From contig JAFFJZ010000007.1 in assembly GCA_018340375.1 (NCBI GenBank), positions 23,472,001 through 23,536,000 of the forward strand: a DNA stretch of 64,000 nt, read 5' to 3'. The stretch's first letter is position 1, and the number at the start of each line of letters is the position of its first letter. Below the pieces are notes generated by a model, which was not told the origin of the DNA, made no database searches, and saw nothing but the letters and a program-made list of their open reading frames with translations. A program made the position numbers and the translations under genes. This document shows positions 1 to 64,000 of the stretch, in pieces. This DNA is from Gonatopus flavifemur. Its lineage: Eukaryota; Arthropoda; Insecta; Hymenoptera; Dryinidae.

Positions 1-480
1 CGCGATGGAGACTTTCCCTTATTTCTTCCTTAATTCTACGACTCCTATTTCTCCACCAATACTCCACCTCTATTCTTCCGAAGTTCTAGGTAGAGAATCG
101 GTAGTTGTGTTATACGAGTATGTTAGTATTATGGAAATATCATTCAACTCAGGACTCCATCTCACAATATACAATTGATAAAATTTTTGTCTGAAGCAGT
201 GAATTTTATCTAACCAAAATGCTTCTATCTTTCAATCTTGTTCCTCTAATTCAAAACTATTATTGCGCAATATTTTCATTTGAGTTCAACTCTCAGTAAT
301 TTTATGGGTATAAAGAATTTTTGTTTTCCATCAAGCTTGACACACTTCCTGAATCTAAATGAATCTTCAGACATTTTGTAAATGACAGTCGTTGAAAAAC
401 TAAAAGTTATTGAGATCATTTATGTCAAATTTTTTGAATCAACCAACCACTGAAGTGACTAAATGGTCAAATATTAATGT
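1..480. other. No gene or clear repeat seen
   Basis: AT-rich sequence without a long reading frame, recognisable terminal repeat or RNA gene. Nothing can be assigned. Confidence 0.4.
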
Positions 481-680
481 ATTATTAATATAAACTGAAT
501 CTCAGCATTTTGACCAAGATTTTCTCTCGAGACTACAAGACTCTTGGTCGAGACTAGATCCCAGTCTTGGTCTTGTCTCGACTCTTGAGCACTAGAGTCT
601 TGTCTTGATCTCGTCTTGATTTTCAAGACAAGACAAGACAAGATCAAGACAATTCTTGGTCTTGAGTCCACCCCTAGTTC
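481..680. repeat. CAAGA/TCTTG-rich imperfect inverted repeat, possible end of a hAT-type element
   Basis: The motifs CAAGA, AAGAC and their complements recur many times and can fold back on themselves. The right edge reads TCCACCCCTAG, which resembles the CACCCCTA end of the hAT-type element at 16526-18947. No matching left end was found, so the assignment to hAT is weak. Confidence 0.4.
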
Positions 681-730
681 TTACGTTCACGTAACTTGTG
701 TGTCTAGACCTTAAGATCTAGCTACACAAA

Positions 731-839
731 TACGTAAACTTGAACGTAAAGAACGGAAGGATGAGCATTACGGAAAATGGACTCTGTGCGTAGCCGTTTA
801 CGTTTACGTATGTCTTCACCAAGCTTGTCTAGCTAAACC
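731..839 (+). repeat. Direct repeat, copy 1 of 2 (109 bp)
   Basis: This stretch matches 1282-1390 over its whole length with scattered substitutions. Shared landmarks are TACGTAAAC at the start, GATGAGCA and CTCTGTGCG in the middle and TAGCTA-ACC at the end. It looks like a duplicated fragment of an older repeat. The 440 bp between the copies also contain ACGTAA-type words but no other structure I can name. Confidence 0.75.
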
Positions 840-1281
840 TTTAGTGGTCTAGCTACACAAATACGCAGGGTTGGGTTTATTACGTGATTTTTCAATTTCT
901 TACGTATCATACTTGGTTTCTGACACGTAATATATGTAAGATACTTGAACCCTGCTGTCCCCCCAAAGGCAAGGGGTTGGTTTTATGCATAAAATACTCG
1001 GTTTCTTACGTCTCGTAAACTATGTAAAATACTTGGAAGTATATCACGTGCCAACCCTGCAAATACCCAAGTAGCACAAGAACGTCTCAAATATGCTATG
1101 GTGACTCTATGCATGTGGAAGGGATGTGCGAATGAGACTATTTTGGATAAGTTGGTTAAGATATTCTATGGAGGTGCATAGCACATAATTATTCGAAACA
1201 GTCTCATTTGGAGGTTCTACGCATGTTCGTAGGATTTTCCAAACACGCTCTTAGCATTTCTAACCTCTTCTGCTACTTGGG

Positions 1282-1390
1282 TACGTAAACGTGAACGTAA
1301 GTAAAGGAAGAATGAGCACTGCGGACAATGGGCTCTGTGCGCAGCCGTTTACATTTATGTTTGTCTTTACGAAACTTGTGTAGCTAGACC
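1282..1390 (+). repeat. Direct repeat, copy 2 of 2 (109 bp)
   Basis: Second copy of the 109-bp unit at 731-839, in the same orientation. The spacing and partial divergence suggest an old duplication or two copies of one repeat family. Confidence 0.75.
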
Positions 1391-1628
1391 AGGGTATATT
1401 CTACGAAAATTTAAGAACTAACCTAAACGCTGGACACTTGATTTCTAAGAAAAAAAGGAAAACATTTGTGTGACAAGTACTTCCTTAATTTTACTTTTGG
1501 CATGAAGTTTTATTTTTTTAGAATTAATATCGCTTCTGAACTCACTATACCCCTTGAAATGAGGTGAAAGGCTCATTCTGTAACAGCCTTTTTTGAAAAA
1601 ATCCATAGAATCTGACGAAATTAAATTT

Positions 1629-1798
1629 AATAGGAATTTGGTCAGAACATTGTGCAAGATTCGATCAGATTTGGCAAGGTTCAATCGAAATTACATTGAA
1701 AAAATACACTAACCTGATTGAATCTCATTGAAAATGGGTGAATAGGATTTGGTCAGAACATTGTGCAAGATTCAATCAGATTTGGCGAGAATCAATCG
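1629..1798 (+). repeat. Two direct repeats of about 59 bp
   Basis: A unit beginning AATAGGA-TTTGGTCAGAAC and ending TCAATCG occurs at 1629-1687 and again at 1741-1798, about 110 bp apart, with few differences. No gene overlaps it. Confidence 0.75.
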
Positions 1799-2081
1799 GT
1801 TCGTTTGACCAGGGAAGGCAATATTGGACACTCGATTAAAAGAAGGAAAAAGGAAAAAATTTCACCAAAAATTAAGTCATTTTTCAAGAACTAACCGTTT
1901 GTATGTTTTAGAACTGATCGTTTTCCTTCAGAACTAACCTTTTGATAAGAACTGACCCTTATAAACGCCCTGAGCTAGACCTTAAAGGTTTACTAGCGAT
2001 TACCATCTAAGTACGTTGATTAGAAAAGGACACGCCTTTACGATACAAAGAGAGGTTCGATAACGCCAGTAGTATCCTCTC

Positions 2082-2331
2082 AAGGTGATACCAGCGACTC
2101 CCGAAGATGCAACCAGAACCATTGGTTAGAAAAGGACACAACCAAAATTATTCTGACAAATTATTCGAAAATGAAGCAATGAAATCAAAATATCGCTCTA
2201 TACGGACCTTTTTCAATCAATAAAGATGATCTTGTATACAGCGATATTTTGATTTGATTGCTTTATTTTCGAATAATTTGTCAGAAAATATCTGGGTCGG
2301 GTTGCATTGTCGGGAATCGCTGGTACCCCTT
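2082..2331. mobile_element. Stem-loop MITE, GATACCAGCGA-ended family
   Basis: The ends read GGTGATACCAGCGACTCCCG and, inverted, CGGGAATCGCTGGTACCCC. The interior is a long imperfect palindrome around 2157-2285 (AAATTATTCGAAAATGAAGC paired with its complement). No coding capacity. Related ends recur at 2868-3055, 4121-4224 and 47501-47681. Confidence 0.7.
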
Positions 2332-2867
2332 TTCAAAGGAGACGAACGTTTCCCTCAGATCTCCCTTTGTATCGTATAGAAGTGTCCTTTCCTGAACAAG
2401 GTGTTCGGATGGTAAATTCGTATTGTCGTATTCTAGGAACGTCATTTTCTACAAAATATTCGAAATCGCGTTCATCAAAAGATCTGGAATTTTCAGGGAT
2501 GATTCTTCGAGCCTATTCAAGAAATTCATGGAACTCCCCGGATCCTAGATAGCATAAGAGTTCTGAAAGTGCTCATAGTTAATAAAATGTACCCATAAAG
2601 CACTCTTTTAGAAGTCTGATGCTATCTGGGATATCAGACAAGAATCTCAAATGATTCTGAGAAAGGCATACTTCAAGAACTCTTTTAGAATACAAAGAGT
2701 TCTCAAAGAATTTTAGAAAGATTTCGATTTGTTCAACATTCACGAGTCTTCTTAAAATTTTATGAGACTTTGTGAATTTCCACGGAACTTGCAAATTTCT
2801 GACGAATCGGATTCTTTTTGAAACTCTTCAAAAACTCTTTTTATTCTGAAAGAGTTCTTTTTCAGAA

Positions 2868-3055
2868 CTCAATTATTCGAATATTAAGCAATAAAATTAC
2901 AACATCGCTCTATACAGACCATCTTTATTGATTGAAAAATGTCTGTATAGAGCGACATTATGATTTTATTGCTTCATTTTCAAATAATTTGTCAGAATAG
3001 TTCTGATTGTGGTCTTTTCTAACAAATGGTTCTGGTTGCATCTTCAGGGGTCGCT
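2868..3055. mobile_element. Second copy of the same stem-loop family, partial
   Basis: The palindrome ATTATTCGAATATTAAGC...GCTTCATTTTCAAATAATTTG repeats the interior of the 2082-2331 element. It is followed by GGTTGCATCTTCAGGGGTCGCTG, the family's terminal part. The left end is lost or too diverged to place. Confidence 0.6.
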
Positions 3056-4120
3056 GACAGGGCCGAATTAAGCATGTGGGGGGCACTCTTGTAAGGACAG
3101 ACTTTCTCTCAAGCACAGTTTCTCATATATTTGATTGATGAAGCTCCCTTAAAATGCTCTGGGTCTTGGGTACATGCCCAGTCATGCTCATCCTCTGATT
3201 CGGCCATGGTCGCTGGTCTCACCTTGAGATGTCACATCAGAAATTCGAGGAGTTTTTGAAACTTTTTCTTTGTGAATGCCCTTCAGACGCTATCAAAATA
3301 ATCCGTTGTTTTCAGACCCATCCGTTTGATTTTGGTAGCAATGCGGGTGGGCTCTCAATACACCGAATCCTCTTTGGAATACAGATCGCATGGATCTCAG
3401 AATCCTCATGGATTTGGATCAACACCCTCTTGACATTGTAATTTTGGATTTAACTTGATCTGAATATTTTTTTATATCAAGAATTGATTAAGTAGCTTTC
3501 AATTAAGCGATTTTTCTACTGAAATGCTTGATAAATTGATTGTATCAAAATTGGTTGCCAGGTTTTGACCGCTAGTTTCAGCTTCATTTTTCCACTCGGG
3601 GACACTAAAAAGGTTTTTGGGAGTACTTTTTATGTGATTTTAGTGCTCTCCAATAAGTTGTTAATGTCAGCATACTGAAACGTTTTAAAAATTATTCATG
3701 AATTCATTAATTTGAGAATAATTTTTCAAGAATTCTATTCACGTTCTCAAAAAACAGGTCTTCGTAAGTTATATGGGTGATTTTCAGCAAACTGCAGATA
3801 ATACTCACGGGTCACTATTGCCTTCTGAAGAAAAAAAGCACTCTTCCTGAACTCTTTTAGAATTCGAAGGATCTTTAAGCAATTTTGAAAAGCATTCAAT
3901 TCATCAGACATCTGCGAGTTTTATGAAAATTCTTCAAGATTTCACAAATGACGTTTTTCGTACATGCAACATCAGCAATCTCCATTGAACTTCATTCATC
4001 TTTGATATCACATGAGTCAATGAGAAGATTGGAGTGTGGACATTCCATAACGGGATGCGCGAAGTGTCGATTCAGGTTTTCTACGGTTACGTACACGTTT
4101 ACGGAACTTTTGCGTTTGGG
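3056..4120. other. No gene seen; diverged repeat fragments
   Basis: AT-rich DNA with GATT/GAATT-rich words. Around 3206 a GGTCGCTGGTCTCACCTTGAG fragment recalls the end of the neighbouring stem-loop family. The short open frames here have no recognisable content. Confidence 0.4.
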
Positions 4121-4224
4121 AAGATACCAGCGTTGATCAACACTTCTCTTTTCGACGTATAGCCGGGTTTTTTTCTAACCCATGAGTTCGGATCGCATCT
4201 TCAGGCATCGCTGGTATCACCTTA
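4121..4224. mobile_element. Short member of the GATACCAGCGA-ended family
   Basis: Starts AAGATACCAGCG and ends CATCGCTGGTATCACCTTAA. The ends are inverted relative to each other and enclose only about 70 bp. The right end sits on a TTAA. Confidence 0.55.
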
Positions 4225-5065
4225 AGGTATGATGCAAACCCTGCAAAATCATTGTTAGGTAACCGGTATGATTCAAGGCCATGTCAACAGATGTCAGTAC
4301 CCACACAACATTGAGATAAAAATCTTATCTTCACCTTCTTGATGGAAGTTTTAAATTTTCTCGTTCTTTTTCTAATTGGCGTTAGTCAAAACAGAAAGTC
4401 GTTCTTTGTTGTTGTAAGTCGAATATTTATTTAAATCAAATCCTTAGCGAAATCGAAAAGTTAATGTATTATATAATTGGAATGATATGTCCATTTATAA
4501 CTATGGCATCGAATCTGATTTTATCGACCGTTAGAGAAGAAACAAACAAAATTTTCAAATTCAAATTTCCGTTATCAGTATTCCTAGGCTTCTTAGATTT
4601 AATTATTTGAAAAATTGTGGAAATCACACTGAACAAAATTGTGTAGTAAAATATGGAAGCCTCGAGCATATGGTTCCAAAAATCAATTGCATTGTTATTT
4701 CAACTGAATGTATTCTTAATTCAACTCAGCGTGTCGTGATTTCGATTGATCCGTTCAGTTCTCATGATTGTGCAGTTTGGTCTGTTCATATTTTCTCTCA
4801 GAGCACTCCCACCGAAGTCTCCGTTGCCTCCACGTAAACTCCACGGAGTTGGACGTTATCCACGTGAAGACCACGAGGATGCGACGGAGAGTCGATGGTT
4901 ATGCTGTTGGAGTTACTCCTCGTTTAGTCATAATCACTAGTCCTTTTCTCCGTGCAATAACCTCGAAAATAAAATGAGATTAAATATTACGTTTGGACAT
5001 TGATTTTTCAGCAATAAAGTGAATCATATGAGATGAAATGAGGTGAATATCGTGAAATGGGGTAA
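4225..5065. other. No assignable feature
   Basis: AT-rich, apart from a slightly more balanced patch around 4800-4920. Overlapping short frames in this patch lack any known motif and are probably chance. Confidence 0.4.
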
Positions 5066-5734
5066 ATGGAAATGCTGCCACAAGAGACATTTTTTATTGC
5101 AATAAAAAAATATTTCGTTGATGAGGATTCTGTACAACAATGTACATCTGTGATGAAAGAAAAGCTCTGGCAAATTGACTGCACCATAGATTTCAGTAAT
5201 GTCTCAATTAGATTTCAATCTTTCATCTTCATTACGGTTCAATATCCTTCACAGAAATATGTTAAAAATCTGTCAATTGAAATGTTAGCTGTTTGCAATG
5301 TATTAGATATATCACAAGAAAAATATTACAATGAAAGATTTCATAAATGTTTTGGAAATATTTCAGAAATAATCCAGAAATATTGCCTGAAATGTAATAT
5401 TAGCGGCCATTGCAATGTTTCTGAAGGGGCTTTGAAACCTCAGTGTGACATACAGCAATATCACAGAAATATTTCAATGTTTCAAATGTTAGATTTCTGC
5501 AATTTTAATGAAATCTTTGGTGCTGTATGGGTGATTATTAAAAAAAATTCCTTCCAAACCCATGTAAAAAAACTAGATATAACCATATCTAAACCAAGCA
5601 TAATTTATGTGTTGGGCTTACAAAAACTATACATGGAAAGACCGGGTCTATTAATGTTTCGAAAGAATTTATCAACGTTTAGAAAAATGACTGTCAATTT
5701 AGGGAAACAGAGGATCGCTGAAAAAAATTCTTAG
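5066..5734 (+). CDS. Unrecognised 222-codon open frame, probably repeat-derived
   Basis: I do not recognise this reading frame. It is long for DNA this AT-rich, so some explanation is needed. The protein is Ile/Lys/Asn/Cys-rich, with no signal peptide, membrane segment or known motif. The DNA beneath it repeats related words (AGAAATAT, TTGCAATGT, TTTCTGAAA) in both orientations, so the frame may be open because its repeat unit lacks stops. The last 34 codons lie inside a MITE (5632-5930), so at least the C-terminus is not ancestral coding sequence. No splice sites or upstream signals were identified. Most likely it is not a gene. Confidence 0.2.
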   Translation: MEMLPQETFFIAIKKYFVDEDSVQQCTSVMKEKLWQIDCTIDFSNVSIRFQSFIFITVQYPSQKYVKNLSIEMLAVCNVLDISQEKYYNERFHKCFGNISEIIQKYCLKCNISGHCNVSEGALKPQCDIQQYHRNISMFQMLDFCNFNEIFGAVWVIIKKNSFQTHVKKLDITISKPSIIYVLGLQKLYMERPGLLMFRKNLSTFRKMTVNLGKQRIAEKNS

Positions 5735-5930
5735 TGAGTCTATCAAAAATTTGTAGTCAAAATATTAACAGTTGATAGTTTCATTGGTATTTTTCATAGT
5801 GAAACTATCAATTGTTAATACATCGACTACGAATTCTTAGTAGAATCACTATGAATATTTTTCAGCAATCCTCGTTTTCCCTAAATTGACAGTCATTTTT
5901 CTAAATAATAATAGACCCGGTCTTTCCGTG
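5632..5930. mobile_element. CMC-type MITE (299 bp) with long inverted arms
   Basis: The ends are CATGGAAAGACCGGGTCTAT and ATAGACCCGGTCTTTCCGTG, flanked on both sides by TA. A second pair of inverted arms (ATGACTGTCAATTTAGGGAAA and its complement) lies inside, around a third hairpin near 5765-5815. Similarity continues outside the element as a weaker inverted repeat (GGGCTTACAA-AACTATA near 5613, complement near 5985), so it probably landed in an older palindrome. Confidence 0.7.
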
Positions 5931-6142
5931 TATATGCTGAAATAACTCACTTTTGTCAACTGAGTAATTTGAGCATATATAGTTCTTGTAAGCCCATTTC
6001 CAAACACAATTGTGATTTTTTTACATGAGAAGGTATCCCTCTCCATCTCAGTGTCTTTTTTTATCCGAATCTACGGTATGAAATCAATTTATCAAACTGA
6101 GAGTGATAAACTAGAATTATTATTCGTGATATTAGTATGAAT

Positions 6143-6285
6143 CAGGGACTGTAACGTTATTCACTTTCGTTACTCATTATATATAGAATCTATATAATAA
6201 ATATATAATTAGTGTACAATATATGTATTATTATATATTTTTTATATATAATGAGTAACGAAAGTGAATAACGTTACAGTCCCTG
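6143..6285. mobile_element. hAT-type MITE with 8-bp target duplication
   Basis: A 143-bp element with near-perfect terminal inverted repeats of about 42 bp starting CAGGGACTGTAACG. The flanking 8-mers GTATGAAT (6135-6142) and GTATAAAT (6286-6293) match at 7 of 8 positions. CAGGG ends and an 8-bp duplication are typical of hAT elements. The central 55 bp are almost pure A/T. Confidence 0.8.
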
Positions 6286-6713
6286 GTATAAATTATTTAG
6301 GAACGTTCTGAATTTTTGTGGATTTATTATTTCTATATTTCAACTAGGCTTGTGCGAATCTTGACGAATCGAATCTTTTGTATGAAATATTTATCAAGTT
6401 TCAATAAAATTTTTATAGAATTCGATAGAAGCTAAACATATTTTTTATATAAAAGATTTGATTCTTCGAGAATGACATATCTATAATTTCAATCAAATAA
6501 ATCAAACACTTAAAATTTGTCTAAAAATGTTCTATAAAACATTTTCTAGATGCCTCATAGAAATCTTTTGGACCAAACTCTAAAAGATGTATAGTAGATA
6601 TCTAAAAGATCATTCTCATGATTATTGGGAATTTTATTTTTACGAAGCTATACTAAACTAGCTATTTGAGATTGATGATGGAACGTAACTACTTAATTGT
6701 CATATAATTATCC

Positions 6714-6870
6714 CTAGTAGAAATGCTCTAGCGATTTATTGGTTTTGTAACACCTGCCCCACGGAATAACCAGACATTTGCTAGTACCTTGCAAGTTACT
6801 GGCAAGTTTTCTAGTTTTTCGTTGGGATAAGTGTTACAAAACCAATGATTTGCTAGAGCATTTCTACTCG
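6714..6870. mobile_element. MITE with AGTAGAAATGCTCTAGC ends
   Basis: The ends CTAGTAGAAATGCTCTAGCG and TGCTAGAGCATTTCTACTCG are inverted copies. Inside them lie further arms (TTGGTTTTGTAACAC and GTGTTACAAAACCAA). Related ends occur at 20878-21006 and around the interrupted copy at 37119-38538. Confidence 0.7.
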
Positions 6871-7451
6871 GATATCATGTACGGGACGTGACTTATCAAG
6901 AGAGAAAATGTAAGGGATCATGAACGAGATCATAGTGACACCAAGTGACAGTAGTGCTTTAAATATGTGAGTGTTCCTATCCGCCATCTTTGAGATTTTG
7001 GATGGATGGAGGGTGCTTTATACTCACAGACTGACTGCAGCAATATCATTTCATTTCCAGTTGTATGAATGCGTGCATCAAGTGTGTATCCTCATTCCAT
7101 TCACCATTCCGAAAATGGCTAACGAGAATACTCACCTAGGTAACCAAATCTGATAAATGACTAGTTAATTATTTTACCACGAGAATCGGGGAAATTGGTT
7201 GAACCAGAGTGAGAACACTTGAAAAATTATATATACAATATATTGAATTATAAACAAACTATACATAATTTTGAGGATTTCTCCACTCAAGTAATTGTAC
7301 ATTTTTATGTTCATATCATCCTAAATAATGGATCAATTTCTGTAGGTCATTGAATTGTCCAATTACAGGACAAAATTGAACCAATGAGATGGCCATAGGT
7401 ACTGCCATGAACTATCACAAGAAGTATTCCACAATTTAACAAATTGTCTGA

Positions 7452-7687
7452 GAGACAGTTTGTTTCAGTCGAACAAAATTTTGGTTGAAATGAACGCAAA
7501 GGAACTTTTTGGTTGCCTGAAATAAAATTTGTTTGAAATGAACAAAATTTGGTCTACAATAATTAACAGTTTTTCACAGACACATTGATTTTATTTGTCC
7601 TAAACAAATTTTATTCCAGCCAACCAAAAAATTTCTTTGCGTTCATTTCAACGATAATTTTGTTTAGTTGGAACAAACTGTGGTTTC
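7452..7687. mobile_element. Stem-loop MITE (about 236 bp)
   Basis: The two halves form a long imperfect palindrome. GAAATGAACGCAAAG pairs with CTTTGCGTTCATTTC, and the ends ACAGTTTGTTTC and GAACAAACTGTGGTTTC match in reverse. No coding capacity. Confidence 0.65.
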
Positions 7688-7689
7688 AG

Positions 7690-7920
7690 ATGTAGAAAAA
7701 AAACTGGATATTCACTACGTCTTGGTACTGGAAAATTCCACTCAATTTATATTCACTGAAATTTCACGGATTGTGTACTGTAAAACTCCAATTTTTGCAA
7801 TTACATTTTAGATGATGTGTTGGGATATTTCAGCAAATGCACTGGAATTTTCAATCCAATGCACTGGTCAATAACTTTCAGTGGAATACTGAAAGTTTCC
7901 AGTTGAAATTTCTTACAGTG
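7690..7920. mobile_element. Degenerate CMC-like MITE
   Basis: The right end, TTTCTTACAGTG followed by TA, is typical of this window's CACTG-ended elements. The left end is diverged (GAAAAAAACTGG). Inside, ACTGGAAA/TTTCCAGT and TTCACTGAAA/TTTCAGTGGA words repeat in both orientations. Similar words occur near 32569-32660. Confidence 0.45.
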
Positions 7921-7958
7921 TATATAGCGTTCTCGGTTTCCAAGTAATAGCGATTTAA

Positions 7959-8161
7959 GGAGATACTAGCGCCGGGACATCAGCCAAATTTTATGTGTAA
8001 GGTTTCTCCAAAATACTTTCATATTCTCAAAATATCACTCCAAAGAGCATTCCTATAGACATTCAAGAAATGCTGTATAGAGCGATATTTTGAAAATATT
8101 CAAGCATTGTGAGGAAATTTTACACGAAAGATTTGGCTGAAGTACTGGCGCTAGTATTCCC
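7959..8161. mobile_element. TTAA-flanked stem-loop element, chain member 1
   Basis: Begins GGAGATACTAGCGCCGGGAC directly after TTAA (7955-7958) and ends GGCGCTAGTATTCCC directly before TTAA (8162-8165). The interior folds back (CAAAATATC-CTC paired with GATATTTTG, AAATTTTAT-TGTAAGG paired with its complement). A TTAA duplication is the piggyBac hallmark, but the ends begin GG rather than the usual CC, so the superfamily is uncertain. Confidence 0.75.
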
Positions 8162-8165
8162 TTAA

Positions 8166-8375
8166 GGGCATTCCGGAGTCCCAAGGAATCCCAATCTCCC
8201 CCCACTTTGCTCGAAAACCATTAAATAAATCGAAAAATAATGAGTTGATGCATCTCTTGTGAATCATGAAGGAGATGCGTCAACTCATTATTTTCCGATT
8301 TATTTAGTCGTTTTCGAGCAAAGTGGAGGGGGGGGGGGAGGGAGATTTGGGATTTCTTGGGACTTCGGACAGCTG
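8166..8375. mobile_element. TTAA-flanked stem-loop element, chain member 2 (different ends)
   Basis: Lies exactly between TTAA 8162-8165 and TTAA 8376-8379. Its ends (CCGGAGTCCCAAGGAATCCC and its inverted partner) differ from those of members 1, 3 and 4. The interior is a near-perfect hairpin of about 75 bp per arm containing CTTTGCTCGAAAAC and AATGAGTTGA. A run of ten or more G near 8328-8338 may be hard to sequence. Confidence 0.75.
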
Positions 8376-8379
8376 TTAA

Positions 8380-8582
8380 AGGAATACTAGCGGCGTGACA
8401 GCAGTCAAAATGTTCCTTTCAAATTATTTGAAAGTAGTGCAATAAAACCATCCAATTTTCACTTACCTACCTGGTATATGTGTCAATATAGGTCTCTAAA
8501 TGAAAATTATTGAACTTTATTGTGAAGCTTCCAAGCAATTTGGAAAAAACATTTTGGTTGCTGCCACGCCGCTAGTATACTC
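8380..8582. mobile_element. TTAA-flanked stem-loop element, chain member 3
   Basis: Starts AGGAATACTAGCGGCGTGAC after TTAA 8376-8379 and ends GCCACGCCGCTAGTATACTC before TTAA 8583-8586. The arms (CAGTCAAAATGTTCC paired with its complement) extend the termini. The termini belong with member 1, the interior does not. Confidence 0.75.
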
Positions 8583-8586
8583 TTAA

Positions 8587-8791
8587 GGGGATACTAGTGA
8601 CGGGACGCTAGCCATTTCGTATTGGCCAGTTTATTCCAAAAGTACTGGATCAATTCGTACAAACTAAGTTTCTAAAGATTCCTCATGGCTTACAGAACCT
8701 TTAGAAACTCAGTTTGGATGAATTTATTCAATAGTTTTTGAATAAACAGGCCAATACGAAATGGCTAGCGTCCCGGCACTAGTATCCACTC
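8587..8791. mobile_element. TTAA-flanked stem-loop element, chain member 4
   Basis: Starts GGGGATACTAGTGACGGGAC after TTAA 8583-8586 and ends CCCGGCACTAGTATCCACTC. The outer duplication has decayed to AAAA (8792-8795). The two halves are almost fully complementary (GCTAGCCATTTCGTATTGGC and its inverse). Confidence 0.75.
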
Positions 8792-8892
8792 AAAAGTGAG
8801 AAATTCTGATCAGTACACGAAGAAAATTTTGTAGTATGAATTGCATAAAAAATGTATTCAATATTAGAATGTTTTTTTGAAATTGGACCATA

Positions 8893-9131
8893 TTGCAAAC
8901 TGACAAAAGCTGGTAACAGTCATCAAATATGTTCTTAAATATAACGAATCAAATATTCAATGATATCCATGAAATGATTGATGACCACTATTGAATATAC
9001 TATTATGTATATGTTCATAATTATGAAATATTTTATGAATACTGTTGATATTTGATCAATGTTATCGAATATTTGATTGGTCATATTTAAAAATGTATTT
9101 GATAACTGTTACCAATCCTTTCTTTCAGTGT
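8893..9131. mobile_element. MITE with GGTAACAGT subterminal palindrome
   Basis: The left part CTGGTAACAGTCATCAAATA and the right part ATTTGATAACTGTTACCAA are inverted copies, and the right end reads TTTCTTTCAGTG. ATATTTGAT/ATCAAATA words repeat throughout. The left boundary is approximate. Confidence 0.6.
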
Positions 9132-9390
9132 GACATTACGAGAAATCTTACTATCATAATGTTGAAATTATAATAAAATATAGCAAAATTGGAAACAAAA
9201 CAAAGAAGAAATACAATTTTTCAATCGTCAGAAACGATGCATGTCGAGTATTTCTGAATAAATATTGAGTGATTTCAATCACAATTCCAGTGTAGTCCAG
9301 CATTACAAAACAATTATAGTCTATAATATGAAATTCTTTCCTTGTGAAAATGCTGAAAATTTCAAATTGCGATAACTTGAGAATTACCCA

Positions 9391-9639
9391 CACTGTAAAA
9401 AATAATTGGGATTTTCCTGTACGTGGCAACCGGAAAATTCCGATCATGGGATAGGAAGTCAATTTGGTACACTTATCTGAAATTTCTCATAAATTCAATC
9501 GAAAATTCCAAATTTCATGGGATTTTTACTATTACCTTCCACTAAATTTCCGGTAAAATATGGAAAATTCCTAACGTATGTGTGTGTTAATTACGTCCCA
9601 ACGTTTATGTGGAGTTTCCCATAGTCATTTCCTACAGTG
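9391..9639. mobile_element. CACTGTAAAAAATAAT-family MITE, copy A
   Basis: A 249-bp element with ends CACTGTAAAAAATAATTGGG and CATTTCCTACAGTG. It is rich in GGAAAATTCC-type palindromic words. Copies of the same family occur at 15388-15638 and 45989-46239, with a shorter relative at 19392-19583. This copy shows no clean target duplication. Confidence 0.75.
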
Positions 9640-10062
9640 AACACAGCATCAGAAGGTTTTTTGAACATTCATAAAACGTGCTTGGTTACACAGAAAACGT
9701 ATATATCAACACCCGTTGAGTTCTATTCGTATTCACCATCCGACGTTCTGGAGATGTGCTCAATAAAGGTTTCAATAACGTTATGTAATGCACGAAGAAG
9801 AATGCGGCTGGAAAATATAGTAATTTTCAAGAGAATCTAAGAATATTTCGTAGTTTTATAGTAAATATAAAACGGTTCAGATTTTTGTGAAATTGTATTA
9901 ATAAGAAATGGAAAATCAACAACACATTACAAAAATTCTCGACATTGGCTCTTTGGGTGTGGAGGCTTTACCGTTTCCTCATAATTCCAAGCGACGTCTG
10001 ATATAAAGAATTTCAGTTTTATTATATTTGCCAGGAATAACTGAGAGTTTTTCTCAATCACG
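9640..10062. other. No assignable feature
   Basis: AT-rich spacer. A 67-codon open frame near its start has no motif and is likely chance. Confidence 0.4.
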
Positions 10063-10227
10063 CACGGAAAAAAATGACATAGTTAGGATAACTCAAAACA
10101 ATTGGCTATTGACGAGTTGGTTCCCAGCAAACACGACTGCAGGCGTTTTGAAGGACCAGTAATGGCTCTTCATTGGCATTGCGGGGCCATCAGTGGCCCA
10201 TTGAAACGCCAGTAATTATTGTTTGTA

Positions 10228-10700
10228 CACGGAATGAACTCTGGAGCTACCGTAGTATGTGAGCCCGTCGCACTATAGTAGCTTGGCTGCCCACATACGA
10301 GCGTAGTGCCGCTGTGTACCAAAGTTGATTCGACAGTCAGCCAATAGCTTCGTTCGTTCTAAGGTGTTCTAAGTTGCCCCAACTTGCACCAAACCAATCA
10401 ATTCATGTTTATAACTAGAAGAGCCAATCACAAATATCTGGAGCACGTTGGAGCAACTTAGAACACCCTTGAACGAACGAAGCTAATGTGGTATGACGAA
10501 GCGCCGAACTGAACTTGCTCCCGTGTAATACCACGATGGTATGGCTCAGGAGCAAGTTCAGTTCGGCGCTTCGTCATACCACATTGGCTGACTGTCGAAT
10601 CAACTTTGGTACACAGCGGCACTACGCTCGTATGTGGGCAGCCAAGCTACTATAGTGCGACGGGCTCACATACTACGGTAGCTCCAGAGTTCTTTCCGTG
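10228..10700. mobile_element. Long-hairpin CMC-type MITE nested in the 10-kb element
   Basis: The ends CACGGAATGAACTCTGGAGC and GCTCCAGAGTTCTTTCCGTG are flanked by TA. The arms are about 155 bp and almost perfectly complementary, so the DNA can form one very stable hairpin centred near 10535. The left arm is interrupted by a 137-bp insertion at 10347-10483. Confidence 0.8.
10347..10483. mobile_element. 137-bp palindromic MITE inside the hairpin arm
   Basis: The ends GCTTCGTTCGTTCTAAGGTG and CACCCTTGAACGAACGAAGC are inverted copies. TA lies on both sides (10345-10346, 10484-10485), as for mariner-type MITEs. This is the third nesting level: MITE in hairpin in long element. Confidence 0.75.
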
Positions 10701-11650
10701 TAGGGTTGTGAGAACTATTCGTTTAGGCGAGACAACTTTTATATGGTCACTACATCTCGACAGATTTGGTTATGGTGTTGATATAATATGGTAAGACTTG
10801 TTGGGTTATGATAACCAAATGGTTCGTTATAGTAACCAAATTAATTTCGTCATCTCAATGTGGATTCATTTATGAAATTTCCAGCTGTTTTCATAAATTT
10901 GATTAGAAATAAAAAAGACATTCCGTAGGAAAAATTTCTTAGACGTTTTCTTAGACTTTTTCCGGGATAAAATCTACACGGAGAAAAATGCAGTTCGAGA
11001 ATACAGTAATCTTCAATAGAAAATTGGAGAATATTTCTTAAAATCTGTGAATATTTGTTAAGATCTGAGAGTATTTCTTGAGTTCGTGTGTGAGTTACAT
11101 ACCTAATTAAATTATAGTGTAGTTCTGATTGCAATCATTCGAATATTCTAATTTGATTTTGAATATTTCTAAACAAACATTATCACCTTACATGAGAAAA
11201 GTCAAGCTGGGATATACTTCTTTGTTAATTAAAAATTTGTATTCATGAATGTAATTTATGGAAAATGTGAAAGAAAACCTGTCTTTGTATTTTTATACCC
11301 TGAGTTCTTTTAAGGAACCTGAATGAATTTGATTTGTAATTGCACATAGAAAATCAACGTGTTCATGATTATTCCAAAGCAATATTCCTCGATATAAACG
11401 TTTCATTGGCTCAACTGTTTGTGCCGTTTGTGGTTTCGGTTTCAACCTAATTCAAACTCCATTTGACACATTTTGTTGAACGTAATAATTATACAAAAAC
11501 GATCCAAGTCTCAATGTTGGAGTTTGAAGAATTATTTTTCACCAGAAACAATGCATCACAAAGTGTAATATTCAATGAAACGAAATCATCACTTGAGATT
11601 CTGAATTTTGCGCGACATATAATGTATTATGCACAGCAATCATATACGGT

Positions 11651-11736
11651 AGTATAGGCGCGTGGTTAGGGTGTTAGGCTCTAGATAGGTAGAATTAGGT
11701 AGGTGTAGGCAGGTTCGAATCTCGGTTTCGACACGA
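11651..11736 (+). other. tRNA-like module (A box, TAGG repeats, B box) inside a mobile element
   Basis: Reads like a degenerate tRNA gene. There is an A-box-like GGCGCGTGGTTAGGGTGTTA, then a middle filled with TAGGTAG words, then a B box AGGTTCGAATCTC. The T stem pairs only partly and no clear acceptor stem or anticodon arm can be drawn, so a functional tRNA is unlikely. The Pol III internal promoter elements are the conserved part. The same module sits in the inverted copy at 30590-30672, and related ones lie at 21969-22047 and 39429-39506. Confidence 0.6.
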
Positions 11737-12157
11737 TCAATTTGATCAACACTTCACGATTGTGTCTTCGATCACTGTAAAGTTTTCTATCATCAGCCGA
11801 AATCACGTTGAAAAATTTTTTTTATTTCAACGTGAAAAAATACTTTCACTTCATTTTTTTTTCTGATTCATTATTCATCAACATTTATACATGAAAAAAA
11901 GCGAAACATTGAGGTTTTGCTGCGGAATCTCATCACCACTCGTTTAGTCGCCACAACCAAATGCTCGAAGGTGAATGAATACCTCCAAAAGCGTTTGGTT
12001 TCCATAACCAACTGAAAGTTGTACCTTGAACTAAGTGAGCGTATACTATTTTATTTGGTCCCCAGAACCAAGCATTTGGCTCAGCCAAATATAGCCCAAC
12101 ATATTTGGTTGTAGAACCCAAATTCCAGTATACCATAACCATATATTTTTTTCCGTG

Positions 12158-12540
12158 CGTACATGAATTCAGGTCCATACTCATTTTACATTATATTCAA
12201 TTTGCAAGAACATGAAACAGCTATAGTTAAGGCTATAAAATACATTAAATTTAATGTCAAATGTATATGGAACTCAATTCATGTACTTATTTGAAAACAA
12301 CTCCCAGCAAAAACATTAACATTAATGCAGAAATTTCTAACAGTGTATGATATGTCAATCGACTGTATTGATTGATTATACCTTGTTGTGATTCTGACCA
12401 TATTGAGGATGGATGAATGAAATGAAAAAAAAAACACCTTGATCGGACATGTATCGGATATCCAACGAATATCCTCATCCCCACCAAATACCTAATGTTC
12501 AGTAGATGTTCATGATACATTGGATTGTATACATTAAATA
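12158..12540. other. No gene seen; MITE end near 12330
   Basis: Contains AGAAATTTCTAACAGTGTA near 12328-12346, matching the right end of the CACTGTTA-type elements at 12541-12820 and 62109-63148. It may be a solo end. The rest is unassigned. Confidence 0.4.
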
Positions 12541-12820
12541 CACTGTTAGAAAAGTTATGAAGGTTTTTCATATACAATTTATCAAACAGAATTTATAATA
12601 AAATATTGAATTCAATAATATAATTCTTAATGCTAAGAATTTTATTCTTAATGTTGAGAATTCACCTCGTAATTTTAATAACATATTTGTGAAATTTAAT
12701 AAATAATTATTACATCTCAGTAATAAATTGTGAAATTGCATCACTCATATTAATGTTGATAAGAAAATATGATATTCTATAAAGAATTTTGTATTGAATT
12801 TAAGAACTTTTCTAACAGTG
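12541..12820. mobile_element. CACTGTTAGAAAAGTT MITE (280 bp)
   Basis: Ends CACTGTTAGAAAAGTTATG and AAGAACTTTTCTAACAGTG with TA on both sides. The interior is rich in AATTCTTAA/TTAAGAATT words in both orientations. CACTG ends with a 2-bp duplication fit the CMC group. Confidence 0.75.
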
Positions 12821-12893
12821 TATGTATCTAATAGATGTCTGTGCGTTGTATGGGTAGTTTTTGGAAAATAAAATGCATTTTTTTATTTACCGC

Positions 12894-13104
12894 TACACCG
12901 AGAAAAACAGATAGTGGACTCCACTATGCACAACAGTTGGATACGGTCAAATACAATTCTTCATCTATTCAATTTGAATACAAGGTTCATTCAAATACGC
13001 GTAGTTGAATCAACTGCGAATCTAATTGAGTTGATGAAGTATTGCATTTGAACGTATCCATCTGCAGTGTGTAGTTGAGTCCACTATTTTTTTTTCTCAA
13101 CTTG
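12894..13104. mobile_element. MITE with GTGGACTCCACTAT ends
   Basis: The left part, GAGAAAAACAGATAGTGGAC, mirrors the right part, GAGTCCACTATTTTTTTTTCTC. TAGTTGA/TCAACT words repeat inside. It ends about 130 bp upstream of the prune start codon, so it lies in or beside the 5' region of the gene. Confidence 0.65.
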
Positions 13105-13232
13105 TTAGATTATTAGGATAAATATTTGCTGCTCAGTTTTTATTTAACCACTCAAGTGGTTAATAATTGAATTTTTTTAATCATCATTTGCATTTATGTT
13201 ATAATTGTCTTGGATTTTGATTTTAGGGTAAA

Positions 13233-13268
13233 ATGGAACAATTTCTCAACGCATCTAAATTCGCTTTG
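13233..13268 (+). CDS. prune: prune homolog, exon 1 (start codon, 12 codons)
   Basis: ATG at 13233 opens MEQFLNASKFAL and is followed at 13269 by a consensus donor GTGAGT. The N-terminus resembles the short amphipathic start of PRUNE1/prune proteins, which precedes the first beta strand. The exon ends in phase 0, and exon 2 at 23917 also begins in phase 0 with ANLSSFKNVRVVLGN. Just upstream, TTTTGATTTTAG at 13215-13226 looks like a splice acceptor, so this may be a 42-nt internal exon following a 5' UTR intron rather than the first exon. The assignment rests on the match of exons 2 and 3. This exon alone would be too short to recognise. Confidence 0.75.
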
Positions 13269-13377
13269 GTGAGTACTGTTTTAGTTTCGCAATTTTCTAT
13301 CGAAATGTGTGAAATATTCTGAGAACAATGTTCACTAAGTAGGGATGGACACCCTTGGAGTATTCGAATACTATATA

Positions 13378-13898
13378 CAGGGTGCTTCAGGATTCCTAAT
13401 GGTGACACCTATTTCACAGACGTATTCTACACGAGGAAGCAGATAACTTTTTCCTTCAACATGTTTTGATCTGAAGCTTAATTTCAAAGCTGACTTCAAC
13501 CAATCAATTGGAAGACATAAGTATATTCATTGATCATTCGAGGAGCTGCTGTACTTGCTACCTGAATGGTAACTTAAACCAAAGGCACTGGTTTCCGGTC
13601 ACCATTCCCACTTCCCGATCGCCTGACACTTTTTCAAATAGTTATTTGAATACTTATGTAAATGAATCAAATTCACTTGCAATGTGCACACTAGGTGTTT
13701 ATCTATTCACCCTTATTCATTAAAAATACAAAATGGTCGAATTTAGGAGAATGGTCGGAAACCGGTGTCGTTGCGATATGTTTTGTCTATAACTCGGAAC
13801 CTGAGTTTCATATCGAGAAATGATGAGGGGAAAAATGTTTTGTTTTCATGCCCAAAATACGTCTATGAATCACGATCAAGGAATTCTGAAACGCCCTG
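13378..13898. mobile_element. Non-autonomous Tc1/mariner-type element (521 bp)
   Basis: Ends CAGGGTGCTTCAGGATTCC and GGAATTCTGAAACGCCCTG with TA on each side. The CAGGGCGTTTCA-type end resembles that of the DD41D element at 39642-41664 (CAGGGCGTCCCATTTGAAAC), so the same or a related transposase may move it. No coding region. Confidence 0.65.
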
Positions 13899-13931
13899 TA
13901 TATCTATATAAATGTACTGTGCTGTGTTATA

Positions 13932-15224
13932 CGAGGGTGGATTGATAAGTTTCCGGCCTGACCAAGAGATGGCGCCACTAGGCCTACCTTGAGGTGGCGT
14001 TCTATAGTACCATCCTTAGATAGCTTGTAGCTATAGTTTCAGTCCGATCGCCATGTTAGTTTAGTTTTGAGAGCACGCTGACCAAGACGCCTCTGTGTTT
14101 TTCGTAAAAATGGAAAAGCTGGAAAATCGTGCTGTCATCAAATACTTTTATTTGAAGGGGTTAACGCCGGAGGAAATTAAAGAAGAGATGGACTCAACAC
14201 TGGGGACATCCTCCCCATCATATTCAACCGTTAAGCAGTGGGTTTCCGAGTTTAGAAAGGGTCGTGTGAGCACCTCTGATGAGCCTCGCTCAGGACGCCC
14301 CATTGAGGTCACAACTCCAGATATGATCGAAAAAATCCATCAAATAGTGCTGAAAGATCGCAGATTAAAAGTTTGTGAGATAGCTGAGACCTGTAAGATG
14401 TCATATGAACGTGTACAAAATATTTTGCACCAACATTTGTATATGGAAAAGCTCTGTGCAAGATGGGTGCCGCGTTTGCTAACAGTCGACCAAAAATTGA
14501 TTCGAAAGAACATTTCTACCGCCAATTTGGCGTTGTATAAGCGTAATCCAAGCGAATTTTTGCGTCGATTCGTAACCGTTGACGGAACTTGGGTCCACCA
14601 CTACACTCCTGAAACCAAAGAACAGTCTAAACAGTGGATTGGACCAGAGGAACCAACTCCAAAGAAGGCAAAAACAATTTTTTCGGCGAACAAGGTTATG
14701 GCTACTGTTTTTTGGGATGCAAGAGGTATTATATACATTGATTACCTTGAAAAGGGTGAAACTATCACTGGTCAATACTACGCAGACTTATTGCAACGTT
14801 TGAGCCACGAAGTGAAAATTAAACGACCTCATCTGGCGAAGAAAAAAATCTTGTTTCATCACGATAACGCACCAGCGCACACGTCAATCGTTGCGATGGC
14901 TAAAATCAACGATCTGAAGTTTGAATTAATGCCGCACCCTCCCTACTCTCTAGACCTAGCCCCGAGTGACTATTATCTGTTTCCTAACCTCAAAAAATGG
15001 CTTGGCGGTAAGAGATTTGCGGACAATGAAGAAGTAATCGAAGCTGTAAATGGGTATTTTGAGGAGCTTGACGAATCAGTCTATAGAGATGGCATTACTA
15101 GACTAGAACACCGCTATGAGAAATGTATCAGCCTTGGAGGAGATTATGTTGAGAAATAAAAAAAAAAAATTCTTAAAAACGTTGTTTTTCTTTGTCAGGC
15201 CGGAAACTTATCAATCCACCCTCG
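13932..15224 (+). mobile_element. Complete mariner transposon (1293 bp)
   Basis: The terminal inverted repeats at 13932-13962 and 15194-15224 are identical over 31 bp (CGAGGGTGGATTGATAAGTT...). They are flanked by the TA target duplication at 13930-13931 and 15225-15226. One uninterrupted transposase frame lies between them. Length, ends and coding capacity are those of a full mariner. Perfect ends plus an open frame suggest a young, possibly still mobile copy. It lies in intron 1 of the prune homolog in the same orientation, about 660 bp past exon 1. Confidence 0.95.
14095..15159 (+). CDS. mariner transposase, intact
   Basis: A 354-codon frame. Met-6 (nt 14110, MEKLENRAV) is the likelier start because mariner transposases usually begin close to this helix-turn-helix segment. 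Residues 1-120 hold the paired HTH DNA-binding part ([13 protein letters not shown], then SGRPIEV). The catalytic triad is D163 (VTVDGTW), D257 ([10 protein letters not shown]) and D292 (LAPSDYYLF), with 34 residues between the last two, which is the DD34D signature. WVPRLLT, the mariner linker motif, is present. No stop or frameshift is seen. The enzyme cuts and inserts at TA by binding the 31-bp ends. A subfamily was not assigned with confidence. Confidence 0.95.
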
Positions 15225-15387
15225 TATATATATAACGTGCATAGCATTGATGGTAGTATAAAACATTCTAGTGCTATTCAGGAGTGGAGTGACACCGTCA
15301 AGAGGGTGAAGTAACTCACACAGCGAGAACGCCAAGCTTTATTATACGAGTATAAAGATGACAGGGCGTCAAAAATATTGAAAAGCA

Positions 15388-15638
15388 CACTGTGAAAAAT
15401 AATCGGAATTTTCCCATACGCAGCAACCGGAAAATTCCGATCATGCGATACAAAATCAATTTCCGATAAATGTATATGAAATTCTCCATAGATTCAATTG
15501 AAAATTCCAAACTGTATGGGATTTTTACTATCATTTTCCAGTAAATTCCAAGTAAAATACGGAAAATTCCCAACGCATGTATGTGTTAATGACTTCTGAA
15601 GATTTATGTGAAGTTCCCAACAGAAATGTTTAACAGTG
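15388..15638. mobile_element. CACTGTAAAAAATAAT-family MITE, copy B
   Basis: Ends CACTGTGAAAAATAATCGG and ATGTTTAACAGTG. It is closely similar to copy A (9391-9639) and, in opposite orientation, to copy C (45989-46239). The flanking dinucleotides do not match (AG, CA), so one end may be slightly altered. Confidence 0.75.
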
Positions 15639-15851
15639 CAGGACACACTGAAGAATTTCCCGGTGTTCCGGTGGTTCAATCCACCTGCTCTGAGATTCTA
15701 TGACATCTGGGTTGCCATCATTCTGTGCTAGGTGAGATATATTGTATCTCAGAAACTCAGACCGAGCATGTATCTTTTAGGGATTCTTTGCTGGCCTTCG
15801 GAGGTCTCCAAACCCTCCACTATATCTCACGGTGATATTCTAGGGTGCCTA

Positions 15852-16103
15852 CAGTGAGGAAAAAGAAGTTGTGAAATTCACATCTTGTGAAGTCAATATT
15901 TGGACGATTTCAAAAATAGTTCGAGCTACCACAATTCAAGTTGATTTTACAACAGCGAATGTGAGATATACTACAGCTGACGTAGAATTCACATTCCCCG
16001 TTGTAAAATCAACTAAAATTGTGGTAGCTTGAACTATGTTTTCAAATCGTACAAATATTGACTTCACAAGGAGTGAATTTTACAACTTTTTTTTCTTGTG
16101 TAA
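15852..16103. mobile_element. Stem-loop MITE (about 250 bp)
   Basis: The left arm AAGTCAATATTTG...AGTTGATTTTACAAC pairs with the right arm GTTGTAAAATCAACT...CAAATATTGACTT. The ends CAGTGAGGAAAAAGAAG and CTTTTTTTTCTTGTG are inverted and diverged. Confidence 0.65.
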
Positions 16104-16525
16104 GCTGCGATTATTCTCCTAGATGGGATGTTTTGACTCTGCAAACTCAATTCCAACTCATCGATTGATTTTGGACTTATCCCTTGATGGTTCGTTCTTA
16201 TTGCTAGCCTTTGAAGCAGTGTTTCCATAATTGGATTTCTTTCTTCCTTTAATTAGGTTTGCTAGTTAATGCAAGTTCGTGATTAGTCAATTCCTTCAGA
16301 AAGAAAGATAATGTGGGAACACTGCTTTGGAAAACTCCAACTCCAAACTCGCTGTTAAATCTCACAAATAACATTCCATGGTACCTGGACTGCGATTCTT
16401 TTGCACTAGATAGGATGTTTTGCATCTAGAAACTCAATTCCGGTTGAAGAGCCTACAAACTGACCACTATATCTAGAAGTGGGCTGGCAGCGTCCAAATG
16501 GTGGATGTACCCACACGGCGAAGGC

Positions 16526-18947
16526 TAGGGGTGCACGAGACCCGAGATTAGTATCGGTCTCGTCTCGAAAATACGAGACGATACTCTCATTATTGGAATC
16601 GAGACGATACCGAGACTGAGGACTCGATACTCGAGAATATCGTCGATACTTTGAAATATTTTTTGATAAAGGAAAATGGAAAAAATTAATTAGAATTTTT
16701 ACATATGACATGATTTATATTTTTTTAAGCATTACATTTCTTCACTCTCGATCTACATTTGAAGAAAATGGATGAATATTAAATCATTTAATAATAATAT
16801 AATTATAATGACAGAATAATGAATGATATAAAAATCACTTCAACAATTATAATAATGAATATTCGTGTGCACCAAACCGTTATTATTCGAAAGAAGTGAA
16901 TTCGTGAATATTCAGATGATTCTATGAATGTATTACATTCGGTAGGGGATGGATTGAACGAAAGATGATTTGAACCAATGCTGTATTATTGGTCGATGCA
17001 TAAAACTTACTAGAATGTCACTATGCCCTTCTAGGGGACTTTCTTGTTCAACCAATAGTATATCTTTTGGTCAAATTATCTTTCGTTCAATCCATCCCCT
17101 ACCCTACGTTCATATAAAACAGTCTCATTCGAACATACTATGAATGTTCTATAAACATACGAAGAATCATAAACGAATATTCTTCGAACGTTTCTGTTTC
17201 GCATCATATAAGAATATACTTCGAACATCTGATGTTACTTGGGAATTAATTAACATTTTTTATCCGATATGAATAATAGTATTTATTGAAGTTCATCAAT
17301 TATAACAGCAATATCCGATAATATAATTGAGATATTCCATACATTGTAATCATCAATAGAATATTTCAATGAGTTAGGATTGTCAGACATAGAAAACAGT
17401 AAGAAAGTGTTTTGAAATGTCAAAATTTCATAAATTTTTGAACAAGATTGATACTCAAACTGAATAAAAGTTGAAATTCTTAATAAAACAAATGAAGTTG
17501 AGAGTCGATATGAAGATTGAAAACTGACAATTGACAAATTGCGTCGTAGAATAGGAATGAAACTGAATTATTCAATGAAAAATAATCGTATATAACATAA
17601 ATCAAATTTGTGATCAAGGAGTCATCCCATATATCAAAACTATCCAAAAATAATTCTTTATAAAGTCTCGGAATTCTTTATGGATTCTTTTGAACTATTT
17701 TAGAATTCTTGTAATTTATGGGATATTATATTGATATTCAATGAAATTAAGTGAATTTCATTTCTAAGACGTACAAAAATAATACCCATACGGCATACCA
17801 GATCAGAAAGAGTTTATAAATAAATCAATTGAGACTTGAAGGACTCATTATGAATTCTTTTCGAATTTTCGTTCTGTGTGGGCATGGTTACAATCTTGAA
17901 ATGGAAACGTCACTAACTATAGTTATCGACGTTCATAGAATAGAAACATATATGTTCCTATTCATGCTAAATTCTGTAGTAAATTCGAGATTTAATGATC
18001 TGCTTCGATAGAATTGATAATCTAATACGAATGTACTTATGTAACTAGAATATAAATGCTTAAAGGGTCTCGAGCGACAATTATTTATCATTTTTCCATA
18101 CATGACTTCGTCTCTTTTGAATATGTGAATTAGCGACGAATAAAATTATGATACGCTCGAGTACCCTTAATCCAAGATTTATAAATCTAGATTTAGTATT
18201 GCTTGAGATAGTCAATGAAGTTAAGTTGGTCCAATAGTATTTGTGAATTGTCAGTTCGCAGTCTTTATAACCGACACTTTGAAGACGATTCACTTCATTA
18301 ATAAAATTTTTATTCAATTTAAACATTTTTCCAGATGTGAATATTTTCACTGAAGTGTGTCAGCAAAAATGATCGTAAATTATCATTACTAAAATTTAAT
18401 TGTATGCAATTATATATGAACATGAATAGAATGACTCCTTTGGTTTCGAAAAAATTCTAACATGGAATGCTCCATTAATTCTTTAGTTTTTTTTTGCATC
18501 CTTTTGAATTCATGAATACTTTAATGATCTCGAAGTTTATGAATATTTGTTGGGAATTGAACTGCAGTCCTCTCAAGTATTCATTTTATGAGTAATTTTT
18601 GAACAGAATATTTTCATGTACCTAGTTGAAGTTTGAATCCTTCTTTTGGAATGGAATGAAAATTCAATCTAATGAAATCTCATGAATACCGGATATCCAT
18701 CTTTTTAAATAAACTATTTTGAGCAGGAGAAAGTGTTTCAAGAATTCACTGAAAGATCTTAGGCTTCGAGCTATCGAGTGTTTTGTTATTCAATTACTAA
18801 TTTGTTTCAATAAACGATTCAAACTTCAGCAACATATATTTTGTCGATACCGTCGAGACGATACCGATACTATGCCTAACGATACCAAGACGATACCGAG
18901 ACGATACCTTTAGAATATCGGCGAGAATATCGTCTCGTGCACCCCTA
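16526..18947. mobile_element. Non-autonomous hAT-type element (2.4 kb)
   Basis: Ends TAGGGGTGCACGAGAC and GTCTCGTGCACCCCTA-type (TATCGTCTCGTGCACCCCTA on the + strand), flanked by 8-mers GCGAAGGC (16518-16525) and GCGAGGGC (18948-18955), 7 of 8 identical. CGAGACGATACC words are repeated near both ends in both orientations, as expected for transposase-binding sites. There is no transposase frame. The host sequence on either side (LINE-like remnant) rejoins when the element is removed. Confidence 0.8.
16941..17103. mobile_element. MITE nested in the hAT-type element
   Basis: Ends GGTAGGGGATGGATTGAACG and CGTTCAATCCATCCCCTACC are perfect inverted copies, and the match extends to AAAGATGATTTGAACCAAT with a few changes. 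163 bp, no coding. Confidence 0.8.
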
Positions 18948-18955
18948 GCGAGGGC

Positions 18956-19353
18956 GCCAACCTTCATTATACACACGCAAAAAATTACTTGTCACTTGTC
19001 ACATTTGCCATAATTTGGAATTAAATTTGGGGCAGGGAAAACTTTGGAAAATAATTTTCTGCAATTGCCATTAAATCTACTCTAACTTAGTTTGAATTAC
19101 TACAGTTTGTTCTAAATGGTATAATAGAAATTTTCCTTGCTCTAAAATTCATCGCCAATTCTTTCTTGTGCAAGTAAGGAGATGACAGGCTGCCGAGGAT
19201 ATTGGAGAGCATTGCGCCCTGGGAAATTCCCCGGTGTCCCATATCTCGGTGGGTCAGTCCACTTTTAGTGCTACTAGGGCAGTACTTTTTACTGAAAATA
19301 ATCCGAGAGGATAAAAATATTCCAGAGCTGTCCAACCCTGTCTCCAAATTCAT
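18956..19353 (-). pseudogene. Non-LTR reverse transcriptase remnant
   Basis: The minus-strand translation contains GLTHRDMGHRGISQGAMLSN. Its RGxxQGxxLS core matches the conserved G(L/V)PQGxxLSP block (RT motif 4) of LINE reverse transcriptases. Downstream residues have lost family features, and the frame ends in low-information sequence. It is probably continuous with the fragments at 15255-16520, from which the hAT-type element now separates it. Confidence 0.45.
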
Positions 19354-19391
19354 TCCAGTTTCAGGTAAAAAAGATTTATCACCGTCAAATA

Positions 19392-19583
19392 CACTGCAAA
19401 AAATTTCCCGTAAATTTAGGGAAGAATCCTATAAATTCACAGTAAGAATCCAATAAAAACAGCAATTTTAATATATTTTCATGTGAAAATTCCTATACGT
19501 GTACGGGAATTCGCTTTTCCCGTACAAGTATAGGAAGTTTTCTTTACATAGGTATGGGAAAGTCCCGAATATTTTTTACAGTG
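19392..19583. mobile_element. Short CACTGCAAAAAAT MITE, copy D
   Basis: Ends CACTGCAAAAAATTTCCCG and CGAATATTTTTTACAGTG with TA on both sides. An inner hairpin GTACGGGAATTCGC-TTTTCCCGTAC lies near 19500-19525. It is a relative of copies A-C. Confidence 0.7.
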
Positions 19584-19884
19584 TACTCTCAGAAGTTCTT
19601 AAAGTGAGATTCCATTTTTCAGCCATCCAGCAGTGATGTTGTCAAATTGAAATTACCACTATTTTAGATAGATAGTCAAATTTCTTAAGGTAGAAAATTG
19701 CAATTATTTCGATTCTAAAATGAATTTTTCACTCTAAAACAGTGGAAGTCCGCTTCAAACGAGACAAAATATCACTCGAAGCGGACAAGCTCATTCCTAA
19801 AACTTAATGTATTGAAACGAGTGATTTTTTACGTTTTCAGGTGTAGAGAGTATTGCAACAAATCGAATCGATCGATTACCTTGT
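19584..19884. other. No gene seen; short inverted words
   Basis: Around 19745-19800, GTCCGCTTCAAACGAG... and CTCGAAGCGGAC are inverted, suggesting another eroded MITE. Nothing coding. Confidence 0.35.
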
Positions 19885-20742
19885 TAGGGGAGAGTGCCGT
19901 TGGTTGAAACGCTTTTAGTTTTTCGCTGATATTAATGACAAACATTCCAAATTCAATTAGATTTATATGCACTTACGCGAAGATCAATACTCATCCACCA
20001 TTTTAAAACGATCCAACTCACATATAAAAAAACAATTTGTTTATTGAAAAATTATTTTTCCAAAATTGTGAAATTGTTCCGATCAAGGGGACGTGGTCCT
20101 TAGTTGAAATATTTCATTGCGATGATATCTCATCAATGAGGAATCAGAATTGGATCATAAAATGTACAGCAAATGAACAGAAGATTTGAAAAATCTGTGA
20201 GAGTAAAAAGATATGCCAACAAATTTAAGAATTCTGAGAGATTCTATAGGATATTGATTCTTCGCTCAATTTCACAAAATTCATAGCAGACGAAATTTTT
20301 ATGAATAAAACGATGTCGATTCATCGATTTTTTCGTGAAAATTCCCATTTTTGCGAATATTCATTTTCACATTGAGAACCGTTTCAACCAAGGAATTTTA
20401 CGTACATTTGGAAAATGATTTCTTACGCAATGTTGATGTTGGGATTTTCCAAAGATATAAAAAGACATTCATAATGGGATTCTCTAAAAGAGTATGTTTT
20501 TCATTTTACAGGCGTATTTTGATAGGATCACTGGAAAATTTCACTGATCGCGAGATTTTACTTTTGACACCTCAAAAGCGATTTTCATTCATATCTTGTA
20601 CTAAACTAACAGATATTGATTTTCATTGTAGCTATAAGCATTGAAGCTTTCATAATTTTTGCAAATCTTTAGTAATTACACGGAGAAAAATAATGTAATA
20701 AAATAGTATTATTCGGTCAAACGTCGTCACAAGTCACAAGTA

Positions 20743-21076
20743 CACTGAGAAAAGAGCGACATGGGCACAGAAACCATCTTTGCATAGTTAAGGACTTATA
20801 GTTGCAGTAACCTGAAATCTGGTTGTGATAACCGGGAAAACAAAACAAAATCATGTAAATCTGGTTGCAGCAATTACCGTAGTAGAAATCACTCTAGTTA
20901 TTCTCTAGGCGATTACAAGGCCTCACGAGGCCTTGAAAGTCCCTCACAAGGGCCTGGTGAGGCCTCGCAAGGCCTAGAGAGACTTACTAGAGTGATTTCT
21001 GCTAGGGTAGATGAAATGGTCAAAGCCGAAATTGACTACGTTACCTGGTTACGAGAACCAGATTTTTCTCTGAGTG
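20743..21076. mobile_element. CMC-like element with CTGGTT/AACCAG palindromes
   Basis: Starts CACTGAGAAAAGAG and ends TTTTTCTCTGAGTG (first G of the final CAGTG mutated), with TA on both sides. TCTGGTTGTGATAACCG and CCTGGTTACGAGAACCAG are subterminal imperfect palindromes like those of the 2.1-kb elements. It is interrupted by the MITE at 20878-21006. Confidence 0.65.
20878..21006. mobile_element. GC-rich hairpin MITE, AGTAGAAATCACTCTAG family
   Basis: Ends TAGTAGAAATCACTCTAGT and ACTAGAGTGATTTCTGCTA are inverted copies. Inside, GGCCTCACGAGGCCTT words form several nested hairpins. Same family as 6714-6870 and the interrupted copy at 37119-38538. Confidence 0.7.
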
Positions 21077-21514
21077 TACTCAATGGTCCCGAAGGCTCTC
21101 TCATAGAATGTATAAAAATTATTGCAGTTGTAGTATTTCATTCCACATTTTAGGAGTACTTCTCAAGAGATGAGACATAATACTACTAATTATCTAAAAA
21201 ACGTTGTAAATTTTATTGTATTATTTTTCTTCGTGTATTTCTAATGTTTCAATCAAGGGCACTCTCCCCTATGGATAATTTCTAATTCAACTTTGAATAT
21301 TGATAATTTTTATGAATAATTTCCCAGTATGACTTCATTATAAATTGTTTATAAATCTTGATTCAATATTTCATATCTATATCCGTTCCGGTTGAAATGC
21401 TATCAGAAGAGTTGTTTTTCCCAAACACAGAAACATGCGCATATTTTGTACAATTTCATCAAAACTTTAAAGTCTGGAATAGTGGGTACTATAAAGTTGA
21501 AGTTATTTCTCCCA

Positions 21515-22426
21515 CACTGAGAAAAAAAGATTGTGAACTCAAAGACGGTTTAGTTCTTTCAACTACATCGTGTGCTTAAATACGGCGAATCTCACGGAAT
21601 AGTTTCGACAACTACATCGTATGTTTGTAAAAATTGATTCCCATCAACTACAGATGTAGTTGACAGAACTGAATGGTAATTTGATCAAATACATCATTCT
21701 TTTAACATAAAAATGATACTTATTACAATCAATTGTACCGTATTTCATAAGATTCAATAATTATTCCAATCAACTCAATAGAAGAATCCGTTCAAAGTTA
21801 CAAGATGTTTAATGCAGGACTATTTCATTTCAAATCATAAATACATTTATGTAAAAAAAATGTGTAAATCAAAAAGTTCATCTTCATTTGTTTACTGTTC
21901 AATCTCTGAAATGCTTCGATATCTCACCATGATGATACCGGTAAGTTTATATATCAAATCTCATTTGAGGGGAATCGAACCTACCTATCTTGAGTTTACC
22001 TACCTATCTGAGACACTAACGTCCTAACAGTTTCTCTACAGCGCGCTTCGCATTTTGCTTTTGCAAAAGTTGTTAATGTACTACATACTCTGTATTCTAC
22101 CATCTCTGATCAGGTGATTTTCAAATAATTATTTCTTTATCACAACTAAAATTGCGTTCAATTACATTTCTCCCACAATTGTTTCAACTAACGAAATGAA
22201 TTGATTCAACTACAACGATAACTCCAGTGAATGACATTGATGTTTGAACAAAATGAACGTTGATGATACTATAACAGTGTGATGTAGTTGGCTGAACGAC
22301 ATCAGCGTAATTTTGTGTGATTGCCTCAACGAAATTATGTTTAGTTCAAATACAATTCCTTCGTGGTAACTATATACAGTCCAAATACACGCTCAAGTTG
22401 AGCTCACTTCATTTTTTTTCTCAGTG
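21515..22426. mobile_element. Long non-autonomous CMC-like element with tRNA-like core (912 bp)
   Basis: Ends CACTGAGAAAAAAAG and CATTTTTTTTCTCAGTG, flanked by CA on both sides (21513-21514, 22427-22428). The subterminal regions repeat TCAACTACA/TGTAGTTGA many times, a different motif from the 10-kb element but the same architecture. The centre holds a minus-strand tRNA-like module at 21969-22047. Confidence 0.75.
21969..22047 (-). other. tRNA-like module (A box, TAGG repeats, B box)
   Basis: On the minus strand, GCGCGCTGTAGAGAAACTG (weak A-box region) is followed by GTTAGTGTCTCAGATAGGTAGG, more TAGGTAGG words and a consensus B box GGTTCGATTCC. A full cloverleaf cannot be drawn. It lies near the centre of the 912-bp element. 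Confidence 0.55.
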
Positions 22427-23916
22427 CAGCGATATTTATAAAGAAAAAAGTGAACTATAAACATCCGTAAACAAAAATCCAAAGATGTTTTTATTTTGCG
22501 GGAGTCTCTCGTTAAACAGCATTTTCATCATATAAAATGGAAACAATGAAAAACCTCAACGCTGTGTACTGTGTGCAATCATTTTTAATGTGCTCTACAT
22601 CTGAAAGTATACTCGTCATGCATCAGTCATTCGCGTAGTCAGAAAAATCAATAAACTTCCGAGAATTGATCTTGTTAAGATTTCCCAAAACCATTTGTCA
22701 AGTACATAATAAATACGAGAAAATTTTCCACGGGAAACAACATAAATATAAATTGATGGATGCAAAGGGAATCATAACATTGAGTCTGCATTTCAGGGAT
22801 AACCGAATCTACAATTCATTCTTCTTTATTGTGGAGAAATGCAACTTCATACACAAGGGAATGAAATCGCATTCCTTTATTCGAAGGAAAAATGAGATAT
22901 CCTTTCTTAACGGTAACGAAGCAATCCTTCACAGTTATATAATGATAAAATGTGGAAAATACTTGAGCGAATGGTTTGGCATTGTCTAAACTTGCATGAA
23001 TTTTTCATTCAATGTTTATAAAATGTTGAGACATTTATATAAGATGTTTCGTTAAGATAACTGATCACCCTTTTGAGAATATTTTTTTTTTTATGTAAAA
23101 TTGCCACATTGATATTTTAGTGTAAAAACATTTCAAGTTCAAGTTCTGTGGTTATCAATTCTCATATGTTATTGCTTAAAATGAGCGTATTGAATTCATC
23201 ATTTGAATATGAATGATATTATTTCAATTCAATAAAATATTTCCAACGGTGTATCCGGTCGAAAATCACAATTGGTTTCGGAATGGGAACAAATACACAA
23301 GTTTCAAGAAGAAACGAAATTGCGTTTGTTACTCCTCAAGTGATTATTGAATTTTCCAACGACAGTTAGATTTAGCGTCCATCATACTACATTCGAACAA
23401 TTCAATTCACGCTGTCAATCAACGTTAATGGAGGACACTTTTAAGAGAGAAAAATTCGTTATCGGTTTTGAAAAAGGGTGACCTTGTCAGAGCTTATACG
23501 CCCTTCAGTAATATTGAAACTCGATTCCCAACGCGTCACTGAAAGGTTTGATAATGAAAATTCCATTGCAATTTAAATCACAACAACAGACGATCCTCGC
23601 GATTAATTAAAACCCAATTATTTTGAGTATAGTTTTTTCTTACTGATTGTTTCTTTGTACACGAATTCAAGATTGAAAAATATTATTACTGAGATTACTT
23701 TCATTTTTATGTTCATTTTTAATTTTCGTCCAATATTATCAACAAATTTTGATGATAATTTTGGGTAATGGAACTCTGTCAATGGAAGAAATTATGATAC
23801 ATCATTAACGTGGTACCGATATTTTCTCAAACAACTGCGAAATAATTTTTATACGTTTTATACTCATTCCCGTATTTTCTTCTCATGAAAGTTCGTTTTG
23901 ATTTATGTCGTTATAG

Positions 23917-24158
23917 GCTAATTTATCATCGTTCAAAAACGTTCGCGTTGTTCTTGGAAATCCAACTTGTGATTTGGACTCTGCGGTGTGTGCTTTGGTT
24001 CAAGGATATTTGGAATATCTCGAAGTGAAGGAAAAAGATCAATCCAATGTCGCCGTTATACCGGTCATGAACATTTTCGAGAAGGAATTCCGTGTCAAGA
24101 CGGAAGTCGTTTATTTCCTCAGACATCATGGCATCCCTTCCAATCTGCTGACTTTTCG
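23917..24158 (+). CDS. prune: prune homolog, exon 2
   Basis: Acceptor TTATAG precedes 23917 and donor GTAAGT follows at 24159. The exon encodes residues 13-92 and the first two bases of R93. It contains VVLGNPTCDLDSAVCAL, the DHH-superfamily motif I with metal-ligand Asp residues D31 and D33, equivalent to the GNEACDLDS block of PRUNE1. Next come YLEYLE and VAVIPVMNIFEKEF, then VVYFLRHHGIPSNLLTFR. Human PRUNE1 has the same order (VPVLNI..., IVFFL, ...IPESILIFRDEID). Known family activity is metal-dependent hydrolysis of short-chain polyphosphate in the cytosol, with binding to nucleoside diphosphate kinase. The exon has balanced base composition, unlike its flanks. Confidence 0.93.
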
Positions 24159-24683
24159 GTAAGTCGTCGTTCTTTTGAAAATCCTAATGGTTGAGTACTT
24201 ACAATCATTATTTCAGACATATGCATTCAAATTTTCACTTTATGCTTACTGGATTTTGATCAGTATTGAATGCAGTTTTCATGCATTGGGGAATGAAAAG
24301 AATTGAAGAATTGATGCACATGTATATGTATTCGATATGTAGAATATAAAATTAACGGGAGATTTCTATGATTTTATTATTCTACGAAGAAAGCAATTTG
24401 AATCGTGATTTTTATAATTAAATGCAAAATGCAACAGTTTATTGTACTCTGTTATTATTTGTTCAATTGATTAATTCGTTTCTTAAAATACATAAAATTT
24501 TACTACTATAATTACGATTAATCTATGTATTCATATAATGAAGTGATCAATAATCTGGCATCTAGATAAATCTAAATCCATTCTTCTGACAAATTGAATC
24601 AGCGACTGCACCTTCGATAATTAACTTTATATGCCGCAGACGGGAATCCCCAAGGGTCATCCTTTTGGTACGAAACCTACCTA

Positions 24684-24723
<40 letters not shown>

Positions 24724-27700
24724 CACCGGCTGGAGGTATTTTTTTCTTCTACCCCTTCAGCATTCTTTCCGCGGTTGCCCTTAAGTGCTATGGGTAATTG
24801 GATATCAAAGACTCGTACCGGACGATCGATCAAATGACTTTCGGCTGGCTTGTATCAGTGGCTCTTACTCCCCCTAATAGACGGATGTAAGTGTTCAAGA
24901 GGAAAATGGTGAAATTGTACTTTCTGCACGCGTCCTTTTCACACAATCATATACACGTGTGCCGTACGATACATACACGAGAATCCATTTTATGTTGTGT
25001 ATTATTGATTTCATCTAAGCTCGCGTAACAAAAAAAATAGTCTGGCGATTAATTCTCTGCTTCATGACATTCGATATTGATACTTTTACCAGATTTCTCG
25101 GAAAAAAACGTCAAGATTATGTCGTTACATATCATCAAATGGTATTATATTGCCAAGAGAAAAATGGAACGTTTATTTTTATGAATCCAGTTCTGACATG
25201 ATTTATCCATTCTTATTAATTCTACGAGGAACCTGTATTCGACAAAATCCAATCTTTTTGGAAGGAAGATCAATTTAGCTTTTTTCAGGAATATTTTATC
25301 CATGTTCATGCATTTTTCTTTTACTTTTCACTGGTTGATTGCAAGTCAAACTCAATGAATTTTTAATTCAATGAATAACGATATATATGAAATAAATTGT
25401 TCACAACAATCAATTTTTGGATATTTAATTATTGTTGAGTAAAGACTTGATCGAGGTGAATTCAATCTCACACATTTAAGTCGCCTCAAGTTATATCATG
25501 CATCAGATTATTCAATTCCTATCATTTACAGAGAGTAATAAAATTTTGTGAGATTTCATACCATACAATTGGAAAATGTCTGAACTTCCCAACATGAATG
25601 GAGACGATTATTCAAACTTCAACATTTGTTGTTTCAATATTCTAAATTGATTACGCGTTCCTACGTATTTCTTTCAACGTAAAATAGAAAAACGAGTATC
25701 TTTTCTGGATGAGTGGTGTACAAAGGTGTCGTATGTATACAAAAAATTCCTCAGACGCGGGGGAAAGTTTGAGGACCGAGAGCGTCCAATTTTGTTGAAA
25801 GTTCTCTGACTTACGTAAGCAGACGTTGGCGTACTTTTGAATATAAGATGCGATAGCTTTTTATCGGTCCAAAAGTATCCACGTATCGAATTATTTGCCA
25901 CGTTTCACAGAGTTGAGACGAATCGGTCGTCTGCCTACAAATAATGTATATCATACTAAAACTTTTCAATTAAACGAAGTAGCTCGAGATATAATTAAAT
26001 TGACTCCGAAAAAAAGAATTCAAAGTGTAATTTGTATATGCGCACAATGTATTTCACTTGATTTTATATAATCATTACACTAGGAATTTTATTCGTTAGA
26101 GTAAATTATCGTGAACCCATTAAATTGGTCGATTAACGCCAGAGAAGAGACAGACTTTCTCCATTTATAAAACAAATCGAGGGAACATCAGCATTGGCAG
26201 GACAAAAGGGATCGTAGGAAAACATTGTCCCCGAGAAACATTTGAACGACGACAACGACGACGGCGAACGACAACTGACTTTTTCTACTTGACGGACACA
26301 GTGGAAAAGGGAAGATCTTTATCGGACGACCGATTGACAAAGGACGTACCAAATGACTGCTAGCGGGGATTATTGAGAACGATTCTGACCTGAACGAGAG
26401 TATAAATGAGCTTCTTTGCGCGTTATTGTTTGGGAAACGTTGAAAGAAATAAAAGATACAATCGTGATCGCTTTGCTATTGGTTAAAATTACCGTAACCT
26501 GTGGTGGAGACAGAGAAAACGAGACTCTATATAGATAACAAATTGAATGGAGAGAATATTATGTTTGGAATGGAATTAGGTAAGGATTTTCCTCCATCCT
26601 TATCTCATTTCTCCCTAATAATTAATATTCGATCTTCCATTGTTTATTCCACATTTAACTACATTTGTTCGAACTATCATATTTCAACGTTCATTGGAAT
26701 GATTTTGAAACAATATTGAATCTTCATTCGTAAGCGAGGTATTGATTTTTAATCCAAATCTTTCATCAGAATTTTCCTCTGAATATCAAATTTCCAAGAA
26801 TATCAAATTTCAGGATACAAGAATCTGAGGAAGTGAGTATCGGTGGAGTTAATGGCAACAAGGAAATGTCACCTATATTAACATCCGCTTTGGATGTACG
26901 AGTTGTTGTACATGTATATATGTATATATATTTGTGACCTTCACGTTCTTCAAATTCCGTGGTCGCACGTCGTCGACCCTTTGTTCATACCCTCTTTTCG
27001 TAGCCCTTTTGGTTGGTTACATCACACATCTAGACAGGACGTACAAGGGACAGGTGGAGGTCTCTCGTCCGTCTGAAAATGGTCAAGTAAGGGAAAGCAT
27101 TGGCCAAGTCCTTTTTCCTCTCTCACCGAGTCTTTGCGGTAGTTGTGGATAAGTCTCCCTCTCTTACCGTGATGTAACCTTTATACACTTCCACCCGGTA
27201 TTATCAATCACAAACTAAATCTTGAATTAGGTCCTTGGAATGGAGGTGCCAAAATTGTCTCATTTTGTCAATGTCCATCAAGTTTTGTGTGTAACAAAAC
27301 TTTCTTATAAGTATCGTTTCGTAATTACGGTCCGCCCTTCTCGCTCTCATTCCAGTCACTCACAATCAACGCAGGATTTCCTATAGTCTACCAAAAAAAG
27401 TCCAATTAGTCTCACAGGACTGTGTCGGGTGATTTTTGTCAACGACCAAAAGTCTTTATTTGCTCCTTTTCGTCGGAAACCAAATCGGACATTGCTTGTT
27501 GGGACATTGAAATGAATTGATCGGGGGATAACTGATCGTTTTGTAAAGAATCACTGGTAATATCGTGTACCGTGACTTACGATTAGTTTGATAATTTCTG
27601 ATCGATCGAATGTTTTTCCGTATTTATTTTTCATACAGTCGTGATATTTTCTGCTTTCAAATTCTTTTATTGATTTTTGAATTTGAGATTTAGAATAATT

Positions 27701-27848
27701 CAAGTTGGAATGAGGATAGTAAAATATTCTTAAGATAGAAAGTCAGTATCCTTCTGAATTTTAGATATGATGAATGCATACATCTCTTATATCCGTAATT
27801 TGTCTTCATGGAACTCAAGTGTTTTTTTCATTGTTCTGTTGTTGGCAG
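24159..27848 (+). other. prune: prune intron 2 (3.7 kb), few repeats
   Basis: From donor GTAAGT to acceptor GTTGGCAG (27841-27848). Unlike intron 1 it shows almost no transposons. A (TA)n microsatellite lies at 24688-24719. Two stretches, 26150-26420 and 26940-27180, are noticeably less AT-rich, with words such as ACGACGACGGCGAACGAC. They could be regulatory or transcribed non-coding sequence, but I see no reading frame with content. Confidence 0.6.
24688..24719. repeat. (TA)n microsatellite
   Basis: About 16 uninterrupted TA units, followed by TGAAAC. It lies in prune intron 2 and is likely length-polymorphic. Confidence 0.9.
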
Positions 27849-28123
27849 AGATCAAATAGATCTGATCGGTTTGGCTGGAGAATCGAGGAAGAGGTTGGAA
27901 CTGATCCTAGTGGATCATCATGATCTCGCTGACGAGGACAGATCGTTGGCTGACTCGGTCGTCGAGATTATTGATCATCGACCTCAAGACGTTTCTTGGC
28001 CCTGGCACGGTAGAACGATTCATTTGCAAGCGGTCGGCAGCTGCGCTACCCTCGTCGCACGCAACATTTTGCTGAGGCGTAAGGACGTTCTTAAGGATGT
28101 GCAGATTTGCCATCTTTTACGAG
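27849..28123 (+). CDS. prune: prune homolog, exon 3
   Basis: Acceptor GGCAG ends at 27848 and donor GTAAGT starts at 28124. The first base completes codon R93, so the protein reads LLTFRDQIDLIGL across the junction, matching the IFRDEIDL of PRUNE1. The exon then carries ELILVDHHDLAD with the name-giving DHH (115-117), IIDHRPQD with the DHR motif (135-137) and AVGSCATLVARNIL, the phosphate-binding GSCATLV block (156-162). It ends CHLLR plus the first base of a Gly codon. This completes most of the catalytic DHH domain (about residues 1-184). The C-terminal DHHA2 domain must lie in later exons that I did not find in the remaining 36 kb. Confidence 0.95.
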
Positions 28124-28949
28124 GTAAGTGTCATCTTTTTGGACATGATAACTTATCCTGAACGAAGGTACGTTATAAACGACTGCACACGACTTTTCTA
28201 AAGTTACTTCTTCCAATCTGAAAACCACATTTATGAAAATTCTCAAGTTGAAACAGTGCAATGTTACTAGTTGGACTGGGAAGTTGAGTATACATGGTTT
28301 ACACTGACCTGGGAAGTCAGGGAAAATCAGGGAGAGTCAGGGGAGTGAAAAAAATCAGGGAAATTCAGGGAAATTAGGGAACCGACTAAAACGTATTGAC
28401 AGGTTTTTCTTTCGAACAAATCATTTGGAATTCAGAATTTTTGCTTTTTACAGGCGTAGGTAAGGTCTTGGAAGATACTCCCTAGAACTTTTGGTGTTTT
28501 TTTATAAATTGAATTCCGAGTAATTAGATAGAAAAAACGTCCTCGAATGTTAGTATTCTCTTGAGTTGTGTGAATACTATCCAAATTTTATCTGTGCTTT
28601 CGTTCTCATTTTATAAATGATTTTGTACAGTTAAACAATCGAATAGAGCACCTAATGAAACAGTCCTTATCACAACATGAGATGAGAATGAAAGACACGA
28701 TATAATCGATTCATATGTTTGCAGTGTGTGCTTTGTTTCTTTTTCTTTTATTTTTGGTGAAATCTATTGCGGGTTACTGTTTAAATGTTTGTTCCTTTCT
28801 GAAATTCTGATATTTTGAGTTTTATTCAATATGAATCAAACAATATTCATTATAATAAAGATTGGTAATTTTGACGCGTGCATAATCTTTGCATTGCAGT
28901 CAAAATTGAGAACATTTTTTTATAATCTTCTGAAACTCACCCAACCATA
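28124..28949. other. Start of prune intron 3; TCAGGG-rich repeat
   Basis: After the donor at 28124, TCAGGGAAA words recur at 28316-28385, and again in the same orientation at 30072-30110. They are probably two halves of one repeat split by later insertions. No exon-like stretch was noticed. Confidence 0.45.
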
Positions 28950-29176
28950 CACTGAGAGGAATAATGATTAATATCAAGAATTTTAATTCATGGATACTGC
29001 CAAGAATACAAATTCTTGATTAGAGATAATATTTTATGGGCCTAAGAAAGTTTTTCATGAATCAAAAAATATTTTCTCGATTCAAGACCATTCCTTTTGA
29101 GCTAATAACATATCAGCTCTAACCAAGAATTTGTATTCTTGGCAGTATTCATGAATTGAAATTCTTAATCTAATTT
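28950..29176. mobile_element. Palindromic CMC-like MITE, right end eroded
   Basis: Left end CACTGAGAGGAATAATG after TA. The arms CATGGATACTGCCAAGAATA and TATTCTTGGCAGTATTCATG are inverted copies about 110 bp apart. The expected CAGTG at the right was not found. Confidence 0.55.
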
Positions 29177-29389
29177 GAAATTTAAACATCAAAGAATATA
29201 TACCCATATATAAATATAGGTACTTACTACAAATTACGTGGAATCCAATGTACAAGAAATTGTTCACCTCAGACGAGGTTCATTACTTCCCATTATATTT
29301 TATTCAGCTCAGCGGTTGTGCGCTATAGAAGGAAACTCATGTGATTGGAAAGTTCCTAAGGCTGTGAATAAACAAGACGTAGAACTGCG

Positions 29390-29609
29390 TACACACTGAC
29401 CAATCGCGTGTTCACAGTGGCCAGCACCATGATAACAGTGCTGAGAACTGTGAATAGCAGACGCGTTTTGCACAGTTGTGATAACTGTGAGACGCGTTCG
29501 TGGTTGACGTGAACACAGTCACCACGAAGGTTAGAAAATCTTATTTCTCTCTCACGCGTGCCAGCACCGTGGCTCACAGCGCAGCGCACTGTGTTCTTTT
29601 CTCCGTGTG
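29390..29609. mobile_element. GC-richer CMC-like element with CACAGTT/AACTGTG array
   Basis: The stretch between ACACACTGACC and TTTTCTCCGTG repeats CACAGT, ACTGTG and GACGCG words in both orientations. This is the subterminal-array pattern seen in neighbouring CMC-like elements. Boundaries and duplication are uncertain. Confidence 0.45.
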
Positions 29610-30166
29610 TATGATTAGAAGAAATCTAAGTTTTTCCCTTTGGCAATAAAAGGTGGTGGTCCATTCAAAGCGATGGTCCAACCAAGGCAACTCTCCCCTA
29701 CTTCTCAATTTTATGAGGATCCAATCTTCGAGATTTCATGGGAAATAACAAAAATCTTGCATTTTTTGCTATAAATTCAAATTCAGCAACTTGAAAAACA
29801 TGAAGAGAAAACCTTTTATTCGACTCCGAAGATGTTACTGGCATATTAGATCTATCATCTAAAACAGTCATGATCGATATTAAGAGTATTGATGATGTTA
29901 ATATCGAATATCTCAAATCTCAAATGAAAATAAGGATGATTTAGAGAATATATATGGGTTATAGGCAGCTCAGTAGTGAACTAAGATTTGTAAAAGCTAA
30001 TAGGTCGAAAATCTACGCGAAATAAATCACTCAACTATTGAAAAATCAGTATTGCAAAAAAAATGCAAAAAGGTCAGGGAAAATTTGCCAACTGAGTCAG
30101 GGTAAGTCAAGAAAATCAAAATCAAAATTTCTGTGTGAACCCTGGTATACTCAGTTAGAGCATGTA
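29610..30166. other. No gene; eroded repeat ends
   Basis: Near 29670-29700, GTCCAACCAAGGCAACTCTCCCCTA is a diverged copy of the right end of the 19885-21271 element. The TCAGGG words at 30072-30110 belong with 28316-28385. The rest is unassigned AT-rich DNA. Confidence 0.4.
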
Positions 30167-30589
30167 CACGGAAAAAAATGTATGGTTATGCTACACTGGA
30201 ATTTGGTTTCTGCAACCAAATACGTTGGGCTATATTTGGCTCAGCCAAATGCTTGGTTGTGAGAACCAAATAGAATAGTATAGGCTCACTTAGTTCAAGA
30301 CACAACTTTCGGTTGGTTGTGGAAACCAAACGCTTTTAGAAGCATTCATTCACCCTCGAGCATTTGGTTGTGGTGACTAAACGAGTGGTGATGAGATTCC
30401 GCAGCAAAACCTCAATGTTTCGCTTTTTTTCATATATAAATGTTGGTGAATAATGAATCAGAAAAAAAATAAAGTGAAAATATTTATTCACGTTGAAATA
30501 GAAAAAATTTTTCAACGTGATTTCGGCTGATTATAGAAACTTCACAGTGATCGAAGACACAATCGTGAAGTGTTAGTCAAATTGATCGT

Positions 30590-30672
30590 GTCGATACCGG
30601 GATTCGAACCTGCCTACACCTACCTAATTCTACCTATCTAGAGCCTAACACCCTAACCACGCGCCTATACTA
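30590..30672 (-). other. tRNA-like module, copy in the second element
   Basis: Same sequence as 11651-11736 with a few changes. The B box is here closer to consensus (GGTTCGAATCCC) and is followed by GGTATCGACACG. A-box-like GGCGCGTGGTTAGGGTG and TAGGTAG words are retained. Conservation of the boxes between two copies that are otherwise diverging is compatible with either recent common origin or function. Confidence 0.6.
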
Positions 30673-31084
30673 CCGTATATGATTGCTGTGCATAATATAA
30701 TACATATTGCGCAACAAAATCAGAATCTCAAGTGATGATTTCGTTTCATTGAATATTACACTTCGTAATGCATAGTTTCTGGTGAAAAATAATTCTTTAA
30801 ACTCCAACATTGAGACTTGGATTGTTTTTGTATAATTATTACGTTCAACAAAATGTGTCGAGTGAAGTTTAAATTAGGTTGAAACCGAAACCACAAACGG
30901 CACAAACAGTTGAGCCAATGAAACGTTTGTATCAAGGAATATTGCTTTGGAATAATCATGAACACGTTGATTTTCTATTTGCAATTACAAATCAAATTCA
31001 TTCAGGTTCCTTAAAAGAACTCAGGGTATAAAAATACAAAGACAGGTTTTCTTTCACATTTTCCATAAATTATATTCATGAATA

Positions 31085-32228
31085 CAAATTTTCAATTCAC
31101 AAAGAAGTATATTCCAGCTTTACTTTTCTCATGTGAGGTGATAATGTTGGTTTAGAAATATTCCAATGATTGCAATCAGAACTACACTATAATTTAATTA
31201 GGTATGTAACTCACATACGAACTCAAGAAATACTCTCAGATCTTAACAAATATTCACAGATTTTAAGAAATACTCCCCAATTTTCTATTAAAGATTACTA
31301 TATTCCTGAACTGCAGTTTTCTCCGTGTAGATTTTATCCCAGAAAAAGTCTAAGAACACGTCTAAGAAGTTTTTCCTACGGGATGTCTTCTTTATTTCTA
31401 ATCAAATTTATAAAAACAGCTGAAAATCTCATAAATGAATCCACATTGAGATGGCGAAATTAATTCGGTTACTATAACCAACCATTTGGTTATCATAACC
31501 GAACAAGTCTTACCATATTATATCAATACCATAACCAAATCTATCGAGATTCAGTGACCATACAAAAGTTGTCTCGCCTAAACGAATAGTTCTCACAACC
31601 AACCCGTCAATAGCCAATTGTTTTCAGTTATCCTAACTATATCATTTCTTTCCGTGCAAATTTTCAATTCACAAAGAAGTATATTCCAGCTTTACTTTTC
31701 TCATGTGAGGTGATAATGTTGGTTTAGAAATATTCCAATGATTGCAATCAGAACTACACTATAATTTAATTAGGTATGTAACTCACATACGAACTCAAGA
31801 AATACTCTCAGATCTTAACAAATATTCACAGATTTTAAGAAATACTCTCCAATTTTCTATTAAAGATTACTATATTCCTGAACTGCAGTTTTCTCCATGT
31901 AGATTTTATCCCAGAAAAAGTCTAAGAACACGTCTAAGAAGTTTTTCCTACGGGATGTCTTCTTTATTTCTAATCAAATTTATAAAAACAGCTGAAAATC
32001 TCATAAATGAATCCACATTGAGATGGCGAAATTAATTTGGTTACTATAACCAACCATTTGGTTATCATAACCGAACAAGTCTTACCATATTATATCAATA
32101 CCATAACCAAATCTATCGAGGTTCAGTGACCATACAAAAGTTGTCTTGCCTAAACGAATAGTTCTCACAACCAACCCGTCAATAGCCAATTGTTTTCAGT
32201 TATCCTAACTATATCATTTTTTTCCGTG
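31085..32228 (+). repeat. Tandem duplication of 572 bp (element right end)
   Basis: Units 31085-31656 and 31657-32228 differ by only a few bases (for example CTCCCCAATT versus CTCTCCAATT). Both end in CCGTG, so the complete right terminus, including its open frame of 97 codons, was duplicated. Those frames lack recognisable content. Confidence 0.85.
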
Positions 32229-32289
32229 TACACTGCAAAATCAGTAGATATTGAGTGATCTTAGCAATAACATGTCATTGATCCAATTA

Positions 32290-32563
32290 CACGGAAAAAA
32301 TTGATGATCCAAATTTTCGTTGACTAGTATGTCACTTTTGGACGAGGCACAAATCCGAGAAGAATTCATACACTGGATTTTAATAATTCGTTGACTTTGT
32401 CCATGATTTCATCGATGGGATTCACTTTTCATTTTGATTGTCGAAATAATGGAAAGAGTCAACGAATTATTAAAATCCAGTGTACGAATTCTTCTGGAAT
32501 TTGTGCTCCGTCCCAAAGTGACATACTAGTCCACGAAAATTTGGATCACTAATTTTTTCCGTG
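32290..32563. mobile_element. CMC-type stem-loop MITE (274 bp)
   Basis: Ends CACGGAAAAAATTGATGATCC and GGATCACTAATTTTTTCCGTG with TA on both sides. The halves are almost wholly complementary, for example CACTGGATTTTAATAATTCG and its inverse. Confidence 0.8.
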
Positions 32564-34768
32564 TACTGAGAAGCACTTTCAACTGTAAAACTGGTGGATA
32601 TTCACTGATTATGCAGTGAAATCTCACTAAAAATAATGAGCATGTGAACATCCACAGATATCTTCTAATCTTCGGTGATTTGAAGATGATTTTGAAGTGA
32701 AAACTTACTTAATTCGCGATAAACATCCGGTTGAGTGTGCATGAGCGGAGATTTGAACAAGCAGTTTCAAACCAAAGACGTTCATACATTTATGCATAAC
32801 GTGAAGCAATGCCATGTAGTCCTTGTAATACTGTAACACACGAGCTAACAATATCAGAACCCAAAGGTAATGGTAAGCAGAATATAGGAACAGAGAAATG
32901 ACAGTAGGAAGAGATCTATATATTATATGCATATATAAGTCATCTGTATATAACCTTACTCTCGTGGAGTACAAGAGGCGTCCATATAACTTCAAGCTTG
33001 TAACTAATCGTCACGGTACGTCATGCTTTCGCTCTTCCGGGACATAACTACTTCTAGAACAATAAATATCCATCTCCGTGTGCTTTCTCTTTCTCTCGTG
33101 CCCTCCCGAACATGTACGGTTGCTCTTACCTTTTCATTTCTCCTCTCTTTATCTTATAAACAACATAGAAATCTCAGTCATACCTCCCACTGTTCGATAT
33201 CATCACAAAACTACCTCTAAATCACTCCATGAGTGAAAATCAACCCATTTTCAAAATTGATGACGTGCATTGTTGAACAGAGCTGAGGGCAATATTGATA
33301 CCTGTGATGAAATAAATTGAATGAGATGCCACAAGCAATAGAAGTGCTTTATTCATCGTTCATACCTCTATTTTGCAACTCAAATATATAAATGTAATGA
33401 AAGTAGAAAATAAACGTCACGAATGAACGGAACAATAAATACACGACTGGAAATGTGTTCAATCTCATAAAAAACAACACAAATATTCGGAGACCTGGTT
33501 GAGTGCACATTTCAAATATTCAACAAATTTCTTTATGATCTAACTTGATGTTCATTTAAATATTATATAAAATTCTCTCAGTCTAGAAAAAAGGTTGAGA
33601 TATACCGAAACATTTGTACTTAGAACCGATACGAAGAATCTGAAATTTGTAAAAAAAACAACAAATTCAAATGAAAAATACCCTACAAAATATATCTTAC
33701 GAACAATGTATACGCTGTAATCAAATTTTCAAAAATAGATTTGTGAGTGCATCGTTTAATAAAACGGAAAATGAAGGGAATGAGAAAATAAGGCTTGAAA
33801 GGAATGACAAACAAACCACGGCAGCAGTAAAACAAAGCTTCTAAAGAACATAGTGGAAGGTTATAAATTGTGTATACCGTAAAAGATTTTCCAATATAAA
33901 CCACTCCGAACACATACAAACTACCAATATAAAAGCAAATCGGTATTCAATTTAGATGGAAATTTTGAAAGAATCACAAAACAGTCGGTCGAATGATAGG
34001 AAAAATGTAATTGATTGACAGAAAATATATCTTTCTCGGTGTTAGGGACGTTGAGAGTTGGATGAGTTTCAAAAACTTACGATACATCTGTTCGGCATTT
34101 ACTTTTCCATTTATCAAATATAAATATATGTTACGTACAGAGCTCTGGCAATCAATTATTGGCTATCGTTATTTCCTCGTTAGTATCGGTCGCGATTTTT
34201 GTTACTCTTCAACTGGGGTGCGTAAGGCATTCATGAAAAACCGCTTGGTGAAAACAATGACGCTCAGACACGTCAATGTCGGAAACAGAGGATGCAAAAA
34301 AACTCTGCTCCCAAAAAATAGACACGCGAAAGGGAGATATCAGTGCGGAAGAAGAGTAGTCGAGGTTGTAGTTTGGTCCTGATGCGATTGACATTCGGAT
34401 TCACAACTTCCATCTGCTTTACAATAATGTATATTTTGGTAAATGAATTGTTCGAATCATTTCGGTTTGTGCACGATTTTGGAAAATTCTAAGAATAAAT
34501 GAGAGAATATCAATCGATTTTGATTCGAGAACCCCTAGGAAGAATCATGATTTGGAATTAGATGGGCCCCAGCTAGTTTTTTAACGCACATTGTAGCCTG
34601 TGCCCACCCACATATCAGGTGTCCCAGGAAATTGCTAGAATGTAGTTTAAATTGCTAATTAGAAATGTGCCTTCACGTTCTTTTAGTAAAATTACGCCTA
34701 TGAGTAAGGTAAAAATGTATTTTGAAATGTGATCTCAAGTCAAGTACGTTGCTTTTGAATTTATTTCC
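32564..34768. other. No gene or repeat recognised
   Basis: About 2.2 kb of AT-rich DNA. A 123-codon frame at 34011-34382 and others have no motif, signal or membrane pattern. Around 33030-33230 the + strand is pyrimidine-rich (CTCTTT, TCTCTC). Confidence 0.4.
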
Positions 34769-34772
34769 TTAA

Positions 34773-36501
34773 CCCATTAGCGCCTGAACGGACACTTTTG
34801 GGCACCAAATTTCAGAGATTCATTGTACAATGAATTTGGTCGAAGAAAAATTTTTGTGCCACTGTATCCTATGTTTTGAAGGTCGCTCTTTCGAATGGTG
34901 ATGTTCAGAAGTCCCTAAAATGAGTTTTTTCGTGTGAAAATTGCAAATTAAAAAAAAGCACTGTTTTTTTGAAAAAAAAAAAATTTTCAAGATCATGTTT
35001 TTGTTTGCTTTTGCATTTTGCTACATACTTAATACCGTTAAATATCGCGTCCATGGACCGTCAACTGAAAGTTATCGGCTCAAGATTAATAAAAAAAAAT
35101 ATTCATCCATACAAAAAGGCGTCCGAAACAATAAATTTTACTTTCAATCTTCAGCAATTTTTTTCTCGATTTCTAAGGACTTTAGGACAAATTTCCTAAG
35201 AACAAAAATGTCTTAAAATTGGTCAAAGAATACCCTCAAATTTGTTCAGACCCGTAAAGAAACATTTTTGCTTTTCCGGAAAATGGAAAAATTGGCATTT
35301 TTGAAAAATTGTTTAAAAAATCTGAAAAAATTTGAGGGTATTGTTTGACTGATTTTGAGACTTTTTTGTTTCTGAAAAATTTCCCCGCAAGTCTATAGTT
35401 ATGGAGAAAAAAATTTCTGAATGGTTTCTGAGATCACCAATTACAAATTCAACATTTTCATTGTGTAATTATTAGTATGTGATAAATATCAAAATATATT
35501 TTCTCAAGAAATCTGTGATTTCATTTATTTATCTCAAATTCTGTTCAAATTGAGATGCAATTGAATCAAACATTTATCACATAGAAATATTTACCATATA
35601 TCAATATTTCACATTGTTTACATCAATATACCACGTTACTTCGATATTGCACCGTATTATTTTAGGAGCTTCCTATCACAGTAATTCTTGGGTGGGTATT
35701 TCTATTCTACGCTTTTAAATAATCAAAAGTAAATGAACTATTGTCAATTGCTTATTTACTCTTTTAAATGTCACATCCACGTCAACACGTAGTTTACTAA
35801 ATGAGAATATTTTTCGATACCCCTAAGAGCTTTATGATTGGAGACCTCAGAAACACTTCAGCGATTTTTTTCTCAATAACTATGGACTTGCGGGGAAATT
35901 TTGTGAGAACAAAAAAGTCTTAAAATCAGTCAAAGAATACCCTCAAATTTTTTCAGATTTTTTAAACAATTTTTCAAAAATGCCAATTTTTCCAATTTCC
36001 GGAAAATCAAAAATGTTTTTTTACGGTTTTGGAAAGATTTGAGGGTATTCTTTGACCAATTTTAAGACGTTTTTGTTGTTAGGAAATTTGTCCTAAAGTC
36101 CTTAGAAATCGAGAAAAAAATTGCTGAACATTAAAAGTAAAATTTATTGTTTCGGACGCCTTTTTGTATGGATAAACATTTTTTTTATCAATCTTAAGCT
36201 GATAACTTTTAGTTGACGGTCCATGGACGCGATATTTATCGGTGTTAAGTATGTAAAAAAATGTAAAAGGAAACAAAAATATGATCTTGAAAAATTTTTT
36301 TTTAAAAAACCAGTGCTTTTTTTGAATTCGCAATTTTCACACGAAAAAACTCATTTGAGGGACTTCTGAACATCACCATTCGAAAGAGCAACCTTCAAAA
36401 CATAGGATACAGTGGCTCAAGAATTTTTTTTCAACCAAGTTCATTGTACAATGAATCTCTGAACTTTGGTGTCCAAAAGTGTCTGTTCAGGCGCTAATGG
36501 G
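34773..36501. mobile_element. piggyBac-type fold-back element, TTAA-flanked (1.73 kb)
   Basis: TTAA occurs on both sides (34769-34772, 36502-36505) and the ends are CCCATTAGCGCCTGAACGG and CTGTTCAGGCGCTAATGGG. TTAA plus CCC/GGG termini is the piggyBac pattern. The arms are about 645 bp each (to about 35420, and from about 35860), with high identity, enclosing a loop of about 440 bp. Frames of 76-91 codons appear once per arm because the arms are copies. They show no transposase motif. Confidence 0.8.
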
Positions 36502-36641
36502 TTAAAATAATCCCGAGTGACAGATTGAAACGTTTGGGGTTCCTCTTATTTCTCTAACTGTGTTCATGAGCTATCAATGTTACTGTATGATCAGTTGAAG
36601 CATGAACAATCTGAAGCCAAATTGGCTGAAATTGTTATCTA

Positions 36642-36855
36642 CACTGAGAAAAGTGAAGTGTCACCATTACCATGCGAAAATAGTAGTTGAATGACAGAAT
36701 CAGGTTGTTTGGTATCCATCTTCATGTAAATGGTAACCATTCCCATGTGCATGAACATTGCTACGATTCTCTATAGTATCCGAAACCAAATTCGCGAAGT
36801 TGTCCCCCAATTACTATTTGTACATGGTAATCATTACATTCCACTTCTCTCAGTG
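36642..36855. mobile_element. CMC-type MITE (214 bp)
   Basis: Ends CACTGAGAAAAGTGAAGTG and CATTCCACTTCTCTCAGTG with TA on both sides. GGTAATCATTAC, CATTACCATG and relatives recur near both ends as a private subterminal motif. Confidence 0.8.
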
Positions 36856-37138
36856 TAGTTACCCCGACATGGGTCCCACTTAGTACATGGATGGTAAGTG
36901 GGACGCCCAGAGGAATTTTCACAAGGGACGATAACTCATTATTCAACAAAAAAACTTGTTGAAATATTTATTTTTTATTCTAATTTTCCTTTGTCAGAAG
37001 TGTTGAATTCGAGGAATAGTATCTAGATGTATAATTCGTATGTGGGGAAGATGAGAGAGTAATTTTGTGAATCACACATTCATGATTATCGATCTACTTG
37101 CATGATAGTCAATTTCCCTAGTAGAAATCACTCTACTA

Positions 37139-38451
37139 CTGTGTCCAATAAGTAAGGTGACATTTGAATTTAAGCTCTGTGCGCGAATGTATTAGGGGAA
37201 GTGTTCTTATTTTTAGTTGAGTGAGACTGTCTTTAATATCCGTGCTAAGGGTCATATCAAAATATTCATTAATGTTTGAGATACGTTTCGTTTTGTAAGC
37301 TGCTGAAAGTGAATTTTTCGATTATTATAATGTCTGTATTTGTTGAGCAAAGAATTTGTATTGAATTTTGTTTGCGGAATGAATTTTCTGCTGTTGATTC
37401 GTTGAGGATGGTGCAGAAGGTCTTTGGTGATGAGGCTATGTCGAAAAGAAATGTTTACTAGTGGTATAAAGGGTTCCAAGAAGGTCGAGAACGTGTCGGA
37501 GACGAAAAGCGTCCCAGTCGATCATCAACTTCAACTGATGAAGTTCACGTTCAAAAAATCAAAGATCCGGTGCTTGTAAGTCGTCGATTAAAAATTAGAG
37601 ATCTTGCTGATGATTTTGGCATTTCAAAAGGATCAGTCGATACCATTTTCAAGGATGTTTTGGGCTTCAGATGTGTCAAATCTCAATCGGTACCGGAAAC
37701 ACTAAATTTCCTGGAAAAACATCGTCGCATTGAAGTGTGTAAAACAATGCTCTCTGACTGTCAGGACAAGATGAAACGCATTATTACGGGAGATGAGATG
37801 TGGATTTATGCTCACGACCCGGAAACAACCGATCAATCAAGTGAATTTCGCGCTAAAAGTGAGGCAAAACCAAAAAAACCGCGCGAAAGTCGCTCAAAAA
37901 TCAAGGTTCTGTTGACTGTTTCCTTCGATTATCGTGGTGCTGTGCATTTTAAGTTCCATTCGCCGGGTTAGACTGTTAACAAAGAATATTATTTGAGCGT
38001 TATGCGTCGCTTACGTGAAGCTATTCGGCTAAAGAGAACGGAATTGTGGCGAGGCAACTCTTGGTTTTTGCGCCACGACAATGCACCGGCTCAAACTACA
38101 TTGATTTTTCATGAGTATTTTGCAAAAAACTCGACCCATATCGTTCCATCACCACCGTATTCACCTGATTTGGCACCGTGCGACTTCTGTCTATTCAACA
38201 AACTCAATTACCTCTCCGGGGACACCGTTTTGAGTCGTAAAGGAGATCTAAGCCGAAACGAAGAGAGAGCTGACGGCCACCCTGGAAACCGACTTCATCA
38301 ACTGTTTCAGAGATTGGAAAATGCGTTGTCATACGTGCATTGTATCCGGGGGAGGGGGGAGGGGTTACTTCGAAGGCGATGAACTTGATTTGAGAGATTA
38401 AATGAAGATTTTTAAAAATAAATGCTATGTCATCTTATTTTTTGGACACAG
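37139..38451 (+). mobile_element. Second mariner, degenerate (1.31 kb)
   Basis: Ends CTGTGTCCAATAAGTAAGGTGACAT and, inverted, ATGTCATCTTATTTTTTGGACACAG are imperfect copies, with TA at 37137-37138 and 38452-38453. It belongs to a different mariner group from 13932-15224 (ends and protein both differ). A 5' fragment of the same family lies at 47934-48226. Confidence 0.9.
37330..38393 (+). pseudogene. mariner transposase pseudogene
   Basis: The frame opens at ATG 37330 (MSVFVEQRICIEFCL). It has in-frame TAG stops at 37459-37461 and 37969-37971. It then shifts by one base near 38209 beside a C run, so the C-terminus is read out of frame. The three catalytic positions survive: D in ITGDEMWIYAHD, D in LRHDNAPAQTT and D in SPDLAPCDFCLF, with 34 residues between the last two (DD34D). 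Related copies in insects are often labelled SETMAR-like. This one cannot make a full enzyme. Confidence 0.9.
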
Positions 38452-38538
38452 TAGTAGTCATTCTACAGGCTTCGTAAAGTCGTCTTGTCAGGCTCTCACG
38501 AGGGACTTGTAGAATGATTAGAGTAATTTCTACCAAGA

Positions 38539-38896
38539 TTACTAAGATCCGCGTGAATTACAATTAGGTATGTGGTTAGTAAGGCCCACGTTCAAAGTTC
38601 AATCACTTACACGGAGAGAATAATTCATTACTTTTTCATGTAAAACACAATATTTTTTACTGTGCTCCATATCAACGCCAGACCCAGTTTGGATTTTGAT
38701 GAAAATTTATATGTCCACACAGTAAAATGGTTCCCCATAAGGATTATATGTACGTTTCCCTATTCACACAGTGAAAATGCCTGCGATGAAATACAAAAAT
38801 TCATGGATTTTCAGGAAAATTTCTCATTCAGTGAATATTGCACTGGACATCATTATAAATTACTGTGGAGTTTTCTAGAATTAGATCAAAACACCA
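38539..38896. other. No gene; CMC-like end near 38630
   Basis: TACACGGAGAGAATAATTC at 38629 looks like a left end. A possible partner is TTTTTCTCTCCGTGTA near 42047-42062, which would make an older element enclosing the one at 38897-41980. Confidence 0.4.
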
Positions 38897-39428
38897 CATG
38901 GAGAAAACTGGAATAGTGACGTTCACCATTATCGTTTGGTAAACCCTTGTTTCGCTGAAAGCACTAAGCAATCATTTTATTCTACTAAATATAATTCAGT
39001 AAAGATTCGTGATTTCAACAAAATGGTACAGTAGTCCATGTATGATCAATATTACGGATGGTATAGTTAGTTTGACTGACTCAATTGCCTTTACTACGCT
39101 GTTTAGTAATAATAACTATTTTATTCGCGCTCGAGCGGAGTGAACCGAAACGAGTCGAACATAACCGAATATACGAACTCTCTTCGCTTACCGACACTGT
39201 TTTGTTTATAAACGATTTTTTTTTCTCATAAATGTGTTAATGGCAGGGAAGGAGTTGATGATAACTCGTATATGGAATATGCCTATCATGATTCTCGTCT
39301 TAATAATCAGCACTTCACAAAATCAATTTATTTAGAAAATCCAAAATTGTTTCAACAATATCCTCTAATCATAAGTTCTCCAAACACTTATAAGAGATAC
39401 GTAAAGCTAGCAAAATTATAAGTTCAGT

Positions 39429-39506
39429 TTAGCTCAAGTGGTATACGCGTTAGGTGTAGGTAGGTAGGTAGGTAGGCTGTTGAGGTTCGATTCCCGCTTT
39501 CAGCAC
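39429..39506 (+). other. tRNA-like module, best A and B boxes in the window
   Basis: TTAGCTCAAGTGGTATACGC is one or two bases away from an ordinary tRNA D-arm/A box. It is followed by GTTAGGTGTAGG and four TAGG units, then TGAGGTTCGATTCCCGC, a consensus B box. The anticodon and variable regions have been replaced or expanded by the TAGG repeat. The acceptor stem is not evident. It is tRNA-derived, but probably not a decoding tRNA. Confidence 0.65.
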
Positions 39507-39641
39507 CCTGAATGTCATGTGCAATCGATGTTCGGTGCTACAACTTCACGCTCAACCAAACAGTTATGAATGTCAAGCAATCAAAATTTTTGCTGCTTTG
39601 GGAAATTATTTCTAAAGACAACATTAACAACCTTCATAATA

Positions 39642-41664
39642 CAGGGCGTCCCATTTGAAACAGGACAGCTGAATAACTCTTCAGGGAATGGAGAGGGAAA
39701 AAAATTGTTCAGATAAAAGTTGTAGGGTTCGAAGGGGGCCATAAGATGGTGACCTTGAGGTCAATTTTGAGTATAATTGATGGTCAAAGTATGTTGTTCC
39801 AAATGGAAAACCCTACGTTCGACCTCAGAAATGGAAAGAGCGGAAAATTTTACGTCCGAATATGTTAACATATCAGGTCATTTAGAGGTCATTTGAAGGT
39901 CAAAAAACCATTTTCTATGGATTTTCACGGAAAAGCCTCAAACGAGTTGTTTCTCTGACCAAAGTTATTGAAGTTAAAGTGAAACCCCACGTTTCGACCT
40001 TGAATTGAAAGTAAACAGAACTAACCTTCAGAGTTTATTCTTCATATCAGTACGAAAATTATCATTAAGAAGTTTTCATCGTTTACGGTGTAAGTGCGGG
40101 TTCAAAATGGTTTATTCACCTAACGAATGTGTTGATATTTTAATGATCTTGGGTGAGTGTCGCGGAGTGTATCAAAGAGCGTCACTATTGTACAGAGAGC
40201 GGTTTGGAGATCGGCAGCATCATCCTTCTCCAGAAGTCATTCGCCAAGTTGAAAGAAATTGTCGACAAGGAAGGATTGGTCAAGGCCGAAACAATCAAGG
40301 TTTCAACTTTAACGACCCTCGATGCGTTGCTGTTTTAGCAATAATACACATGAATCCTCATGTTAGTTTACGTGATATTGAACGCGATTTGGGTATTCCA
40401 CGCAGTACGGCACACAGAATTCTACAAGCTGCTCAATATCATCCGTACCACATCACACTGACCCAAGAATTATCTCAACAAGATATGCAGAATCGGGTTA
40501 ACTTTTGCCATTGGGCTTTACAGAGGTTGAACGAAACGCCCGATTTCTTTCGATATGTTCTTTTCAGTGATGAATCAACGTTTCAAAGTACTGGCTTGTT
40601 AAATCGTCACAATAGCCACTATTGGTCAGCGCAAAACCCGCACTGGACTCAACAAGTTGATCATCAGCATCGGTGGAGTATAAATGTTTGGTGTGGAATT
40701 CTAGACAATCAAGTTATTGGGCCGTATTTTTTTGATGGAACTGTTAACGGTCCTAATTATCTACAGTTTTTACAGAATGAATTACCAGTTCTCATGGAAG
40801 ATGTGACATTAGCAACTAAGCAGAGGATGTGGTATCAGCAAGACGGTGCACCACCACACTTTGCTCGATGTGTGAGGGATTATCTAAATATCCTTTTCCC
40901 CAATCGTTGGATTGGTCGAGGTGGATTTGTACTGTGGCCGGCAAGATCTCCTGATCTCACCCCTCTAGATTTTTATTTGTGGGGTTACGTAAAAAATGTC
41001 GTTTATACCAACCGACCAACAACACCTGTGGATCTACAACAACGCATCAGATACGCAATTGCGAATATTCGTGCAGAAGTTTTTCAGTCTGTTCTTGGAA
41101 ACTTTCGACGCCGGCTGGAGTTATGTATTGAAGTAAATGGCGATCAATTCGAACATCTCCTGCAATAAGTGTGTCTTACCCGTCAACGGATTTGTGCCAT
41201 CTGTAATTATAAAACGACGAACTGGAAAAATAAATAATTTTTTAATTATTGTTTCAAATTTGGCATTCATTATCGTTCTCAAGGTCGAATTCAAGGTCGA
41301 AACGTGAGGTTTCACTTTGACTTTGATAACTTTGGTCAGAGAAACAACTCGTTTGAGGCTTTTCCGTGAAAATCCATAGAAAATGGTTTTTTGACCTTCA
41401 AATGACCTCTAAATGACCTGATATGTTAACATATTCGGACGTAAAATTTTCCGCTCTTTCCATTTCTGAGGTCGAACGTGGGTTTTTCCATTTGAAAAAA
41501 CATACTTTGACCATCAATTATGCTTAAAATTGACCTCAAGGTCAAATTCAAGGTCATCATCTTATGGCCCCCTTCGAACCCTACAACTTTTATCTGAACA
41601 ATTTTTTTCCCCCTCCATTCCCTGAAGAGCTATTCAGCTGTCCTGTTTCAAATGGGACGCCCTG
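39642..41664 (+). mobile_element. DD41D Tc1/mariner-superfamily transposon with very long inverted repeats (2023 bp)
   Basis: TA flanks both ends (39640-39641, 41665-41666). The terminal inverted repeats are about 365 bp (39642-40006) and 377 bp (41288-41664), starting CAGGGCGTCCCATTTGAAAC, and are close to identical apart from small gaps. A single intact frame lies between them. Ordinary mariners have ends of about 30 bp, so this is a separate lineage, compatible with the DD41D groups described within the superfamily. Confidence 0.9.
40107..41168 (+). CDS. DD41D transposase, intact
   Basis: 353 codons from Met at 40107 (MVYSPNECVDILMILGECRG). An upstream in-frame Met at 40005 lies inside the terminal repeat and is less likely. 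The N-terminal 120 residues form an HTH/DNA-binding part (HHPSPEVIRQVER, VSLRDIERDLGIPRSTAHRI). The catalytic residues are D155 (LFSDESTF), D246 (YQQDGAPPH) and D288 (LTPLDFYLWGYVK), with 41 residues between the last two. WPARSPDLTPLDFYLWG is characteristic of this insect lineage. No disruption is seen, so the copy may be able to encode active enzyme. Confidence 0.93.
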   Translation: MVYSPNECVDILMILGECRGVYQRASLLYRERFGDRQHHPSPEVIRQVERNCRQGRIGQGRNNQGFNFNDPRCVAVLAIIHMNPHVSLRDIERDLGIPRSTAHRILQAAQYHPYHITLTQELSQQDMQNRVNFCHWALQRLNETPDFFRYVLFSDESTFQSTGLLNRHNSHYWSAQNPHWTQQVDHQHRWSINVWCGILDNQVIGPYFFDGTVNGPNYLQFLQNELPVLMEDVTLATKQRMWYQQDGAPPHFARCVRDYLNILFPNRWIGRGGFVLWPARSPDLTPLDFYLWGYVKNVVYTNRPTTPVDLQQRIRYAIANIRAEVFQSVLGNFRRRLELCIEVNGDQFEHLLQ

Positions 41665-42160
41665 TATAACAAAAACTTTTTGATTGTTGAATCGAATTCA
41701 CATTGTTGTTTAGTAAAAATGATCATGCCCATTCCGCGGAATAGATGATTTGTGTGGTGGAATCAATTATGCGACCATTCACTGTTTGGTACGAATAACA
41801 ATGCTTCGGTAATCGAATGAAATACAAGTTTAGTAAAATTAATTTGACTTGTTATGGTGACATGAACTGTATGTGCATTCGGTTTCTGATACTAAACAAT
41901 TGGTCTGTCCATATTTCACTAAATCGTCAAGTACGAGATACCATTGGTTTGATTGATATCACTATTCAGTTTTCTCCGTGCATAATTTTTCTTATCAATT
42001 CCAATCTGGTCCGTGGATAGTGAGCTACCACAGTAATTTCAACCGTATTTTTCTCTCCGTGTATCAATTATTATAAATGTATTATCCAAGCATCACACTG
42101 AAAATATTTTTGGTTGTGGCCAGGAAAGTTGTTTTATCATAATCAAATATTCTAATGATA

Positions 42161-42391
42161 CACGGAGAAAATAATATAATGATGGTTATCAGACAAAGTA
42201 TAGTAATCGAAGGACATAATTCATTATGACGTCAAATGTTATACATCTATCAGTGTTTAGCAAAAATATAGTAACTGTTACGAGAGTTACGATGAATTGT
42301 CATATACCGACTGTCATTTATCGTCATAATGAATCATATCCCCCGATTACTATATTTGTATGAAAATGGTTATCACATTTTTTCCTCCGTG
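42161..42391. mobile_element. CMC-type MITE (231 bp)
   Basis: Ends CACGGAGAAAATAATATAATG and CATTTTTTCCTCCGTG with TA on both sides. AATCGAAGGACATAATTCATT and AATGAATCATATCCCCCGATT form inner inverted arms. Confidence 0.8.
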
Positions 42392-42596
42392 TAGAATAAA
42401 ATTCTATGATTATTCATATGTTTTCATCTTATCTCTTGTTCTTAGATGCAGAGATCAGCAATACTGATTTCTTCATGAGTGATATTTCGGAGGCTATTGC
42501 TCATTATCTCTGTAATAAGAATTTTCATTTCCGGCAATTTCCATTCAGAAAAACAATCTGAATATAATCTATGAATATTCTTCATTATTCAAACAA

Positions 42597-42716
42597 TGAA
42601 TAATGAAGGGATAAGAATTTCCTGTCACTTCATTAGTGAATGATGGAGAAAGAGGAATTTCCCATTACTTCGATAATGAATAATGGAGAAATCAGAATTT
42701 GCTATCACTTCAGTAA
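42597..42716 (+). repeat. Three tandem 40-bp units
   Basis: Units at 42597, 42637 and 42677, each beginning TGAATNATGNAG and containing AGAATTT and TCACTTC (CATTACTTC in the second). Unit similarity is moderate, so the array is old. Confidence 0.7.
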
Positions 42717-42954
42717 TGAACAAGTTCGGAATACGTCACTCTTTGCTTACCAAATGGGTCAATAAACATTTCAAGATGACGATTCTGTTATACAAGTTTT
42801 AGATGTATTACTTAACATTTTGAGATCATTTATAACCGCAGATTGGCAAAAAAGAAATTGTTATTTCAATAATTAACGTACATATATTATTCATTTTCTG
42901 ATTAATCATATTTATATATTAGTTTATTATTTATTTTTCACAAAATGGGCAATA

Positions 42955-43085
42955 CACGGAATTTGATTACCCATTACTTGAATAATGGATAACTTTTTCA
43001 AATACAGTATTCATTATTTGAGTAATGTATAATTTTTTTTCAATACATTATCCATTATTTAAGTAATGGGTAATTAAATTCCGCA
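42955..43085. mobile_element. Palindromic MITE with GTAATGGGTAAT words
   Basis: CACGGAATTTGATTACCCATT and AATGGGTAATTAAATTCCGCA are inverted ends, after TA and before TA. The final G has become A. Nested arms contain ATTATTNAAGTAATG. Confidence 0.65.
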
Positions 43086-43352
43086 TACAAAAAAGTATTT
43101 CGTTCAATGTAACAAATTTTAATTTGAATAGGTCCAAATAGATATTTCTTTGACAGAAACAAATCTTTTGTTCATGTAAAAGAATTCATTATTTGGTTAA
43201 TCATTCGAATAACAAATTTTCTGTATAAAAAAAAATATTCATTCTTCTTGGAGAAATATTTATTTGGACCTATTCAAATAACAATTTCTTATAATAGATC
43301 CAAAGGACTACTTTATTTCTGTGTATATTGCCCCTTTGTTGAGAAATGAATA

Positions 43353-43474
43353 ATCCCAACTAGAAATTCAATCGGGTTAACCCGGCCTTTGATTAGGACC
43401 TGACCAGGTCCTGATCGGGTCCTCATCAAACACCAGGTTAACCCGATCAAATGTGACCGAATTTCCAGTCGGGA
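43353..43474. mobile_element. Short MITE with TCCCAACTAGAAATTC ends
   Basis: TCCCAACTAGAAATTC and GAATTTCCAGTCGGGA are inverted with two mismatches. The inner arms ATCGGGTTAACCCGG and CCAGGTTAACCCGAT, and GGACCTGACCAGGTCC, make further hairpins. Confidence 0.65.
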
Positions 43475-45498
43475 TGAACTGTTAGACGAACATGATTATT
43501 CGGGAAATGGACAATACATGTATGCGTAATTACGTATTACCAAAAAATAAAAAAATGGAAAATTAACATTTTTTTGCCGATCTCTGTTCAGATGATACGT
43601 TTTCTTCTGATAATTGCGCATTTTGTTTCGTCCTCAAAAATTATAGCACGTGCACAGACAAATTATGATGTACAATCAAACTTGATCACCTGAATCAATT
43701 GACCGCTAATTGAAATTCTTTCCCTGTTAATAATCGAACTATTACTTCGTTTGTAAATCGCTTCATGAAGTATTGTTCATAATTATAATGAGGAGGACAA
43801 AACAATGATTATTGAACTTGACAAAGCGATCGGATATTCCAGCATTGAAAAGAAGCTTTGTTCATTTTCATGTTATATGCGCACATTGATAAATTTGTTA
43901 TGAAGTTCTATTATTATTTGAGGAATTTGTTTTTAAAATTGAATTTCATATTCCGTCTACGTGAGAAAAATGCAAATTGAAAGTAATATTTTTTTGTGAT
44001 TCGTATCGTGCGTGAAATTTGCACATCGAACGATGCGTGACAAATAAATAATCAATGATAAAATGATTCAACGAGTCGGCTCCCTTAGTTTTTTTTTCTT
44101 TTAATACTCTGAATCATAATGATAAAAAATAAATTCCAACAAAAATACCACGTTCCTCTGAAATTATAATAAAATATTTCCTCATTTAATTCAAATGCAG
44201 GGTATAACGGGATTTGCTCTTTAAGAGTGGCCAATTTCATTTCTCATGCTTTAAACAAGTAAATTGTAAATCAAACGGGTCAAGAGAAGTGAAAAGAGGA
44301 ATAGGAATAGATAGAAAAAATACCCTCACATGTATGCATACGTATGAAATGTGCTTGATGAAAAATGAGCAGCGTGTGTGAGAGAAAAATGTGTGCATGT
44401 ACATACACGTATATAAGTCAAAAAGAGAAAGAAAGAAAGAAATGAAGAGAAAAGAACAGGACGGAGAGGTAAAACCGTCATAAAGCTTTAAGCACCCCCT
44501 GTATATGCATGCAGCTCACAATTTTTGTGCATTCCAGGCTTGTCAGGTAGACAGACATGCAGAGTGTATGCCTTTAACGTGCTCTGGCCGTTATACGCAT
44601 ACACGCGGCGTATGGAATATTTTAACAGACATAAAAATAACGATTTGCAGAAGGAAAACGAGATAGTAATTGAAGAGAAAAAGGAAAAGCTCCCTTCCTC
44701 TGTACAAAAGAATAAAAAACAGAGGAAAAAAACTGATATTCTGTGTTAAGCTAGTTTTCCAGCCTCCAATTGTATGTTTTCAATTTCGAATCTAAGTTGC
44801 CGATTATCAATTATAATACCAATTACCGGTTTTGTTGAATTTATTCATTCTTCAATCCAAATGAATAGTGATTCAATGTTAATGGTTTTCTGCTCCCTGA
44901 TAAACTTTGCTAAGAATGATAGGAATTAACCCACGCGTTTATTTATAATTATAATTATCTGTATTCAAATTTCAACATTTCTCTCACGTCCACGTATAGC
45001 ACTCTTCCAGGAAATTCTTCTGAGTTTCATGTACAAGTGAGAAAATGATCAGTTCATTTGATTGAACATCTCTTACGATCATTCATTCGGTCGGAGTTGA
45101 AAACTTCCTGCTCATTCACACATTGAATCTGATATTTTGTTGACGGTAATGAATTTCATCCCAAGAGAGAGGAAACAAACTCGGATACTGAGATAAGTTT
45201 ACTTTTCAGCGCTTAATGCGTTTTTCTCATAACGAATTGATTTCCATTAACATCAGAAAAACCTATTCCAAATGTATTGAATAAGTTTATACTCATATCG
45301 TCGAGTTCCTGCTTAAATTTTCAACTTCTTCTCTTTGATTTATGTATCAAAGCAACTTCATTTCTCATTCCTTTTGCATAACTATTGATTTTCATGAAAT
45401 TCAAGACACATGTATACGATTCATTATTGGTAGTATATTAAAAAGACCAATGATTTAGGTACCCTACAAATAAATCATCTAAACGAGTTCTATTCCCG
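43475..45498. other. No gene or transposon recognised (2 kb)
   Basis: One of the quieter parts of the window. A purine-rich stretch (GAAAGAAAGAAAGAAATGAAG) lies near 44420-44475. The 74-codon Lys/Glu-rich frame at 44525-44749 starts beside it and has no motif. It could be part of prune intron 3 or beyond. Confidence 0.4.
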
Positions 45499-45729
45499 CA
45501 CTGAGAGAAAGCGTTTAGTTGAATATTAGACAGCTAAAAAATTTAGTCACGCTAAATGAAAGTTCAGTTGAACCAGATGAATTTTATTTGTTGCAACTAA
45601 ATTTTTTATTCCCCTTGAATAAATTGTGTTATTCATATTTCAGACAACTGGACTTTTATTTAAGCCGGCTAAAATTTAGCTGGGACTACTAAATTTTAGT
45701 TGCCGCAACTAGATACCTTTTTTTCGGTG
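45499..45729. mobile_element. CMC-type MITE (231 bp), TTTAGTTG motif
   Basis: Ends CACTGAGAGAAAGCGTTTAG and ACCTTTTTTTCGGTG with CG on both sides (45497-45498, 45730-45731). CAACTAAATTT/AAATTTAGTT words are repeated near both ends. Confidence 0.75.
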
Positions 45730-45988
45730 CGCATTGTGGATTTGCAATTAGAATTACGTGCTGAATATAACAGTATAAGCACTCATATGTAGATGTACTT
45801 TATTTCGTTGATGTGGAATCTCACTCTTCTTGATTTCTGTGAAAGGCATGGATATCGGATCACATGTGTTAATAAAAACATACCGTAAAATGAGTCATTC
45901 ATTTTAATGCACCATTCTACATTTATCACTCAAAAAATGCTGTATCCAAACGATCCGCTTCACTCCATGGCGGTCTGGTTTAATTTTG

Positions 45989-46239
45989 CACTGTAAAAAA
46001 TTTCTATGGGAAACTTCACATACATGTTCGGAAGTAATTAACATATACACGTGTTAGGAATTTTCCGTGTTTTATCGGAAATTTACTGGAAAATGTTAGT
46101 AAAAATCCCAGAAAGTTCGGAATTTTCAGGCAAATTTATGGGAAATATCATATGCGTGTATCAGAAATTGATTTCCTATGCCATGATTGGGATTTTCCGG
46201 TTGCTGCATATAGGAAAATTCCGATTATTTTTTACAGTG
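45989..46239. mobile_element. CACTGTAAAAAATAAT-family MITE, copy C
   Basis: Ends CACTGTAAAAAATTTCTATGG and ATTATTTTTTACAGTG with TG on both sides (45987-45988, 46240-46241). It is in inverted orientation relative to copies A and B and the same length (251 bp) as copy B. Confidence 0.8.
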
Positions 46240-47500
46240 TGGTTTACAATATCAAAGATATACAGTTTATTTCGAGAATGTATCACATTAGACTGTGCGG
46301 AAATTGGAATAATGAGGGCCTTCAACGCTGGATTGTATAACCTTACTGAATAATGTACTGACGATCCATTAAGGATAAATGCTATTATGAATGATCAGCG
46401 ATGTGTAATGTTGGAAAATTTGCTACAGGAAATTAATCAAATTGTACATTTAAACATGTCACACGAACGCGCGCAAGAAATCAAGAGAGTGAGTGAAAGA
46501 GAAATGATTATAGACGCCCTTTGAGAAGCGATAATATCTTTGTTAAACGGAAGAGGGCGAGTTGGACGAAGAAAGGGGCTTTCTGAGAAGGGTGCATAAA
46601 TAGCGGTATATGCACAAATAGATGTTTTAAGCATTTAGCCGAAAATTTATTTAGAAATATGATTCCAGCTGTGGGTATACAACAAAGGATTGAATATTTT
46701 CAGCTGGAAATTGAATTGATCGTCCATACCTTCTTTATTTATATTATTCTTCTATTCTATAATATTCGCAAATGATTAGAAAACAGTGTTGATACTTTGT
46801 TTTTTCAACTCTTCGTATCAAATCCACTGTTCCCGATCAACGATAAACAGTTCTCTTCGATCAGGCGTTAACTTTGACTCTCTGTGTCGACCCATTTCTT
46901 TTGTGCTACTTGGTCATCCACTTTCCAAATCTAGTAATCCATTAACTAGCAACTGTAAGTTCTTTGACTGTAAACATTGCCACATCGTTCACAAAGCAAG
47001 TTTGCATTAGTATGTGTATTTGATGTGATGGCTAATTAAGCGGTTGTGCCTTATTCGAGTTCGCCAACAAATTAGAATTACTTGATGTTCAGAATTAACT
47101 TTAATTCTCTGTGTATGCATCCTTTGATGCCCTATTCCACATCGTTCACTATTATGAATTGGGTCTAGGGATTGATTAATCATTTCCTCTAATTTATATC
47201 TGATGCAACGTTATCAAATCGTTCTAAACGGTGGTTGTGCAGGGATTAATTTCTATGTATTCTATTTTAATCGTATCTTCAACCATTCGCATTTCAATCA
47301 AGTCATTCTGATTAAGATTCAAAATTCATCTTGATCCTGTCACTTTGTACGCATTGGATGATTGTAAGTTTGTGTGTTTTAGTTCTCTGTATGTTTATTC
47401 AATTGATTTCAATTGCATATACGGAGAAAAATTGATTATATAAATCGTATTGTATAAATTTTGTCTGAGTTTCTGATATTCATTTATTGAGGATTATTAA
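46240..47500. other. No gene or transposon recognised
   Basis: Contains several TTCTCTGTGTATG and AACTGT words near 46860-47110 that recall element ends, but no paired termini. The 65-100-codon frames here have no content. Confidence 0.4.
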
Positions 47501-47681
47501 GGTGATATCAGCGACGCCTGAAGATGCAAACAGAACTCATTGGGTGAATATAAACACGATCAAATCTTTTCTAACAAATTATTAAAAAATGAAGCAATAA
47601 AATCAAAATACCGCTCTGTACTCTGATCTTTTTCTATCAATGAAGATGGTCTGCATCGTGGAGGATCGGCGGTATCCCCTC
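47501..47681. mobile_element. GATACCAGCGA-family stem-loop MITE, eroded
   Basis: After TTAA (47497-47500) it starts GGTGATATCAGCGACGCCTG and ends GGATCGGCGGTATCCCCTC. The interior AAATTATT-AAAATGAAGCAAT matches the 2082-2331 element. The right TTAA is lost. Confidence 0.6.
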
Positions 47682-47933
47682 ACAGCAGATTAGAATAAGT
47701 GAAGAAATATGTAGAAAATGATGAAAAACTAAAATTCAACAACCTACGTGGAAAAATTTCCAAAATTATATATAAACTATATTGAATTATGTATGAATTA
47801 TATATAATTCTGAAAATTTCCGCACGTGGGCAATATCAGATTCCTTGTACCATTTGAATCTACAACCCCTTTTCAGGTAAATAGTTCATGAAACGCTCAT
47901 ATCGGAGAGAATCCTACTCAAAATGAAGTGTTA

Positions 47934-48226
47934 CTGTGTCCAAAAAGTGAGGTGACATTTGAATTTAAACTCTGTGTGCGAATGTATTTGGGGAAGAACT
48001 CCTATTTCTGAGTGAGTAAGACTGTTTTTGATATCCGTGCCAAGTGTCAGATCAAAATATTCATTAATGTTTGAGATACGCTTCGTTTTGTAAGCTGCTG
48101 AATGTGAATTTTTCGATTTTTATGATGTCTGCATTTGTTCAGCAAAGAATTTGTATTAAATTTTGTTTGCGGAATGAATTTTCTGCTGCTGATTCGTTGG
48201 GGATGGGAGAGAAAACCTTTGGTGAC
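47934..48226 (+). pseudogene. 5' fragment of the second mariner family
   Basis: Matches the first ~290 bp of the 37139-38451 mariner, starting CTGTGTCCAAAAAGTGAGGT after TA and covering the 5' leader and about the first 33 codons (MMSAFVQQRICIKFCL region). It then breaks off at GGTGACAAGC. The 3' end is absent. Confidence 0.85.
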
Positions 48227-48571
48227 AAGCAGGGCAACCGAAAACATGCAACAGCATATTTTTTATTCTGCATCTGACGGACAAATAGGTTTGATATTTA
48301 TCCATTGCAGATCAGAATGACCCTTTTAAGCCACATTTGTTACAACATATTTCTGCATATTTTATACTTTAGTTGCATATTTTAGCATATTTTATAGATG
48401 CGTGCATCTTTCGGTATATTTTGTGAAAAAGTGCATATTTCAGCATATTTGTATTTTGGTCAATGGAAATATATTTCACGGAGCATATCATTCACATTTC
48501 CAATCAACATTATCTCGAGTAGAATATTTTCACAAAATATTTTTTGTAATGTAAGTTTATTTTATTACGTC
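48227..48571. other. No gene; GCATATTTTA repeats
   Basis: TTGCATATTT/TAGCATATTTTA words recur at about 48345-48450, an old tandem-like array. Nothing else can be assigned. Confidence 0.4.
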
Positions 48572-48833
48572 CCAATGAACATTTTTATGGAAGTCTTCCG
48601 GAACACTCTAAAAGATATCTGAAAGAGATCTAAAAGATGTCTTACGCAACAAATTTAGATATGTTTAAGATGTCTTCCTTCAAGATGTCTTTTAGATATC
48701 TTAGAGATATCTTTCTACAAGATGTCTTAAACTTATCTAAATTTTTTGCGTAAGATATCTTTTAGATCTCTTTGAGATATCTTTTGGACTGATCCAAAAA
48801 TATTTATTGGGGTATCCTTTTTGAATATTAATT
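48572..48833. repeat. Large imperfect palindrome, AAAGATATCT-rich
   Basis: The arms are about 125 bp. CTAAAAGATATCTGAAAGAG and CTCTTTGAGATATCTTTTGG, and GTCTTACGCAACAAATTTAG and CTAAATTTTTTGCGTAAGA, are inverted copies. It is probably a fold-back MITE, but no terminal duplication was fixed. Confidence 0.65.
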
Positions 48834-49149
48834 TATTGATTCATTTATTTATTGGTTTATTCACTTATCTACTTATTCACAAGCTGGAATCAGTGGTGTA
48901 TCGAAAATCCAAAACATATTGCTCTGAAAGATGATTGATTCACCTTGATTTTGATATATTAAAATATAATTTTTAATCAACATCTCAATAAAAGATGAGT
49001 ATTGAACTTTTCAAACACATACAAGTAATTCAAGATAGAAATCTGGTTTCCTGTTTGTGATGTACATTTTTGCATTTAGCTTTTGATCAAAATCTATAAA
49101 TCGAATCAATTAACAATTGCAATAAAATATCAACATTATCCTGTCTCAG

Positions 49150-49478
49150 AAAATATGAAATATCTATTCAGATTCAGGATGATTCAGAGGAATTCGGAGC
49201 AATTCATCGTGATTCAGGAAAATCCAAAAGAATTCAGAGACTGTTGGATTTGGAAAAATTATGTGTCGAACTTTTTAGAAAGATTCAGGGAAATTAAGAA
49301 GAAAATAAATTGAATGAAATTTTCGGTTCAAGATTTTAGAGGTAGCAAGTTTCAGAGACATTCAGAGACAGGTGAATATAAGAAAAAATCGTGCATTGAA
49401 CTTCTCAGGAAGATTCAGAGAAATTCAGAAGAATTCAGGGGAGAATAAATTCAGTGAAATTTTCGGTTCAAGATTTCA
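49150..49478 (+). repeat. ATTCAGA-rich array with a ~90-bp duplicated unit
   Basis: GATTCAGAGGAATTC-type words are repeated. The stretch ending AATTTTCGGTTCAAGATTT occurs at about 49260-49340 and 49390-49476. Similar words occur at 61660-61810. Confidence 0.6.
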
Positions 49479-49611
49479 CACAGAAAAAAATTTTTCGTCA
49501 TTGTGTAAAATGTGAAAAATTTGTGTGTAGAATATTGAACATTCTAGAGTGTTGAATATTCTACACACAAATTCTAACACTTTACACAATGACGATAAAT
49601 TTTTTACTGTG
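49479..49611. mobile_element. CMC-type hairpin MITE (133 bp)
   Basis: Ends CACAGAAAAAAATTTTTCGTC and GACGATAAATTTTTTACTGTG with CA on both sides. The halves are nearly complementary throughout (TTTGTGTGTAGAATATT and its inverse). Confidence 0.8.
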
Positions 49612-49944
49612 CAAGGGCTTTCAGGTAGTTCAGGAGAGATACAGATACCCGAGTCGAAACATTGCCTCTACTTTGCTGCTAATAATCCTCTTCTCAGTAG
49701 GAGCATCGGATAGGGAAGTAGGAGCTGTTTCAATGAGATATCATCTCCTACTTTGCCCCTAAAAGTGGTAGAAATTTCCTATCTCACCACTTGTAGGAGC
49801 AAAGCAGGTGCAAGGTTTACATCCTACTTTGACCCTACTGCCTCTACACGGAGAATAATGCAGCCCGAAAATATAATTTTTTTCCATTCTTTTAGTAAAC
49901 TAGGAATAGAAAAATTTATAAAATGAATTTTTACATTAGAATAC
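49612..49944. other. CTACTTTG/GTAGGAGC repeat, left flank of the retrotransposon
   Basis: CCTACTTTGC and GTAGGAGCA words repeat in both orientations at 49660-49850, then TACACGGAGAATAATG, a CMC-like end. The same words recur at 61190-61310 beyond the retrotransposon, so it may have landed inside one older element. Confidence 0.5.
49941..49944. repeat. Target-site duplication ATAC, left copy
   Basis: ATAC directly abuts the left LTR and recurs at 60338-60341 beside the right LTR. Confidence 0.85.
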
Positions 49945-51746
49945 TGTGACGTTTCAAACTGACGCGTTGACGATTTTAAGCGTCTCTAATTAAATTAATT
50001 AATTAGCCCCCGATGATGCCTCTGGCTCGTCGGATTTCCAGGGTCCTTTGACTGAAGGTTGGGGTACGCGGGTCGACAGATTATTAAATCGAAACAGAAT
50101 TAAGTTTGAAATATGAAAATTTATTAATAAATGAGAAAAAACACAAGAAATTTGTCTAATTGACAAATTTTAATAACTGATCAAATAATCAGGGTAATGC
50201 GTACAAATTAAACTTAGAAGATACATAAAACAGCTAGAAGTGCTGAAAGCATGGGGTATAAAGTTAAATTGTTAAATTGTAAAATAAAGTAGCTAACGAG
50301 TCCGGACTTTTTATCGTTAATCGTGTGCACACGAGACTTATAATGTACGCGGGCTATAGTTAGGCGAGAGTACCGGAAGTTATATCGGAAAACCGTAACC
50401 GATTTCTAGATTCGCGATGCGGATGACTTTACGAACGCGTCGGGATAATTTTGAAAGAATCGCAGATGATTCTCATGAAACAAATCAATATTCTTCTCTG
50501 ATTGGCTCAGATGGAGTCCAACAGATTCGGGATACCGGAAAAATCACGACTGTGGCATAGGATCTTTTACTACTTGTCGTTGATTGGCCGTGAGAGGTTG
50601 GCCCTAATAGCAAGCCGTGAGAGGTTGGCTCTAAGCTACCCAGGCTGGATGGTGCCTTCTAATGGTGAAGAAGGTGTTGTGCTCGACTTCGACCGCCCCC
50701 TTCTCCTAACCAGCTTTTATTCTTGAAGACGGTTTTGTGCTCGTCTTCCCACCTTTCCCTAACAAAAATGATTTTAAACTTTGGAAGAAGGTATCGTGCT
50801 CGACTTCCACCACCTTTCCCTATGCAAAAGCCTACGCTAAGCTATGGCTGCCACAGCCGGACTTCAATTTCGCAACGTCAGTGGAGGGTTCTCTCTCACT
50901 TCTGTTGAATGCTTTCAGCTGCTTTATAGCCTGCTTACCGGCCTGTCTGGATGAGACAGTGAAGTGAAGAGACCGTCGCCAGGACCCCTTACTTATATCC
51001 GGCTAGAGTTATTCGTAACTCTGTGCTACCCGTGATTCTACCTACCGCCCCTAGCGGCGATGAACGGTTGTCACGAAGCAACATCTTGTCTCTTTCTAAC
51101 AGAGATGCTGCCCCGTGTTATTTTCGAGCATGCGCGGTGCGTTCGGTATTGCGTATGATTGACTACGGGTCTGAGCGGTGACCGATGGATGGCGCTGTTG
51201 CTGTGTTTGTTTATGTCCTGTCAACCGATCGCGATGTTGACCGGCATCTTTTTATTTAACAATTACGTAATTGTTAATTAACCGAGTGAGTTCGCGAATA
51301 AATTAAAAATCGGTACGCGAGTGAATTTACGTGCGCAGGAGGGTTGACGCGGACTAACCTGGGTTTTCTTCGCATCGGTAAGCATCATTGACCATAATAT
51401 CTATGCATCTTAACATTAAACTTAACATTCTAATTGATGTCTTTTATTTATTTACAGGTGATTCTAATCGGACTAAATATCGCGACAGGCCAGATGCCAT
51501 GCAGGTAAGTATGTATCGTTCTGATTTTATTTATTATAATGGTCTATTATATTCATTATATGTTTACAGGTGTTCCTCGGATAATGTCTTTGCCCAGGAG
51601 GGGCCATTCTGGTCATTCCACCTGTCATGTGGCCTGTTGCGATACTCAGGTAAGGTAGTTCCGATTAACCCTCTTTTACATCTATTTTATAATCATATTC
51701 TTCTGTTACAGGTATCTAGACGAGCCAATCGTCGAGGCTCGTTGCA
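49945..51746 (-). repeat. 3' LTR (1802 bp)
   Basis: Ends TG/CA in element orientation. Internal features on the + strand: two copies of GCCGTGAGAGGTTGGC (50587, 50614), three imperfect repeats of GTGCTCGACTTC-type units (about 50667, 50725, 50782), a palindrome AACAATTACGTAATTGTT near 51260, and three intron-like segments at 51378-51711. It differs from the other LTR by one extra C in a C run near 50697-50700 and one T/C change near 51441. Confidence 0.95.
51378..51711 (+). other. Three consecutive intron-like segments, antisense in the 3' LTR
   Basis: On the + strand, opposite to the element, three segments have strong donor and acceptor sites. They are 51378-51457 (GTAAGC...TTTATTTACAG, 80 nt), 51505-51569 (GTAAGT...TGTTTACAG, 65 nt) and 51650-51711 (GTAAGG...TCTGTTACAG, 62 nt). 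The sequences between them (51458-51504, 47 nt; 51570-51649, 80 nt) are visibly less AT-rich, as exons are. The same structure is in the 5' LTR. One frame is open across both small exons but stops at TAG soon after the third intron and has no good ATG, so a non-coding spliced antisense RNA is the simpler reading. Confidence 0.5.
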
Positions 51747-51758
51747 CCCCCCTTTCTT
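51747..51758 (-). promoter_or_regulatory. Polypurine tract
   Basis: Read on the minus strand, AAGAAAGGGGGG lies directly upstream of the TG of the 3' LTR, where plus-strand DNA synthesis is primed. Confidence 0.85.
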
Positions 51759-52232
51759 GAAAAAGAAAAAGGATGCTCGCGGACTTTTTCGTACTAGGGT
51801 ATTTTTACTCACAAATGACCTCATAAGCATGTTTATAATGTACCGACTCGTGTTTTTAATACTTTCAGTAGGTAATACAAATAAAAATAAAAAAAAATAC
51901 ACTTGTAAGCTTAAACGTATCAACATGTCTTAAATCCTTTCTAGTGACTTTTATACAAAAATAAACTAAACGAACAATTCCCTATCTGGGCTTGATAAGA
52001 AGAGACGAAATTTTCACAACCTCAAATATATCACATTAGGCGTTATTTTATTTACATTTTCTGCTGTTTATCAGCGTGGTAATAATAAAAAAAAAATATT
52101 CTATCCCTCTTTTGGGTACTATATAAATCTTTGGTTATGCCTTAACAATACTTGTACGGTGGCCTTACTGACTAATTGAGTAGAAAGAAAGAAAAGAACA
52201 AAAAAAACGATAGAGAGAAACGACACTATATC
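51759..52232 (-). other. 3' untranslated part of the retrotransposon
   Basis: Between the third ORF and the polypurine tract. AT-rich, no content recognised. Confidence 0.6.
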
Positions 52233-52547
52233 CTAACTGTCTTGGTCGGTGGGCATTTCCTTGTGACATGGATGGACGGTTAGCTTCCCCTTTCCTCCCG
52301 ATACCTGCCACCATCGACCGAGGTCATCTCGTGCGGTGATTCTTGTTCGGAAAGGACGATGCCTAATTTCTTCCAGGTTAAGGTCAGCCATTCGACGGTC
52401 CATTTTCGTTGAAGGTTCTGGGGAGAAACGCCCAGTTGGAGTGTCCGGACCGAGACTTCCCTTCAATAGTGCCTCCCGTTGCTGCTCAATCAGATTCTCT
52501 GTGGCCCTGGCTGAACATATTAGTGATATGCGGCTGGACCCTTTCAC
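52233..52547 (-). CDS. Third ORF of the retrotransposon, C-terminal part (104 codons, frame-broken)
   Basis: The frame has no ATG at its start and overlaps the stop of the upstream part at 52544-52546 in the -1 frame, next to an A run (TTT at 52548-52550 on the + strand). It is therefore most likely the continuation of the 257-codon ORF upstream. It ends in an unusual motif, LGRWWQVSGGKGKLTVHPC. I do not recognise the protein. No membrane segment is present, so a fusion-type envelope protein is not indicated. Confidence 0.55.
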   Translation of the reverse strand: MKGSSRISLICSARATENLIEQQREALLKGSLGPDTPTGRFSPEPSTKMDRRMADLNLEEIRHRPFRTRITARDDLGRWWQVSGGKGKLTVHPCHKEMPTDQDS

Positions 52548-53317
52548 TTTAGAGGATCATTGGTCTTCTTTCCAATGACCCTAGTCTCCTGGACGGCGGA
52601 TACTCGGATTGGAATGGCCGCAGATGTAGAAGCCATTGCCAGGGTTCGCGTGACCGGTTTGTTGGCTACGGCTACGCTTCCGGTGTGGTTGCCATTGGGA
52701 CCAGATGATTTTGCAGCGGGTGGTTTGATGACACCCGTGGACTGGACAGGCTTGTCCGTTTTGGCTGGTTCCTTCTCTTGAGTCCTGGTGATTTCGGTGG
52801 TACCAGCTTGACTGGGTTTGGTTATGGCTCTGGCGATAAGCCTGACTTCCCGCAGGATCTCTTCTTTACTACGGGTCTGGTTTTTACGACTGAAGCCAGC
52901 CCGTTCAGGATCGTATACCTCCAGGGATACGATTTTCGGTTTAGGTTTCGGCACGGCCTCTATCAGACAGATGCCACGATTTTTGCTCGAGGCCCTTATG
53001 GTGGACTTTGAACTCGCGGGGGCTTTCTCGCTCGGTCTGGATGTAGATGCCGCTCGTAATACTGATAACGTTGGTCTAGGTGGATATCTAGGTGCCGCGG
53101 TTTCCTGCATCAACCATTCGCTTCTGGATTTCGCATTAAAATCCTTGGGTGTAGGCACGGAGACCCGGTGTCTGGTGGGGCAGGTTGGTGTCGCACCGGT
53201 GTACAGACGTCGAAGTCTGTCGCGGATGGTGTCCTTCTGGGTTTCCTTCCTGGTCTCTTCCTTGGTCTCCTCCACGGTTTCTTCTTGAGTCATCGTCAAG
53301 TCCGTAACTTTATCCAT
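52544..53317 (-). CDS. Third ORF of the retrotransposon, N-terminal part (257 codons)
   Basis: Starts at a true ATG (53317), 51 nt after the pol stop and in the same frame, so it could be expressed from its own spliced or re-initiated RNA. The protein is hydrophilic. It begins with a Thr/Glu/Lys-rich repeat (EETVEETKEETRKETQKDT), then RLYTGATP and basic/Pro/Ser-rich stretches. No signal peptide, transmembrane helix or known domain is seen. It occupies the position of env in gypsy-like elements but does not look like an envelope protein. Function unknown. Confidence 0.6.
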   Translation of the reverse strand: MDKVTDLTMTQEETVEETKEETRKETQKDTIRDRLRRLYTGATPTCPTRHRVSVPTPKDFNAKSRSEWLMQETAAPRYPPRPTLSVLRAASTSRPSEKAPASSKSTIRASSKNRGICLIEAVPKPKPKIVSLEVYDPERAGFSRKNQTRSKEEILREVRLIARAITKPSQAGTTEITRTQEKEPAKTDKPVQSTGVIKPPAAKSSGPNGNHTGSVAVANKPVTRTLAMASTSAAIPIRVSAVQETRVIGKKTNDPLK

Positions 53318-53368
53318 GGTAACTTATAACATAAGAAAACGAGACTCAAATTACATCTCGGTAGCCGA

Positions 53369-54898
53369 TTAAAGCCTTAAAGGGACCTGGCTTATTTGAT
53401 CAGTTGTATTATTTGAGCTGTCACTAACAGTACCTGGTCGAAGATCTTTGAGGTGTGCACGAATAAACTTCCCATCCTTCTCCAACTCAAAAACATTATT
53501 TCCTATTTTCGCAACCACCCTATGACCGGTGGAAAACTTATTAGCCAGTTTGGCTGAAAACGCGTCCGCGGCTGACGACAAATGATGCTCGCGCTTGCTA
53601 ACTATTTCCCCCATCCGGGGTTCCCAATCACCTTTGTCCTTGTTATAGTGATGGCTTTGTTTCGCAAATGCTTTTGCCAGGTTAACCCTGACTAGGTCGT
53701 ATGATTCCCGGAGAATTTTTAATCTATCCTCGTGATCGACCGTCAGTGGGCTATCCTGTGATTCTAATTCCGACTTGAATGTCTTAGGCGGATAAATTTC
53801 CCGACCGTAGTTGAGGAAAGCCGGCGTAAACTGTGTTGACTCGTGTTTTGCCGTGTTTATCGCGAAAGACAACTCGGGGATGTATTTGTCCCAGGACCGC
53901 TGCGTTTTTTCAATAAATTGGGATATCATTGTCCCCATGACCTTGTTCATTCTTTCGACCGGATTGCACTGAGGCGAATATGCCGGAGTGCGTTGATGCG
54001 TGATTCCGTATTGTGCCATAAGGCCCGTAAAATCTTTCCCTATGAATTGACTCCCGTTGTCGGAAATCACTAGACGGGGGCACCCGTATCTTAAAATAAC
54101 TTTTTCCTTAAATGTTCTAACGATTGCAGGAGCTTTTGGTTGCCTCAAAGGCTGGATTTCAGTCCACTTTGTGAATTTATCTTGCATGACCAGCAAGTAG
54201 CAATGCCCCTGGGAAGACCTCGGTTTCGGACCGATGATGTCTATAGACACTATCTCCCAGGGTTGCGTTGCGTTAGTAGTGCCCATCGTTCCTGAGACTG
54301 GCCGCTGGGATGGCTTGAACTCTTGACACTTACTGCATGACCGAACATGGTGTGCTATGTCTCTGTTCATCCGTGGCCAGAAGTAAGATTTTGAAATCCG
54401 CGCGATTGTTTTGGCAATGCCAAGATGGCCGGCGGTCGGAGAGTCGTGGTTCTCCAAGAGAACTTGTTTGCGGGCAGACTCAGGAACGCATAATTTCCAT
54501 GCGTCCTGCCGTTCTTCGTAATTGAGACTATGCAAGATATGCCTATACAGTTTATCATGCCGAATGCAATATTCGGGATATCTATCAGGTTCTCGGCGGA
54601 CTTTATCGAGAATATTCTGGTACCACCGATCATCGGCTGAGACACTTGCTACGATGATGGTCTCTTCTAAAATTTCTTCCGAATCTTCGGCAGGACTTCC
54701 GCTACACGGATTGCGGGATAAGGCGTCAGCAACCTTGTTCAACTTGCCTTTTCGATAGACGATATCGAATCGAAATTGTTGGAGGTAGATACTCCATCGA
54801 GCAACGCGACCTGCGGGACTCTCTAAGGTCGACAGCCACTTTAAAGACTGATGGTCTGTCACCACGGTAAATTTGTAACCTTCTAGATAAGGTCTCAT
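53369..54898 (-). CDS. pol: pol, RNase H end plus integrase
   Basis: Residues 1-65 are the second half of RNase H (VVTDHQSLKWL with D15; VYRKGKLNKVADALSR). The integrase zinc finger follows (H151, H158, C188, C191), and then the catalytic core with D220 (SIDIIGP), D280 (ISDNGSQF) and E315 (NPVERMNK), 34 residues between the last two. The tail ends AHLKDLRPG. Integrase joins the reverse-transcribed DNA to the host genome. The true frame enters from upstream. The Met at 54898 is internal. The break with the preceding segment is at about 54931-54935. Confidence 0.93.
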   Translation of the reverse strand: MRPYLEGYKFTVVTDHQSLKWLSTLESPAGRVARWSIYLQQFRFDIVYRKGKLNKVADALSRNPCSGSPAEDSEEILEETIIVASVSADDRWYQNILDKVRREPDRYPEYCIRHDKLYRHILHSLNYEERQDAWKLCVPESARKQVLLENHDSPTAGHLGIAKTIARISKSYFWPRMNRDIAHHVRSCSKCQEFKPSQRPVSGTMGTTNATQPWEIVSIDIIGPKPRSSQGHCYLLVMQDKFTKWTEIQPLRQPKAPAIVRTFKEKVILRYGCPRLVISDNGSQFIGKDFTGLMAQYGITHQRTPAYSPQCNPVERMNKVMGTMISQFIEKTQRSWDKYIPELSFAINTAKHESTQFTPAFLNYGREIYPPKTFKSELESQDSPLTVDHEDRLKILRESYDLVRVNLAKAFAKQSHHYNKDKGDWEPRMGEIVSKREHHLSSAADAFSAKLANKFSTGHRVVAKIGNNVFELEKDGKFIRAHLKDLRPGTVSDSSNNTTDQISQVPLRL

Positions 54899-54915
54899 TT
54901 TCTGGATACCCCAGA

Positions 54916-55728
54916 CTACGGCAAGGCATTCCTTTCTGTCACCGAATAGTTTGCCTCGCTCTTATTCAGCGTTCTGCTGGCGTAAGCGATGACCTTTTCC
55001 CCCTGATCTGTATTCTGCGTTAAGACGGCGCCTAGACCATACTTACTCGCATCCGTTTGTAAAATGAATTCTTTAGAGAAATCTGGAGGCGCGAGAACTG
55101 GAGAGGATACAAGACAGTTTTTCAACGAATCAAACGCGACCTGTTCGACTTCCGTCCAATGCCATTTCGATCGCTTTTTCAATAGAGCTGTTAACGGCTT
55201 CGTTAGCTCGGAACAATTAGGTATAAAGCGCCGATACCATGAAACCATACCGATGAACTGACGTAGTTCTTTGATGTTTGCGGGTACCGGAATTTGATTG
55301 ATGGCTTGAACCTTCGAAGGGTCGGTTTTAATGCCTTCGTTGTCTATCACATGACCGAGATACACGATTCTTTGTTGTAAAAACTGACTTTTCTCTGTAT
55401 TAATTTTAAGACGGGCGTGTCGCAATCTTTTAAAGATTTCCTTGAGAATAGCTAAGTGATGGTCTAGGGTTTCGCTAATGACGATAATATCGTCCAAATA
55501 GACTTCGACAAAGGGTTGCAGATCAGGGGTAATTAGATCGTTTAGCAATCGTTGGAAGGTTGCGGATGCGGAATGAAGCCCGAAAGGCATGACCTTGAAT
55601 TGAAACAAGCCCCTACGAGGCACAGTAAAAGCGGTAATAGGTTTACTTTCGGGACTTAGAGGTACCCGCCAGTAGCCATTCTTTAAGTCTATTGTTGAGA
55701 TAAATTTCGCGTTGCGTAATTTGTTCAA
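54916..55728 (-). CDS. pol: pol, reverse transcriptase core plus start of RNase H
   Basis: No ATG at the beginning (the first codon is TTG), because the frame continues from the protease/RT segment upstream. Residues 8-60 hold FISTIDLKNGYWRVPL and FKVMPFGLHSASATFQRLL, 77-80 are the catalytic YLDD, and 120-175 are the thumb/connection (YLGHVID, QFIGMVSWYRRFIPN). RNase H starts at FILQTDASKYGLGAVL with D226. The frame closes at 54916 after VTERNALP, beside a short G/A run, where integrase-side pol resumes in the -1 frame. Confidence 0.93.
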   Translation of the reverse strand: MNKLRNAKFISTIDLKNGYWRVPLSPESKPITAFTVPRRGLFQFKVMPFGLHSASATFQRLLNDLITPDLQPFVEVYLDDIIVISETLDHHLAILKEIFKRLRHARLKINTEKSQFLQQRIVYLGHVIDNEGIKTDPSKVQAINQIPVPANIKELRQFIGMVSWYRRFIPNCSELTKPLTALLKKRSKWHWTEVEQVAFDSLKNCLVSSPVLAPPDFSKEFILQTDASKYGLGAVLTQNTDQGEKVIAYASRTLNKSEANYSVTERNALP

Positions 55729-56444
55729 CGTATCATTGATGTGGGGAAGCGGGTATGCGTCCTTTCTGAGACTTTATTCACTTTTCTAAAGTCGATACAA
55801 AACCTGTAACTCTTGTTCTTCTTTTTAACCAATACGATCGGCGAACTCCATGGACTACTGGATGGTTCGATAACGCCTTCTTCCAGCATCTTATCGACCT
55901 CGTTATCAATTACTTCCTGCATAGCAGGATTACGCGGATAATATCGAGACTTAATCGGTTCAGTACCTGGAAAGACTTTAATTACATGCTCGCCGATCGG
56001 AGTTGGACCTTTCACGGAGTCGAATTTAGCAATTTCCTGATTGATTAAATCGCGAGCCCTGTTCTCTAGCTTGGATTGCTCGGTTAGAGTTTGCACTGAG
56101 GTGCGGGCACTCTCTGTTGGGTTACCCCACACTACCTGGAAATTCAATTTCGCGAGGCTATCTACCCCGAAGAGAACGTGGTCATGATAGTTTTCGACGA
56201 TACAGTATGATAATGGAACGAGCTTGTCGGTGATTTTAGTTAATATCACGGCGGTGCCGCGGGTCTGAATTCCGCGACCATCGAGGACGGTCAAATCGCG
56301 GGGAGCGGAGTTGAAGTAAACACAAAGACCGTGTTCTTGAGCTTTTTCAAATAGCGCGTTATCAATTATAGAAGTGGTGGCCCCGGTATCGGCTAATCCC
56401 CAAAGGTCTCGCCCGCGATATCGACTTTTAATCGCGGTCGGCAA
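55725..56444 (-). CDS. pol: pol, protease plus N-terminal reverse transcriptase
   Basis: The aspartic protease active site is ADTGATTSIID (D19-T20-G21). The RT fingers appear at about 183-230 (MLEEGVIEPSSSPWSSPIVL, then YRFCIDFRKVNKVSE). The frame then leaves homology near 55763, where a run of three A on the element strand lies at the break, and stops at 55725. It overlaps the end of gag by about 50 nt. Protease would process the Gag and Pol polyprotein inside the particle. Confidence 0.9.
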   Translation of the reverse strand: MPTAIKSRYRGRDLWGLADTGATTSIIDNALFEKAQEHGLCVYFNSAPRDLTVLDGRGIQTRGTAVILTKITDKLVPLSYCIVENYHDHVLFGVDSLAKLNFQVVWGNPTESARTSVQTLTEQSKLENRARDLINQEIAKFDSVKGPTPIGEHVIKVFPGTEPIKSRYYPRNPAMQEVIDNEVDKMLEEGVIEPSSSPWSSPIVLVKKKNKSYRFCIDFRKVNKVSERTHTRFPTSMIR

Positions 56445-57445
56445 TCACTCGCGTGAACATTTACGAACGTGACCTCTGCGGGAGGGTTAGTGGCTAAGGT
56501 TTGCCCTGACTGGTTGTTCGTTGGAGGAACCACCGAATCCCTAGCTGGAGTGTTGTTCCGCGAGTTAGCCGGTCTGGAAGGATTTGTGTATGAGTTATTT
56601 CGGGATGGTTGAGGACCATCACTTCTTGACTGAAAGTTACCGTTTCCCGTCGAGTTGGGAGCGTGATGCGGGCGGCGATCAGAATACGAATTACTATTGG
56701 GTTGCGGGCGATAAGGTCTATTTACCGGCTGCACCGTAATGCACTTACATTCTGTGGACCAAACTTCCTTTTTACCGCACCTTGAACAAAATCTGATCGC
56801 TTTATTACGGCAATCAAAACGCGTGTGACCCTTTTGTCCACAACGCCAGCAGTGTGTTCGTGAGTTATATGAAGAATCTAAAGTGTTCACGTTTCCGGGT
56901 TTAGGTTTCTTGGGACCCTCGTAGGCGGTTTCAGGCATAGTGGAATGATGACTACCTGGAGGAGGCTTGTATAGTTCGCCTTCTTTAAGGGCTTTCTCGT
57001 ATTCGCAAGCATACTGAATTAAGTCAGCCACAGAAGTAACCTCCCGTCGTCGAATATTCAGCTTGTACTCACACCGTAAATTGGTGTAGAGTCTGTCTAA
57101 TTGTGCCTTTTGGTCCATTCCTCCGTACCGTCTCATTAACGTCTGTAAGTTAGTAATATATTCACGGGCTGTCTCTTTAGGCCCCTGAGTACGGTTACGT
57201 ATCTCATCTTCTAACTGTCGGTCAGCGTCAACGGGAAGATAAAAGATCTTCAAGTCTCGGGCAAAGTCTTCCCACTTGGTCCAATTTTGCTTATTATTTC
57301 GGTACCAAAGCAGGGCCTTATCACGGAGTAGTAACGGAATGCAAGCCAAAAGCTGTTCAGATTGAACATTGAAACTAGCGCTCAATTCATCGACGCGTTC
57401 CAAGAAAGTTCTTAAGCCCGAGCCTCCGTTATAAGTGACTCCCAC
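56393..57445 (-). CDS. gag: gag, capsid and nucleocapsid part
   Basis: Residues 1-160 resemble the retrotransposon gag capsid (GLRTFLERVDEL, DKALLWYRNN, WEDFARDLKIFYLP, ETAREYITNLQTLMRRY). The nucleocapsid has one CCHC zinc knuckle, C199-C202-H207-C212, followed by a second, incomplete knuckle, CSRCGKKEVWSTEC, without the His. The first codon is GTG, so the frame is a continuation of the N-terminal gag ORF, which it overlaps at 57412-57445. It stops at 56393 beside a G run at the pol boundary. Confidence 0.9.
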   Translation of the reverse strand: MGVTYNGGSGLRTFLERVDELSASFNVQSEQLLACIPLLLRDKALLWYRNNKQNWTKWEDFARDLKIFYLPVDADRQLEDEIRNRTQGPKETAREYITNLQTLMRRYGGMDQKAQLDRLYTNLRCEYKLNIRRREVTSVADLIQYACEYEKALKEGELYKPPPGSHHSTMPETAYEGPKKPKPGNVNTLDSSYNSRTHCWRCGQKGHTRFDCRNKAIRFCSRCGKKEVWSTECKCITVQPVNRPYRPQPNSNSYSDRRPHHAPNSTGNGNFQSRSDGPQPSRNNSYTNPSRPANSRNNTPARDSVVPPTNNQSGQTLATNPPAEVTFVNVHASDCRPRLKVDIAGETFGD

Positions 57446-58104
57446 TTTCGTACTTGCTCCTGTATGTTAGGAATCCTGTTCTGTGTGTTAGTCAAGAGAT
57501 TTCGTAATACCCTACTTATTTCGGCCTCGTTAGAACTGGATACTACAGGTGGAGATGGCTGATTGACTTCCGCGATTGGTACGTGAGTAGCTCTTTCTCC
57601 TTCTAACTCGCGAATTCGCTCGCGCAAGTCTCTGACTAAGGAATCCGCGGCTTCCTTTTCCAATTCTACTCGGTTTTGTTCTTCTACCAGGGCTCGTTCT
57701 CTTTCTATCATGCCCTGTTCGTATCGTATCAGTTCGGCCCGTACCTCTTGTCTTATTTCATCCTCGATTTGTCGAGCGAGGGTGTCTCTGTCTATTGTGT
57801 TGCGTGTTTCGTCGGGGTTGACGTTGGCCGGATGGTTCTGATCAGGGTCACTAGGAACCGTGTTATCATGATTGGTTGCGTCATCAGGACTGACCTGAGG
57901 GTCATGAAGATCCTCCATACTTGAATTGCGACTTGACTGTTGCGAGCGACTGCCGACAATTGAATCGCGTAATTTCGTTTTTAAGGTGTTTACCGCGTCT
58001 GACGGGTCGAATTCTACGCCCCTCTTATTTAACTCGGAGATAACCTCGTCCTTTTTTAAGGACCAAATCCAGGAGGTTCTGTGTGGCGGTGGTGTACGAT
58101 GCAT
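57412..58104 (-). CDS. gag: gag, N-terminal part with SAP-like and coiled-coil segments
   Basis: True ATG at 58104. Residues 15-51 (SLKKDEVISELNKRGVEFDP...) look like a SAP-type helix-extended-helix motif that may bind nucleic acid. A polar, Asn/Asp/Ser-rich linker follows. Residues about 125-175 are a charged coiled coil (ERERALVEEQNRVELEKEAA). The frame reaches VRKW and then ends 9 codons later. The capsid part continues in the -1 frame at a G run (57441-57443). Confidence 0.85.
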   Translation of the reverse strand: MHRTPPPHRTSWIWSLKKDEVISELNKRGVEFDPSDAVNTLKTKLRDSIVGSRSQQSSRNSSMEDLHDPQVSPDDATNHDNTVPSDPDQNHPANVNPDETRNTIDRDTLARQIEDEIRQEVRAELIRYEQGMIERERALVEEQNRVELEKEAADSLVRDLRERIRELEGERATHVPIAEVNQPSPPVVSSSNEAEISRVLRNLLTNTQNRIPNIQEQVRKWESLITEARA

Positions 58105-58511
58105 AATGTATTCGAATTCAATGCTACGGGAAAACCCGGCAACAGCTATTCGCGCAACAAGGACAAAGACGTTAACAGAAAGTTACCCCAAAGGTATCGT
58201 TTAAACGGGTGTCTGGACAGAATTCGCAAATCTAGTGAATTGTCCACCGGTCAAGAGTTATTACCTCAATTAATATCCTGGCCAATCAGCACTTACAGAT
58301 TCAAACTATAATTTTCCCTGTCTGTTTAGTGGTTTTCGCTAAGCGACAATCTTGCAAAATCCTCAAATAAAGAAGAGACTCTTTCAGCAGACAGCGCTCT
58401 ACCTGAATCGAAAACTTTAAGAACCACTGAGAAGAACAAACACAGGAGTGGTTCCGGTTATTCGTTTATGTTCTTGGATAATCGACCAATTACCTTAAAT
58501 TGACAATTAAG
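58105..58511 (-). other. 5' untranslated leader of the retrotransposon
   Basis: About 400 nt between the primer site and the gag ATG. No ORF of interest. A packaging signal would be expected here but cannot be seen. Confidence 0.6.
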
Positions 58512-58529
58512 GTCCCTGTTCGGGCGCCA
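58512..58529 (-). promoter_or_regulatory. Primer-binding site for tRNA-Lys
   Basis: The minus strand reads TGGCGCCCGAACAGGGAC, 7 nt after the 5' LTR. It is an exact 18-nt complement of the 3' end of the tRNA-Lys used as primer by several retroviruses and by Osvaldo-type elements. Confidence 0.93.
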
Positions 58530-58536
58530 AATAATC

Positions 58537-60337
58537 TGTGACGTTTCAAACTGACGCGTTGACGATTTTAAGCGTCTCTAATTAAATTAATTAATTAGCC
58601 CCCGATGATGCCTCTGGCTCGTCGGATTTCCAGGGTCCTTTGACTGAAGGTTGGGGTACGCGGGTCGACAGATTATTAAATCGAAACAGAATTAAGTTTG
58701 AAATATGAAAATTTATTAATAAATGAGAAAAAACACAAGAAATTTGTCTAATTGACAAATTTTAATAACTGATCAAATAATCAGGGTAATGCGTACAAAT
58801 TAAACTTAGAAGATACATAAAACAGCTAGAAGTGCTGAAAGCATGGGGTATAAAGTTAAATTGTTAAATTGTAAAATAAAGTAGCTAACGAGTCCGGACT
58901 TTTTATCGTTAATCGTGTGCACACGAGACTTATAATGTACGCGGGCTATAGTTAGGCGAGAGTACCGGAAGTTATATCGGAAAACCGTAACCGATTTCTA
59001 GATTCGCGATGCGGATGACTTTACGAACGCGTCGGGATAATTTTGAAAGAATCGCAGATGATTCTCATGAAACAAATCAATATTCTTCTCTGATTGGCTC
59101 AGATGGAGTCCAACAGATTCGGGATACCGGAAAAATCACGACTGTGGCATAGGATCTTTTACTACTTGTCGTTGATTGGCCGTGAGAGGTTGGCCCTAAT
59201 AGCAAGCCGTGAGAGGTTGGCTCTAAGCTACCCAGGCTGGATGGTGCCTTCTAATGGTGAAGAAGGTGTTGTGCTCGACTTCGACCGCCCCTTCTCCTAA
59301 CCAGCTTTTATTCTTGAAGACGGTTTTGTGCTCGTCTTCCCACCTTTCCCTAACAAAAATGATTTTAAACTTTGGAAGAAGGTATCGTGCTCGACTTCCA
59401 CCACCTTTCCCTATGCAAAAGCCTACGCTAAGCTATGGCTGCCACAGCCGGACTTCAATTTCGCAACGTCAGTGGAGGGTTCTCTCTCACTTCTGTTGAA
59501 TGCTTTCAGCTGCTTTATAGCCTGCTTACCGGCCTGTCTGGATGAGACAGTGAAGTGAAGAGACCGTCGCCAGGACCCCTTACTTATATCCGGCTAGAGT
59601 TATTCGTAACTCTGTGCTACCCGTGATTCTACCTACCGCCCCTAGCGGCGATGAACGGTTGTCACGAAGCAACATCTTGTCTCTTTCTAACAGAGATGCT
59701 GCCCCGTGTTATTTTCGAGCATGCGCGGTGCGTTCGGTATTGCGTATGATTGACTACGGGTCTGAGCGGTGACCGATGGATGGCGCTGTTGCTGTGTTTG
59801 TTTATGTCCTGTCAACCGATCGCGATGTTGACCGGCATCTTTTTATTTAACAATTACGTAATTGTTAATTAACCGAGTGAGTTCGCGAATAAATTAAAAA
59901 TCGGTACGCGAGTGAATTTACGTGCGCAGGAGGGTTGACGCGGACTAACCTGGGTTTTCTTCGCATCGGTAAGCATCATTGACCATAATATCTATGCATC
60001 TTAACATTAAACTTAACATTCTAATTGATGTCCTTTATTTATTTACAGGTGATTCTAATCGGACTAAATATCGCGACAGGCCAGATGCCATGCAGGTAAG
60101 TATGTATCGTTCTGATTTTATTTATTATAATGGTCTATTATATTCATTATATGTTTACAGGTGTTCCTCGGATAATGTCTTTGCCCAGGAGGGGCCATTC
60201 TGGTCATTCCACCTGTCATGTGGCCTGTTGCGATACTCAGGTAAGGTAGTTCCGATTAACCCTCTTTTACATCTATTTTATAATCATATTCTTCTGTTAC
60301 AGGTATCTAGACGAGCCAATCGTCGAGGCTCGTTGCA
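58537..60337 (-). repeat. 5' LTR (1801 bp)
   Basis: Same sequence as 49945-51746 apart from one lost C and one substitution. In element orientation it starts TGCAACGAGCC and ends CAAACGTCACA-like (TG...CA). It should hold the promoter for the genomic RNA. The exact start site cannot be told from sequence alone. Confidence 0.95.
59969..60302 (+). other. Three intron-like segments, antisense in the 5' LTR
   Basis: Copies of the segments in the other LTR: 59969-60048, 60096-60160 and 60241-60302, with mini-exons 60049-60095 and 60161-60240. From this LTR, antisense transcription on the + strand would run out into flanking host DNA at 60338, whereas from the 3' LTR it would run into the element body. 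Confidence 0.5.
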
Positions 60338-61335
60338 ATACGAAAGATTACGAGTGCTGTAGAGAATGTGATGGGTAGGATTGAAATTTCATACTCACAG
60401 TTTCTTTAAAATAATCGTAAGCTTCCGTATTTTCATGTACAAATTCATTTGACAAATCATTCTATTCCTGGTTTACAAAAAAATGTTTAAAAAGTCATAT
60501 TTTGATAATCAAGCTTATGTGTCAGTGCCAGTCAATAAAAAAGAACTTGAGTAATTTGATAATTCTGTTGTGAATTTCCTCTTATAATCTTAGTTGGGTA
60601 CCCTATTTTTTATACACTCAAATGAATCGTTCATTCGAAAAAGAAACCTCATAGATATTCCCTTGGGTGAAAAAATTTAATTCGATTTCAAAAACATTCC
60701 ATTCCATCAAATGAATGAGTGTTTATTTGAATGAAATGCATATTTCATTCCAATCAAGTAAAATTATTATATTCGTATTCGAATGGAAAATTTATTGGTT
60801 TGACCGACATAATTTGAATTGAATTGAAATTTTTTTCTCAATTACATTTTCGAATTGATAGAAAATGCGCTTCATGTAATATTATTATTCAAAAAAATCC
60901 AACGCATACGCTGAGAGAAAAAATTTTCGGGAACAATCAAATATTTAATTGAATAGTTGCAACAAAATATTGATTTGAATAAAGTTTTATTGATTTAACA
61001 GAATGTTCATTCGATCAAACAATTATTTAATATTGTACAGAATATTTTGTCAATGAAAATGGATACTTGATAGATTCGACGAAATTCCATTCAAATTAAC
61101 TATAATCATTTCATTACGAGTGTTCAAGTAAAGATCTTAATGTTTCCAAGAATTGTTTCTTCCAGTGTAGAGAAATCAGGTTCTATGTAAGAGCAGTAGA
61201 TTGTGGAGTAGGGAAATAGAATCAAAAAATATTTGGAGCGGGAAAGTAGGACCAAGTAGTTCCTGTAGCGTGGAAGGAGGAGCAATTTCAGTGACTGGAT
61301 CGACAAAGCAGGGGCAAAATTTCGACCCGGGTACA
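60338..61335. other. No gene; GTAGGA repeats and CMC-like ends
   Basis: ATTCATTCGAATGAA-type words (60620-60800) form imperfect palindromes. A possible element runs from CGCTGAGAGAAAAAATTTTC (60909) to TTTCTTCCAGTGTA (61168). GTAGGA/GGAGCA words at 61190-61310 match the left flank of the retrotransposon. Confidence 0.45.
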
Positions 61336-61561
61336 CACGGAGAAAAATATATGGGATTGATTACCATTCGCTCCAGTTCTCATCGCGACTTTAGAATAGG
61401 AGTTGAGAGATGACTCGCGGTTTGGTGATCGTTCTTATGTTAACCTACCGTTTCAATGGTGATGTAAACAGTTTATCTGATCTTGAATGGTTTTATCGCA
61501 ATTCTGAAATATCTGTCACCGAATTACTATTCTTTCTAGTTACCGTATACTTTCCTCAGTG
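61336..61561. mobile_element. CMC-type MITE (226 bp)
   Basis: Ends CACGGAGAAAAATATATGG and TACTTTCCTCAGTG with CA on both sides (61334-61335, 61562-61563). The interior has GATTACCAT/TGGTGAT words in both orientations. Confidence 0.75.
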
Positions 61562-62106
61562 CAGGTGACTTGCTCCTACCTGTTTCTGTACAGATTTTGT
61601 CATTTTGGCCTGTTTTTGTCTGGCATTTTCGACAGGACCGAATTAGGAAAAATTGCGCGGTGTGTTCTTCAGAGAGATTCAGAGGAATTCAGAAAAATTC
61701 ACTCAAATTCAGAGGAAGCTTTGAGTTCCAAATAAATGAATGAATTAAAAACAATTCAGAAAAATTTCGGAAAATTTCTAAATCTCTATTAGAAAAATTC
61801 CGAGAGAATCACAGAAAATTGGAGATATTTAAGATGTATCACTATCTGACAAGTCTCTAACTTCCTCTAAATTACTCTGAATATCTCTGGAAAATGTCCC
61901 AAAATATAGAGATTCAAAGATTTTTTTTACCAAAGAATCGTACCGATGAAAAATTTTGTTCCGATTTTTTTTCTCTCTCAAAGAACACAGTAAATCAAAG
62001 ATTTTTCATATTGAGGGCATCATTTCATTTTTAGAGTATAGTCAACTCGAATTAGTTTGAGTATGCCAGTAAAATTCCTCAGATATTCGAAAATTATTCT
62101 TCTAAA
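61562..62106. other. AATTCAGA-rich repeat, no gene
   Basis: GATTCAGAGGAATTCAGAAAAATTC words fill 61675-61810, like 49150-49478. The rest is unassigned. Confidence 0.45.
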
Positions 62107-62605
62107 TACACTGTTAAAAATTTCTTGAAATTTCATGTGCATTTCATGTACATATGTGAATGAAAATTCAATTTTTGAGAACTGAAATAGGAATCCAAAT
62201 AAATGTTATTGAATTTTCAAGTCATTGTGCATGAAAATTGAAATTAATGTACAGGTGATTGAAAAAACTTAGGAAAATTTAATCCAGTATAACAACATAA
62301 AATATCATAATTATAATCAAATCATGGCTCTAATGGCATCCAACTGGAAACAACAAAACTGATCCAAGTTGGTTTGGATTTGAAAAAAAATCTAAAAATG
62401 CTCATATCTCAAAAACTAACCTTCAAAAAACGGAAAATTCTTGCATTATGGCTGCAGAATAGGCCCTTGAAATACAATTTTTCTCACTTGGGACATCCTT
62501 TATACTAACGCTTTGACGAAGTCATCCACGTATCCATTTCAACTATGTACTAGTTGGATCTCACGGTTTGTTAAGTGTTTCTACATCACAAGTACATCTT
62601 CCCAG

Positions 62606-62853
62606 ATAACATTCTGTGCGCGCAAAGTTTGAGCCTCGAGAGCCACGTCTTTATGCGCGCAGTTCGCCAGTTTTTTGCTAGCAAATAATACTATCACTCG
62701 CCATATGCACGCAAATAGCAATCATGCTCACGAATGAGCGCGATAGCTTGCAGTTCTGTCAACAGAAAGCGACGCACATGGATCCGACTTTGCTAGCGAT
62801 TCTGTAACTCGATTTGCACGTGAATCGCTTACATTTGCGCGCAAAATGTTATT
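62606..62853. mobile_element. GCGCGCAAA-ended MITE nested in the 62-kb element
   Basis: ATAACATTCTGTGCGCGCAAA and TTTGCGCGCAAAATGTTAT are inverted ends. GCTAGCAAAT, TTGCTAGCGA and GCGCG words recur inside. It is clearly more GC-rich than its surroundings. Confidence 0.65.
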
Positions 62854-62925
62854 AGAGTTGATTCACAATTTTGAAGAATGAACGCAAGGTCATATAAGCA
62901 GAAAAATGTTCTCTTCCACATAAGT

Positions 62926-62993
62926 GGCAGTGGCTTGAGTGATAGAGCTTTGGTGTCCGGTTTCGACGTCCCGCGTTCACATCTTGTGAAGGT
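62926..62993 (+). other. Weak tRNA-like module
   Basis: AGTGGCTTGAGTGATAGAGC resembles a tRNA A box, but the B-box position (GCGTTCACATC) is degenerate and TAGG repeats are absent. It is listed because it sits in the same place within the same kind of element as the four better modules. Confidence 0.3.
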
Positions 62994-63150
62994 AATTTTT
63001 TTTTCTCAACAATTATGAACATGTGCATAAAATTTAAAGAACTGGCTCTCGAATTTTCAAGTACAGTGCGAATTATTTTTCCATTACGTGAGTGGAAGTT
63101 GCTTCCATTACATGTAATTTAAAATTCAATCAGAAATTTCTAACAGTGTA

Positions 63151-64000
63151 TATTTTATCCAACAGTTTTCGTTTTTTAAAAGCTAGCTCGAAGAAGATTC
63201 TTCAAAAGTGTCGAACATATTCCTTTTAAATGTTTTTCAGCAATCTTTCTCAAAATGTCTTCCAGAAGGTGGAAACCATCGTATAAGATTTCTTTCAGGA
63301 ATCTCCCAAAAGATCTTTTTTTGAAATTTCACAATTTCGCTTGTCTAAATCTTGACTTGTGAATGGAAAAAAATAATGTTCTAAATATTACTACATTTTG
63401 TACTTAAGTAACAGTGTAAGTGAAATAGTGTAATTTTGACAATAGAGTGTAGTAAAAATTCACGCTCAATGATTTGAAGAATCATTCAATTTGGCGCAAC
63501 ATCACATCATAAAGCATGAATTTTCACCACACTGTGTTGTAAAAATTATATAATTTCACTTATACTGCTAATTTAGTACAAAATGCAGTAATATGTATTG
63601 AAAACCACATTTCCTTCCGTGTAAAAGACTTCAGGCAGGACGATATTTTACAATACTGAAGAATCCCATATTTTTGTGTCATTTGACGAAAGATATCCAA
63701 AATTTTGTTCGAAGGAGAAGTGGATTATTATAGATGATCTACCATTAAATCTTCTCAGATGATTCTTTTAAACTAATTTCTCATATGTTCTGCGTACATT
63801 CCAAGAATGTAAATTTCCCATATGGTACACCCACTCGAACCATATTTTGAATCATCCATATATTTACTCAATAAGATGTAAATTTTACAACTTTCTTTCC
63901 TCAATGTAAGAATTTGTGTTAAAAACCATAAAGTTTGGAATTTTTAGTTGAATTCATGATGAATTGTATACACATGTGCTGGAAATTTATTGTCTATCCG
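63151..64000. other. No gene; palindromic repeat near 63370-63620
   Basis: ATATTACTACATTTTGTACT...AGTGAAATAGTGTAATTTT is mirrored by AAAATTATATAATTTCACTT...AGTACAAAATGCAGTAATAT, so another hairpin MITE is likely (about 63378-63622). No reading frame of interest. Confidence 0.5.

What the first reader, a model, noticed from the sequence alone, without database searches (positions are those of the whole stretch)
10063..63148. A class of long non-autonomous transposons that carry a tRNA-like Pol III module at their core
Five elements (10063-12157, 21515-22426, 30167-32228, 38897-41980 minus its insertion, 62109-63148) share one plan. The ends are CACNG...CNGTG-type, with CATGG in one place. Each has a 2-bp duplication and subterminal arrays of a motif private to the element (GGTT-N5-AACC, TCAACTACA, TTTAGTAAA and so on). 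At the core sits a tRNA-like stretch, clear in four elements and weak in the fifth, with A and B boxes but no decoding cloverleaf. Three of the five are otherwise unrelated in sequence yet keep the module in the middle. Seen: the boxes, ends and duplications. Inferred: the module serves the element, for example Pol III transcription, insulation or recruitment of replication or transcription factors.
Basis: partly seen in the sequence, partly recalled or inferred. Interest (0 to 1): 0.85.

Follow-up and report, generated by a model that had tools for sequence, protein, structure and literature searches.

The report
DNA transposons with built-in tRNA-like promoters
In what looks like a parasitoid-wasp genome, several otherwise unrelated families of cut-and-paste jumping elements carry the same kind of small internal promoter, normally used for tRNA genes, followed at a set distance by a stop signal, which suggests the elements need it.

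Summary
Four of the five intervals (10063-12157, 21515-22426, 30167-32228, 38897-41980) are TIR elements with CACNG-type ends, 2-bp duplications, private subterminal arrays and an internal A-box/B-box module. The first and third are copies of one family, so the window holds three module families. The fifth (62109-63148) is a real element, but its boxes score at chance. In the host genome the module pattern gives 1,591 matches (control 0). I fetched 14 loci and kept 15 lineages, the window's three included. Apart from a few pairs they share only the module. Yet 11 of 15 have a good A box, not part of the search pattern, 50-65 bp before the B box, and in 14 of 15 the first T5 lies 86-144 nt after the B box (null 17%). 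That is the layout of a Pol III gene making an RNA of roughly 170-230 nt. Outer T-stem pairs and RNA fold are not kept. Within families the module evolves no slower than its surroundings in E2 and E4, so the case for function rests on between-family comparison. Best reading: non-autonomous CACTA-like transposons with a conserved Pol III unit. Paired CACNG ends were seen in 5 of 15 lineages; one lineage contradicts them. Transcription is untested.

The parts
10063..12157 (+). Element E1: CACGG...CCGTG TIR element, 2-bp flank CG; contains nested element 10228-10700
11655..11722 (+). E1 tRNA-like module: degenerate A box (TAGGCGCGTGGTTAGG) to B box (GGTTCGAATCT, 11712-11722)
11816..11823 (+). E1 T-run 93 nt after the B box (predicted Pol III terminator)
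21515..22426 (.). Element E2: CACTGAG...CTCAGTG, 912 bp, 2-bp flank CA
21971..22038 (-). E2 tRNA-like module (B box 21971-21981, weak A box up to 22038)
21871..21875 (-). E2 T5 run 95 nt after the B box
30167..32228 (-). Element E3: second copy of the E1 family, inverted, with a 572-bp tandem duplication of one end (31085-31656 / 31657-32228); flank TA
30600..30667 (-). E3 tRNA-like module (same as E1)
38897..41980 (+). Element E4: CATGGAGAAAACTG...CAGTTTTCTCCGTG, flank CA, interrupted by a Tc1/mariner-like insertion at about 39644-41668 and itself inside a short element 38610-42061
39430..39494 (+). E4 tRNA-like module: A box TAGCTCAAGTGG to B box GGTTCGATTCC (39484-39494)
39587..39591 (+). 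E4 T5 run 92 nt after the B box
62109..63148 (+). Element E5: CACTGTTA...TAACAGTG, flank TA; nested insertion about 62601-62857; tRNA-like stretch 62931-62984 followed by T9 at 62996-63004, boxes at chance level

Best explanation
These are non-autonomous TIR DNA transposons, CACTA-like in layout (CACNG ends, 2-bp pyrimidine-purine duplication, family-private subterminal arrays), that carry an internal type-2 RNA polymerase III transcription unit: A box, B box about 55 bp later, and a T5 terminator about 90-140 nt after the B box. Shown: the parts, their spacing, and that they recur in lineages whose other sequence is mostly unrelated. Inferred: TFIIIC/TFIIIB and Pol III bind there, which keeps the element's chromatin open or bounded so that transposase reaches the subterminal arrays, and the terminator stops Pol III before it runs into the downstream array. 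RNA fold and body sequence are not kept, so I think occupancy and transcription matter more than the RNA product.
For: Module pattern: 1,591 own-genome matches against 0 for the reversed control (tandem TAGG units give several matches per place). A box, absent from the search pattern, scores >=7 of 8 in 11 of 15 lineages (null 4.5%) and 8 of 8 in 6 of 15 (null 0.36%), starting 50-65 bp before the B box in those 11. First T5 after the B box at 86-144 nt in 14 of 15 (null for 80-150 nt 17.4%, binomial 2.9e-10 if lineages are independent); A5 control 2 of 15 (null 17%); T5 inside -75..+80 of the B box in 1 of 15 (null 49%). Five families with both ends seen (E1, E2, E4, L130, L131): T5 at 92-103 nt and B box to downstream end 389-462 bp, while their left arms do not align at all (10 pairs, z -0.4 to 0.5) and 32 of 36 right-arm pairs of nine lineages have z below 3. 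Outer T-stem pairs occur in 5, 6 and 1 of 15, i.e. chance. 0 of 32 distinct short elements (<500 bp, matching flanks) in the held DNA carry the module.
Against: Within families the module evolves no slower than the rest in E2 and E4. Both CACNG ends with matching flanks were seen in only 5 of 15 lineages; lineage L137 has 20 copies whose boundaries (about 752 and 1406-1420) do not look like CACNG ends. L127 has no clear A box, E2's is weak, L136 has no T5 until 465 nt. T4 runs are not specially placed (within 40 nt 33% against 39%), and in 5 of 15 lineages a T4 lies within 25 nt of the B box, which could stop Pol III earlier. A5 is also somewhat rare inside the unit (4 of 15 against 49%), so part of the T5 avoidance may be composition. 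The T5 range was chosen after seeing nine families; L127 and L131 share their downstream arm. No expression, ChIP or autonomous partner was available.
Confidence: 0.55

Rival explanations
1. The module is a tRNA-derived SINE (or its remnant) that inserted into, or was captured by, several transposons and is carried along without function.
For: A tRNA-like head, a body of about 95 nt and a T-run is the layout of a SINE transcription unit. An insect SINE with a mariner-derived 3' part is in print (HaSE2, PMC3272025, passages read). Mosaic sharing of the module plus one arm between lineages is seen (L127/L131, L124/L096).
Against: No lineage whose copy boundaries I could see ends at the A box and the T-run: E1, E2, E4 and L130 end at TIRs; L137 copies run from about 214 bp before the A box to about 397 bp after the B box; L124/L096 share 792 bp. 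Lineages share no common body or tail apart from a few related pairs. Neutral cargo should not keep spacing and terminator while everything else diverges.
Confidence: 0.2
2. Common descent with too little time: the families stem from one recent ancestor and the module is merely the slowest-changing or recently converted segment, spread by recombination between TAGG arrays, with no function.
For: TAGG repeats sit between the boxes in every lineage (but this was part of the search pattern). L127 and L131 share the B-box side and downstream arm but not the upstream side, a breakpoint within or beside the TAGG stretch. The distance to the downstream end is similar in five families. Four of 36 right-arm pairs do show z of 3 or more.
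Against: Arms of different families mostly do not align, so time was ample. The T5 position is kept although the roughly 95 nt between B box and T5 are mostly unrelated in sequence.
Confidence: 0.15
3. The Pol III RNA itself is the selected product, for example a trans-acting RNA used by the transposition machinery or a decoy against silencing.
For: A terminator at a set distance implies a discrete RNA of roughly 170-230 nt.
Against: Neither body sequence nor fold is shared; mean fold z is 0.16 for 15 predicted RNAs against -0.99 for 60 control segments of the same loci.
Confidence: 0.1

Closest known systems
CACTA / En-Spm (CMC) DNA transposons and their non-autonomous derivatives
   Same: CAC-type inverted ends, short duplication, arrays of a private motif in both subterminal regions (architecture recalled, not from a call)
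   Different: 2-bp pyrimidine-purine duplication here; no transposase found in the elements; an internal Pol III unit is not a described part of the family as far as I know
tRNA-derived SINEs (e.g. HaSE1/HaSE2 of Helicoverpa armigera, PMC3272025)
   Same: A and B boxes, tRNA-like head followed by a body
   Different: HaSE1 copies have the tRNA-like region at the 5' end, a repeat tail and 5-18 bp duplications (PMC3272025, passages); here the unit lies inside a TIR element with a 2-bp duplication
ISL2EU / PHIS elements (PMC4482050)
   Same: 2-bp duplication
   Different: Their duplication is AT and their ends usually begin GG (PMC4482050, passages); not so here
Extra-TFIIIC (ETC) sites and tDNA insulators (recalled)
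   Same: B box used as a DNA-level protein site without a tRNA product
   Different: Here an A box and a T5 terminator recur as well, as in a transcribed gene

Membership tests
CACTA / En-Spm-like DNA transposon | CAC-type terminal inverted repeats | tested here: met
   and copies
CACTA / En-Spm-like DNA transposon | short target duplication (2-3 bp, recalled) | tested here: met
   2 bp, identical in 57 of 67 copies; 7 of 61 joined-flank queries with a gap-free match across the junction
CACTA / En-Spm-like DNA transposon | subterminal motif arrays at both ends | tested here: met
CACTA / En-Spm-like DNA transposon | moved by a CACTA-type transposase | not tested
   no frame of 120 codons or more in the elements except the one inside E4's mariner-like insertion; no autonomous partner was sought in the genome
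tRNA gene | foldable cloverleaf recognised by tRNA models | tested here: not met
   ARAGORN 0; Rfam 0 at gathering, no tRNA match at E<=10 in the stretches searched
tRNA-derived SINE | copy boundaries at the tRNA-like head and a 3' tail, with target duplications of several bp | tested here: not met
   for E1, E2, E4, L130 and, by boundaries, L137 and L124; not resolved for other lineages
Pol III type-2 gene | A box and B box at suitable spacing, T-run terminator | tested here: met
   (11 of 15 and 14 of 15 lineages); transcription itself not testable here
ISL2EU | AT duplication and GG-starting ends (PMC4482050) | tested here: not met
Tc1/mariner MITE | duplication always TA (recalled) | tested here: not met
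   CA, TG and CG are common

The most novel reading that the evidence does not exclude
A large, old group of DNA transposons in which an internal Pol III transcription unit (A box, B box, spaced terminator) is an obligatory cis component, kept while all other non-terminal sequence turns over between families: DNA transposons whose mobility or survival depends on host Pol III machinery.
Probability: 0.35. Interest if true: 0.88.

Novelty: new variant of a known kind. Interest (0 to 1): 0.7.

Why it matters
Class II transposons are not known to me to carry their own Pol III promoter; that is a hallmark of SINEs. A recurrent Pol III unit with a spaced terminator, in unrelated families and with hundreds of copies, would tie DNA-transposon success to TFIIIC/Pol III occupancy, be a natural test of tDNA-like elements as anti-silencing devices, and be a source of Pol III loci and small RNAs scattered through a genome. 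It is also a warning for annotation: such elements could be miscalled as SINEs or tRNA pseudogenes.

Tried and rejected
Pair test E1 versus E3: module 2 mismatches in 93 columns, but 157 of 1281 windows do as well; uninformative. First copy alignment mixed strands and gave false divergences; redone oriented. A window-wide A/B scan with a loose A box put E4, E3 and E2 on top, but 2 of 8 shuffles reached maxima as high as theirs (24.0 and 26.2); replaced. T4 as terminator showed no enrichment; T5 did. RNA fold: not better than chance. Viral contigs: 55 stretches; 16 of the 55 matches were called as tRNA genes by ARAGORN (recounted), and the others looked to me like phage tRNA remnants or unrelated sequence; I did not search them for CACNG ends. 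Prokaryote genome contigs (a stricter pattern): 0. Left ends of L125, L135 and L137 were not found in 1 kb more; L135 has a mariner copy there. A direct count of module versus arm 30-mers genome-wide and a boundary search for L128 did not complete. Literature: ten searches (two searches found no paper) listed none that I could recognise, from title and start of abstract, as describing a Pol III module in DNA transposons; I read found passages of PMC4482050, PMC11893794, PMC3072357 and PMC3272025 only, and search listings for the rest. Most subscription papers and the repeat databases are not covered.
Full report
What the window is. GC is about 33-37% over most of it; it holds a gypsy-like LTR element with 99.9% identical repeats (49944-51746 / 58536-60337) and Tc1/mariner-like genes. 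The window lies in a 636 Mb, 402-contig unnamed assembly. The closest named relatives of one gypsy Pol fragment are from the braconid wasps Cotesia glomerata (67% identity over 70% of the query) and Fopius arisanus (61% over 72%), so a parasitoid wasp is my inference for the host.

The elements. A scan for CA(C/T)NG inverted ends found 33 pairs, among them the five named intervals with identical 2-bp flanks. E1 and E3 are inverted copies of one family (92.5% over 1464 bp). In the host genome E1, E2 and E4 are multicopy families: 40 of 3752, 40 of 293 and 40 of 320 first-look candidates were scored (E1's count may be inflated by its nested element). Of the 68 copies held, ends were resolved in 67; the 2-bp flanks are identical in 57, of which 54 are TA, CA, TG or CG. 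Of 61 joined-flank queries 15 had a match spanning the junction in the held DNA, 7 with a gap-free one; the best are E2 of L095 in L088 (196 bp, 90%, no gap) and E4 of L088 in L095 (the same pair seen from the other side); those of the window's E1 reach only 16-33 bp left of the junction. Subterminal arrays are private to each family. E5 is also a multicopy TIR element, with TA flanks in the two copies read.

The module in the window. TAGGTAGG-N(0-25)-GGTTCGAWYC occurs at four places, each inside E1-E4, with none in 100 shuffles. Against 200 shuffles of each element the best A+B pair is reached by none in E2, E3 and E4, by 9 in E1, and by 192 in E5. E5 has a tRNA-like stretch with a fair A box and T9 soon after, present in two other copies, but no tRNA model accepts it. 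No element has a recognisable tRNA gene.

The module in the genome. The pattern has 942 forward and 649 reverse matches; the reversed control has none (TAGG arrays count several times per place). Among the listed places (contig C1 up to 33.9 Mb only) I saw more than a dozen different inner sequences and fetched 14 loci. Setting aside two that duplicate others (L129, L133) and adding E1, E2 and E4 leaves 15 lineages. All-against-all comparison shows that, apart from a few lineage pairs (L125/L129, L133/L134, L127/L131, L126/L128, some ends), the module is what is shared; part of that sharing is built in by the search pattern.

Between-lineage constraint. (1) The A box was not part of the pattern. 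It scores at least 7 of 8 in 11 of 15 lineages (null 4.5%) and 8 of 8 in 6 of 15 (null 0.36%), starting 50-65 bp before the B box in those 11; L127, L132, E1 and E2 score 5-6 (E1 does have TAGGCGCGTGG at -57 by eye). (2) The first T5 after the B box lies at 86-144 nt in 14 of 15 (137, 89, 101, 89, 86, 103, 97, 144, 98, 131, 115, 93, 95, 92; exception L136 at 465); null for 80-150 nt 17.4%, binomial 2.9e-10. T5 is avoided inside the unit (1 of 15 against 49%). The A5 control is flat at 80-150 nt (2 of 15, null 17%), though A5 is also somewhat rare inside the unit (4 of 15 against 49%). The range was noticed on nine families first, and L127/L131 share their downstream arm, so the P-value is optimistic; in the five families with both ends seen the distances are 93, 95, 92, 103 and 97. 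T4 is not specially placed, and 5 of 15 lineages have a T4 within 25 nt of the B box. (3) The outer three T-stem pairs occur in 5, 6 and 1 of 15, so the tRNA fold is not kept; the two inner pairs are fixed by the pattern and say nothing. (4) Predicted RNAs (171-228 nt, where the start is assumed 12 nt before the A box and L136's end is assumed) fold no better than chance (mean z 0.16; control -0.99). (5) From B box to the downstream end is 432-436 bp in 7 of 8 E1 copies, 457 in E2, 462 in E4, 446 in L130 and 389 in L131, while left-arm lengths range from 225 to over 900 bp; single candidate ends in L125 (447) and L135 (464) fit, L132 (576) and L124 (about 657) do not. L131's pairing is weaker than the others (4 differences in 14, flank TA).

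Results against a function. Within families the module is not slower: E2, 30 copies, 0.0179 against 0.0163 overall; E4, 30 copies, 0.0320 against 0.0265; E1, 9 copies, is slower, 0.0120 against 0.0286. The copies were chosen by similarity to module-bearing queries, so their modules do not measure retention. A rough estimate from the listed rows (19 E4-type and 8 E2-type places in 33.9 of 636 Mb) gives about 356 and 150 places, against 320 and 293 candidates.

Is the whole class CACNG? Both ends with identical flanks were seen for E1, E2, E4, L130 and L131. One end is supported for L124 (two copies with different flanks begin at the same CACTGAG) and L132 (its CACTGAG end abuts an interrupted E1 copy). 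L137's 20 copies have boundaries near 752 and 1406-1420 that do not read CACNG. The rest are unresolved. Of 32 distinct short CACNG elements (112-473 bp) with matching flanks in the held DNA none carries the module; of 51 long pairs 48 do, but most of those are the E2 and E4 copies fetched by similarity, and the three without are E5, the doubtful 34860-36414 and a composite of two short elements in L134.

Mechanism. The parts match an internal Pol III promoter and terminator. Because neither cloverleaf, fold nor body sequence is kept, I favour a DNA-level role: TFIIIC/Pol III occupancy that keeps the element accessible, with the terminator protecting the downstream transposase-binding array from read-through. 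Every step beyond the anatomy is inference.

Novelty. Ten literature searches listed nothing I recognised as describing this in DNA transposons. The nearest found is the reverse case, SINE HaSE2 with a mariner-derived 3' region (PMC3272025, passages). Subscription papers and repeat databases were not searchable, so priority is uncertain.

Noticed in passing
30167-32228: E3 carries a tandem duplication of one end, 572 bp at 99% identity (31085-31656 / 31657-32228), so it has two successive right ends.
   Followed up: partly
49944-60337: Young gypsy-like LTR element, LTRs 99.9% identical; a Pol fragment is closest, among named entries, to braconid wasp proteins.
   Followed up: partly
38610-42061: E4 is nested in a short CACGGAGAGAAT element and itself holds a Tc1/mariner-like element with an uninterrupted frame of 396 codons.
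   Followed up: no
L127, L131, L124, L096, L125, L129: Mosaic sharing: lineages share the module with one arm but not the other; in L127/L131 the breakpoint is in or near the TAGG stretch.
   Followed up: partly
A-B interval of most lineages: TTAGG, the common insect telomere unit (recalled), recurs between the boxes next to TAGG repeats; it may just be D-loop sequence plus repeat growth.
   Followed up: no
34769-36505: 1.7-kb element with 0.68-kb inverted arms (91%), no module; an inner CACTG pair with GC flanks is probably fortuitous.
   Followed up: no
window and L057-L137: 32 distinct short CACNG elements of 112-473 bp, 23 of them with TA duplications; many are palindromic.
   Followed up: partly
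62109-63148: The E5 copies read (L141, L142) lack the 62601-62857 insertion and carry an extra segment after the T-run.
   Followed up: partly
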